This document shows, in pieces, positions 1 to 64,000 of a DNA stretch of 64,000 bases; positions within the stretch are counted from its first letter, which is position 1; each line of letters begins with the position of its first letter. A program made the position numbers and the translations under genes. Origin of the DNA: Liolophura sinensis (Eukaryota; Mollusca; Polyplacophora; Chitonida; Chitonidae); contig NC_088302.1 of assembly GCF_032854445.1 (NCBI RefSeq), positions 12,953,338 to 13,017,337 of the forward strand. Reading direction: 5' to 3'. The notes beneath the pieces were generated by a model. That model had not been told where the DNA came from. It saw only the letters and a list, made by a program, of their open reading frames with translations, and did no database searches.

Positions 1-1743
1 ATACAGGTAACACAGAGGGGCCACTGACAGGGAGAAAAAACACACACTACAGGGTGACAATGTCATCATACAGGTAACACAGAGGGGCCACTGACAGGGA
101 GGAAAAACACACACTACAGAGTGACAATGTCATCATACAGGTAACACAGAAGGGCCACTGACAGGGAGAAAAAACACACACTACAGAGTGACAATGTCAT
201 CATACAGGTAACACAGAAGGGCCACTGACAGGGAGAAAAAACACACACTACAGAGTGACAATGTCATCATACAAGTAACACAGAGGGGCTACTGACAGGG
301 AGAAAAAACACACGCTACAGGGTGACAATGTCATCATACAGGTAACACAGAGGGGCCACTGACAGGGAGAAAAAACACACACTACAGAGTGACAATGTCA
401 TCATACAGGTAACACAGAAGGGCCACTGACAGGGAGAAAAAACACACACTACAGAGTGACAATGTCATCATACAAGTAACACAGAGGGGCTACTGACAGG
501 GAGAAAAAACACACGCTACAGGGTGACAATGTCATCATACAGGTAACACAGAGGGGCCACTGACAGGGAGAAAAAACACACGCTACAGAGTGACAATGTC
601 ATCATACAGGTAACACAGAGGGGCCACTGACAGGGGGAAAAAACACATGCCACAGGGCGACAATGTCATCATACAGGTAACACAGAGGGGCCACTGACAG
701 GGAGAAAAAACACACGCTACAGGGTGACAATGTCATCATACAGGTAACACAGGGGGGCCACTGACAGGGAGAAAAAACACATGCTACAGACTGACAATGT
801 CATCATACAGGTAACACAGAGGGGCCACTGACATGGAGAAAAAACACACACTACAGGGTGACAATGTCATCATACAGGTAACACAGAGGGGCCACTGACA
901 GGGAGGAAAAACACACGCTACAGGGTGACAATGTCATCATACAGGTAACACAGAGGGGCCACTGACAGGGGGAAAAAACACATGCCACAGGGCGACAATG
1001 TCATCATACAGGTAACACAGAGGGGCCACTGACAGGGAGAAAAAACACATGCTACAGGGTGACAATGTCATCATACAAGTAACACAGAGGGGCCACTGAC
1101 AGGGAGAAAAAACACACGCTACAGGGTGACAATGTCATCATACAGGTAACACAGAGGGGCCACTGACAGGGAGAAAAAACACACGCTACAGAGTGACAAT
1201 GTCATCATACAGGTAACACAGAGGGGCCACTGACAGGGGGAAAAAACACATGCCACAGGGCGACAATGTCATCATACAGGTAACACAGAGGGGCCACTGA
1301 CAGGGAGAAAAAACACACGCTACAGGGTGACAATGTCATCATACAGGTAACACAGAGGGGCCACTGAAAGGGAGAAAAAAACACACACTACAGAGTGACA
1401 ATGTCATCATACAGATAACAAAGAAGGGCCACTCACAGGGAGAAAAACACACACTACAGGGTGACATTGTCATCATACAGGTAACACAGGGAGGCCACTA
1501 ACAGGGAGAAAAAACACACGCTACAGGGTTATAATGTCATCATACTTGTAACACAGAGGGGCCACTGACAGGGAGAAAAAACACATGGTACAGGGTGATA
1601 ATGTCATGATACAGGTAACACAGAAGGGCCACTGACAGAGAAAAAACACACTGTACAGGGTTACAATGTCATCATACTGGTAACACAGAGGCGACACTGA
1701 CAGAGAGAAAAAACACATGGTACAGGGTGACAATGTCATAATA
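1..1743 (-). repeat. 67-nt minisatellite carrying a splice acceptor and the start of TBC1D19 exon 13 (about 26 copies)
   Basis: Near-perfect 67-nt units fill the left end of the window and probably continue past it. Read on minus, each unit is a pyrimidine tract and acceptor (TTTTTTCTCCCTGTCAG) followed by TGGCCCCTCTGTGTTACCTG and about 20 more bases. Joined to the single base left over from exon 12, this reads V-APLCYLYDDIVTL, which matches the family sequence that follows FHGFxMY (VAPLCFLYHE in human TBC1D19). So the unit is the intron 12 / exon 13 border, and the true exon 13 lies left of the window. Most units hit TAG right after VTL. Copies between 1380 and 1743 are more diverged. Confidence 0.9.
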
Positions 1744-1811
1744 CAGGTTTTGACAATGTACATGTTGTTACTGTAGAAATACATTTAAGATTCAATATGA
1801 TAAAATAAATA

Positions 1812-2083
1812 TTTATTTATTTATTTGATTGGTGTTTTATGCCGTACTCAAGAATATTTCACTTATACGACGGCGGCCAGCATTATGGTGGGTGGAAACT
1901 GGGCAGAACCCGAGGGAAACCCACAACCATCCGCAGGTTGCTGGTAAGACCTTCCCACTTACGGCCGGAGAGGAAGCCAGCATGAGTTGGACTTGAACTC
2001 ACAGCGACCGCATTGGTGAGAGGCTCCTGGGTCATTACGCTGTGCTACCATGCTAACCAACTGAGAGATGGAGGCCCCCTAAA
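1812..2083 (-). mobile_element. SINE copy, near full length
   Basis: Tail to head on plus, from (ATTT)n GATTGGTGTTTTATGCCGTA to CAACTGAGAGATGGAGGCCC. Flanks share TAAAATAAATAT, a likely target duplication. Lies in TBC1D19 intron 12 beside the acceptor array. Confidence 0.9.
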
Positions 2084-2524
2084 ATAAATATGAAAGAATA
2101 AAATCATTACAGTAGTCAATAGTTCGTCTGACATGTAAATTGCACAAAGTGTTGGCTTTTTCTTTTATGAAATTTGATAATTTGCACAACCAGGACTGAC
2201 AACTATAATTACATGTAAGAGAAACTGTTGATCAACAGCATCATGAAACGAGACTGCAATTCTTCAAGTTTTCTGTTTATGTGTCATGATTCTTGAGTGA
2301 TGATATGAAAGTACATTGACAGTTCCAAAATCAGACAAGATGGATTAGAACACTATCACAAGACAAGGGAATTTTCTTACAAAGAGTTAATGGTGCTGTT
2401 GTAAGTTACTCAGAAAAACCCCCCGACATTGTCTGTATAAACTAACATACAAACATGTTACAAATCCACAGAAAAGAGCCAATGACTTCTTTGAGTGTCA
2501 GTTAGAAGTTGGAGTGGAAGTACA

Positions 2525-2921
2525 TTGGACAAGGCATTCTTAGGGATATACAACGTCTTGGTTTATTAACACGACGTTTCGATGTAGCTATTAACATCGT
2601 TATCAAGTGGATGATATCAGAACATAAATGGCATTAAATTAAAGCCGAGCCTGAAGAGAGATCAAGGTACTTTCCTCCCCTTAGCGCACAACCTGTTAAT
2701 CCTCCAAGCTGACCAGGAACCCAACAAGCCTAATCCCTTAATCTCATAAGCGGTATTGAACATATACATCTTTTGTTCTATTCTTGACACTTATTTCTCT
2801 CGTTATATTTAAAGCCATTTATGTTTTGATGTCATTTACTTGATTACGATGCTAGTATCTGCATTGAAACGTCATGACAATAAACCAAGAAGTTGTATAT
2901 CCTTAAGAATGCCTTGTCCAA
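2525..2921. mobile_element. Inverted-repeat element, about 400 bp
   Basis: TTGGACAAGGCATTCTTAGG plus about 35 further bases at the left pair with the right end (CCTTAAGAATGCCTTGTCCAA), including GGTTTATT/AATAAACC and the ACGTTTC/GAAACGT segment. Non-coding; TBC1D19 intron 12. Confidence 0.75.
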
Positions 2922-3151
2922 CAGAATCAATGGTCCAGTTCAGAGGTAGATAAAGATCAAATCATGCCATACATGTAAGTTTCTATCCTTGTAGCTTATA
3001 TTGCAAAGCAATTTTTCTTGTACTGTTGTACTACATCCATGTTTTGATTTGCAACGTACATATATAGCAAATTAAACTTAATATACACGCATATATATGG
3101 TGCAAATAAAGATCTGGATGTGAGAAAATGAATTGGGAAGGCTTCTCGGTG

Positions 3152-3680
3152 TTGTTGTAACTTAATACCATACACTCTAAAGCCTGGGATGGTAAAACCT
3201 ACATTAGAAGATTAGATCACAGTGTTTTCCTGCACTACTGTAACTTACCTTGCATTTACAAACCCATGGAATGGAATAACCCTGTTAGGAACGTAAATCA
3301 AATGTTTACCTGTAGGCCCCTACTGTTGTAACTTACTATACAATGCCAGTCATGGATGAGAAAAGCCATGTAATGTTGTAACTTACCTTGCATTTACAAA
3401 CCCATGGAAGGAATAACCCCGCTAGGAATGTAAATCACAGTGTTTCCCTGTACTGTTGTAACTTACATTATGATGCAAGTCATGGATGGGAAAAGCCATG
3501 TACTGTTGTAACTTACCATACACAGCAATCCCATGGAAAAGAATAACCCATATAAAGAAGGGTAGATCACACTGTTATTCTATACTGTTGTAACTTACCA
3601 TACATAGCAATCCCATGGAAAAGAATAACCCATATAAAGAAGGGTAGATCACACTGTTATTCTGTACTGTTGTAACTTAC
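3152..3680 (-). repeat. Degraded tandem copies of the end of TBC1D19 exon 12 with its splice donor
   Basis: Downstream of the true donor at 3679-3680 the motif TACTGTTGTAACTTACCATA (plus strand; on minus TATG|GTAAGTTACAACAG) recurs at about 3583, 3500, 3450, 3372, 3321, 3240 and 3152. The two nearest copies also keep CCCATGGAAAAGAATAA and GGGTAGATCAC, the complement of the exon coding VIYPPNGVIPFHGFAMY. Long copies are about 82 nt and alternate with shorter ones of about 50 nt. Conservation falls with distance from the exon. Confidence 0.85.
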
Positions 3681-6600
3681 CATACATAGCAAACCCATGG
3701 AAAGGAATAACTCCATTAGGAGGGTAGATCACAGCATATTCTTGCATGCCCAACTTGCCCCGGATATAAGATTTAGCTGGTGTAGCACTGTTACGAGCAA
3801 AATGCTCCAAAACCTTGGTGTCTCGGGAAAAAGGCAACAGCACCTGGAAATTGATGACAAAAATCTTTCCATTGATGAAATTTACATTCAAATTTAACCT
3901 TATCATTTATATTAATTAACACCAGAAGGAGAGGTTTTGCAAAAACTGCCTTTTTAAGTTTTTCTGCAAATGCTTTTCCTGTAAATTACTTGCTTGCACA
4001 TTCCCATGCACGCAGAAAAATTTGAACTGAACTGATTGATTTGTGTTTAATGCCATACCCAAGAATATTTCACTTGCATGTACCATATGTGACGGTGATC
4101 AATTTCATGGCTAGAGGATACTGGCATATACCCTAATAAACCACAAGTGCCACACAAACTTTCCCAAATGTGACACAGATTTTCACCAGCAGACTGATCG
4201 AGCCCAAAGTGTATGCGATATTGGTGGACAGCAACAAACTTTATGTAACACTGCCTAAAAATCCAGACATGTGCATTTTCATACACATATTGAACAGAAA
4301 GTCGTAACTACATGTATTCAGAATAAAGGAAACCATGAAATATGCAATTTTAACTTCAGCACAAAAAGGGCTGGTTTTCAACCTTGATCCGAAGCTCCAT
4401 ACAGTAAAGTTCAACACAAAATTTTATCAAAAAATCAGACAACATTTGGAGCCGTTACACATATAAGTGTAGCATGCATTCAACCACCAATCAGAATCAG
4501 CAGAATCATTAATTATACAAAACTTCAGAAATGAAAAGTCTGGTTTTCAAACTCGATCTGAGGGTCAACAACATGAGCCTGCACATGTTTGAAGTAAATA
4601 TTGCACAGGAACCAATGGCCAATCAAACTGTTTAAAGGAAATCACTGAATATGCACAACTTAGGCATGGATATGGCTGCTTTTCAAACTTAAGCTGATAA
4701 ATACACAATATGAGACCACATACAAAACACTATTTCGTGCAGTTATTGCACAGAAACAAACCAGCAAAATTAGAATAATTGTATTCATTAAATATGGAAA
4801 ACTTTCATGCATGCATTAGTCAGGCTAGTATTCAAGCTTGACCTGAGGGTTCACAAACTCCATGTATCCTGGGAGGTTCATGAGTTTTATATTAAAGCAA
4901 ACTGGGCCCACAAAAACATATGCTGTACATCCATGGACATTTACTCTACCTGATACAGAAAATCTTCGAAAACAAAATAATGATCATCGTTGGTAGCTGT
5001 AAGCTTCACATCCTGAAATAAACAGAAATCATGTGAACTAATTCTGTGATTCAGTGATTAGTTAGTTTGGGGTATTGTATTAGAGAATTCTCCTGATTTT
5101 ATGTGAAATTCCCTGATATAATATGGAATAAATTCATACATCAGAATTACATGAAAACTCAAATTACATGACTAAAGGTAAATCAATAAGGACTTATTAC
5201 TGTAATGATGACTGTCAGACAGTTTGAAGTACTGACTTTACGCGATAATGTTTATTTAAAGTTAAACAACAATTGGTACATATGAACAACATACAAAGAT
5301 AGGAACAAATAGGCTACAAGGAGAATCTAAAGTAATCAGCATGTACTGCTCAAAATGGACCTCTCTGAATGTCAATGCAGAACACGCAAATAGGTCAGCC
5401 GTGTGTCCCACATATTGGTTACAAATGTTTAATCTTTCTGTGGCATCATGATGTCACAACTGTTTTCACCGGAAATGGAATGAAAAGTAACGAGAAAGGG
5501 TGTTGGATCCATCCATAGACCCTTTTTCCTTCCAGTTACAGCCATCTTCATGTGTACCTATTGATAGACAGCCTTTTCTTGAATGTCATACTCATGAGTC
5601 TTTGACTTACACAATGCCAGTCTGTTTTTTATAGAACAGACTGTTCAGGGTAAAAACCATAGGCAAGTTTCTAACAAACTTTCCCACATGTGGCGCACAG
5701 CCTTGCACTCCATACTTGTGGAAAACTTCAAGCATGTCAATCACAGATTGTTATCAAGGTCCCACAAAAAGTGAGAGGCGGAGGGCTTCACTCTAGAATG
5801 ACTAACCTCATGGGCTTCAGCAGCTGCCAAGAGGGTACAGTGATCCCTAATAAACCCATCATCTTTCCTTCCACTTACCATGTACCATGTTCCACACCCC
5901 AAATTATTCAATACAACAGCATATTCTACAGAAATCAATTTGCTTGTTGTCCAGTAACTGTGACTGTGGCTATTTAATAATTCTGTAACTGACCTTATAC
6001 AAGAGGTTGTCCACAAGGAGGTCGTGGTGCATCACATAGGCCTTCAGTTGTTCATAGTAGAGCTGATCCTGAAAATCAATAAAAAGAGATAGGTAAAACA
6101 AAATTACACGCTTTTCAACAGAATACATACCATATTAACTAAACATAGGTAAATAGGTTAAAATTAGCCTTCAGTTCTACATAATGCAGCATATAACATC
6201 CCAAATGTCAACATCTGTCACCTCCAACACTAACATCTGTGTCCACTTTCACATCTGTCACCTCCAACACTAACATCTGTGTCCACTAACCACATCTGTC
6301 ACCTCAACTGCTGACATCTGTCTCCAATTACCACATCTGTCATCTCCACCCTAGGACCTGTCTCCCTTCACACCACATGTCAGCTCCAACCCCAACATAT
6401 GTCTCCACTTACAACATCTGTCACCTCCAACCCCAACATATGTCTCCACTTACAACATCTGTCACCTCCACGCCAGCAACTGTCTCCCCTCATCACATGT
6501 CACCTTCAACACGCCTCCACTAACCACATCTGTCACCTCCACCCCTAACATCTGTCTCCACCTACCACATCTGTCACCTCCACTCCTATCATCTACCTCC

Positions 6601-9600
6601 ACTTACCACATCTGTCACCTCCACCCCTAACATCTGCCTCCACAAGACTGCTCTTAGACTGACTGGACATCCTTTCTTTGAGAACTCCTGGGACAGCGGA
6701 CTGTGTTTGTTTATGACCACTGGAAATAAAAATACATCATTTATACAATATTTTTTAGCGCCTTAAGGTTAACCTTCATTAACGTTGGCCTGAAACGTAA
6801 ATAATTTACACTGATTTCTGTAGTATTTTTTTATTTCTCAGAACACAATTTACTGAAATGCTGGAATTCTGTATTGGGATAAATGAACAAACTCAATAAC
6901 ACTGTGGTGATCTGATATATCACCAGGTGTTTCTTTTTTTTTGTTTTACTTTTCAACTTTAAACTGCCAAATCACTGCTGGATTAGCTTTTTGCAATCCA
7001 GTACAAAGTACAGGGCACAACCATAACAATTATCTAAGTAGATGGATTTGAGTACAAACTGCCTGTTAATCATGATAACGGTAACCTGCCAATGGCAATG
7101 GTACTCCAAGTAAGTATTCATCATAGGCATTAACCACCACAATGTTCAAAAGAGTATCAGCATTTGAACGCAATCCACTTTTTAAGAAAAAATCTTCACA
7201 ATATTAAACAGTAACGTTTCCTTTTTTGAGCTATTCACTTCTCATTACATTCCTATACATGACCATAAATTTCTTCCATGACTAACTTATCCATTTCTGC
7301 TGATCCTAAGAGTTCTAGTGATTTTAAAAACGTGTTGTGAGGTTTGCTTAGAATGTGGGATATTCTACTGGAAAAATTTCAGCACCAAAAATCATATTTT
7401 GTGACATTCATTTGCCTCTAGCAACACACTTTTGTGGGAGAAATTTTAGGTCATTTCATTATCTTGAACCGTTAACGTAAAATTATGGTTTTTAGGTCCA
7501 AGGGAGGTAGCTTGAATCCCTGACAAACTTAACAGAGTAGTCTCCCTTTTTACACCTGTTTATTGCTTATCCCAATACAGGGTAATCCAAAAATTCAAAA
7601 TCTTGTTCATTAAACTCATTTTGGGTGTTAATGTATAAAAAAGACGTAAATACGAAAAAAGCTAATGCCTCCATGCTTAAAATGTAATGAGGTAATGCAT
7701 GATCAGACCAAGGAAAGATATCATGAAAGTTACAGACTGGACACAGAGAATTGTGTAATATGTACGGACCTTTTTTGCCCAGCTTTGTCCTGTCCAGATC
7801 AAACAGCTCTGGGGGAATGTCCTGAGCATCATCTACACCTGTCTGACACTGGTTTATAGACATCTCACTGTACTGTAACCTCTGTGAGATAAGACAAGGG
7901 CAGGTTCTGATCAACCAATCAGATTTGGCCAGAGTGAAGATGTAGCAGATATACACACCACCTTTCAACCAATTCACCCATCATGGACGTTATCTGGCTT
8001 TTTGGAGCACCCATGCAAAATTCAATTCATTTAGTGTACAAATACACATGTAAACCAACAAACAATTTATCCTACAAGAAATATTCTGTGGTCGTATTTT
8101 TTCAGCTATGAAATAAATTTGCTGTTCATAACAACGCAGCATTTTAACACATTACTGATGAAAATTCCATTAAAAGACATTATTAGGGATAATGTTCATG
8201 GAGTTCAAAGGTGTAATATATCAGTGAGGGTTTATGAACAATTGGACCTTTTTTTTTCTGGAGAAAATGGCATTTGGAAATATTTTGGCATAATCATGGG
8301 TATTTGGGACCACCTCTTCATCATCTCTGTATGATCATGTTCTAAACAAGGATGCCATGTATGTCTAATAAATGTATTCCAGTGTAAATTTGTCCGAACC
8401 CATGCATTTAATCTGGATTTGGATTATATTGATGAATATATTGAAAATATAAATATGATCAATATTCATGTTCACCAAATTCTAGCTCAAATAATTTATT
8501 GTACATGTTTTACATCCTCATTTAGATCATTATTAAGCAACAATAAATATACCAAGAGGTGGTTCGAAACACACATCATATAAAAATTATTTTCAGATAT
8601 CTTTTTAATGTCTCAATCTCATTAAACAGAACAGAAAAACATATTTAAGGCCATATTTATGACAAACTCTTTCATCTGAACTCTATGTCAGTTTTATATT
8701 TTATAAAATATCCCTTATATTGGTGATTTAATTTTATGCCATACTCAAGAATAATTAACACTTGTATATTTCATAAGCCCAAACTGGTTAATAAATGAGA
8801 AATGTTCCAATATATGACACACAGCCTAAATTTAACACTGATAATGAAAAGTATTAAGATTATATATAGATTATATCTAGGGAAACAATCATACAGTGCC
8901 AAAGGAAACATTACTCACCAATTCATGAATGCTTTTGACTTTCAAAGGAATCTGGATTATACCCCATAAAGTTCCAGCCCTAAAATGTGAAACGATAAAA
9001 TGCAAATCCTAGAAGCTGACTGATTTAACTGTGCTACTTACCTGTTATACTTAAACTTCGTCCTTTGACAAAAGATTTTAAAACAGCCCTTCAAACCAGC
9101 TACCTATCCTTTACCGCCACTTATAAAGTCAATTACCTCCCCTTATTTTGCCTCAAATAACAGTAAAAGCTGAGCTGACTGAACCCATACGTGCTGTAAT
9201 GAGGGGTACAAATTCTGTCTGGGACTCCTTAACCAAGCTTGTACATTTCAGATTCAAATCTTGGTCTTTTGGCCCTACAAACGATAGGGGACTCCTTGGC
9301 CTAGTAGTTAGTGTGCTAACACAGTGAAATGACCCAGAATCTTCTCACCAATGCAGCCCCTCTGAGTTCGAGTACATGTACATGGGTAGGTTTACCAGCA
9401 ACCATAAGTGAAATATTGACTATGGCAATCAAGTAAACAAATTAAATATGAGCTAAAATATTCTTCAAATCTGCATTCTCTGGTAGCATACTTATATGTG
9501 TATCAAACCTCATAAATCCCGTGGGCCTTCGGGGGTCAGTTGGTTAGCGCGCTTGTCCAACGTAATGACCCAGAAGCTTCTCACTGTGAGAGCAGTCACT

Positions 9601-12600
9601 GTGAGTTCAAGTCCCGCTCATACTGGCTTCCTCTCCAGCCATGCGTGGGAAGGTCTGGCAGCAACCTGCAGATGGTCGTGTGTTCCCCCCAGGCTCTGCC
9701 CGGTTTCCACCCACCAACATGCTGGCCGCTGTCGGACAAGTGAAATATTCTTGAGTACGGCGTAAAACACCAATCAAATAAATAAATAAATAAATCATAA
9801 ATCCTATAAGAACAGTGTATGCTTTGCACAAGGTCAGTGTCTGATTCGGTTATGTACAATTTTGATCTTTTTCCCCACTCGTCTAACCTGACTATGTCCT
9901 GGTTGTTGTTGTAGTTGTTGTTTTGTAAATTTGCTATCACCTCCAGGAAGTCTTTGGGTGCATACACTGGTCGAATCTGACTCAAATCTGAAAAGAAAAT
10001 AACAATATTGTCGGCTAGATTTCACACCTTGATACATATCAATGGACGAAATAGTAATACTAAACTGGGTACTACATTTACACAGTAACCCAGCAAGATT
10101 GTGTATGCATTAAATATTATCTATTTCCTTTACAACTTTACAACACTAGCTCATTTAATATTATTTCCAATACAGCATGAGCCCATGGCTTGAATTTTAA
10201 TTAACATCACATTTAACACTTTGTCTGGTGCATCACAACAATGTTATGAGAGGTAACTCTCCATGCCAACACAGTTATCATGCTGCATCACTAAAACATC
10301 TCTTCCCAGTTATCAGGCATAATGCCCGTGAAAAAGAATACATAATATGCTGCTGGAGAAGTTGTTTCCCAGCAGGCTTATTTCAGCACTTCACCCACAT
10401 AGTATACTCAATAAAAATTTGAATGCACAAAACAATTTTATATTGGTTTCTCTCAGTATCAAATAACATGTTAACTGAACAATTAGGGTAAGTAATAATT
10501 ATCAATTGTGGCTTCAATTTCCAGCAGATTTTCAGATTTTAGGGCAATAATTCAAGAGCTATGGCAGTGGGAAAAGAGAGTGGTCGGTAATCAGAGTTCA
10601 CGCTCTTTGTGATGCTAACGGTGGATACTCTTAATACTGAATGTTGTAGAGTTAACACGCCATTTAATACTGAGAGTAAAATGCTTCTTACGTTTTTTTT
10701 TGTTTTTTTTTTTTGTTGAGTATAGTACATGCTGCCTAACAGACTAATAATGTTCAAGTGGATAACGTGTGTTGTTTATGGAATAGTACAAGATAACAAC
10801 ATGAGCAGTTCTCCAGCATACCTCTTGAAACTGACATACCTGGGGGAGTTGTGCCCAGCTCACTCCAGCGACTTGCCAGGTCTTTACGGTCTTTCTCTGA
10901 TCTCTACAAAATTTATTCTAACATTAGGAGCAGGGATCATTTCATGACAACAAGCAGAAACTCTCTCGTGACTACATGCTGATTCTCTCATAACAGAGAT
11001 GTCAACAGGCAGATTCTCTCATGTCAACAGGCAGATTCTCTCATGTCAACAGGCAGATTCTCTCATGACAACAGGCAGATTCTCTCATGGCAACAAGCAG
11101 ACACTCTCACGTCAACAGGCAGATTCTCTCATGTCAACAGGCAGATTCTCTCATTTCAACAGGCAAATTCTCATCTCAACAGGCAGATTCTCTCATGACA
11201 ACAAGCAGATTCTCTCATGTCAACAGGCAGATTCTCTCATGTCAACAGGCAGATTCTCTCATGGCAACAAGCAGACACTCTCACGTCAACAGGCAGATTC
11301 TCTCATGTCAACAGGCAGATTCTCTCATGGCAACAAGCAGACACTCTCACATCAGCAGGCAGATTCTCTCATGTCAACAGGCAGATTCTCTCATTTCAAC
11401 AGGCAAATTCTCATCTCAACAGGCAGATTCTCTCATGACAACAAGCAGATTCTCTCATGACAACAAGCAGATTCTCTCATGACAACAAGCAGATTTTCTC
11501 ATGAAAACAGGCAGATTCTCCCAAGGCAACAGGCAGATTCTCTTATGTCAAAAGGCAGATTCTCTCACAAAAACAGGCAGATTCTCTCATCCCAAGTGGC
11601 AGATTTTCTCATGTCAACTGGCAGATTCTTTCAAGTCAACAGGCAGTCTCTCGTCACAGAGCAGACACTCCCATATTAACACCCAAAACTATCTCAAGTC
11701 AACAAACATGCTCTCCAAAGTAAATAGGTTTCTCATGAATTCATGTAAGCAGGCAGATTTTCTCAAAAATGTAAACAGACATGACTCATATCAACAGGCA
11801 GACTCTATTACATCGAAAATGTGTAGTCTATTACTTCCAAAACATGGCAGTGGCCTGGTGGTTAATGTGCTAGCACAGCATAATCAGACCTCTCACCAAT
11901 GTCATTGCTGTGAGCCTTCTCCACTTGTACACAGGAAGGTCTGCCAGTAACCAGCAGATGGTTGTGGGCTTACGCCTTATTTGTGCCTGGTTTCCTCTCA
12001 CCATAATGCTGGCCAATGTAACACACATGAAATATTCTTCAGTTCAGCATAAATCACCTATAATATAATTAAATAAATGAATCAAAATGAGACATACCTT
12101 TTTAGCCAATGGGACACTGAGCTCTGTGCACATACTGTTTAGACTCTTCAAAATCCTCTTCTCCCAGTTCATCTGCAAAATTCAAGCAAATTCCAAAGGG
12201 ATGCTCTCTATGCTTACAATTTCTTTTATTGTCCAAAATTATTAATTTTGTTACTTACATTTGTTAATTGCATTTTACTTTTTAAATGATAAACGTATGA
12301 GCATAAATTAAGTATAAGTTACATTTATAATAGACAAATCAAACTCAAACTGTTGTCAAGAAACAACAGTCTGAAATCCATACAATTACCCACTCTGGTA
12401 CATACATTTGTACAACCAAACCATGAAATTCTTAACTGCAAAATAAGAAAGATATAGCCAGTGATTCTCTATTTGTGAATCTGCCATCTCTTACTTGTGC
12501 TTTTCTTAGATGGGCCAAAGGTTCTTTCTGTGCTTCCAAATCCGGAGGTATGTCTGATGACATCACACTGTTTTGTTTCTGCATTGCATTGTAAACAACA

Positions 12601-14074
12601 TTCTTCAACTCCTTATCCCAACCTGATGGTCATTCAAAAAAATCAAAATAAACACAAACACATCCTTTCATTTGAGTAGCACTGCAAAACTGTCACAGCT
12701 GTTTGTTGTTCACTCTCTTCTGAGATGCACATAGTGAAAAACAGATTCTTAAATGAACTCATGTCATACACTCTGCCACCCCATGTTACAACCTAAACTT
12801 TACAGCCAATTGCTGGCCAAGATATTTGTCTGAGATAATATGCATTGATATTTTGTTACAATGTATAAAGAAAAACGAAAGCCACAAGGATAGAATACAC
12901 GTATATAAATGAATTAATGAATACATATAATGTGACATGATATATCAATATGAGATATTTCATTTCTTACCCCTAGGAGCTGTTCACCAATGCGGTAGCT
13001 GTGAGTTCAAATCCAGCTCATGCTGGCTTCCTCTCTGGCTGTACATGGGAAGGTCTGCCAGCAACCTGCGGATGGCTGTGGGTTTAAACCGGGCTCTGCC
13101 TGGTTTCCTCCCACCATAATGCTGGCCACCATTGTATAAGTGAAATATTTCAAATAAATCAAATAATCTCTTACCCGACTTTATAAGTCCAGACTGCACA
13201 GCTTTTTGCAGGTCTGACACACGTACACTTGGCTTCAGTATTTCCTCCTGAAAAAAAAACACAAACATGCCACTTCATATCTGAAAGTGTCAACGGTGGT
13301 TCCCTTTTAAATGTTACTAGGAGCAATATATGTGTCTAGTAGCAGACAGACACAGACAGTAGCAGACAAAAAATGTCCCATTATGATGAAATGGTGAAAA
13401 ATAGATTCACACTTTACAAAAGCAGTGACACATAAACTGTCATAATAAATACTATAGGTGTCAGCTTTATTTAACATAGCATAACACTTGAATGATAATA
13501 TATGAATCTGTATGCATGTATTAGATTGCATTTAGATACAGTGTACTGCAGCTCTCCCATTGGTGGTATGCTGATGCACAGAGGTAAGGTCTACTTGGAG
13601 CTATAGTTCTCTGTCTCTCAGCTCACCAGAAGAGTACACCCTACTGTATCTGGATTGCACTGTGAATGAAGGTGAAGAATTAAACTGAAGATAAAACTTA
13701 AAATTTAATATGGGGTTGCCATGACTGATGGTTAGAGAAACACTCTTCATTTTCCTGCCTTCTAAAAGGCAGAGATTGTCAGGGGAAGAATGATAATAAT
13801 TGATCTGTATGGTGTGTAATGACTTGAAAGAGGGAGGGGTGGACTGGTGCGAACATAAAAAAGCGAACATAGTCATTCAGAACTAACAGCTGATCCAGTG
13901 GGACTGTATTGCACTTCAAAATGAAACTGAATACATGGGTTGAATGATCGAATGAATCTAGCGCTGTGTAAATGTACGTACCTCGGCAGCATCCTGTAAA
14001 TCCGAATAGAGCTTAGAATTTCTCAGCTCCTTCACCAGGTTTGTGATTAAAGAATGATGCGACATCTCCATCAT
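3681..14074 (-). CDS. TBC1D19: TBC1 domain family member 19, 12 of its exons (3' part off the left edge)
   Basis: TBC-domain protein of the Rab GTPase-activating family; its target GTPase is not shown by the sequence. Coding exons in transcript order: 14074-13982, 13247-13175, 12622-12495, 12172-12098, 10903-10840, 9987-9888, 8979-8919, 7881-7770, 6719-6607, 6068-5994, 5012-4950, 3843-3681. All junctions are GT..AG and phases chain to 373 codons plus one base. Family-diagnostic stretches: SWEKRILKSLNSMCTEL-like at residues 100-115 (here NWEKRILKSLNSMCTEL), RPVYAPKDFLEV (exon 6), IIQIPLKVKSIHEL (exon 7), VSLRAVLW at the start of the TBC domain (exon 9), YYEQLKAYVMHHDLLVDNL (exon 10), TATNDDHYFVFEDFLYQ (exon 11), KSYIRGKLG and YPPNGVIPFHGFAMY (exon 12). 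The start ATG at 14074 matches the family N-terminus. The human protein is about 526 residues, so roughly 150 C-terminal residues lie left of position 1. Identification is from remembered family sequence, not a search. Confidence 0.93.
6205..6606 (-). repeat. Tandem copies of the end of TBC1D19 exon 9 with its donor (about 10, ~41 nt)
   Basis: The last bases of exon 9 (plus strand CACATCTGTCACCTCCACCC, true border at 6607) recur about ten times across intron 9. On minus each unit reads roughly GGGGTGGAGGTGACAGATGT then GGTAAGTGGAG, so several copies keep a usable GTAAGT donor. Spacing is about 41 nt with length variation. The copies nearest the exon are the best preserved. Confidence 0.88.
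9288..9445 (+). mobile_element. SINE fragment, diverged, with internal deletion
   Basis: Head GGACTCCTTGGCCTAGTAGT and AATGACCCAGAATCTTCTCA are recognisable, and the end keeps AAGTGAAATATTGACTATGG. Much of the body is missing. TBC1D19 intron 6. Confidence 0.65.
9519..9796 (+). mobile_element. SINE copy, full length
   Basis: Head CAGTTGGTTAGCGCGC to tail GAGTACGGCGTAAAACACC and (AAAT)n, flanked by TCATAAATCC on both sides. It lies in TBC1D19 intron 6, about 90 nt before exon 6 numbering on plus (9888). Confidence 0.92.
10432..10620. mobile_element. Partial relative of the 19851-20557 element
   Basis: Shares ACAATTTTATATTGG, CTCAGTAT, TTCCAGCAGATTTTC, TTTTAGGGC and AGCTATGGCAG in the same order. 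TBC1D19 intron 5. Confidence 0.65.
10940..11680. repeat. 22-nt minisatellite in TBC1D19 intron 4
   Basis: About 32 units of CTCATGTCAACAGGCAGATT-type sequence (22 nt), with variants CAAGCAGACACTCTCA and TTTCAACAGGCAAATTCTCA that repeat in blocks, so a higher-order pattern exists. It stops about 100 nt upstream of the exon 5 acceptor (10904-10905). I found no splice site or exon sequence in the unit. Confidence 0.9.
11845..12082 (+). mobile_element. SINE copy, diverged
   Basis: GTGGCCTGGTGGTTAATGTG to CAGCATAAATCACCTATAAT. Body motif GGAAGGTCTGCCAGTAACC is kept. TBC1D19 intron 4, immediately beside exon 4. Confidence 0.8.
12976..13168 (+). mobile_element. SINE copy, 5' truncated
   Basis: Starts at GCTGTTCACCAATGCGGTAG, keeps the B box (GAGTTCAAATCC) and ends at AATAAATCAAATAA immediately next to the exon 2 donor of TBC1D19 (13173-13174). 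Confidence 0.85.
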
Positions 14075-14766
14075 ACTCGTACAGATTAAATCTCACTCCC
14101 ACGTTGAAGAAATTCTCAAGTGTACCCACAGTCCGGTCCAAACTCCCGCGATAATTTTAGTATTTATCAGCCTAGTCCCATTATACATCCGTAGCAACCG
14201 CCTTAACTGTGCTCAATCAAAGCGTTACTACAACTGAAAATCTCCCATCTTTGAAGCAAAAACATTACTATAACCTGTGCACATGTAGAAGCTATGAAAA
14301 GATGCTTTTAGACAGTCATATAAACGGAAATTTGATTACTGTAAACCCTTCGTTCAACTGCGAACATTTACGTTAGCGACCGCGGGCACCAACTCCGTAC
14401 GCGCCACAACAAATTCAAACAACTTAACAAAACTATGACTCAATAAACAGAGGAGCAATAAATAACTCTTTTAAAGGGTTTGATGTTCTACTGATATGTG
14501 TTCGTGTATTTATCTAATTGATAGTTATTTTTATAATTTATTTTCAGCTCATAAACAAGCGCGATTGTATTTAAATATGAAAGTATTGTAACTAATTGTT
14601 CGTGTTTTTGTTTAGTGGCGGATTTTCTTGTTTTTGTGCATTGGCGCCATGCTGATCTCAACCAAACCGATGAGCAGTGGAAGCTGGAGAGAGCCTGGCG
14701 TTTTAAACTCCGCTGCAGCGAAAATGTGAAAACATCGAAATTTGTTGGGAACAACAGAGCAGAATA
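14075..14766. promoter_or_regulatory. Divergent promoter interval between TBC1D19 and ANAPC11
   Basis: The two ATGs point away from each other 692 nt apart, so their promoters must lie here or within the 5' leaders. The middle (14360-14410) is locally CpG-rich (GTTAGCGACCGCGGGCACC, TACGCGCCACAAC). No TATA box is obvious. Call by position only; no initiation site is shown. Confidence 0.55.
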
Positions 14767-17700
14767 ATGACTTCTGGAATGAAAGTGACCGTCAAGAGTG
14801 AGCCATTAGTATCTTTACGTAGATATTTGAGTCCATCATCCAACTGTTCAAATTTTTGCATTTCTACTCTTGTACTTTTACTAGTTAGGTGCAATATCTG
14901 CTTTTCACGCATTATCACGTGCTATTTTAGTGCACCTTAATAATTGTTACTTAACTAATGCATATAATTTGTACTACAACGTATGCTACCGTACCGGAGT
15001 CTGTCTGTGTCAAATGAGAAGTACACGAAAAAACAACATCTTCTGGATTATGTGTGGGAGATATGATCTGAAGTAACTTCAAATAATTCAGCGGAGTGAA
15101 AACAGCAATACCAAAGAAAAAAAAGCTAGTGGTCTACAAAAAATACTATACTATTAAGAGTATGACTTATTTTGTATTATAAACAGTGCAGGATAGAAAG
15201 ATTGAGTAAATCTGTAATATCAATACCTAACTAAGTATACACATCAGGGGAACTTTTATTAAAAACACTGAGGTTTTATCCCACCATAATGCTGCCTGTT
15301 GCCGTATGTAAAGTGAAATATTCTGGAGCTGCATTGAACTCCAGTCAAATAATTAAATAAGTAAATGTATTAAAAATCCTGTCCTGAAAATCTATGGTGG
15401 GATGTTATAAATTAACATCATCAGGTTTAGCGCAAAAATTTGAGTTAAACATTTCTGTTCGCATGTTAACTGCATGACTAATTCACCTATGTGGCAATTT
15501 TCAGTTCATCACATTATAAATTGTCTGAGTCCAGATTTCTTAGCTACATCATCAGATCCGCAGTGGTAGTTAAATATGTGACGTATCAAGGCTAATGGTC
15601 GTTCAGAATTTTCTTATTATGAGCAAATGACAATTTAATTTTTCACAATTGTTTACCCAAAGACAATTTCGTTATGTCTCAAATTTGGAGTGTCAACTTT
15701 GCTAAGAAATAATCAGTAGTCTGCTGTATGTATGTGTATGTATGCTTGTGGCCCAAGTCAGAATGTTCACCTATTGTGATCCATTTGAATACATGTACCA
15801 AGGATAGGAATAATACTTGCCATTAGAAAGGTCAACACTGTCACAGTTACAGCTCATGTTAAAATAAAAACTATGGGACCCAAAAATTTGTCCAAGTTAA
15901 GAAGCTATACCAGTTTATTCAAAATGAAATATTCTTGAGTATCGGTACTGCATTAAATACCAATTAATGAAATTTAAGTAAATGCTGAAGGATGAAACAT
16001 TTAACAGTGCAAGACTAAAACTGCATCTATTATTTATGAATGTTTATATTTATTTGTTTCTTTTATCTTTTTCATTCCCAAACCAACAATGCTTGATGTG
16101 CTTTGAACTGATTGTGGTCCTTACAGGGTATGTATTATTTGCTCACTATTGATCTATTTGAGGTTTCAATTTGATTGCAAATAGAACCTGTCTGGAGATT
16201 GTGATGGAAACAAGTTCTGGCCATTGAAAATCAAAAAAACACCAAATATTTATATTTCATGGTATTAGTTTTGGCTCACTATATATTAACATGAATAAAG
16301 CATTCATTCAAAGTTATTCTCAGATGTTGATTGAGCCATTTGAACTCCAATTTGATAGCATCCTATGCAGTTTTAAGCTGGTGAAGGTTCTCTCCATGGC
16401 CAAGCTATGTATACTGCTTCTGTGCAGAGTACTGCCCCTTGACAAGTCAGATCACTGTTCCAAATCCTGCGTCCTGCTATGGTTTGGTGAGAATGGTGAG
16501 GTGTGTTTACCTCTGAGTCCTCCTCATAAAAATGGTATTGACGTATTGAAAATGGTATTGACATGTAGAAGTATATATAAAGTGAACATATAATCTGCCA
16601 CTATATAAATATACATAAAAAAAATGATTTAGAACACAGTTAACAGAAAAATATGTAAAAAATTCTATGAAGTTTTGAAAGCCGAAAAGATGAAGTTCTG
16701 CATGGCACTGACAGACACTTCACTCCGAGTAGCCATGCTATAGAAGCCCTTATGAACTTGACCAATAACTAGCGCTGAAAGCGTTATGTGATGATTGGCT
16801 GTCACGTCAAATCACCTATGAGCTCTCTCTCTTATTTTCTCATTGTCACATGAATACTGAGGGTGCGAGAGAGCTAGGTCTTGTGACGTCACTCTAGATA
16901 GCTATAACATGGCAAAATGGTGTCCCCAAATAAGTAGCTAGGCACTGACGATAGTTTGATATTTATTTTGTTGATAAGCAGTGTAGACTTTTTAAAAATA
17001 TTTTTAGAACATTTCTGGAATACTGCTTTATTAATTAATTCAGCTTTAGAGGCTGACTTTATGTTCACTTTAAATAAATTCATGTTATTATAGTATGTTA
17101 TCACCTGTCTGATATATACACAACAAAAGTATTGCCTGTTGCAGTCGCATAGCGGTGGCTGCTTGGCGATGGATTGCAAATGATGAGAACTGTGGGATAT
17201 GTCGGATGCCGTTTGATGGATGCTGCCCGGATTGTAAATTGCCTGGGGATGACTGTCCACTGGGTAAGATGTTGACATTAACAGATTGTACCCAATGTTT
17301 GTTGTTTAATTAGTGCCGTCAAAAAGTTTCCAGAATGTTAATTCCATTCCTGAGGCCCTCAATGGCTTTTATGACTAAAGTGTTGTTCTATAGTCATAAC
17401 TGATCAGTGCCTAACTATTGAAGTTTCAGACATTGTTTGTGCATGTAACAGGAAAGCAATGGGCTGGGATAGTAGATGAACCGTCCCATGAAAGTGTAAA
17501 GCTCTCACTATTTGAGGGGCCTTGGTGAGAATGAACAGTAAACTACGATGTGGATGTCCTAGAATTGTTTTTGTGGATTGTACAGTTTAACGCTCATTCT
17601 ACACCACCATATGGTCGTGGGTTTCCACTGGGCTGTGCCCAAAGCATGGTTTTCTCTGACGTATAATAATTGAGTACGGCATAAAACCCCAATCAGATAA

Positions 17701-18067
17701 ATTAAAAAATTAATAAAATGCTTGGAATAAGTTGTGATCAGCTTTGACATCTATTTTTAGCTGCATGTCATTTACCCAGTGGACATGTAGGAACGATATT
17801 CAAAATTCAATTAGTTTGTACATGTACCATAATATCAAGTGTTGAATGATTCTGTTGTAAGCAAAGAGTAAAATAAGCAGTTAATTTATATTATTACTTA
17901 GTATATGTGTAAAGGTATGAAGTAACATTTATGTCTTTGTTCTGGTTTCAGTGTGGGGCCAGTGTTCCCATTGCTTCCACATGCACTGTATAGTGAAGTG
18001 GCTGAACTCGCAGCAGGTGCAGCAGTTGTGCCCCATGTGCAGGCGCGAGTGGAAGTTTAAGGAATGA
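14767..18067 (+). CDS. ANAPC11: Anaphase-promoting complex subunit 11 (RING-H2 finger)
   Basis: Catalytic RING subunit of the APC/C ubiquitin ligase; with the cullin subunit APC2 it recruits E2 enzymes in mitosis. Exon 3 (17952-18067) and most of exon 2 (to 17263) are unmistakable: [58 protein letters not shown], then REWKFKE and TGA at 18065-18067. The zinc-binding Cys/His set is complete. Exon 1 is probably 14767-14797 ([10 protein letters not shown]; family proteins begin MKVKIK, so the second ATG at 14779 may be the true start), with donor A|GTGAG. The link between exons 1 and 2 is unresolved: the family segment IK-x-WNG before VA-x-W is not found, and joining exon 1 to the AG at 17144 gives a TAG codon. 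A microexon in the 2.3 kb between, or a different first exon, would solve it. The C-terminal 70 residues are certain; the N-terminus is not. Confidence 0.9.
15270..15365 (+). mobile_element. SINE 3' fragment
   Basis: CCCACCATAATGCTGCCTGT, GTGAAATATTCTGGAGCTGC and CAGTCAAATAATTAAATAAG match the SINE 3' half. ANAPC11 intron 1. A second short tail lies at about 15925-15970. Confidence 0.7.
16581..17069 (-). mobile_element. TTAA-flanked inverted-repeat element (MITE), copy 1
   Basis: The ends AGTGAACATA... and ...TATGTTCACT are complementary; TTAA follows on the right (17070-17073) and a decayed ATAA precedes on the left. The right 150 nt is the reverse complement of the left part of copy 2 at 24479, for example TCTGGAATACTGCTTTATTA against TAATAAAGTAGTATTCCAGA. 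It lies in ANAPC11 intron 1 just before exon 2. No coding capacity; piggyBac- or Kolobok-type by target site. Confidence 0.8.
17600..17712 (+). mobile_element. SINE 3' fragment
   Basis: ATATGGTCGTGGGTTTCCAC to GAGTACGGCATAAAACCCCA. ANAPC11 intron 2. Confidence 0.75.
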
Positions 18068-18369
18068 TTGAGACTATTCGAACATGAAATAGATGTTTTG
18101 ATAACGGATAATATGTCAGTGAATCAAAAGAAATTGAGAAAGGTTTATATAGGGATTGTGATATGAAGTACCTTTTGGTTCATGGATATATGTACATATA
18201 AGTAGATCAGTGAACAAAATTGAATCAGTAACTTTTAACATGAAGAGTAAACTTTGCAAACGAACCTGTACAAGGTGTTTAAAAACTGGAAAAAAAAGAG
18301 ACTTTTAGGAAGAGAGACACCAAATGAACGGTGAAGTCATGTGAATGGAAATGAGCCATTTCAGAAACG

Positions 18370-19215
18370 AGGATGTGCATTGTGGTTTATGGAGTTATGA
18401 GACAGGCCAACATGTCGTAGAGAAGAAATGAGGATGTGCATTGTGGTTTATGGTAGTTATGAGACAGGCCAAGATGTCGTAGGGAAGAAACGAGGATGTG
18501 CATTGTGGTTTATGGTAGTTATGAGACAAGCCAACATGTCCTGGAGAAGAAATGAGGATGTGCATTGTGGTTTATGGTAGTTATGAGACAGGCCAAGATG
18601 TCGTAGAGAAGAAACGAGGATGTGCATTGTGGTTTATGGTAGTTATGAGACAAGCCAACATGTCCTGGAGAAGAAATGAGGATGTGCATTGTGGTTTATG
18701 GTAGTTATGAGACAGGCCAACATGTCCTGGAGAAGAAATGAGGATGTGCATTGTGGTTTATGGTAGTTATGAGACAAGCCAACATGTCCTGGAGAAGAAA
18801 TGAGGATGTGCATTGTGGCATGACAGTTATGAGACAGGCCAACATGCCCTGGGGAAGAAATGAGGATTTACATTGTGGTTTATGGTAGTTATGAGACAGG
18901 CCAACATGTCCTGGAGAAGAAATGAGGATGTGCATTGTGGTATGACAATTATGAGACAGGCCAACATGTCGTGGAGAAGAAATGAGGATTTACATTGTGG
19001 TTTATGGAGTTATGAGACAGGCCAACTTGTCGTGGAGAAGAAATGAGGATTTACATTGTAGTTTATGGTAGTTATGAGACAGGCCAACATGCCCTGGAGA
19101 AGAAATGAGGATGTGCATTGTGGTTTATGACAGTTATGAGACAGGCCAACATGTCCTGGAGAAGAAAGGAGGATGTGCATTGTGGTTTATGACAGTTATG
19201 AGACAGAGCAGCAAT
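18370..19215. repeat. ~62-nt minisatellite downstream of ANAPC11
   Basis: About 14 units of 'GAAATGAGGATGTGCATTGTGG TTTATGGTAGTTATGAGACAGGCCAACATGTCCTGGAGAA' (split here for length) start about 300 nt after the ANAPC11 stop. No polyadenylation signal was noticed between stop and array, so the array may be in the 3' UTR. It shows no exon-border sequence. Confidence 0.9.
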
Positions 19216-19227
19216 TCCTGGACTTAC

Positions 19228-19475
19228 TTATGGCCTGCGTGCCCTAATGGTTAGCTTGATAGAGCATCATAATAACTCAGCAGCCCCCCCACCAATGCGA
19301 CTGCTGTGAGTTCATGTCCAGCTCATGCTGGGTTCCTCCTTGGTCATATATGGGAAGGTCTGCTAGTAACCTGCAGATGGCTGAGGGTTAGGCCGGGCTC
19401 TTTCTTCCATAATGCTTGCCGCTGTCATGTAAATGAAATATTCTTTAGCATAGTGCAAATCAAATAAATAAACCA
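19228..19475 (+). mobile_element. SINE copy, near full length
   Basis: GGCCTGCGTGCCCTAATGGT through the B-box region (GAGTTCATGTCC) to CAAATCAAATAAATAAACC. It follows the ANAPC11 downstream minisatellite directly. Confidence 0.82.
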
Positions 19476-19850
19476 ATCAACTAGTCTTCAGTTTGCTCCA
19501 TGGTCCTGTCAGACAAGCTGTATTTGACAGAAAAAATGTGATAATGCCCAGTATAGCTCTCGCTGGTTGTGCTCCAATGTAATTTTCATCAAGATGTTTA
19601 ATCAAGTCTCCATGCAGTCCCAGTCAAAAACATACATAAATAAAAATTAAAACCAACATGTTGAGTGTACTGGTTTTACTATCCATATTTTATTTATTTC
19701 TGTGACGAAACTCAAAATAATTTAATTTGCGAAAAGAAGACACAGTGTATGTATACACACACTTTCTTGTCATAGGACTGAAAAATTGTTAAGTATGTGT
19801 GTGATGTAATACTCAAGTGCACATATACCGAACCAAAATATAAACATGAA

Positions 19851-20557
19851 GCAATTTTATATTGTTTTTTCTCAGTATTTAAGTAAAAGAAAGCTAAACT
19901 ACGAAGTAAGGTTCATCATACAACTGAAAATTATGCGTGAAAATACTTTCATTTGTTTTCTTCGATTTTTTGGAGGGTGTTCAAAGGCGTTCAAATGTTT
20001 GAATACGAAAATGGGCTTTAAGAGCCTTACTGACTGTATCCAAGAACTCTCACATCACATCAACTTTTTTTCTTGATGTTCACCAGAAAGAAAGAAAGAA
20101 TTTTTAGGAACATTATTTCAGTAATCTTTTACTCATGAGTAAATAGTTATTCCAACATTCAGTGTCATGATTAGAGCTCAAACAACTTCATGTGACATCA
20201 GAGTTCCTGAACTCTGATAGTATGGACCATAAAGCCCACCTACGAATTAAAATGTTTGAAAGACTAACTCTTTTCACAAACATCTAAAACAATAAATGAA
20301 AGTATATTTATGCATAGTTTTAAGTGGTCTATTTAGCGATTTTTAGAGGTCTTTTCCTTTAAATAACGTATGAACTCAACAATCAGGGTAAGTATTCATT
20401 ATCAACTGTGGCTTCAATTTCCAGCAGATTTTCACATTTTAGGGCTATAATCCAGGAACTATGGCAGCGTGAAAACAAAGTGGTCTGTAATCACAGCTCC
20501 TGGATTATTGCCCTAAAATGTGAAAATCTGGAGGAAATTGAGTCAATATAAAATTGC
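19851..20557. mobile_element. Inverted-repeat element with 14-bp ends and an internal hairpin
   Basis: GCAATTTTATATTG at 19851-19864 and its exact complement at 20544-20557 bound the element. Inside, CAGATTTTCACATTTTAGGG (from 20424) pairs with CCCTAAAATGTGAAAATCTG (from 20512). A relative lies at 10432-10620. It lies between the ANAPC11 and DIS3L 3' ends. Confidence 0.72.
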
Positions 20558-21523
20558 CTCGTGCGGTCATATTTTTTTTAGTATACATACTAATATCACA
20601 TCCTAAAATGTAGATATGAAAGTGATATTCAGTTAGCATGTACATGTTAAATACAGTAATGATAAATCAGATTGAAATACTTATTTTTTTTACATATCCC
20701 AAAAATATATTTTTGGAGATGTTCTGCTTATTGACAAATCACTATATTTTCCCTTTATTTACAGTTTCAAAATTAATACAATTTTAACGTAAGTGAAATA
20801 TTATATGTACTATATAAATAAAGCTTGTTATACACAAGAGCTTAAGGCTCAAGTCAACATGTATCTTTGTACCAACTGTTTGCAAACCAGACATACTAAT
20901 GAAGCTTAATTTTTTTGTTTAAAAAAATAACATTTGTTTTTGAACATGATTTTTGATGTCATGTACACGTAGGTAAACCCTTTTGTAGAGTACTTGTACA
21001 AATTCTCACTATATTTCACCTAAAGTTTAGCATTTCTCAAGTCACACCTTTTGTTTTGTCCTGATTGTTTCACGTATCTTTTTTTGTGAAGTTAGATTAA
21101 TTTTCCATCAGCAAAAGTATCATTTTATGATTTTCACGTGCCTGTGAAAGCGTATTTTTACATACCAAACTTTAGGTGAAATACAATATGATCGCTCGCT
21201 TGAACCAGACTGATTTCATTGCTTATAAGGTTGCATTACTGGAATGCCATACCAAAAACATCCCATTCCGTCATAGCCCATGGACACCCTGCCAATCAGT
21301 ACTTGACTTCTATTGAGTGGCAAGGCGAGAATAAGGTCTAAAGATTAGAAGTAAGAGCCCTAGAGGTCCTGATCAAGGTATACATGTACCTGGGGTGTAG
21401 CACTCTTTCCTATCACCTTTAATAAAGCAATCTGACATTTGACCAATCATCTCTTTTGGGCTTTTTGCGGAGTTTCTTGTCCCAATCTGCGTTTTACACT
21501 GTACAGTAAGGTGGATGATCAGT

Positions 21524-24500
21524 TTAAACAAGAGCCATTTCTCTGAACGATTGAAACAAAGAATACAGGCTGTCCTTCTCTGCGGTCTGGCCATACATTT
21601 CCTGTAACCGGTTGAAATCACTGCCGAGATCAAAGTTCACGACTTTCTCTGGCTTTTCTTCTGCTGCTGTATGAACTTCCTGTTGGGCAGACAAACAGAA
21701 AAACAGAAATATGTAGGCCTAAAACTTTTAACAGATTTAACACTGCATGATGCTGGCCCAACTTCCTGTAGGCCTATTTCACTTCCTGTAGGCCTATTTC
21801 ACTTTGCACTTCACACATAACACATTTTGCTTGATTCTGATTGATTCATCCACCATACAGGGCAACTGTTTTGTGAAGTTCGATTAATTTCTTATCAGAA
21901 AAACAAGTGTTGGAATTAAAAATATCATTTTAATGCCTTTACGTGCTTCTGAAAGGCCAGACAAAGTTTCATGAAACACGCTGTAGACCCTTGTAGCATC
22001 AGCAAAGCTGTCTTGTGTATCTTACCTTGTAGCATCAGCACCGCTGCCCTGTGTATCTTACCTTGTAGCATCAGCACAGCTGTCCTGTGTATCTTACCTT
22101 GTAGCATCAGCACCGCTGCCCTGTGAATCTTACCTTGTAGCATCAGCACAGCTGCCCTGAGTACCTTACCTTGTAGCATCAGCACAGCTGCCATGTGGAT
22201 CTAACCTTGTAGCATCAGCACAGCTGCCATGTGGATCTACCCTTGTAGCATCAGCACAGCTGCCCTGTGGATCTACCCTTGTAGCATCAGCAAAGCTATC
22301 CTGTGGATCTTACCTTGTAGCATCAGCACAGCTGTCCTGCGGATCTTACCTTGTAGCATCAGCACAGCTGCCATGTGGATCTACCCTTGTTGCATCAGCA
22401 CAGCTGCCCTGTGGATCTACCCTTGTAGCATCAGCACAGCTGCGCTGTGGATCTTACCTTGTAGCATCAGCACAGCTGCCATGTGGATCTACCCTTGTAG
22501 CATCAGCACAGCTGCCCTGTGGATCTACCCTTGTAGCATCAGCAAAGCTATCCTGTGGATCTTACCTTGTAGCATCAGCACAGCTGTCCTGCGGATCTTA
22601 CCTTGTAGCATCAGCATAGCTGTCCTGAGTATCTTACCTTGTAGCATCAGCACAGCTGTCCTGTGTATCTTACCTTGTAGCATCAGCACAGCTGTCCTGT
22701 GGATCTACCCTTGTAGCATCAGCAAAGCTATCCTCTGGATCTTACCTTGTAGCATCAGCACAGCTGTTCTGCGGATCTTACCTTGTAGCATCAGCACAGC
22801 TGTCCTGAGTATCTTACCTTGTAGCATCAGCACAGCTGTCCTGTGTATCTTACCTTGTAGCATCAGCACAGCTGTCCTGTGTATCTTACCTTGTAGCATC
22901 AGCACCGCTGCCCTGTGAATCTTACCTTGTAGCATCAGCACAGCTGCCCTGTGGATCTTACCTTAACAATATCTGTCTTCTCAGTTGTCTCCAGGGCTAT
23001 ATCCACCCAGGATTGATGACGCTCATTAGAAACCAAATCCAGTCTCAGAGACGAAGGGTGAGCATGTGACAGCTGCAGGCTCAGTTTTACCTGCATCAAT
23101 GAACAAAATACACCTGTACAAAATACACCTAGGATATACCTACCCTGCAGGGCAGTAGATGTATAAGCCATGTTCCTTCCTTATACTAACCACAGCGCTC
23201 AACAGACATACGGTTTGTATCTGTGATGCGAATGGAATCAAATTTGTCTCATTTGAAGTGCTCACCTACTTGACAACAACCACATTTGTCTAATGTGATG
23301 GCTTTTATGAAGAGGCTGTCAACGTTTGAATAATAGCAAGTGCCTAGACAAGAGTGCAGGATTTAATGTTTTATTCTTGGAATCTGTCGGAGTTGAGTTT
23401 TGAACACAGGATGTCTATACACATATATTGCAGTGGTATAGTGAAGGTATGTAGACAAAACCCACTAATATGAAGTGAAGAATATGGCTGAACTATGATT
23501 ACCGCATTCAGCAGAGCACCAATCCCCATACCTCACCCCATAATTTTAAGGTAGAGATTTGAGTAAATGGCCAATAACTATACTTTCTCTTTCCATGTGC
23601 TTGAGAGAGTGTGAGAAAATATTTGATATTTGGATTAAAACCACAATGCTAAAAAAAAAAATTTCAGGTAAGTCATTCATGTACGAATGCCTGAAATATT
23701 ATTATATAATAACAAGCCTTTGAACATTCCACTTACGTTGCCAAAATTCAGCGTCACTTGGAGCTGTGAGATATTATAGAAAAATGACAAGTCTGAATAA
23801 ACCTGTGCATACCATGTACCACCATATTTTCTCCCTCTACTCACAGTGACGTGATCAAACAGATTGTAGGTGTGACTGCCAAGTACACTGTCCACTGTGA
23901 CGCTGGTCCATGACCGCTGAACTGTCCCACTCGTCCACTCCGGCTGCTCTGTTTCGCTGATGTACACCACTTGACCCTCCTTACTGCGCAGGTATACTGG
24001 GCCTTTGATACCATACCTGTGGGAAGTAGCATACATGTACAGGTGGGTTTTGTGGTTTTTTTCTTGGGCTCGTTTCATGAAAGTCATGAAAGTAACATAA
24101 AACATGTACTATGCTTATGTAGTGTTTGACTAAACTTTTTTAAGGATAGACTCCACCAACTTCAGCAATTTTTGCCCTGGAATGGAACATCAAGATGTCA
24201 GATGCTAGTGGAATTAGAATATTTTACTCATAAAACAATGATCAGCATTATGGTGGGTGGAAATCAGGCTTAGGGAAACCTAGAGCATCCACAGGTTGTT
24301 GGCTGACCTTCCCACGTGCGACTGGAGAGGAAGCCAGCATAAGCTGGACTTGAACTCATTTTGATCCCATTGTATAAATGGAAACCTGGATCACAGGTGG
24401 AATTATATTTAGGTGCATCTGACCTTTCTGCAATAGGAAGTCCTCCACATCAAGATTTGTGCATTTAAAGTGAACATAAAGTCAGTCTCTAAAGCTGAAT

Positions 24501-27500
24501 TAATTAATAAAGTAGTATTCCAGAAATGTTGTAAAAATATTTTTTAAAATTCTACACTGCTTATCAACAAAGTACATATCAAACAATCGCCAGTGCCTAG
24601 CCACTCATTTGGTGACGCCATTTTGCCATGTTGTAGCGGTCTAGAGTGATGTCACTAAAAGAATGTTACAATGAGAAAATAAAAACAAAAAGGCATGATA
24701 CCCAGCCAAAGAGTATCAGCTCTGTTCTGAGTTCAAAGGGCCGATGTTTCTTTTAGTTCAGCGCTCGGTCAGGGCGATGTTCCTGGACACAAGTGTCGTG
24801 TATTAGCTGCCCTACTTGTCCTGTATGAGTGTAAGCATTTGGCCTAGGTGGCTGTATCGAGTGAATTTACTGAACATAGCAGGACCTTCTGATTGATAAC
24901 AGACTCTTTCATTCAGATTCTGGAAGATATCTTCCAAATAAATCTGACTTTACTAAGGAAAAATAATGTAAAGTCACAATATTTTATTTCAAGCAATGAC
25001 TCTCCTGAGGCAGTTTTCTTGCTACCTCACCCTGACAAATTACTGCAGTGTCCTGCCCAACATGTACGCACTGTGACACGGGCAGCCACTCTCAGTTCCC
25101 TGCTCATAAATGTCTGATTCAAAATGCATCAGTCTGACACTTAAATTAACCGCAAGATGCAATTTATTGCATCGATGTCTATCTATCTGCAATAACAAAC
25201 CACACTGACAATCAAGAGCTAATAGGTTTTTTGACCTGACAACCAATTATCACGTGACGCTCTCAGTGATAGTGACTGGACAGGTTCATAAGGGCTTCTA
25301 CAACATGGCTACTTAGAGTGAACTGCCTGTCAGTGCCATCTCCCCGATGCTCAACTTCATCTGCACAGCTTTGAAAACTTTACAGAATTTTTTACATATT
25401 TTTCTGTGATAATTGTGTCCTGTATCATTTTTTCTAAGTTTATATAGTGGTAGACTTTATGTTCACTTTAATATTTCCATCAGTGAAGACACAATCAAGG
25501 ATATTTTCTTTAATACATATATGATGGGCATAAGGATTGTACATGTAGATAAGGGAAGTAACTGACACACCTCACCCCCTCATCGTACAAAACAATTAAT
25601 GCAGGTAGCAAGAATTAATTAAGAAAATAAACTTGAGTCAAGATTCTCTTCCCAAAATCACAGAATTTCTGATAAAACATTCTGCTTTTGATGTTCTCAG
25701 CGAGTCCTACACAACCCTACCTTGGAATAAATACAAGAAAGCCATTGGCCCGAAGCTGGAAGATGACAGCATCAACTTTACAACATTCATCATCCGGGTG
25801 TTTGTCACGGAAAAACAATGCTTGGAACAGTTCCTGGGAGTCTCGTTGTGCATTCTGAGCTGACTGTAATATAATGTATGCGCAAAAATCATGTAAAGAC
25901 TGTGTTTATTTCTTCAGGCCTCATGTACTTCACAATCGTTTTACCATTCTGTTATTTAAATGATCCTTTATGAACCAGCTTGGATAAAACTGGGTTGCTT
26001 GAGTAACGTAGCCACCTTATCTCTCACCCTATCACAAAAAAATGAGGTCGGTCAGTGGGATATTTCTTTTGTTTTGTATATTCTGGATTATGGATAGATA
26101 TTGTAGAAATAAACAATGAGACAGAATAAAACAAATTCTATCATACTCTCCATAAAACTTTAAAGCAGGTCCCTTTTTTGGAGGGCCTGTCAGATAATGC
26201 TCAACGAACATACTTTTACAGATGGCCTTGAAATCATTTATTTCTGATGCAGGATCCTACATTCTTTTGACTCTCTACATTAAGGCTGATAAAATGTATT
26301 CTGAAGTTGCATTTAAATATGCATATGAAAAAGAAGGTTGAGGAATAAAGGTACTCAGGAATGAAATTCAGGAATGAAATTCAGGAGTTGTTGCGGGAAC
26401 TCACTCTGTGTTTGTTGTTGATGTGCTGGCACAGATCACTTAGGTTGTTGTTGCTCAAAAGATCATGTGACTCCATCTGACCAATGGCAGAGAGCAGCTG
26501 CCTGTGTACCTGGAAAGCATAAATGTAATTACATCATGAATATACAGTTAATCCAATCATTTCTAACACACTTTTAAAATGTTGTTTTGTTTTCTGGGTT
26601 TAACGAGCTGGGCAACAAGAACTGTTGACCATATGACATTAAGAAAGAAGATTTTAACCGCTTAACTTCTGAGGGTTTAAACTGATTCTAACATGATGTG
26701 ATCATGGATTCTTACCTTAACAAATATAGATTCCAAAATATGAAATACGGAACCACGATACGAATACAAGTCATGGTATTCAAAAAAAGAAAAAATTTTG
26801 TACTCTATCTGTCCAAGCAATAAAGAAAGAAAATATTATTAGCATCTGTTTAGGAAATATGTTTTAACAAATAATAGGATTTGTCTTCCGTCATGATAGT
26901 TTCAGAAAAAACTTGTCTCATAATCGGATACAGTTTTTGTTTAACAAATATACAGTTCTGTCTACCACAATAGCGTACTTCTATCAAGTACATGTATCAG
27001 AACAAGCTGTTGGTAATACAATGCCAGCTCTTACAATAACATCTGCATAGCGCCTGATGGGGGATGTGAAATGAGTGTATCTGTCCAGCGCCAGGCCATA
27101 GTGGAAAAACTGGTCTCGTGATATCGCTCCAGTAGAAAAATACATGGCGTTGGACATGGCCTGAGTGGCTAAAGACCTCAACAACTGAAACAAAAACCAA
27201 TGCACATTCTAGGACAAACGCTTCAATTTGCCTCCATAATCACAGCCACTAAATTTGATAGAGATTTAGGGCCGCAATGACCCAGAGGCCTCTCACCAAT
27301 ATGGTCGCTGTCAGTTCAGCTCATGCTGGCTTCCTCTGTGGCTGTGGAAGGTCTTGATTTCCTCCTTGCGCTGCCCTGTTTCCTGCCACCATAATGCTGG
27401 TTGCCATCGTATGAGTGAAATATTCTTGAGTACACCGTAAAAAACACTAATCAAATCAACAATAGAGATTTCGTGTCCCTGTTGTGAACGCTTCAAGTGG

Positions 27501-30500
27501 AAGAAATATGGCACAGCATGGAGAAAATTAGAGCTTAAAACTAAAGCTAGTTACTCATTTTGTAGCCTTCAAATTCAACAAATTTAACCACAATCAAGAA
27601 TACTATGCATTATGGTGGGAGGAAACCAGGCAAAGCCCAGGAGAAACCCACGATCATCTGAAGCTTGCTGCAGACCGTTTTATATATGACCGCATGAGAT
27701 GGACTTGAACTCACACAGCAACTGCACTGGTGACTGTAAGTTACTTCATACATGGTAAATTGCTAACGTACAGTTTCTGGCTTGGTGTTAATCTGAAAAT
27801 TATATCTCAACAAGCTTTTAATAATTCTGTACAATACGTTACCTTAAATACACTAACCTACATAGCTATAATTAACCGACATTGCTATAATTAACCTACA
27901 CTGCTAACCCCTGTTTCTGGTTTGGTATATATAATGACTGTACCTTGTTAACCATGGGGTCCTCAGGGTCCACACATTTATCCAGGGACTCTGCAAGGGC
28001 CTTATTAGAGTCTGTGCGGATCTCAAACCCCTTAGCCTTGGCACACTGGATCAGGTTCTCAAAGTGGCCTTCTCGGGGCAGGGGATGGTGACGGAGCTAA
28101 ACACATAACCACACAAGTTTAGTTTTAATGCAGTTCTAATTTAAAAGTAAGATCATTCATTGTTTAAACTTGTCATGTTGTAGAGACAATTTCCTTATTC
28201 ATGCACATGTACTTAACAAAATTATATATTATGTATGGCATGATTCAAACAAATACAATGCTCATCAAAGTAAAGCTCTACTGAGTTCCAGTAAACTCTA
28301 CTGAGTTGCAAAAATTCCAGCTAGATGCATGCTCCTTCACACAGGTGTAAAATGTCAGAAAAGAATCATGCCTGAAGATACATAGGTCTTGCTTACCTAA
28401 ACTGTGCATAAAATTTAGCTTAGACACTGAAGTTAGGAATATCTGTTTAATCCCTAAGTCACCCTAATTCCTCAACAGTTTCGCATATGAAAGAGCAAAC
28501 TTAAGTGCGAATTACACAGATTTTTAAGCTGACTTTGAAAACAAAACTACATTGGTTCAACTGGCCAATTTCAGGGCTTCACAAAAAGTGTAAGTTTACT
28601 AGTGTAGAGAGAGTAATGCCTTCAGAATAAGTCTGAATAAAGACCTTGCAAACATGCGAAAAGGTTGAAGAATTACAGTGTATCTGTAATATCGTTAAAT
28701 CAGTCCGACCTACCAGAGCCTGATTGGGATAACTGTCAGCTATTTTCCGGGCAACCCAGTGATTGGCAAATATCATACACTCTGCAATTGTGTCATGAAT
28801 CTCCAGGTGCTGGTAAAATAAAACATAAGGAAACAATGTTACAACATTACAAACTCTGCCCGGTGTCTTCTGCTTTTACTCCTTGTCCCAGGCTCACAAA
28901 GCAATCTTAGACTTAAGTTGAAATTTCAAATCACTTTAAAGTTTTTATTTCTGATGTGACAAAGTCAAAATATTGCTTGACAATGTAAATTCTGGGTAAG
29001 TTTCAGCTAAAATAACGAAAATAAATATGTCAAACTTAATGAATAAAATTTCGGTTTAGCTGTAAGACTGCTCCGTGATCCTGGGACCAGGGTGAGATTA
29101 CTGACAATGAAATGTGACATTTAGCAGCAGAACTGAACAAAGTGAAATCATTCAGGGAGGAAGTGTGGATTTAGTTATGTACATATACCCCATTGACGTG
29201 AGGGAGCATGACACACAAAATGTGGGTTTGACCACGAATTCTTGATTCCTTCATGATCACCGTCTGTGGGGCATTTATTTATGATTTATTTATTTATTTA
29301 TTTGATTGGTGTTTTTAGCTGGACTCTCAGCGAAGGTCAGTGGTTTACCCCAGATGCTCTATTTTACTCAACCCTTAACATGACTGCCACCATATAAGCC
29401 TAAAATTCTTGAGTGTGGCATTAAACAACATTCAAATAAATAAATAAATAAACAAAATCAACAATGAAGGGTCTCCATATCCTCTGTCAAAGGCCTTATT
29501 TAACTACAGCATGTCTAACATGTATCAGTAAGATATAAAACAAACCAGAGAATGAAAATTCTTTGTGATAGACCAGAATGCCCTTAAACCTCTTTGAACT
29601 TTATGTGATGTATGTTCCTTTTTTTTTCTCTGAAGGGAGATAACTCACAGCTTTGGGGGTGAGGTCCTCTATTTTCTTGGTGTCATCCATCTGTACCTGG
29701 ACCTCTGCCCCCTCCAGTTCCAGTGCCCCACCCAGAGTCCGGCGTGCCTTCAGATGACGTGACACGTGCATTAACATGTTCACGGCCTCTTTTAGCTCTG
29801 CAAGGCTGATTGAGGAACTTTTTGTCAAGCATCAGTTGTCATATTCATACACAATGAGATATTTGGATGAATCATGAGTGTAGATATGCCTTAAAGTGCT
29901 TCTTCGGTCCTATGAGAACCAGTAAAATGATATGAAAATACCCTATGGAACAAAGATAACAGCACGGTTCAAAAATATTTATATGAATATAAATATGAAT
30001 AACACTACTTAACCCATATAACTGAAGAGTCCTCAAACACAAAATCTTCGCCAGTTTCTGTAAAATATTCCTGATATGACGTGATAATATTCCTTATGTG
30101 ACAATGAATCACGCAGATGAGGCGTCAAGCAAGGCATTTATTCTGATGTCATGATGATGTCATGCATGTTTGAAAGTACAATGTCACGTCAGCCCTGGGT
30201 GACAGCAAGTGTCAAATGACTGAAAACGTTTGTTTCCGTGTTATCCTCCAAAACTAACAACAGCCGTCTTCGTACAATTTTTTTTTTTACAATTTATGAA
30301 AGCAATTCAGATTATCTCGACCTTTATCACGTTAACCTGCTGTTAGCACATACAAGACACTGAAAAAGCTCTTTGAACTTTCTCTGAGGCAATCTTGGTA
30401 CTTCCTTGTTTGGTGCTCAGATTTAAGGAATAGGTATAATATTTTGATTTTCAGGGTGTTTGTAATTGATAAATTAATGGGGTGTCATGTTTGGCATCTT

Positions 30501-33500
30501 CAGGATAGTGTTCCAGTGAAGCTCCACTATTGATATGTCAGCACTGAAATTCGATACATGAAAACAAACATAATATGACCAAAATAATAGTGAAAGCAAT
30601 GTTCAATGCCATGCTAACAAACTTACAATCCAAATAAGAGATCTACTTGCCTGCCTAATAGGTATTCAAGTTTTAAACTGCCATATGTTTAATATGATGA
30701 ATGCATGATGTGATAAGACTGCAACTACATTATTTTACGACGTGGTTTACACATAAAGAAACTGATAAAAGACAGCAATAACCACACCTTTTGTTCAGGG
30801 TATCACCATGCAACTTTTGTAACTCAGGAATGTTTGCAACTAATTCTTCATCTGACATCCCATCATGCATCGCTTGTGCAATCTGTGAATTAAATCATAT
30901 CACGTAACAATAATATAATAGTACACTTTCTAGGATCAAATTTTCTTTCCATTCATGTACTTTTTTATCCAAATTAACATTCACAATAATACAAAAAAAA
31001 GTTAAAATCAACATTGTCCATTTATGTTTTACTGTAATTTTAGAATTTTTCTCATTCAACCTTTTTGCATGTTTGTAAGATGTTTATTCATGCATACAGC
31101 TGTACAATGTATTCTGGATGAAATACTATCATTCACATCCTGTTTTTTCTCAGACTGCAGCCCGTAATCAATAAAATGTAGAATGATTATTATCACTCCC
31201 CACCTGTTAACATATCTCTGACTGATGAAATCAGATATCAAAGATCAAATGAGATCAACCAATATCTGTTCACATTATTGTCCAGACATCAATTACTTAT
31301 TTAACTGGTAAAACTGGTAAAATTATACTCTTTGTAAAGCCCTCATGGCCAATTCAACCCAAGTAGTTTTGGCTACAAAATCAAATTAAACATGCACAAA
31401 AATTGTGCTGACGTTGCTCTTTTATATGTAAAATTGTTGAGGAATTAGAGTAAAATAATTCCAGGGAAAAATTAGTGAGAGCACCATTAACATTTCCCAG
31501 CTTACGGAGGTTGGGTTGAATGACATAATCTTGTATTTATAGGTACCTCATAGAAGAGCTTATACTGTGACCGGATGACTGTTCTACCATACCACACGCC
31601 CACCACCTCCATCTGCTGGTCCAGCTCCCATATCACACTCACTGCAAACCTGGTGAAGGAAATCAGAGCCACAGGCAAAAGATACAGAAGAAGCTAATTC
31701 TTCTACTTTTGGGGACACCTGGTCTGTTCTTTTCAGTGAATATACATGTCACTGTAACAGGAATATTTACACTAAATGACCTAAAACTTTGTCCACAAAA
31801 GTGCATATTTAGAGGCAAATAAATGTCCCAGGATATTACTTCGGTGCTGAAACTTGCAATTTTCCAGTAGAGTGTCACCCCACGTTCCAAGCAAACCTCA
31901 AAACACCTTTCTAAAATCAACCAGAACTCTCAGAATCAGGAAAAATGGTCATGGAGTTAGTCATGGACAAAATTTGTGGTCGCTTAGGGTAGTTTCTTTT
32001 TTTTCTCACATGGTCAGTCCATCTAATGAATAATATACTATCCAAAAAAAGAAACGCATAACCCGGTTTTTTGCGGAGGTGATGCAGTCTTTTCAATTAT
32101 GCATAACTAAATAAGAATTGCTATTCTGCAAATATTTTTTTACACAGATTAAGGAAGGGTCCATATCTAGACAACAAGGCCATCAACTTGAGGTAAGACA
32201 CTCACAATGAGTCTTCCACTTGAGTGGAATGTCAGTATCTGTTGTAACCACCACGGGCACGAATAACAGTTCTGACACGCCTTGTCATGGACTGGATGAG
32301 ACGCTGGATAGAGGCCTGGGGAATGTTCTGCCACTCCTCCTGCAAACATGCAACTTGCTCTTGAAGCGTTTGGGGTTGAGGTTGACGTTGGCGTAGACGT
32401 CGATCAAGTTCATCCCACAGATGCTCAATTGGGTTAAGATCCGGGGAACGGGACGGCCAGGGTAGCACATTTACATTGTTTTCGGCGAGGAAGTCCCTTG
32501 TGACACGTGCCGTGTGCGGTCTGGCGTTGTCCTGCTGGAACAACTCTCGCTGAACGTCAATGACAGGTAAGAGGTGTGGCTGCAGGATGGTGTCTCGGTA
32601 GCGTACGGCCGTAAGATTTCCCTGAACGTGGACAAGATTTGTACGACCAGTATACGATATTGCTGCCCACATCATCACACTCCCTCCACCAAATCTGTCC
32701 ACTTGGCGTACGCAGTTAGGGGCATAACGTTCGTGAGCACGTCTGTAAACCCGGTTTCTACCATCACGTCTCTGCAATAGGAATCTGGACTCATCACTGA
32801 ACCAAATGCGTCGCCAGTTGCGTAGATTCCATGCAGTCACGTTGTTACACCATCGGAGGCGATTGGCGCGATGGTGAGGACGCAGCACGATCCCAACATA
32901 GGGCCTCCTGGCTCTCAGTCCATGTTCCCTCAGCCTGTTCCGCACTGTCTGACCTGATATCCTCCTCAGTCCCGGTATGCTGGCTGCTGTGCTTTCAGCT
33001 GTAGCACAACGGTCACGCAAATGGAGGACCCATATGTAGCGATCTTGGGCTGCTGTAGTGACACGTGGTCGACCTGAACGCCGACGGTCATTTTTTGTCC
33101 CAGTATTGTTGTAGCGGGCAGTAAGCCGTGAAATCGTGCTCTGGCTGACGTGTAGACGCCTAGAAATGGACGATTGGGACTCTCCAGCTTGAAGTCTTCC
33201 AATGGCAATATTTCTTGTGACAGTGTCAAGACGTGGCATGTTGAATCAGCTTGAAAACACCACTTGAAAGACGCCGATTTCCGGCCCGAAGTTGCAGTTT
33301 TATAGTCACACACTGCATGCTTTCCATGCATAAGTTCGGCGTGTAAGACTGCACGTGATGCAGTGTGGTGCTGTATTTTTTACTTCTTCCAAAAACGGCC
33401 TCCAAACTCAACATTTTCAACTAAGAAATGTTTTGAGGAATAAAATGTGTGCTAACTGTGACTATTAACAATATTAAAACACATTTTGCTCATGAAATGA

Positions 33501-36500
33501 AGACAAGATGTATTTATTTCATTTTAAAATAAAACAAAACACCTATGCGTTTCTTTTTTTTGGATAGTATATATTCACATCTTTACTTTTCAAAAAATCT
33601 CAAAAATTTTTTGCTTTCAGCACTACTAATATCTGTCCTAAAACTTACAAAAAAACAGTCTTAAAAAATGAACACACAAACAAGAAATAGGACACAGACC
33701 CAACTGAACAACAGGAAACAGACAAACATGAATTAATCTGTCATTATCAAGACAAATTTGTACATGAGGAAGTAAACAATATACATGTATTGACTTAACA
33801 CACTATCATTCACATTCTTTTTTCTCTCATACAGATTAAGAGAATGAATAACTGCAGCTCGCAATCAATACAGTGTAGAATAAACATTATCACTCCCTCC
33901 ACAACATAGAATGACCTGTAACAACATACCTGTAATTGATGTAATCAGAAATCTGTTCGCATTATTGATGACATAGAGATTCAGACATCAATGACTTACT
34001 TATTTATTTATTTATTTATTTATATGATTGGTGTTTTACGCTATACTCGAGAATATTTCACTTACATGTATATGATGGCGGCCAGCACTATGGTGGGAAG
34101 AAACCTGGTGGAAACCCATAACCATCTGGCAGACCTTCCCACGTATGGCCAGAGAAGAAATCAGCATGAGCTGGACTTGAACTCACAATGACAGCATTGG
34201 TGAGAAGCTCCTGGGTCATTGTACCACGCTGGTGTGCTAACCACCTTGGTCACAGAGGCCCCCCAGGCATCAATTATGGTAGCCAATCAATCAGAATACA
34301 ATCATTACCTGTCCACATTACTGATGAGAGAACAGAGGTCAGAGCTTAGGACTCCAGGTAACATGTCGTAACGGCGATCTGCCAGGTACACAGTGGTTGA
34401 TCTTGACTGCGCTTCAAGGTCAGTCAGTGACCCTGATGGAACAAAATAGGTTACGTCTGCAATGTGAACACCTAGTTCTAAATGCCCATTAGGAAGTTTT
34501 CTGCCAAAGAAAATGGAAGCATTTTAAGAAATGTAAATCGATTGACAGTTACGTGTATATAAAATCACCAATAAATTCATGAAAGCATTGAACTGTGCTT
34601 TGCAAATTTGACCCAAAAACAAATGACATTTTGTATAATACACATAATTTTCCATCATTTTTCCACAACTAAGTACCCTTCTGTACTACAGCTGATATCA
34701 GTTGGTAAAAAGTTGGTCAGTTTCATATGTATCACCATAGTACCAGTGACCTTCACTTATTACCTGACAGAAAGGGTGTCATCCACATCTTCACAGCCCT
34801 TGGGGTCAATACTAAAAATGAGGTGAGATGTTCTCAAATCTTTGCGACGAGACACCTCAATGGGCTCCATGACCCAGGGGTCATCCTCACTGTTCACAGG
34901 GAGCTCCTTCAGCTGAAAAAGAACAAAACTCTGTTGATTGTGGGTACATCATTTGACATAGAATGCTGTATAAGCTTTTCTTTCAGTTTTCAGTTTTATC
35001 TGAGTCATTGACAAGCTGCTGTTTTCTGGCAAACACTTTCAGTCTTCTTCATAAAATCTTACTTTTCAACTTATCCTTTTTCATCACATAATCCATTCAA
35101 AATGTCACAATGTTTTACTTAAAAATCAAAGTATACACACAAAAAAATACAAACATTTCCATCATTTATTTATCTATTTGATTTTGTGCTTACCACCATA
35201 GTCAAGACTTTTTCGTTTAAAAAAAAAAGACTGGACCAAATGTACGTATGATGAACTATCTCGAACAAAATATAAAAAGCATGTCTTTTCATGCCATTAG
35301 CAATTTAAACCAATCAAGTGCAAGTTATTTTTATAACCTGAGTGTGCAGCTGGTTAGTGGTCACCTACACTCATTATGACCTTTTAACGACAAGTGACGC
35401 GTCGCATGTGAGGATGCGACGTGTTTTCAAAGCACATCAGAAAAAAATAGCTGTGGCTGCTCCGGTCTATGTTTCCACACCTCTTCCGTAATCAGTAAGG
35501 CTATATGACTTGTTGTCTTTTCTTTAATACAGAGCAACAATCAGGTTTATCAGAGAAGCGCAAGGAGTAAACCACTAACATTCAAATACATTAATACCCT
35601 AATTCCTCAGCCTTTCCTCATATGAAAGAGCAATTTTCATTGCACTTTATGCATATTGTTAGTTTGATTTTGGAGAGAAAACTTCATGGGTTGGATTGGC
35701 TCATTTCAGGGTTTCACAAACCAGTCTACACAGAATAATGCCTTTCAAATACGCTTAAATAAACACCTTGCAAACATGCGAAAACACATAAAACAACTTA
35801 GTTTGTGCATGGAATAAAACATACCTGACCATCAGAGAATGGCGCCACTGTTATGGTGTTCTCCACCAGAAGAGCGGCGACCTCTGTCTCAATGTCACCG
35901 ATAGTTCCTAAACTCTTCACCAGGTGGCCGTTAGGGTAGGCGGAGTCTGCAGGCCAGGAGTCTATCCTCACAATAATCCTGTACACACAACAACATCAGC
36001 CACTGAGCTGTGATTGGTCACTTCATAGTGTACTTTGTATATTGGAATATAGAAGTCTCTCGTTGTAGCAGGACAGTGACATGACATATAACCGATCACA
36101 GTTGAGAATGAATATAGTGTAAATTCCACATTAGCTCATTAGAATACTTGATATTTGGTGACACCGCAATTTTACCCTTCAAGTAGGCCCGGTATTAAAG
36201 TAAACATGACTGAACATGTTGGACAGGCCTGGTTATTATTAGATCAGTCAAATGGAGAGAAGGGTCAGCTGTTTTAAGATTTGTTGTTTGCCGCCATGTT
36301 TCAATAACTTATGGTATATTTCATAGATGAATTTCACCCGTGAAAGTCAAAATGGTGTTTTCAGGTTTTTTTGGAAGCTAAATGTATAATGATCATGAGG
36401 ACACTGGATAAATGTAAGTTTTTCCACTTAATGTCCCCTAATTCTTTGACCTTTTCAACCACCACTGTGAAAAATATTTTTAAACATTCTGAGAGAACTA

Positions 36501-39500
36501 TGGGTGTAGAGAAATAATTTGCACAGTTTTTGCATCTTTGGAGGCATCATTTTCATAATAATTGTATGCATAAATTCCACAGAAAAAAGTGATTTAGAGG
36601 TCGAACAGGTGAAAGATTTACAGTAATATTACATGACCTTTATTTTAGGGTAAATAATGTAATTCCAGGCTTCAAAGTGAACCTACCTGCATTCCCTCAG
36701 GGTATCCACCTGTCTAGTGCTGATTCGGATCTTCGGTATCCTATAGTCCCACGGGATCACCAACACTTTACCTGCACGGCCGGGATTTTTCTGTCCAGCC
36801 TGAAGAATGAACAGAGAAAGTGCCAGATTACAAGCCTCCTCCCTTCAGTTATATTAACTATTACACCACTATCAAGAATGAATGAATGAATGATTATGGT
36901 CACATTGGTGACATTTAAGCCATATCGTGGTGACACCTTAATCAAGAATGAATGAATGATTATGGCCACATTGGTGACATTTCAGCCGTGCTGTGTTGAC
37001 ACCATAAACGAGAATGAATGAATGACTATGGCAACTTTGGTGATATTTCAGCCATATCGTGTTGACACCATAATCAAGAATGAATGAATGATTATGGCCA
37101 CATTGGTGACATTTCAGCCGTATCATGGTGACACCATGAACGAGAAAGAATAAATGACAATGGCAACATTGGTGATATTTCAGCCGTATTGTGGTGACAC
37201 CATAATCAAGAATGAATGAACAGCAACCTGTGGATGGTCATGGGTTTCCCCCGGGCTCTGCCCGGTTTCCACCCACCATAATACTGGCCGCCCTTGTATA
37301 AGTGAAATATTCTTGAGTAAGGCGTAAAACACCAATCAAATAAATAAATAAATACATACACTAACCTTTGACCTTACATCCTGTTTTGATGTATCTCTAC
37401 TTCGTTACAACTCTCCGCTCTTGCTCGGAGACAATTCTGCCTACCATGCTAACTTGGTAAAAAATATTTGGGGGACATATTTGCGACCATATTAAATCTC
37501 GTGTTGTAATGAGGTGTGATATAATGAGGTAAAGGTGTATTGTGCTACCCTGATTCCTCAACCTTTTCCCATATGAAACAGCAATTTATGCACATTTGTA
37601 ATTAGATTTTAGACACAAAACTTATTTATTAAAACTTATTTATCAGTCTACACTGAATAATGCCTTCAGAATATGCTTGAATAAACACCTTGCAACACAT
37701 GAAAAGGTATGAAATTTCTAAAACCATGATTACTGTTCACTAAAAGGGAAGCTTCTGAAACAATATTTGTGGAATTCAGACACAAATTTCCTAAATTTCA
37801 TGATCCTACCACACGTGAAGCTCCAGCGACTGTTTAAACACACCTCATCCTGACTGAAGGAGACTACATAATCCCTCCAGTTCCTCTGTAGGATTCCCAC
37901 AACACGCCCCGTGGGCATCACATCTCCCATGTCTTCCTCTTCCTCTGGAGAGGTACCTGGGAAAGCCAGAACAAAAGAGAAGGTGTAGAGGACATACAAT
38001 GAAGGAAAACTATGGGGAGCATGGGAGAAAGAGTTATGTAAGAGAGGGGGACTGGAGTTGGATGAGGTGGGGCTTGGGTCGGATGAGAGCTCGTAAACAG
38101 TTTCAGTGTCTACATCTATGTAATAGTTTTACTTTGAGGATAATGTGTGAATTTTTTTAAACAGTTCTGCATAATTCAGACAATACTTCAAATGGGCTGT
38201 TATCTACAAATCAGATTAAAATAGAGATAATATGTACATATAATAAATATATACATGCATTTGTTCTTGGGCTATGACCATTTCTGATAATGGTTCATAA
38301 ATCCTCTAAAGTTAAACTGAACTAAACTTACTTGTATTTTCATACAAATTGATCACAAATTCTCTTTTCACAATGGTATACATATAAATGAGGACAATGT
38401 CTAACCAAACTTTTCTACTTGCATAAACTGGTGTCACTGTTCAATTTTTACGCACACCAGCTGTTAGGCATTAAAGCTGAATATAGCTTCAAATCTCTCT
38501 TTAATAATACCTAGAAAAGCTTGATAATAGCCAAATAAAAATGCCTTCAGTAATGGTAACAAATCAAGTGCAAATAACCCGGAAAACACAAGCTTGAGGC
38601 AGGAAGGGATAATAAAATAGTTCTTGTGTCTTTTAGAGCTGGATGGAGATAAAGGCTGGTTTTAAAGGCTAGTTTAACAAGGGGATCGCCAGAGCAAGGA
38701 GAAGCTGGTGTCAGTTATAAACAACTTTTAAGAACCCGACCTAACATTACCTGATACATTAGACAGCTGTTCTGGAAAAGATAAAATCATCGGAGAGTGT
38801 TTAGATGGCAAACAAAAGACTTCTTTACAAAAGCGAAATTCTACAAAAATTGTATTTCCAGATTCTTCCAAGTCAAAGAAAGAGAAACAAGTAAATTTGA
38901 CCTTGAAGCTGTATAGCCTACAAATACAAGGTTAAGCAAACAATAACAAAGAAAGAAGAAAGAATTGCTGATATTTTATAAAAAAAAAAGGCAGTCTAGC
39001 CAGAGAAACCTGCATTCTGAGTTATTTGTTAACTTGATTTGAGCTATAGGCCTTACTCAAGAAAATTTCATTTTTACGATGGCTGCCAGGATTATGGGGG
39101 GAGGAAACCCAGATATTAGGTGACAAATCACAACATCTATGGTTAGAGACTGTAGGAGTGTACCTAAAATGGTAATTTTGTAGCATTAGGTCTTTCAATA
39201 TGATTTTGAAATTAAAGCTGATTAAATATATCGAAGAAATGAAGTCAATGGTGACATCATGAGACACCTGTATCCCCAGCCCCACACGTTAATAACCCAT
39301 CAACAACTATGGTAAATGACGAAAAGTTTCACCCGTCGAATCCTGTTAATTTTCACATGGGCTGAGTTAGCAGCAAGATGACAGAAGAGGGTGATTAGCC
39401 CCTGCCCAATTCATTATCCTGCATGGCAGCTATGGTCACCAATCTGCGCAACATGGGGTCGAGCCACTGACAACGAGGCATGTAGATCTCTCGACTAGTC

Positions 39501-42500
39501 CATGTGCATTTCTAATCATACCCATGAATTAAACCAAAGAAAGTATCAAGTCAGGCCATGAATATTACAAACCTATAAAGTGCAAACCATGTCTAGATTC
39601 ATGGCCATGCCACATGTATTTCAGGTACAAATGGATTTCACTGAGAAATATTTGTCACCAGCCTCCCGTATAATTTGAAGGAAGTATGTCACTCAACACA
39701 CACATTCTGTTTTGTTACAATCAGAACTGTCCACCTACTGCAGAAGAGTTACCTTTCGGTTCCCGCATTTTGAAATTGGGAACCTCCCATGTAACACAGA
39801 AAACCTACTCTAAGCAAGGTTTGTGAAAACTACCACGATTATCAACTTTAAGGCAGCACTGTGTGAGTGTCCGACATATCGGGAGCCAGACAGGATTTGT
39901 CGGTGTTGTTGACATATTAGGTGTTTGCACAACACTGACTGACCATATAGCAAAATAAAGTGCATTTTTTCTGATTACGGGTATGCGAACTCCTGCCATC
40001 AATGGTTATAATAGACATGTGGAGATTTCAATCCCTGCTGATTATAAGTTGTCACTTTAAAGGTCGTGTGTCATCACCTTCTGCTAGTTTACAAGTATAT
40101 AAAGCATTCACGGGGTGCAAAGTTCTATTTATTGTTCTGTACATGAAGAGCTCTGCATTTTGACAGATATTTGACATGCCACTCCACATGTATAAAGGTA
40201 CTCAGTGGTCACACTCAATCTCGTCATAAAATGGCGCTCATAAAACAATCAAGGTTCACCTTTTGTGAAGTAAACCTTTATGTACTAAATTCATTATGAA
40301 TAAAACTGAGAAAAACATGAACTGCTGGCGGCAGTAGCACAAACTGACTGCTCAATGAAGTGTGAGCTTGTTTATTACATTTGGGAACTGTCCATATAAT
40401 TCCCTGACCACCGCCAGTGGCTTCACGCGGCACCCAGTCGGTAAGAGCCACAATCAGCGTAATGAATCACAGAATATACTTTCCAAGTCTATGGGCAAAA
40501 CTTAAGGTCATTTTACTGTACAGGTGTGCTCTAATCAACCATTCCTCATCTTTATATATGCAGGTAAAAACTGAGGGAGAGGCAGGTGGATTACACTTGG
40601 GCAGTCTTCTAATTCTTCCCCTCCAAATATCCCACCTCACACCTGGATCTACCTACCCTCTTCATTCTCTTTAATGGCTAATGACTTTCCTTTCCACTGT
40701 GGGCGGGGCAATAACTCCACGACAACGGAGTCTCCATGGATAGCACGGTTTCTTGTCCCCATTCCTGGTATCAATATATCAGAGTCCATATGTGAAGCCT
40801 CACTTGCCGATTGTGCACTACAAAAGATATTTTCAAAAAAAAAAATGAACAACGATATGTACAATACATGTATCATTTGATAACACCACAATCACTATCA
40901 GACTATCAGAATATCAGAAATTGTGTGTGATGTCTGCTTTTCAGTACAGACTATAGAGGCACTAGAAATCATGTTATGAATTCTGAGTTATTCTTTACTT
41001 GGGGAAAACTGAAAATTACATTAGAATGATAACAGAAATGCTGTCTAATGCATAATATACTAATCTATGCAAATCAAATGCAATGTGAAATGTATCACCA
41101 GGATTGTTTATTTATTTATTTTGCTTATTTGACTGGTGTTTTATGTGGTACTCAAGAATATTACACTTATAAGACAGCAGCCAGCATTGTGGTGGGAGGA
41201 AACCATGATGTTATTTGTTTGATTGGTGTCTTACACCATACTCAACAATATTTCACTTATACGAGGGCAACCAGCATTATGATGGGATGAAACCATGATC
41301 TTTTAACTATATATATATGTAGATAACCACCATTATTCTAAGTATCTTATGGGGATAGCTTTGTAAATACTGATCTGAATGTCATGAAAACTAGCAAAGC
41401 AGTGTGTGACATACATCTGGTAACATGTTACCCAAAACTAGTACAAACTAAAACAAGATCAACCCTTTAACCCTTTATTCCTGAAATACACAGTGATCAA
41501 TTTTACCTTGTTCTTTTGATGAAGGCCTCCTGCATTGGATTGTGTTTGTTGACGTGGAGGTTACCCTGAACAAACCGACCTGCCTTAATGCCAGCCTCCA
41601 GCACAGCCAAGGGGAGATAACCACTGTACTCATCTTCGGCTGAAAGACAAGCAATATTTTCGTCAAAGCAAAATTTCTTTAACTTCATACAGTTCAAAAA
41701 TTTATAACTGATACCACTGGAAAAGTTGGAAACACAAATTTCTTTCAATGTTTCTTTATTAACCATTCCTATATGCAGGATCCTTTTGTTTTGTACTGCT
41801 CATAAATACAAGTATTTTTATGGTTGTATCCAATACGAATATCATGGCATCATATCTTTAAACTAACTGAAATGGTTACGAGTTACAAGTACACTAACCT
41901 TTACTGACAGACTCATGGTTACGAGTTACAAGTACACTAACCTTTACTGACAGAAGTTATAAGTACACAAACCTTTTTGACAGACTCATGGTTACGAGTT
42001 ATAAGTACACAAACCTTTTTGACAGACTCATGGTTACGGGTTACAAGTACACTAACATTTTTGACAGACTCACAGTTACGAGTTACAAGTACACTAACCT
42101 TTACTGACAGGCCCACGGTTACGAGTTACAAGTAAACTAACCTTTACTGACAGAAGTTACAAGTACACTAACGTTTACTGACAGATTCATGGTTACGAGT
42201 TACAAGTCCACTAACCTTTACTGACAGACTCATGCTTACGAGTTATAAGTACACTAATCTTTACTGGCAGACTCATGGTTACGAGTTACAAGTACACTAA
42301 CCTTTACTGACAGAAGTTACAAGTACACTAACGTTTACTGACAGATTCATGGTTACGAGTTACAAGTCCACTAACCTTTACTGACAGACTCATGCTTACG
42401 AGTTATAAGTACACTAATCTTTACTGGCAGACTCATGGTTACGAGTTACAAGTACACTAACCTTTACTGACAGAAGTTACAAGTACACTAACGTTTACTG

Positions 42501-45500
42501 ACAGATTCATGGTTACGAGTTACAAGTCCACTAACCTTTACTGACAGACTCATGCTTACGAGTTATAAGTACACTAATCTTTACTGGCAGACTCATGGTT
42601 ACGAGTTACAAGTACACTAACCTTTACTGACAGAAGTTACAAGTACACTAACCTTTACTGACAGATTCATGGTTATGAGTTACAAGTCCACTAACCTTTA
42701 CTGACAGACTCATGGTTACAAGTTATAAGTACACAAACCTTTCTGACACTCATGGTCACAAGTACAGTAACCTTTACTGACAGACTCATGGTTACGAGTT
42801 ACAAGTCCACTAACCTTTACTGACAGACTCATGGTTACGAGTTATAAGTACACAAACCTTTCTGACACTCATGGTCACAAGTACAGTAACCTTTACTGAC
42901 AGACTCATGGTTACGAGTTACAAGTCCACTAACCTTTACTGACAGACTCATGGTTACGAGTTATAAGTACACTAACCTTTACTGACAGACTCATGGTTAC
43001 GAGTTACAAGTACACTAACCCTTTTGAAGGACTCATGGTTATGAGTTACAAGTACACTAACCTTTACTGACAGACTCATGGTTATGAGATACAAGTCCAC
43101 TAACCTTTTTGGCGGACTCATGGTTATGAGTTACAAGTACACTAACCTTTACTGACAGACTCATGGTTATGAGATACAAGTCCACTAACCTTTACTGACA
43201 GACTCCTCTTTAGCGGCTGTCAGGGCCTCAAACAAGTCATCAATGCCAGACAGATGAGACCAGAATGTGTCCAGATAACCCTTCATGTCCATCACAAAAA
43301 CATTGATCTTTTTGTTCTCATGTTCCTCCAGAAACTGAAAATTATAAAATGTTTACAAATCACAAATTATTTATTACATCCACAAAAAGGGGTTAGGTTT
43401 CTAACTGTTGTGTCTTTAGCTGTCACTCTTTTTAGATTAATTTTAAAAAGATAGTTTGCAACATATTACCACTGGCATTTCTGAAAAGTTAGTAATATAT
43501 GTACATTCATGTATATATGTCATTAAATTAGCTAAACCAGACTTTAACCTTTACTATACAAATGCCTTCAAAACCCACTTATCGTACCACACGACCTTGA
43601 GAGAATATCAAGCTCTGAGTACATGTGCTGTGAATGGCATCAGTAATTTCACAGAAAATATATAAACAATGTTTGCTCAGAAAACAAAGCTCAAGTGGTA
43701 AGATCCAACTGAAAGGATGACAGACCTGATTTCCCAGTTCAGTGAAGAGAATATAAACCCTTTACATTTCATCTGGCACCTGCAGGTCTGGGACATGCGA
43801 GGCTCTGGAAGGTCATTAGCAGACTCAAAACCATACATGTACATACCATTTGTTCAGTGTCCTAATAAATTGTCTAGATTAAAGAGAGGAATTGTCAAAT
43901 TCCCACGTGTATTTATCTACCAATCACTGTAAAGGTATGCTCAAAAGTTATGAATGATGCACGGTATGACGTGGCCTCTGTAAATACATTACCACGTACC
44001 TCAACACCCATCCCTCAAAAACCTCATTTGGGCTTCAATTAAAGTGTTCAAAGTATCTTGACAAACTCCTCCGTTGAACGTGAGAGAGACAAAATATGCA
44101 CTGTGTATGTGGATTACAAATACCAAGACCTCATGCACAACACCTGCTACAGGTACTGGTTTTAGAAATTACTACCAGATAACAAACTCACCACAAAAAG
44201 TCATGATTAAAATATTATAGAAATTCACAGCTTGTATGTATCCCGCTGATAATATATTTTTGATAAGCCTTTTCAAATCATTGGCCGGCTTACAGATACA
44301 TAAAATGACTAATGAATGAACGATTATCTACTGTGAAAAAACTTTTGAACCAGGTTTTAGTTTTAATGTGGCAACAAAAGCTTTTCATCAGGGCCTGATC
44401 AGAAGGAGCCATTGCCAGATGCCTCTGGTCACATAGAGTCCAAAGAATGGACACGAACTATTAACATTGGTATTCTTAATTAAATTCCAAGCCAAGATTT
44501 CCGCCTGTTTGGGAAAACACACATTACACAATACAGAATTCAACACCGAGTGCACACCAGCCAGTAGGCTATAAAACCTCCACAACTGCCAAAGGCTGGT
44601 AGCCTGGGAACATGTCTGTCTGTTTCTGATGTAGGCCTACATGCATAAAGTATGTCACACCACACATCAAGGCCCACATTATGGGCTCAGGCATATCGTG
44701 AAATAAGTCAGTAGTTGAGTATATATGTCAAACTCTGCCAAACTTTGATTTTCTTTAAGAAAGGTTTGTATTGAGTTGTAATGTGGTTGTCGTTTCTCCA
44801 GAATTATTTCTAGCATGCGTTCGTATAGTGTTTTACTGCCAGCCCGTTTACACAACAACGTTTAAAATAAACTTAATTTCAGATAGTCTTCGTGTTAGTT
44901 GTAAATGCCATTAGTTGTTATGAATGACAAATAATTACCTTTCAAATTTCGAGAACCACGTGTTTTGACAACATGTCATGTATATCCAAAGAGGGATTCT
45001 ATTAGCTCACGTTCAAATGAACACAGCTAATCAATACATATGTTACAAATGCGATGTACCCACGTGTTGCAAGCAAAAATTCCAAAAACGTCCTTTTTTC
45101 TGCAATTTTGTAGTTTATATAGGTTTGCTAATGTGTGTAGAGTTTTAAATGGCATTGGCATGATTGAAAAACAGCACTCTAATCACACCCGGCAGTGTCT
45201 CATCTTGCAAATCTGGTGAGGCTCACTGAGGCATGACGGAGATGTACACTTAGGTCACTGACTGACTACCAGTAATCACCTACTCATCACAGAGAGTGTA
45301 TGACTTAAGATAACTGCGACTGCAAGGTATACATTTTCTAAAAATGCATCTGAAATTACTGAGAATGTACAGTAACAAAAATCAACAATTCTAACCGATG
45401 AATCCGGTTCAAACTCATTGGCTCACCTCTCTATTTTCAGTAACCATGACGATTGGAATTTTCCCAGCCAGGTGATCATAGTACCAAACAGAAGATTGAT

Positions 45501-48048
45501 AAGTGCTTCTGTAAAGAGAAGAAAAAAAAGACTATCCTTTGTAGTAAAAACCACAAACAAAATTATCCACAGGACACTGTACAGTACACAGTTTACACTT
45601 ACGCCAAGGTGTTAATATATAGCATAACATTAGCACTTACAGCCTTCTTGTTGGGGACTACATCAACTCTGAAAAGATTTTTCCATGTTCCTCTCTAAAC
45701 CTGGGCAGCCACTCTCTGGCCTTCATTCTAAAATGGCCAAACAGTTTTGAATTGCTTACTGATGGTCAGTGTATTTCTGAACATAAAAACTTGCTCATAT
45801 TTCTCTACACACACTGGTTCATTTCTGCGTATGTCTATTTTTGTCTGAATAAAACTATTCTTTACTTCTTTCTCACTAACCTGGTCAGCCAGTCTTGAAG
45901 CGCCTCTCCAGCCTGACGTTCACAGTAAGAAAATTTCTGGAATTCATTGTTAAACAGAACAGAGCCTTTCCGCCCATTCTTAATAAGAGACTTTAATCTG
46001 TTGTGAAGCCTTCTTCCTCCTTCATGTTGCACCTACAATATAAACAGATTCTTTGTAATTAAATCTTTATTTTATAAACAATATACACTTTGCCTATGAT
46101 TTAAATGCAAAACATTCTATTTAACAAGATTTTAAAACATATTTATATATCTTGATTCATTATTTCATAATGGAGGCCAACATTATGGTGGGTGAAAACT
46201 GGGCAGAGCCTGGGGGAAACCCACGGTCATCTTCAGGTTGCGGCAGAGGACCGGAACTCACAATGACCGCATTCGTGAGAGGTTCTTGGGTCATTGCTCT
46301 GTCCTCGCGTCATAACCTCATAGGTCACGGAGACCACAATAAATACGCTGAAAACCCTTTTTTACATTGGACGGTGTGGTCATAGCTATGTAAATTCAAC
46401 ATGTCAGAGAAACATGTATCAACAAGGGTTTTTCATTTTCTTTGTAGAATAAAACTGATCTTCAAGTTTCAAAAATACAGATTTAAAAGTCACACTCACA
46501 TAATCTGTCACTGACTGTGTAAATACAATTCCTGTCAACTCTGTCACTTCCAAAATCTCCAGGTAATCTGTAGTCACCTGAGCATCGGGAATCAGGTAAT
46601 GGGTCACTTCCTTGGCCAAACCTATACAGAGACAATAACGACATACTGGATTAGAGCATCTACCCTGAAATTAAAAAGACCAGGGTCTTTTTTTTTAACC
46701 AGTAAATGTGGTGATCTTGACATTATCTCACTTGGAAAAAGAACAAAGGCGACTTTCACAAAACTTTGTAAACTTTTTTCTTGTTAATTATCAAAGCACA
46801 GAGTGATGTGAATTATAGGAATAGCTGCACAAAGAAAAATTCCAGTTCATACACATGAACTTTCCCACAGGCAACTCCAGTTCACAGTCAGCATACTGTG
46901 GCTAGGTGGGGTGTCACATCTAATGTCTCCAGAATGATGTTCGAATTATTTGATTTCTTTTGCTGTTTTATGCCCTATTCAAGAATATTTCATTTATACA
47001 GTCAGGATTATGCTGGGAGGACCCCAGGCCAAGAAACAACCATCCTTAGGTTGCTGGAAGATCATCCCAAGGCATCATGGAGAGGAATCCAGCATGAACT
47101 CACAGTGACCGCACTGGTGAGAGGCTTCCCTGCGGTACTTTTTCTTACCTGTATGTGTGCCATAGCAAAGTGAGACTTGGAAACTTGCCAGACAGAAGGG
47201 AATATAACTGGAGTACATTTTCTTGTCTGTATGTGTACCCTGATTAAGTGAGACTTGGCAGCCTGTTAGACATGAGGGAATACGACTGGAGTACTTTTTC
47301 CTACCTGTATGTGTACCCAGGTTAAGTGAGACTTGGCAACCTGTTAGACATGAGGGAATACGACTGGAGTACTTTTTCTTACCTGTATATGTACCCAGGT
47401 TAAGTGAGACTTGGCAGCCTGTTAGACATGAGGGAATACGACTGGAGTACTTTTTCCTACCTGTATATGTACCTAGGTTAAGTGAGACTTGGCAACCTGT
47501 TAGACATGAGGGAATACGACTGGAGTACTTTTTCTTACCTGTATATGTACCCAGGTTAAGTGAGACTTGGCAGCCTGTTAGACATGAGGGAATACGACTG
47601 GAGTACATTTTCTTGTCTGTATGTGTACCCTGATTAAGTGAGACTTGGCAGCCTGTTAGACATGAGGGAATACGACTGGAGTACTTTTTCTTACCTGTAT
47701 ATGTACCCAGGTTAAGTGAGACTTGGCAGCCTGTTAGACATGAGGGAATACGACTGGAGTACTTTTTCTTACCTGTATATGTACCCAGGTTAAGCGGGAC
47801 TTGGCAGCCTGTTAGACATGAGGGAATATGACTTTTCCCTACCTGAATGTATACCTCGGTTAAGTGGGAATATGACTGGAATACTTTTTCCTACCTGTAT
47901 GTGTACCCTGGTTAAGTGGAGTTTCGCAGCCTGCCAGACAGAGTGGACTGTGACAAGGGATGTCTTCTCTCAGGTACAGCTCTCTCACCACCCTTATAGA
48001 GTGCCCCTGGGAATTCCTCACTCTCAACTGTCTCTCACGCCGCTCCAT
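21524..48048 (-). CDS. DIS3L: DIS3-like exonuclease 1, complete, 23 exons, 1,039 residues
   Basis: Processive 3'-5' exoribonuclease of the cytoplasmic RNA exosome. Exons: 48048-47895, 46621-46500, 46032-45881, 45508-45427, 43334-43190, 41639-41507, 40817-40657, 37956-37844, 36799-36687, 35978-35825, 34912-34764, 34500-34309, 31649-31547, 30882-30788, 29805-29649, 28809-28714, 28096-27944, 27184-27035, 26509-26405, 25854-25721, 24016-23845, 23090-22962, 21679-21524. Every phase agrees; total 3,120 nt including TAA. N-terminus: [18 protein letters not shown], the cysteine-rich motif before the PIN-like domain (exons 2-4). Cold-shock domains: exons 6-10 ([54 protein letters not shown]). RNB nuclease: exons 11-19, with [12 protein letters not shown] giving catalytic Asp479, 485, 487 and 488, all present, plus [15 protein letters not shown] and [16 protein letters not shown]1-like domain: exons 20-22 ([16 protein letters not shown]). 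Human DIS3L is about 1,054 residues. The start is MERRERQ, equivalent to human MLQKREK. DIS3L is preferred to DIS3 or DIS3L2 for its N- and C-termini. Confidence 0.96.
21985..22961 (-). repeat. 36-nt minisatellite of consensus 5' splice sites opening DIS3L intron 22 (about 27 copies)
   Basis: The array begins exactly at the true donor of exon 22 (GTTAAG|GTAAGATCC, GT at 22961-22960) and runs about 970 nt into the intron. Units read on minus GTAAGATACACAGGACAGCT followed by GTGCTGATGCTACAAG, so each junction between units gives ACAAG|GTAAGAT, a near-perfect match to U1 snRNA. About 19 copies keep this; about 7 have GGGTAGATCC instead. Because 36 is divisible by 3, long meaningless reading frames run through both strands. 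Confidence 0.93.
24238..24368 (-). mobile_element. SINE fragment
   Basis: CAGCATTATGGTGGGTGG to GACTTGAACTCATTTTGATC, minus orientation. DIS3L intron 20. Confidence 0.75.
24479..25467 (+). mobile_element. TTAA-flanked inverted-repeat element (MITE), copy 2, with an internal insert
   Basis: Perfect TTAA on both sides (24475-24478 and 25468-25471) and terminal repeats AGTGAACATAAAGTC / GACTTTATGTTCACT. Twice as long as copy 1; the extra roughly 500 nt lies in the middle (about 24660-25220). DIS3L intron 20. Confidence 0.85.
27268..27462 (+). mobile_element. SINE fragment
   Basis: CAATGACCCAGAGGCCTCTC to GAGTACACCGTAAAAAACAC. DIS3L intron 17, opposite to the gene. Confidence 0.8.
27600..27745 (-). 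mobile_element. SINE fragment
   Basis: GCATTATGGTGGGAGGAAACC to GACTTGAACTCACACAGC (tail missing). DIS3L intron 17, near the previous copy but in opposite orientation. Confidence 0.75.
28463..28676. mobile_element. Palindromic-end repeat family, copy in DIS3L intron 16
   Basis: Starts CTAATTCCTCAACAGTTTCG and ends CATGCGAAAAGGTTGAAGAA, which are complementary. The interior shares TTCAGGGCTTCACAAA and AATAATGCCTTCAGAAT-type text with copies at 35598 and 37549, and a partial end at about 26290-26350. Non-autonomous DNA element by structure. Confidence 0.75.
29275..29455. mobile_element. Two SINE tail fragments head to head
   Basis: A minus tail ((ATTT)n GATTGGTGTTTTTAGC, 29275-29320) is joined to a plus 3' end (AATTCTTGAGTGTGGCATTA ... 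AATAAATAAATAAATAAAC, to 29455). DIS3L intron 15. Confidence 0.7.
32038..33567 (-). mobile_element. Complete Tc1-like DNA transposon, about 1.53 kb
   Basis: Terminal inverted repeats CTATCCAAAAAAAGAAACGC (left) and its complement with one extra base in the A/T run (right) bracket the transposase. TA dinucleotides flank both sides (32036-32037 and 33568-33569), the Tc1/mariner target duplication. Near-identical ends and an open transposase argue for recent insertion. The host position is intron 12 of DIS3L, between exons at 34309-34500 and 31547-31649. Confidence 0.93.
32232..33239 (-). CDS. Tc1-like (DD34E) transposase, intact, 335 residues
   Basis: Uninterrupted transposase. The N-terminus holds paired helix-turn-helix DNA-binding regions ([19 protein letters not shown] at residues 21-39), then the GRPR motif at 56-59 that lies between the two binding subdomains in Tc1 proteins. 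The catalytic triad is complete: Asp149 in WFSDESRF, Asp237 in [11 protein letters not shown] and Glu272 in [14 protein letters not shown], with 34 residues between the second Asp and the Glu, the Tc1 spacing. Length is normal for the family. It lies inside terminal inverted repeats (32038-33567), so the copy looks complete and could still be active. It sits in DIS3L intron 12 on the same strand as DIS3L. Confidence 0.95.
   Translation of the reverse strand: MPRLDTVTRNIAIGRLQAGESQSSISRRLHVSQSTISRLTARYNNTGTKNDRRRSGRPRVTTAAQDRYIWVLHLRDRCATAESTAASIPGLRRISGQTVRNRLREHGLRARRPYVGIVLRPHHRANRLRWCNNVTAWNLRNWRRIWFSDESRFLLQRRDGRNRVYRRAHERYAPNCVRQVDRFGGGSVMMWAAISYTGRTNLVHVQGNLTAVRYRDTILQPHLLPVIDVQRELFQQDNARPHTARVTRDFLAENNVNVLPWPSRSPDLNPIEHLWDELDRRLRQRQPQPQTLQEQVACLQEEWQNIPQASIQRLIQSMTRRVRTVIRARGGYNRY
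33987..34263 (-). mobile_element. SINE copy, near full length
   Basis: (TTTA)n TGATTGGTGTTTTACGCTAT to TTGGTCACAGAGGCCCCCC. It ends 45 nt before the exon 12 donor of DIS3L (34308-34307). Confidence 0.88.
35598..35795. mobile_element. Palindromic-end repeat family, copy in DIS3L intron 10
   Basis: CTAATTCCTCAGCCTTTCCT to CTTGCAAACATGCGAAAACA, same interior order as the 28463 copy. Confidence 0.73.
36860..37225. repeat. 66-nt minisatellite in DIS3L intron 8
   Basis: Five to six units built on AATGAATGAATGATTATGGC and CACATTGGTGACATTTCAGC, starting about 60 nt upstream of the exon 9 acceptor. It runs directly into a SINE fragment at 37225. No exon or splice sequence is recognisable in the unit. 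Confidence 0.85.
37225..37358 (+). mobile_element. SINE 3' half
   Basis: CAGCAACCTGTGGATGGTCA to GTAAGGCGTAAAACACCAAT and (AAAT)n. Fused to the 66-nt minisatellite of DIS3L intron 8. Confidence 0.88.
37549..37715. mobile_element. Palindromic-end repeat family, copy in DIS3L intron 8
   Basis: CTGATTCCTCAACCTTTTCC to CAACACATGAAAAGGTATGA, with TACACTGAATAATGCCTTCA inside. Confidence 0.73.
37957..40656. other. DIS3L intron 7, otherwise featureless
   Basis: A 2.7 kb intron. Apart from a SINE fragment near 39030 I recognise no gene, array or element. Confidence 0.5.
39030..39110 (-). mobile_element. SINE 3' fragment, diverged
   Basis: CTTACTCAAGAAAATTTCAT and GATGGCTGCCAGGATTATGG match the 3' half. 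DIS3L intron 7. Confidence 0.65.
41105..41298 (-). mobile_element. Two SINE 3' halves in tandem
   Basis: GACTGGTGTTTTATGTGGTA ... GGTGGGAGGAAACCATGATG is followed by GATTGGTGTCTTACACCATA ... GATGGGATGAAACCATGATC, both minus and both cut at the same body position, so this is probably a local duplication. DIS3L intron 6. Confidence 0.78.
41883..43189 (-). repeat. ~43-nt minisatellite of the DIS3L exon 5 end plus donor (about 30 copies)
   Basis: The exon 5 end GAGTCTGTCAGTAAAG|GTTAGTG (minus; true GT at 43189-43188) is repeated about 30 times through 1.3 kb of intron 5. Each unit carries this exon tail and donor followed by about 20 nt of intron (TACTTGTAACTCGTAACCAT). A higher-order repeat of exactly 160 nt is visible: CAGAAGTTAC recurs at 42151, 42311, 42471 and 42631. 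Confidence 0.93.
43335..45426. other. DIS3L intron 4, no feature recognised
   Basis: 2.1 kb of AT-rich intron. Short reading frames here show no family features. Confidence 0.5.
46160..46335 (-). mobile_element. SINE copy lacking the tail
   Basis: GGCCAACATTATGGTGGGTG to AACCTCATAGGTCACGGAGA. DIS3L intron 2. Confidence 0.75.
46950..47130 (-). mobile_element. SINE fragment
   Basis: TGCCCTATTCAAGAATATTTC to CACAGTGACCGCACTGGTGA. It abuts the distal end of the DIS3L intron 1 exon-edge array. Confidence 0.75.
47140..47894 (-). repeat. 78-nt minisatellite of the DIS3L exon 1 end plus donor (about 10 copies), open in frame
   Basis: Exon 1 ends [16 protein letters not shown] with donor ACAG|GTAGG at 47894-47893. 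The following intron repeats this end about ten times; each unit encodes [19 protein letters not shown] and keeps ACAG|GTAAG, a stronger donor than the true one. The unit length of 78 keeps the same frame, so reading through the intron stays open for several units (KKYSS links them). The copies carry the last two cysteines of the N-terminal cysteine motif. Confidence 0.92.
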
Positions 48049-48140
48049 ATCAATACGTTTTGGCCAATGGAAAAGTGCTACATTATGACTTATAGACAAT
48101 TATTTTGTTCAATCCTGCTACCGACTTTGGCGTCACTGCA
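48049..48140 (-). promoter_or_regulatory. DIS3L 5' leader with possible acceptor and a start-stop uORF
   Basis: On minus, TTTCTTTTTGCAG at about 48140 resembles an acceptor, suggesting a non-coding first exon further right. Between it and the MERRERQ start (48048) lies ATGTAG at 48083-48078, an ATG followed at once by a stop, 35 nt upstream of the start codon. Whether this leader is used is not shown by the sequence. Confidence 0.4.
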
Positions 48141-48184
48141 AAAAGAAAGTATAAATATTTGACATTTTTTTCAATACATATAAC

Positions 48185-48400
48185 ATGCAAAGAATTCTTG
48201 AGTACGGCATAAAACACTAATCAAATAAATAAACAAATAAACACATGTAAAGATTTATTTATTTCTTTGATTGTTGTATAACTCCACATTCAAGAATTGT
48301 TCACTTGTACTATGGAGGAAATGTTTCATGGGAGGAGGAAACCAGAGGAAACCACCGTACTTTGGCAATTTGCTGATGAACTTCCACACATCTGATGGAC
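48185..48400. mobile_element. Two SINE fragments upstream of DIS3L
   Basis: A plus tail (TTCTTGAGTACGGCATAAAA ... AAATAAATAAACAAATAAAC, 48185-48243) meets a minus 3' part (TTTATTTCTTTGATTGTTGT ... GGGAGGAGGAAACCAG, 48255-48360). Confidence 0.7.
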
Positions 48401-50053
48401 AGATATGCACATCATAGTGTTGAAAGACAGGAGCTCTTCAAGAAATCACAGTGTAAACAGACACCTGAGCATTGTCCAGTCCTTACTGTCACCATGGCTC
48501 CACACACTGACTACTATGTACTGACTACAAAATACACGTAAAGAGTGTATTAAAGGGTACAAGGGAAATTTGGAGAACTGGCCAATGTGTAAGATATGAT
48601 ACTCTTCAAGCCCTGGAGAAAACTTCTGTGTCTAGGAGGTTTAGCATGGAGCCATCTTGTCCAATGTGTATCCCACAAACCTCTCAAATGTGCCTATTTA
48701 GGAAACTTAGTGTATGATTGTCATACAGCCTATTTAGGAAACTTAGTGTATGATTGTCATACAGCCTATTTCATGTGACGAATCTCCAAACAGTTTTGTC
48801 AATGATGCATGAGGTTGACCAGGTCCTGTATAGCATCACAAGGTTACACAAAGATCACCTGTTATTGCATGGAAGCCTAATGAAGGCAATAACAAGGGTA
48901 TATTCATCCATGAAAGGAAAACTTATGCTTCAAACATACACAGAAGTGTAAAAACAAAAATATCTCCAAGTAACTGTTTAGACGATGTGAATTTTGTAAA
49001 AACTAACCCACCCCTGCACCCCAAACCACAAAAAAATTCACAAAAATTCAATACATCATCTATACCTGGTCTGAGTACACTGACTGAGTGACTGAGTGAC
49101 TGACTGTTGGTTAATGAATATTTGGATATGCCATATTCATTGCAGCTAAACCTACAGTCAGCGACAATTTTGGAACGGGCCCATAAGTGGACTATTGCAG
49201 TTTTTCTTTTCTAACAATGATAATCTTATTCCAGTGCATTATATTTTAATTAACAATTTTAATTTTTTTGACTTAAAGAGTTCCTCTATTGGTGATGATT
49301 TAAGCGTTCATGTGATCCTGTCAAACGATGAGGTAAATGACCATTGTGACAAATGATTGGAGCAGTATAGCCTTTTACCTGTGATATGTGACTTTAATGG
49401 ATTACTGGTCACAAAATTTTGTGAGGCAATTAAAAGAGGAGATGTTATAACGTGGATTTCACCAGCTGGAGGTAAATGGAACGCTTATTTGGGCGGCCAC
49501 ATGTGTCCCACCATATGACAAGGGTACTCGTCTCTGACTGTAGGACTGGTAGGCCTATAAGTTTATCCTATCCACGTACCGAGAGTTACATGAACAAATA
49601 GAACAGGAAGCGGGACTTGAATGAATGGCGAAGAGCCTTTAGAAATGGCAGTTACATGATATGAATACTTTCCCACGGGCAACTCAAATTTATTAGTCCC
49701 AAAGTATACGGTCAGTTAGCTTATTTCGATTGGAACAGCGAGATGTACACGTGCATACACAAGTTGTTGTTGTTGTAGCATTCACAAGACAATTTGCATA
49801 TGGAAAGATAATATATTGTCAGCCAAACGGAAATAAAAATATGCTTACGATGATGCGAACTATAGGAAGAAATTGTAGATGTATCAAAAACACCGGGACG
49901 GGGCTATATATTTGCCTTCCAGCTGTATTCATACTGAACACTTTTTCCGAATCTTTGATCTTTCATTTTCAAATCAGTCCTGTTGTGGCGCGTAGAAACG
50001 GGTTAGTATAAAATTATTTCCCCTTTTTTTTCCTCGAAAGGAACAAAGCGGCA
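48401..50053. other. Interval upstream of DIS3L, nothing recognised
   Basis: Should contain the DIS3L promoter. A 30-nt direct repeat (CCTATTTAGGAAACTTAGTG..., 48691 and 48729) is present. No conserved coding sequence seen. Confidence 0.4.
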
Positions 50054-50705
50054 GTGTATCGTGAATTATCAGAAACCGCCATGCATATGTCAAGAAACAA
50101 GAACCAATATTCAGTGGATACGTTCGTTTTCCTTGTATACATTTACCTCAAACATTTTATTCAAAAACCAAACCTAATGCCTGCTATTTTCAGTGGATAT
50201 TTAGAAAATCAGGTTTTAAGGATTGCCCGGACAAACAGTCTCTTGATAATCAGTTCACATCATATAAATTCATACTACTCAGAGTTAGGAGCTGCTTTGT
50301 CCCATGTGGAAGAAGAAAACTCAGACTTATGTGGACACCAGGAGATTATAGATCAGTTACCTACTCAGTTAAATCATGTGGTTAAAAAAGTAGAAAAACT
50401 AGAAAAAGAAAACTGTTTACTGAAACATGAACTGCAAAAAAATAAGTTTGGATTTTCATTTTTGCAGTTTAGTCACAGTGAAAACAAAGTCTTACACTGG
50501 TCTTCCATCATTTAGATCATTGGAATAGTTTGTGGATTTTGTTAGAGAAAGTTTTCCTTCATATTTATCCATTGGAACACAAGATGTGTTGTTAATTGTG
50601 CTGATGAAACTATGTTTAAATGTGCAAAATTCTGACATTGATTCTCGTTTTAATACAAGCCGAACAATTGTGTCAGACATAATCAATAATTGTGTACCAC
50701 TATAA
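50054..50705 (+). pseudogene. Transposase remnant with DDE_4-type helix-turn-helix region
   Basis: The first part reads to 50515 and contains a coiled-coil stretch (KKVEKLEKENCLLKHELQ). About residue 140 the frame shifts by one, and the next frame reads LPSFRSLE, an in-frame TAG (50526-50528), then FVDFVRESFPSYLS, QDVLLIVLMKLCLN and RFNTSRTIVSDIINNC, ending at TAA 50703-50705. 'LL..LMKL.LN....D...RF..S..TVS.I' is the helix-turn-helix signature preceding DDE_4 nucleases of IS4/ISL2EU-type and THAP-linked animal transposases. The catalytic nuclease part is missing or interrupted by the SINE that starts at 50782. A decayed plain DNA transposon gene; exact superfamily uncertain. Confidence 0.6.
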
Positions 50706-50781
50706 GGTGTTGTACGTAACTGGGTTCTCGGGGCTCGGAAATCCTGGGTCATATCTGGGTCAATTCATACCATAAACTAAC

Positions 50782-51058
50782 CGAGGCCTCCGTGGCTCAG
50801 TTGGTTAGCGCGCTAGCACAGCGTAATGACCCAGGAGCCTCTCACCAATGTGGTCGCTGTGAGTTCAAGTCCAGCTCATGCTGGCTTCCTCTTCAGCCGT
50901 AAGTGGGAAGGTTTGTCAGCAACCTGCGGATGGTCGTGGGTTTCCCCCGGGCTCTGCCCGGTTTCCACCCACCATAATGCTGGACGCCGTTGCATAAGTG
51001 AAATATTCTTGAGTACGGCGTAAAACACCAATCAAATAAATAAAATAAATAAATCAAA
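50782..51058 (+). mobile_element. Full-length tRNA-headed SINE, best-preserved copy, with 17-nt target duplication
   Basis: The head has a Pol III A box (TGGCTCAGTTGG) and B box (GAGTTCAAGTCC). The body reads GCTCATGCTGGCTTCCTCTT, CAACCTGCGGATGGTCGTGG and CACCATAATGCTGGACGCC; the tail reads TTGAGTACGGCGTAAAACAC, CAATCAAATAAATAAA. A perfect 17-nt duplication TCATACCATAAACTAAC flanks it (50765-50781 and 51059-51075), the mark of LINE-driven insertion. It resembles molluscan V-type SINEs such as RUDI, from memory. The other SINE entries refer to this copy. Confidence 0.93.
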
Positions 51059-51479
51059 TCATACCATAAACTAACAGTGGTAGTTGCTACTGCTTTGCTT
51101 GGCGTTCAGCACTTATTAAGGTTAGAGCAATGAATGGTAGGGCGGCGCCCGTGTTGGTATAATGTGACTCGGTTTTGGGGCTAACTGGGTGTCTTCTTCA
51201 TGTTGTCGCGATGAGGCAGCACCTTTTAATTGGGTGGTTGAAATCTGACTCCAATATTAACAAAATAAAACCATAATATGATACTTAAGTAATTGAAGAC
51301 AAAAGTTACTTATTTACTGCTATTTTCTTCGTTTTTTTATTACTCAATCCTTATCTTGAATTCAACACAAAACATCATATTAAAATAATTAATTTAAGGC
51401 TAATGCTGTTCTGAAGAATATTTCACAATTCTACCACTGCTGTCAGATAAAAACATTTTTAAATATAAAATAAATATGA

Positions 51480-54037
51480 CACAGATACTTCGTCTTACAC
51501 TGTGGACAAAACCATATTCCTTTAGGACATCTTCTTATATTTACATTGCGAGTTCTCGCATTGTATCATGCGGCCATACTCTGGCTCTGAACACAAACAA
51601 TATATTTCAGATGAACCAGGACTACTCATTTCTGTATTTTCTGACTCTTGGTCAATGTCTGGTAAAATCTCTTTCATAAAAAAATCGCTCCCACATTTCT
51701 GCTAGCTTCTCACAGAACACCATGTCTTTATCTACAGTAATAAGCAAGTGATGAATATTTGTATATACAAAAAAGCTGTATAATTCCACTTTGTGTATGT
51801 ACATTTGCAGCTGTATTTGTGTAATTTATTTTTGTGCTTCCTTCAACTCTTTGTTGTCATTCAAGAAAAAAACTTTTGTCACTCAATTTTATCTGAAATT
51901 TGAGCATCTTTTTGCTTATATGGAAACTTAATTTCTATAACACGGTCAGCACAACAGCAGCATGACAGCCCATCTGCAGACACACCTAAAAATGGGTGTC
52001 TGTGATTCACAAGTAACCCACTGGGTTTTACATGGAACTGTTGGTGGTCATTCTTTTTGATTTCAAGATATTTTTTTCTGGCTTTATCTTCATTATCTCG
52101 ACCCAATTTGACTGCATGCTTTTTTGACAAGTAATAACATTTACTTCAAGTAATTCGCCAGACTAAATTTTTAGGGGTAGTTATGTCCCTTATTGTGAAC
52201 ACACTATGAGCTTTTGTTCCTGTTATTCTTCCCTTTCTGTGCTCAAACCACAAATTACACTCTGCCTGACCTTTAGTTTTTTCATGAAGATCCATAACTT
52301 TTTGCTTGCTACTGTTGTAGGCTGACCAAATTGTTTCTAATGACTCTTCAGTTATCTCCATTCCTTTACACATTTCATGTAGTGATCTGAGAGGCTGTAA
52401 TGTATCACAATATCCTTCATCCCTTTCAGAGGCTGAGTCTGTGTCTTCAGGATCAAGGCGAGGAATTGTAGAGAAAAACACAGCATCAGGAAATACATCA
52501 TTCAGGGCCAAAAGATCACTGACAGGAGGTAGATTGTCCTTCCCTGAGGCAATTACAGACATGATCCGTTTACTTCTCCTGCCCTTAATTTTATCCTGAA
52601 GATCACTGATGGTCATTGGGTGCAGCTGAAATAAATAAAAAACATTTTTTTAAATGTTTACACTTGCTTTTTTACACTATAAAGGTATTAAAGGTTAAAT
52701 TAACACCATCATGTGCAATTAATTTTGACGAAATGAAAGTAAAAACTTACAACACAACATCAAGGTTTAATTGGTAATTAGTCAGTTACTGTACCTCCTT
52801 CCTAAATGATCTGTTCCACTTGCATGCCTGGCTCACTGAAGACTGTTTAGTCAACCCAAGCTTCACCCCCATCTCCATTTTCATTAATAAGGCTGCAACA
52901 TGACTACAGACTTCACCAAGGCTAAAACATGAGGAAATAAAAAAAAAAAGAAAATAAGCAATGGTTTTGATCAATGAGCACTGGACAAAGCAGACTTTGC
53001 TGTATGCATACTAAGAAGTAAAACTGTCCTAGGTAACTATGGGCTATGCCATACTCAAGAATATTTCACCTATATGATGGAGGCCAGCATTATAGTGGGA
53101 GGAAAGCGAGCACAGCCCAAGGAAAACCCACGGCCATCCGCAGGTTGATGACAAATCTTCCCACATACTTCTTTCTTTGAAAATTTAAGCTAAATGAAAT
53201 TACAGGTCAAGAGTAATACACAAATATTATGTCCATTTACCCACCCACACAAGTGCAATGTGCACAGTGAAACTCAGCTATTTCCTTTCCCAGGTAAACC
53301 CAGGGATGATGAGGCTTGTCTTTGATCTTCTGTGATGGGATTACCCGAATTGTCAAGGCACAATAAGGGACATTTGCCACTATACCATGGAACTTCACAG
53401 TGTGAACATGGCCACTTACAACGAACCTGAAAATGATTTTTACATTATTAATATAATATACAAGTCAGGTTACTAGTGTCTAGCCTGTGGTGAATTATTT
53501 TTAACAGGTAGGACTCAACTCTCAACACTGTTTAACAATTGATGCTGCCATTCTCGAAGTTCTAGGCCTACTGTATTGCATCTCAACATATCGTTGATAA
53601 TAAAACAGTTAACATAAACCGTAACACTGACATCTAGGCCTATTTACTAATATTCCATTATAAAATTCAACTTTTAAATGACATTGCAACATAATAAAAT
53701 AATACATACCAATAAGTCTCAAGGGATTTATAAGCTTTCAGTGATTTTCGCGCATAAATTCCAGGAGAAGCAGGTAACATCAGGTAACAGTAAATGTCAC
53801 CAATGACAAATCCGGCCAACCTGTCGTCTCCTATGTCCAGCCAGTTAGTTTGTATGGGTCAGAAAGGCTGTATTTAAAGTTGTCGAGTTTACACTCAAGT
53901 TTGGTTAAATATCTTTCTTTAGGGACTGGTCCCAAGGCTTCCGCAATATCAGATAAATTCCCCAACATGCCGTCTGCTGCCATTTTGCGGGCTGGTGGCA
54001 GAAAGTTTTCATGCCCGCCACTTACGCGCATGCCCAT
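51480..54037 (-). pseudogene. Decayed SWIM zinc finger / YqaJ nuclease / PHD finger gene of a DNA transposon
   Basis: Four exons with good splice sites: 54037-53710, 53426-53241, 52921-52795 and 52625 to about 51500. The product begins near MAADGMLGN; the SWIM-type finger CAHCTCVGG + LGEVCSHVAALL spans exons 2-3; YqaJ-type nuclease motifs follow in exon 4 (HPFLGVSADGLS, VIEIKFPYKQ, later LQMYIHKVE); then a PHD-like finger (YCLCSEPEYGRMIQCENSQC, and KGIWFCPQC). It is broken: a frame change near 53845, a TGA inside exon 4 near 52153 between RIT and SKCYYLSKKHA, a frame change near 51880, another stop shortly after, a frame change in a T run near 51675, and loss of the middle of the PHD finger. 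Proteins of this order accompany ISL2EU-type transposons, which fits the transposase remnant facing it at 50054. A domesticated host gene is less likely given the breaks. Confidence 0.7.
53040..53165 (-). mobile_element. SINE fragment within the YqaJ pseudogene intron
   Basis: GCCATACTCAAGAATATTTC to CATCCGCAGGTTGATGACAA. It shows that the transposon remnant predates at least two SINE insertions. Confidence 0.78.
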
Positions 54038-54059
54038 TAGCGATGGAGTTGTTTGTAAA

Positions 54060-56424
54060 CAGCGATCGCTCCTATAGTATTAAATGTGGCCTAACATATA
54101 AAACTACAAAAAAAGTTTTCTTCTTGGGGTATAGAAATGGTTTTAAACTGCAGTTTTCATAAGGCATCAGCTGTCAAAACAACATTGTTGAGGAGAGAGC
54201 CCGATTTGGGGGCGCTAAGTTTTTCACGACTTCCCATGCAAAACATGTTTATCGATAACGTCAGCTCCGAATATTTCCGACAATGCACTGACGGAAAATA
54301 TGCATAAAATAGAACGGTTGTTAAGAAATATAAAATATGCCCCAAAAATGAATAGAAAAGTTCCTGTTTTTGTGTCTTCCTGTCTTCTTCATGCATCCCT
54401 TAAATGTCCGAAGTGTGGGCATGCTTTTCATTAAACGTGATATCTTGTCCAGTTAGTTATATATGGGATAGGCCAACATCTGAAGATATGGTTTTGCTTT
54501 TTTCATAATTCGCATATATGACTGATTGCTAGAATGTTTAGCTGTTGTTGATAAATAAAGCTACTGTTACTTCACAAATTTAACATCCATTCGTTCCGAT
54601 TTTTATGCTGGATGTTTGATCATTTTTCCCCATAAAGTGGGTGTCTTGATCGGCTCTGCCCTACCCTTTATTTGCAATTGTCCACCTTTAAAAGTTATGT
54701 CTGATACTTTCTAGGCTAATGTTCCTGGCACAGGTGTGTTAGAATAAAGTCAAAATTAGACCGCCAGCTTTGTTTTAAAATTTGTTATTTGTTTGTTTTT
54801 TCGTTTGTTTTTTTTTTCATTTCTTAGTGAATTACTTATGAATAATTGATTCAGTTCCGTCGACATCTCACATTTGTTGCCAAAACTTGTTTTTATTACG
54901 AATATTTAAATATTAATTAACTCATTATTCCCCTGAAGGTAACAGGCAAAAATTCATGAATTACATTATAATGTGCAAATGGAATACACACTCTATATAA
55001 GCATGTAGCAGCGCTGTTTTAGGCTGTATAGGCTTTAGACATATCCATACAGACAGTGCGCTTTCATACATATTTCAGATAGGCCATTGTTTTAGGATAT
55101 GATTAAAGTTGTATTAAAATGGTGAATCTTATTGTCAAGTTTCAGCCCTAGAATCTGTGCCATACAGAAAACTTCAAGTGCATACGGCCTAATTCTGGCC
55201 TATATGCTGCACGTGGTTTTTTTGTTTGTTTTTTTCACAGCGTAATACACATCAACTTTGACAAAATTCTATTTCACTCACACGGCGCTGTAATTTTCAT
55301 GAAAGTTTAATGCCCATTAAATAATGTGTGTGAAATAATAAGGTCGTACATATATATTGCATTTAAGAGGCTTGAATAAAGGCTTGAGACCCTCCCCGAC
55401 ACATACTGTAGGAAGCACCATGGCGGAAGTTGGACATGTAGGCTACATTCCGTGGGATAAGTCGACTACAATGTAACGAATACATGCTGACTGACACGAT
55501 CTTTTCACTTGACCTTATTTAGTAAACAGACAGGTCTGACTTAATTAAGCCACGTTCAATTTTTTCATTTGGAACTTCCTGGTGGATGTTTGCTGTGAGG
55601 CAAGAGGGTATGCATGCTTTGGAAGAAGTAGAGCAAAGGGTGGTGTTACAATTCTGTTCAAGTCTAGTATTACATGGACTGGTTTGAACTCCACTGATTT
55701 ATGTGTAGTACATATACCGTTAAGCTTTAATTGGCTCAGATGAGTAATTAAAGCTCCGACTCGATGCGAATCTTACGATTTACAATTCACGTGCCGCTCC
55801 CTATGTGCTCGCTCTATATCACTGCCACCAGGAGATAGGCCTATATCCGATTTTGAACCATCACCTCTTGTATTCTCGGGCAACCCAGTTCTCCCCATCT
55901 ATAATCCTGCACGACCGCTGATAATTCTTAGTTGATCAAGACTTTAAAGTCCAGTCATACAAATTTAATTATTCCATAGCTCAGCTTTCTCTTATTTTAG
56001 TATGATTAAATAAAGTACATTCAGGGTTAATATGTTTGTGTAGAAAACCGAATGAGTCCAATAAATTTCAGCCGCCTAATTTTGTAATGCGTGAACATGG
56101 CTGCAGTCTGCTGGGATACATGTAGGTGAAAGGTCACGGGCCAATAAAGCGCGCCCATAAAGTCGTGACCCTGCAATGATGAATTGATCATGATGTCTAA
56201 AGTATTGATCTGCATGTAACTAAGAACCATAAGAATCCCAAACCGAGACGCCCAGTCACACAGATTCAATTAATTCCACACCCTTTCAAATAAATGTCGC
56301 TTTAAAAACAACATTGACTTTAAAATGTCAGATGTGTCACTCGTCAAAATAAATCTTGAGAAAGATTTTACCCATAACTGCCAAAGGTATAATTTCACTT
56401 CACCTGAAACTTTAACGTGATTAA
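54060..56424. other. Intergenic, nothing firm
   Basis: AT-rich with scattered poly-T. The only coding-like item is an 18-codon reading frame with a strong start context (CACCATGG) at 55420. Confidence 0.4.
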
Positions 56425-56640
56425 TTGGGGCACTACCTCACTTGGAGCCCAGCATGCAGTAGCTGTGAGTTCAAGTCTAACTTATGCTGGCTTCCTCTCC
56501 CGTCCGAACACGGGGAAGTCTTAACACAAATTTGCCGATGGGCGTGGATTTCCTCCCTCTATAATGCGGGTCGCAGTCGTACAAGTGAAATATTCTTGAG
56601 TACGGAATGGCGTAAAACATCAATCAGATGAACAAATAAG
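56425..56640 (+). mobile_element. SINE copy, diverged
   Basis: CTGTGAGTTCAAGTCTAACT to TTCTTGAGTACGGAATGGCG and an A-rich tail. Confidence 0.8.
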
Positions 56641-56859
56641 GAAACAAATATACCTAACCATGTTGTACAATTTCGATAGACTGAGAGGAAATAAATTAGC
56701 ATGCGCTATTTGATTTACTAATGCTTTGAGAGGATGATATCAGGGTGTTGTTCTTTTAGTGATTCTGCTGTGAGATACTCCTGTGAGGTTGAAGAATTCG
56801 TCGCTTGTGATGAGATAGTGATAGGGATTAACGTGTTAGAGCTATTATGGTTTTGACTG

Positions 56860-58560
56860 AAATCAGAGCAAGGTTCTCTTGTCACAGTCTAGTGGTAGTG
56901 ATTCGGATGGTAAAACTATTGTGTTCCTGAGATTGGTATGAGAACTTGGTGTTTTCGGGGCCTGTTATCACAGTTTATAGTGGCAGTGACTCGGTTGTTA
57001 GATCAGTTGTGTTACTGAGATTTGGTGTCAGAACTTGGTGTTTTGGGGGCCTGTTATCACAGTTTATAGTGGCTGTGATTCGAATGTTAGATCAATTGTG
57101 TTCCTGAGATTGGCATGGGAACTTGGTGTTCTGGGGGCCTGTTATCACAGTTTATAGTGGCAGTGACTCAGTTGTTAGATCAGTTGTGTTGCTGAGATTT
57201 GGTGTCAGAACTTGGTGTTTTGGGGGCCTGTTATCACAGTTTATAGTGGCAGTGACTCAGTTGTTACATCAGTTGTGTTGCTGAGATTTGGTGTCAGAAC
57301 TCGGTGTTTTGGGGCCATATTATCAAAGTTTATAGTGGCTGTGATTCGGTTGTTAGATCAATTGTGTTGGTGAGATTTGGTGTCAGAACTTGGTGTTTTG
57401 GGGCCATATTATCACGATTTATAGTGGCAGTGATTCGGTTGCTAGATCAATTGTGTTGGTGAGATTTGGTGTCAGAACTTGGTGTTTTGGGGCCATATTA
57501 TCATCGTTGGTAGTGGCAGTGATTCGGTTGTTAGATCAATTGTGTTAGTGAGATTTGGTGTCAGAACTTGGTGTTTTGGGGCCTGTTATTACAGTTTATA
57601 GTGGCAGTGATTCGGTTGTTAGAACTATTGTGGTCCTGAGATTGGTGTCATAACTTGGTATTTTGAGGGCCTATTATCACAGTTTATACTGGCAGTGATT
57701 CTGGTTTTAGAACTGTTACGGTCCCTGGGATTGGTCTTATACCTAAAGTTGTGGTTCAGAATCTCGTTATCACAGTCTACAGAGGTAGCGATTGGGCTTT
57801 GTGGAATCCTGTTATCACAGTCTACAGAGGTAGCGACTGGGCTTTGTGGAATCCTGTTATCACAGTCTACAGAGGTAGCGATTGGGCTTTGTGGAATCCT
57901 GTTATCACAGTTTATAGAGGTAGCAATTGAGGTTTTTGTTTCTTCGAATCGTGGTATCACAGTTTATGGTGGTAACGATTGGGGTCTTTATGTTTTGGGA
58001 TCTTGTCATGACAGTTTATAGTGGCATCGATCGAGGTCTTTATGTTTTTGAATCCCGTTGTCAAGGTTTAAAGAGGTAGCAATTGGGGTGTTTGTGTTTT
58101 GGGATCTTGATATCACAATGTATAGTGGTAGCGATTAGGGTCTTTGTGTTATGGGATCCTGTTATTGCAGTTTATAGTATTACCGATTAGGGTCTTTGTG
58201 TTATAGGATCCTGTTATTGCAGTTTATAGTAGTACCGATTAGGGTCTTTGTGTTGTAGGATCCTGTTATTGCAGTTTATAAATGTAGCGATTAGGGTCTT
58301 TGTGTTATAGGATCCTGTTATCGCAGTTTATAGTAGTACCGATTAGGGTCTTTGTGTTATAGGATCCTGTTATTGCAGTTTATAGTAGTACCGATTAGGG
58401 TCTTTGTGTTGTAGGATCCTGTTATTGCAGTTTATAGATGTAGCGATTAGGGTCTTTGTGTCATAGGATCCTGTTATCGCAGTTTATAGAGGTAGTGATT
58501 GAGATGTTATAGCTATTATGGTTCCTGAGATTGGTGTTGGTGTTTTTGGTTGCTGTACCA
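56860..58560. repeat. Large minisatellite with two related periods (~84 and ~58 nt)
   Basis: The first half (56860-57690) has about ten units of ~84 nt containing GAACTTGGTGTTTTGGGGCC, TGTTATCACAGTTTATAGTG and GCAGTGATTCGGTTGTTAGA. The second half (57700-58500) has units of ~58 nt such as GATTAGGGTCTTTGTGTTAT + AGGATCCTGTTATTGCAG + TTTATAGTAGTACC. The shared core TGTTATnnCAGTTTATAG shows both descend from one sequence. No gene edge was found beside it. Confidence 0.88.
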
Positions 58561-60305
58561 GAACATCGTGTTTGTGATTAATCTTTTGTCAGACTTAGTC
58601 TTAATAATTAACTTATTGTATTACTCCTGAATTTAGATTTCACTTTAAACGCTGATTTTCAATTATGTTATCATTAAGGTCTAAGACAGATCGTAGTATT
58701 AAAAAAAATATCCTTTAGGTTGATCACAATGTTAGATCAGAAAACCGTTTTGAAAAGTCAGTTTAAGTCAGACTTAAGTGTAAGACAACCCCGCGATCCT
58801 GGAGCTTGGTGTCAGGGTATTATGATATGTAAAGTTAGTGTCAAATCCTAGAGGTCGTGTCATCAGAATTTCCTGTGTCGGAATTTTACTATATTTGTGA
58901 TGTAGTTGCCAGACCTTCCGGACTCTTGGTAACAGGGTGTAAGAGCTATCGCTACATGAACTGTTTCTTTTATCGCTAAGCTATACATTAACTCCATGGG
59001 TCCCAAGTTTCAGCGTCCTAATATTAAGCGATTTAAGTACAGCTTAAAACCTATCATGTGTAAAGACATGTAAAACAACAGTGTTTTCAGTCCATGTTGA
59101 TGTACCACACCTCCAGATTGCATCTGTACATGTTATGTGTCCTACATCACAATTATGGGATATGTCCTTATTCTGAACAAATATCCACTCGGGTGTTTAA
59201 CTGGTAAAATTATGCCGGTCCACGGGACCCTGAACGTGTCTAGAGGCTAGTCAGGATTGTTAGTGTTGAAAGCAGTGTGGCGAAGAACTCGTGTCTGGAG
59301 CTGGTGGTGTTTGAATTATTATTGCTTCAATAAAGGATAATCCTTCATGGAATCTATATGAAGCTGTAGCTGTCAATGGACTTAAGTTATTAGCAAAAAT
59401 TAGTTGTATTTATTTATGCATTTGGTGCTTAACGCCTTATACTCGATAATTTTTACTCATACGTCAAGTGGCCAGGTTAATACCAAACCGAGTTCCTGCG
59501 CAAAACCGCCATTATAACTGAGTAAGTACCTGACAGATATCCTAACGCAATGCTGTAGTTGGAGCAGCGACAGACGGGTTTGAACTCAGAAGTTAGGTTT
59601 ATTGGATTGTCTCTTAAAGCCATACTGCAAAACTTTTCACTTATATAATTAACGGTGCTCGGTTTTACGTAGTGCCCGGCACGACATATAATGTTGCCTC
59701 TCATACATCGACACCATGCAATATATTATCGGCTTGACGACTTCATCTGTTAGTCGTTTAACAACAAAGCGGCTTATGGAAGAATTTTCGGAACATTCCG
59801 TGTGTGAGGGAGGAAGGGCGTCTTTACTCTTGATACATAATTCTTATAATTAATTTTGATCGTTGAGAAAAAACTCTTAAACATACTTTACCCATGCAAA
59901 AGTTTCAGCGTTTCATATTGCCATGCCTTGACCAAAATTGGAAAATTGTAATTTAATTACTATCTAAGCGCTGAAATGCCCGAATCTGTCGTGCTGGGAT
60001 TTCGTCCGATTTCTCGGCACTGTTTACACGTAAACACCTTGTATTATACCGTCTAGACAGTGTTAAAGTAGTGTTCTACTTTAATTAAGAAGTGTAAACA
60101 AACTCCTACCCTAACCTTCACGACAGAGCATGTTTGTGTGCCGAACTAATGGAACCTGGCATTTGATTGGCCCGATCAAAGTGTCACGTGTAAAGTTTGA
60201 GGTGAGTATAGGCTATATGTACATGTTGCAAGTATACCTATAGTATATACTGGGGTTTTTTATAGTTAAATCAAAACTGGGCAATCAGACTCTCTGCCAA
60301 GAAGA
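58561..60305. other. Intergenic, upstream of the secreted gene
   Basis: One diverged SINE; the promoter of the secreted gene should lie at its right end (the TATAGTTAAATC stretch at 60261 is about 45 nt before the ATG, a possible but unproven core-promoter or leader element). Confidence 0.35.
59405..59590 (-). mobile_element. SINE copy, strongly diverged
   Basis: TTTATTTATGCATTTGGTGC, CGCCTTATACTCGATAATTT and GCGACAGACGGGTTTGAACTC follow the SINE order on minus. Confidence 0.55.
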
Positions 60306-62672
<2,367 letters not shown>

Positions 62673-62837
62673 GTAAAATAGGCTAGGTCTACTTTAATGG
62701 AATTAGATTTGTTCTCATCGCTTTTTGTAACTTATTGGAGTTTGGTTATGCATTAAACGCTTTGAAATACGACACTGTCCGTTTGTTTGATTCCTGGGTT
62801 GTTGTGGGATTGATTGATTTATCCATTCAAAGAATGA

Positions 62838-62975
62838 TATAATTATTTATTCCTTTCTTTATTTGATTGGTGTTTTACGCCATACCTGTAGAAAATTTCA
62901 CTTATACGACGATAATCAGTTTGATAGTGGGAGACATCCGGACATCTCCCAGGGAAACCCACAACCATCAGGGCT
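62838..62975 (-). mobile_element. SINE 3' half
   Basis: TTTGATTGGTGTTTTACGCC to GGGAAACCCACAACCATCAG. Between exon 3 of the secreted gene and its possible last exon. Confidence 0.8.
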
Positions 62976-63549
62976 TTTGATATAATTAAGACAAGGTCAA
63001 AAACCATGGTTAGGTAATAGAAAAAACTGCAAGGTCACTTCTTCTGGAAGACCCATACCACCCCATGCCCCCCCCCCCCCCCCACCTCCCCGCAACCCAA
63101 TTCGCCTCTCCTCTCTCCCGCCCCTTTACCATGCAGTTTGAACCTTGTGGCAGATATAGGAAAAGCAAACTTCCTAATTCGGCTCGCGTGCAAATCATTT
63201 TGTGGATTGTCGTGATGTGCAGCTGAACACCAATCCTGAGATGTGTCTGCATAGGAAACATGTTATATTTACCATGTAAACCTGTAACAAATTTACTGTA
63301 GTAAATACTCTTACATGTTTATCTGTTTTTACACCATATACTAACCTGTCAGTCAATCTTGCCGAAATACTTGTGTGTCATGAAAATATCCACCACAGTG
63401 CTATTTAAAAATTTCACATGTTTAGCATAAAAAAAGCTGAAAAACCAAGTTATGCTTGAACTGATCAGTCGTACATCCTAGAACATGTTTTTCCAAGAAA
63501 AAAGAAACTTTCAATAGTTTTTATTGCAATTCAATCATCTTTTTTCTAT

Positions 63550-63732
63550 CCATTTATTTTTTTAATTTATGTTTTACGCCGTATTCAAGAATATTTCACT
63601 TAAACGAAGGCGGCCAGTAATGTGGTCGGAGGAACTCCACGACCATCCGCAGGTTGTTGGCAAACCTTCAAACGTACGGCCGGAGAAGAAGCCAGCATGA
63701 GCTGGACTTGAACTTACAGCGACTGCATTCTT
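63550..63732 (-). mobile_element. SINE copy, head missing
   Basis: TTTTACGCCGTATTCAAGAA to GACTTGAACTTACAGCGACT. Confidence 0.82.
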
Positions 63733-64000
63733 CATAAATCCATTTCATAAATATAAAAATTTTGGTAGTTACCGAACAAATCACCTTTCTGCCTAAAATG
63801 AAATTTCCGTAGATAAAGGCTTACCATCAAAAACCCCAGGTGAAGATGGTGACGTTTGGTTCATTTTATGATTCTTTCACCAGCAGAACTGTATACATTA
63901 CACTCCCTGTTTCATCTTGAAAATTGCTGTCTTCTTTAGACCGTAGAGAAGTCAGTAATGGACTTTTCGCTTCTTCGCTACATTTACCAGGTGGTGACGT

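Follow-up and report, generated by a model that had tools for sequence, protein, structure and literature searches.

Why should the minisatellites of one short stretch of a chiton genome lie so often across the edges of exons? The window analyzed here is a stretch of 64,000 nucleotides (G000:C8:12953338-13017337) from the assembly of Liolophura sinensis, which comprises 609 Mb in 632 contigs. An earlier note, made from the sequence of this window, had claimed that six tandem arrays sit at exon edges of TBC1D19 and DIS3L and that this is due either to a mutational process starting at exon edges or to use of the copies by splicing. The available text of the genome report gives the species as L. 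japonica and describes 632 scaffolds assembled from PacBio HiFi reads with a mean length of 8.3 kb (PMC11068029); the name has since been corrected from L. japonica to L. sinensis (PMC12441733).

Exon models were built with a spliced aligner, which yields GT-AG introns by construction, using the human DIS3L and TBC1D19 proteins as guides. On the minus strand, 23 exons of DIS3L were aligned (one spurious 12-bp exon was removed) and 12 exons of TBC1D19 were aligned in the window; across all models, tiny or weak exons produced by the aligner were removed by hand, and the ends of four exons were fixed manually (DIS3L exon 1, 7956 and 14218 in myosin A, and 14063 in myosin E). Pfam domains RNB, OB_Dis3, Rrp44_CSD1 and S1 confirmed the DIS3L model. 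The partial TBC1D19 model matched no Pfam domain at E 0.01, and we take this gene to be TBC1D19 on the basis of the human guide sequence and the earlier note.

TRF returned ten to eleven sizeable arrays in the window, in line with the ten originally counted. Arrays of fewer than 2.5 copies or with scores below 100 were set aside, save that one 1.9-copy DIS3L array below this filter was retained in the within-intron test described below. Two window arrays, at 18363-19206 and 56890-58501, lie outside the gene models and were not counted; the latter consists of two adjoining arrays with periods of 89 bp and 45/52 bp and a similar core around TGTTATCACAGTTTATAG. The window also holds a transposase-like open reading frame inside a DIS3L intron (32238-33245, minus strand; DDE_3 and HTH_Tnp_Tc3_2, Tc1/mariner type), an open reading frame at 52152-52649 (minus strand) whose similarity to the alkaline exonuclease family PF01771 stays below the cut-off (E 6e-4) and which is perhaps part of a mobile element, and an (AT)71 run at 60447-60588.

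The combination of TRF calls and exon models bears out the central observation: a real exon border lies within six arrays, three in DIS3L and three in TBC1D19, which cover five donors and one acceptor, all on the minus strand. The acceptor array of TBC1D19 occupies positions 1-1748 and, as seen when a further 4 kb on the left side was included, extends left to about -3096, where it takes in the acceptor of the next exon (-3169 to -3060). Its 67-bp unit joins 30 bp of intron end to 37 bp of exon start and is present in 72 copies, not the 26 first reported. The remaining two TBC1D19 arrays cover the donors of exon 3681-3843 (array 3153-3733, unit 82/130 bp, 53 bp of it exonic) and of exon 6607-6719 (array 6210-6643, unit 41 bp, 37 bp exonic), both exons being placed by spliced alignment. 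In DIS3L, donor arrays are found at exon 22962-23090 (array 21989-22964, unit 36 bp with only three exon bases) and exon 43190-43334 (array 41872-43205, whose 43-bp unit has 31-bp variants and includes 16 bp of exon), again placed by spliced alignment, and at exon 1 (47895-48048), where the donor at 47894 was placed by eye in the sequence and the array runs from 47135 to 47934 with a 78-bp unit of which 39 bp are exonic. Thus, as claimed, part of the exon itself (16-53 bp) is included in the unit of five of the six arrays, the sixth carrying 3 bp. For comparison, arrays away from any border are present in the introns of both genes, also in minus orientation: one with a 22-bp unit at 10999-11646 in TBC1D19 and one with a 66-bp unit at 36880-37220 in DIS3L.

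The claim that nearly every unit carries the splice site holds more closely for some of these arrays than for others. With copies aligned to the border, AG is intact in 72 of 72 copies of the TBC1D19 acceptor array and GT in 7/7 copies of the array at 3681 and 24/27 of that at 43190. In the 6607 array, whose unit is made of two similar halves, GT is intact at just 7 of 16 anchor places, and the 22962 array has 19 AGGTRAG motifs against a TRF copy number of 27; the exon 1 array of DIS3L has nine CAGGTARG motifs. The copies often equal the true site in strength and are mostly weaker than it in two arrays, those of TBC1D19 at 6607 and of myosin D (see below) at 3283. In the gene models the true splice site is predicted to be the exon-proximal copy, as at exon 3681-3843. 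All six arrays do run in coding orientation, as had been noted, but this adds no evidence because whatever derives from a border necessarily has that orientation.

Divergence at the array edges is mixed. Among 68 exact-period copies of the TBC1D19 acceptor array the first edge copies carry 14, 6 and 13 mismatches and the others 0-4, apart from one further copy with 14 mismatches near the exon end. At DIS3L exon 1 the two copies nearest the exon have diverged and are shortened, and the TRF call ends 61 bp before the border, which is reached only if these diverged first copies are counted.

Where did the units come from? When 13 border-array units were compared with all loci analyzed, each matched its own locus, and a single stray 46-bp match was seen; a shared mobile element as their source is ruled out by this locus specificity. 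The exonic share of the 13 units ranges from 0.08 to 0.93 with a mean of 0.50 and is uniformly distributed (Kolmogorov–Smirnov p = 0.83, on values entered by hand). Units anchored at the splice site would start at GT; since the share is instead uniform, anchoring on the splice nucleotide is rejected and the process looks regional. Only three of the 13 unit lengths are divisible by three, so that in-frame use of the copies in mRNA, and with it the suggestion that splicing uses them, is unsupported by unit length.

We also compared variation in the splice core with that in the rest of the unit in six of the 13 arrays. Mean core variation was lower in four (0.017 vs 0.049, 0.010 vs 0.044, 0.019 vs 0.083 and 0.000 vs 0.055) and higher in two. 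Ranked by variation against every circular window that the unit offers, the core stood at 33/67, 7/32, 20/66, 18/31 and 107/121, and at 2/43 in the sixth array; that is, its rank was unexceptional in four of six arrays and fairly low in one (7/32). Because copies were picked by their likeness around the border, which itself favors low core variation, this comparison speaks neither for nor against selection.

Border arrays are not confined to the two genes of the window. A genome search for myosins gave 81 matches, and seven gene regions (A to G) were aligned with the human MYH9 head; they are a subset of the match table, chosen before their arrays were viewed, one (on contig C8) partly for an odd open frame. 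The best solved-structure matches of one muscle-type myosin are 3i5f and the 1dfk group, which we take to be squid and scallop myosins. Seven border arrays were found in five of these seven independent genes: donor arrays in A, C, D (two) and E (two), and in B an acceptor array in which AG is intact in 48 of 51 copies. Myosins F and G had no border array. Excluded from these counts were two introns with unresolved exons, myosin A 3558-6695 and myosin E 7461-12322, the second of which has at least two arrays. Also excluded were the myosin E acceptor at 5389, the sequence preceding the first exon aligned in B, D, E and G (a single array, located in E) and that following the last exon aligned in A and F. 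Searching for TBC domains with Pfam yielded 33 matches, 30 of them with loci, and these loci contain two or three border arrays: acceptor arrays at two TBC exons of one gene (L010 and L011) and, read by eye, a donor array at a neighboring exon in locus L020. Among the 30 matched TBC exons themselves, no donor and two acceptors (those of the one gene) lie inside arrays. Border arrays thus occur in at least eight genes of this one genome, with unit lengths of 31-140 bp.

Arrays are also dense in these introns, which raises the possibility that many overlap a border by chance, with no bias in where they originate. The introns of the nine genes (those of the window and the seven myosins) come to 75 kb once collapsed and contain 33 arrays, against 10 arrays for nine random 10-kb stretches with about 84 kb of non-array DNA (conditional P 8e-5, for genes that were not randomly drawn). 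We used a null model in which each array is collapsed to one unit and seeds are placed randomly in the collapsed introns. In all nine genes 13 of 33 arrays lie at a border where 5.07 are expected (P = 0.0005); this count includes the DIS3L exon 1 array, whose start was shifted to the border by hand, and becomes 12/33 (P = 0.0017) if it is left unshifted. The window genes contribute 6/8 against 1.01 expected, and the independent myosin genes 7/25 against 4.27 (P = 0.11, both borders). The excess is confined to donors, with 11 observed and 2.57 expected in the nine genes and 6 against 2.19 in the myosins (P = 0.016, a small sample), while acceptor borders in the nine genes show none (2 observed, 2.51 expected).

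Arrays also pile up just past donors. Starts lying on a donor or in the 100 bp that follow it number 17 against 6.63 expected in the nine genes and 12 against 5.65 in the myosins (P = 0.004), and by the same measure 4 of 30 TBC exons are affected against 0.88 expected (P = 0.012; exon ends estimated from profile matches and counts made by hand). In a stricter test, with seeds confined to their own intron, the result was 9/27 against 5.12 (P = 0.044). Array units are GC-richer than the remainder of the introns (0.436 vs 0.355, p 2.5e-8, in the nine gene models) and come near to the exons in this respect (0.465). A pure GC bias is rejected as the cause, since weighting seeds by GC lifts the donor expectation in the nine genes merely from 2.6 to 3.0-3.2, against 11 observed; in the myosins the weighted expectation is 2.6-2.8 against 6 (P 0.04-0.05). 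Border arrays have a GC skew of +0.21 (n = 10) and other arrays one of 0.00 (n = 20), which may merely reflect the donor motif. Taken together, these data partly support the proposed bias: it exists, on the donor side only, is smaller than the window alone suggests and is modest in independent genes. The window is an extreme local case of a moderate donor-side bias.

Two annotation-free approaches were applied beyond the gene models. In the random stretches none of the 10 arrays had a donor score of at least 4, compared with 0.12 in controls, and this motif test therefore gives no support outside genes; at the TBC loci the figure was 5/24 arrays, compared with 0.13 in controls. Genome-wide, we sought words occurring three times at 20-50 bp spacing. 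The donor word CAGGTAAG gave 588 + 660 = 1,248 matches, and the control words GAATGGAC, CAGGATAG and GATAGGAC gave 234 + 102 = 336, 50 + 130 = 180 and 87 + 253 = 340, a 3.7- to 6.9-fold difference in raw, unnormalized matches. Grouping the listed matches by eye gives, for the donor word, at least some 10 arrays within the initial 4.3 Mb of contig C1; for GAATGGAC, at least some 12 within the initial 90 Mb of C1; and for CAGGATAG, at least some 17 across C1 to C3. As single words outside arrays, in a mostly genic sample of about 301 kb, the donor word occurs 20 times and the controls 8, 7 and 1 times, so that triples per single occurrence, on these small counts, amount to 62 against 42, 26 and 340 (controls pooled, 54). 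The excess of donor-word triples vanishes or shrinks once scaled by word abundance, leaving no clear excess. At G000:C1:1375435-1381670, donor-word triples follow one another for about 6 kb.

We consider it somewhat probable that the border arrays are minisatellites of the kind called mirages in amphioxus, arising from untargeted small duplications that are denser past donors, are tolerated and are then expanded. What is observed in favor of this reading is their anatomy, the local derivation of the 13 tested units and the donor excess in nine gene models. Small local tandem duplications of about 30-140 bp would arise in and around introns, more commonly near the intron 5' end. A duplication across a border would be tolerated and the gene would survive, because the copy adjoining the remainder of the exon (the first donor or the last acceptor) completes a proper exon. 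Further copies would fall inside the intron, where splicing would presumably ignore them through exon definition and they would be neutral, and the array would grow and be homogenized by unequal exchange, as in other minisatellites. The donor-side excess would be mutational in origin, perhaps aided by the G-rich, transcribed DNA just past donors. More tentatively, and at distinctly lower confidence, intron DNA just past 5' splice sites may be a birthplace of minisatellites in animals as distant as chiton and amphioxus, through duplication linked to transcription or splicing in the first hundred bases.

Chance overlap of dense arrays with the borders of short introns is the rival to be taken most seriously, and we think it rather unlikely. 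The higher array density of introns than of random DNA, the non-significant total in the myosin genes (7 vs 4.3) and the acceptors at expectation all agree with it; it does not account for the donor excess, either overall or in the independent genes, nor for the pile-up past donors, which is seen in the genes of the window, in the myosins and at the TBC loci. That the arrays supply extra splice sites, used or kept as decoys in splicing regulation or as a buffer against loss of the true site, is improbable. The intact acceptors of TBC1D19 and myosin B, the many copies as strong as the true site, the lower mean core variation in four of six arrays and the core rank of 2/43 in one would fit such a role, but the core is elsewhere unexceptional or at most fairly low in rank among copies picked by likeness around the border, the unit lengths are not frame-neutral, and in the arrays at myosin D 3283 and TBC1D19 6607 the true site is stronger than most copies.

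A splicing-coupled process that begins right on the splice nucleotides, such as one that copies from lariat or pre-mRNA intermediates, would explain a donor-only excess and an array such as that at 22962, which begins three bases before GT; with exonic shares spread uniformly over the 13 units and acceptor arrays in existence, we regard it as very improbable. Of the original notion of a mutational process starting at exon edges, a donor-side excess of arrays is supported; neither an acceptor-side excess nor anchored units were seen. Least credible of all is wrong expansion or collapse of tandem copies by the assembler: such arrays are hard to assemble, yet the mean HiFi read of 8.3 kb given in the available text of the genome report exceeds the arrays described here (PMC11068029), the copies differ among themselves, and border arrays recur in separate genes.

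Border arrays of the mirage type, a peculiarity of a few genes in amphioxus, are now seen in a second phylum too, and their position bias has been measured. Should the excess at donors prove true of the whole genome, a mutational process linked to the 5' ends of introns would be indicated. The arrays are also natural test cases of how splicing selects one site among dozens of near-identical ones, as with the 72 acceptors before a single exon of TBC1D19. Our search of the open-licence literature, in the text available there, found no report of border arrays in molluscs, and the chiton comparative-genome paper (PMC12005716) does not use the word minisatellite in its main text.

The chiton arrays belong to a kind known from amphioxus, and their anatomy matches that of mirages; the earlier note had made this connection, now seen in another phylum, under the name mirsats, whereas the published name is mirages. 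As the available text describes them, the mirages of amphioxus Adh3 and of the globins BflGb6 and BflGb9 are minisatellite-like tandem copies of an intron-exon boundary, polymorphic in length, which according to the authors leave regular splicing undisturbed; they evolve in concert within a cluster, have diverged edge copies and show somatic instability (PMC3087553). Both systems consist of tandem boundary copies at donors or acceptors, many of which keep AG or GT, and unit sizes are comparable (10-160 bp in amphioxus, 31-140 bp in the chiton), whereas copy numbers reach 72 in the chiton against 6 and 3 in the BflGb6 haplotypes, and the chiton differs in being a mollusc, with arrays in at least eight genes and a measured donor-side excess (PMC3087553). 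In human segmental duplications, minisatellites with units averaging about 30 bp likewise lie in some cases at exon-intron boundaries, but there, in the text available, they change the splicing of young paralogs and give rise to novel introns in them (PMC2812944), while the chiton arrays sit at exons of conserved genes, with no coding change seen in the genome sequence. With the Rogers model of intron gain through tandem duplication of AGGT, as outlined in the available text, our reading shares the duplication of exon sequence together with its splice signals; in the chiton, however, the duplication spans a border that already exists, and a new intron is no part of the reading (PMC3087553).
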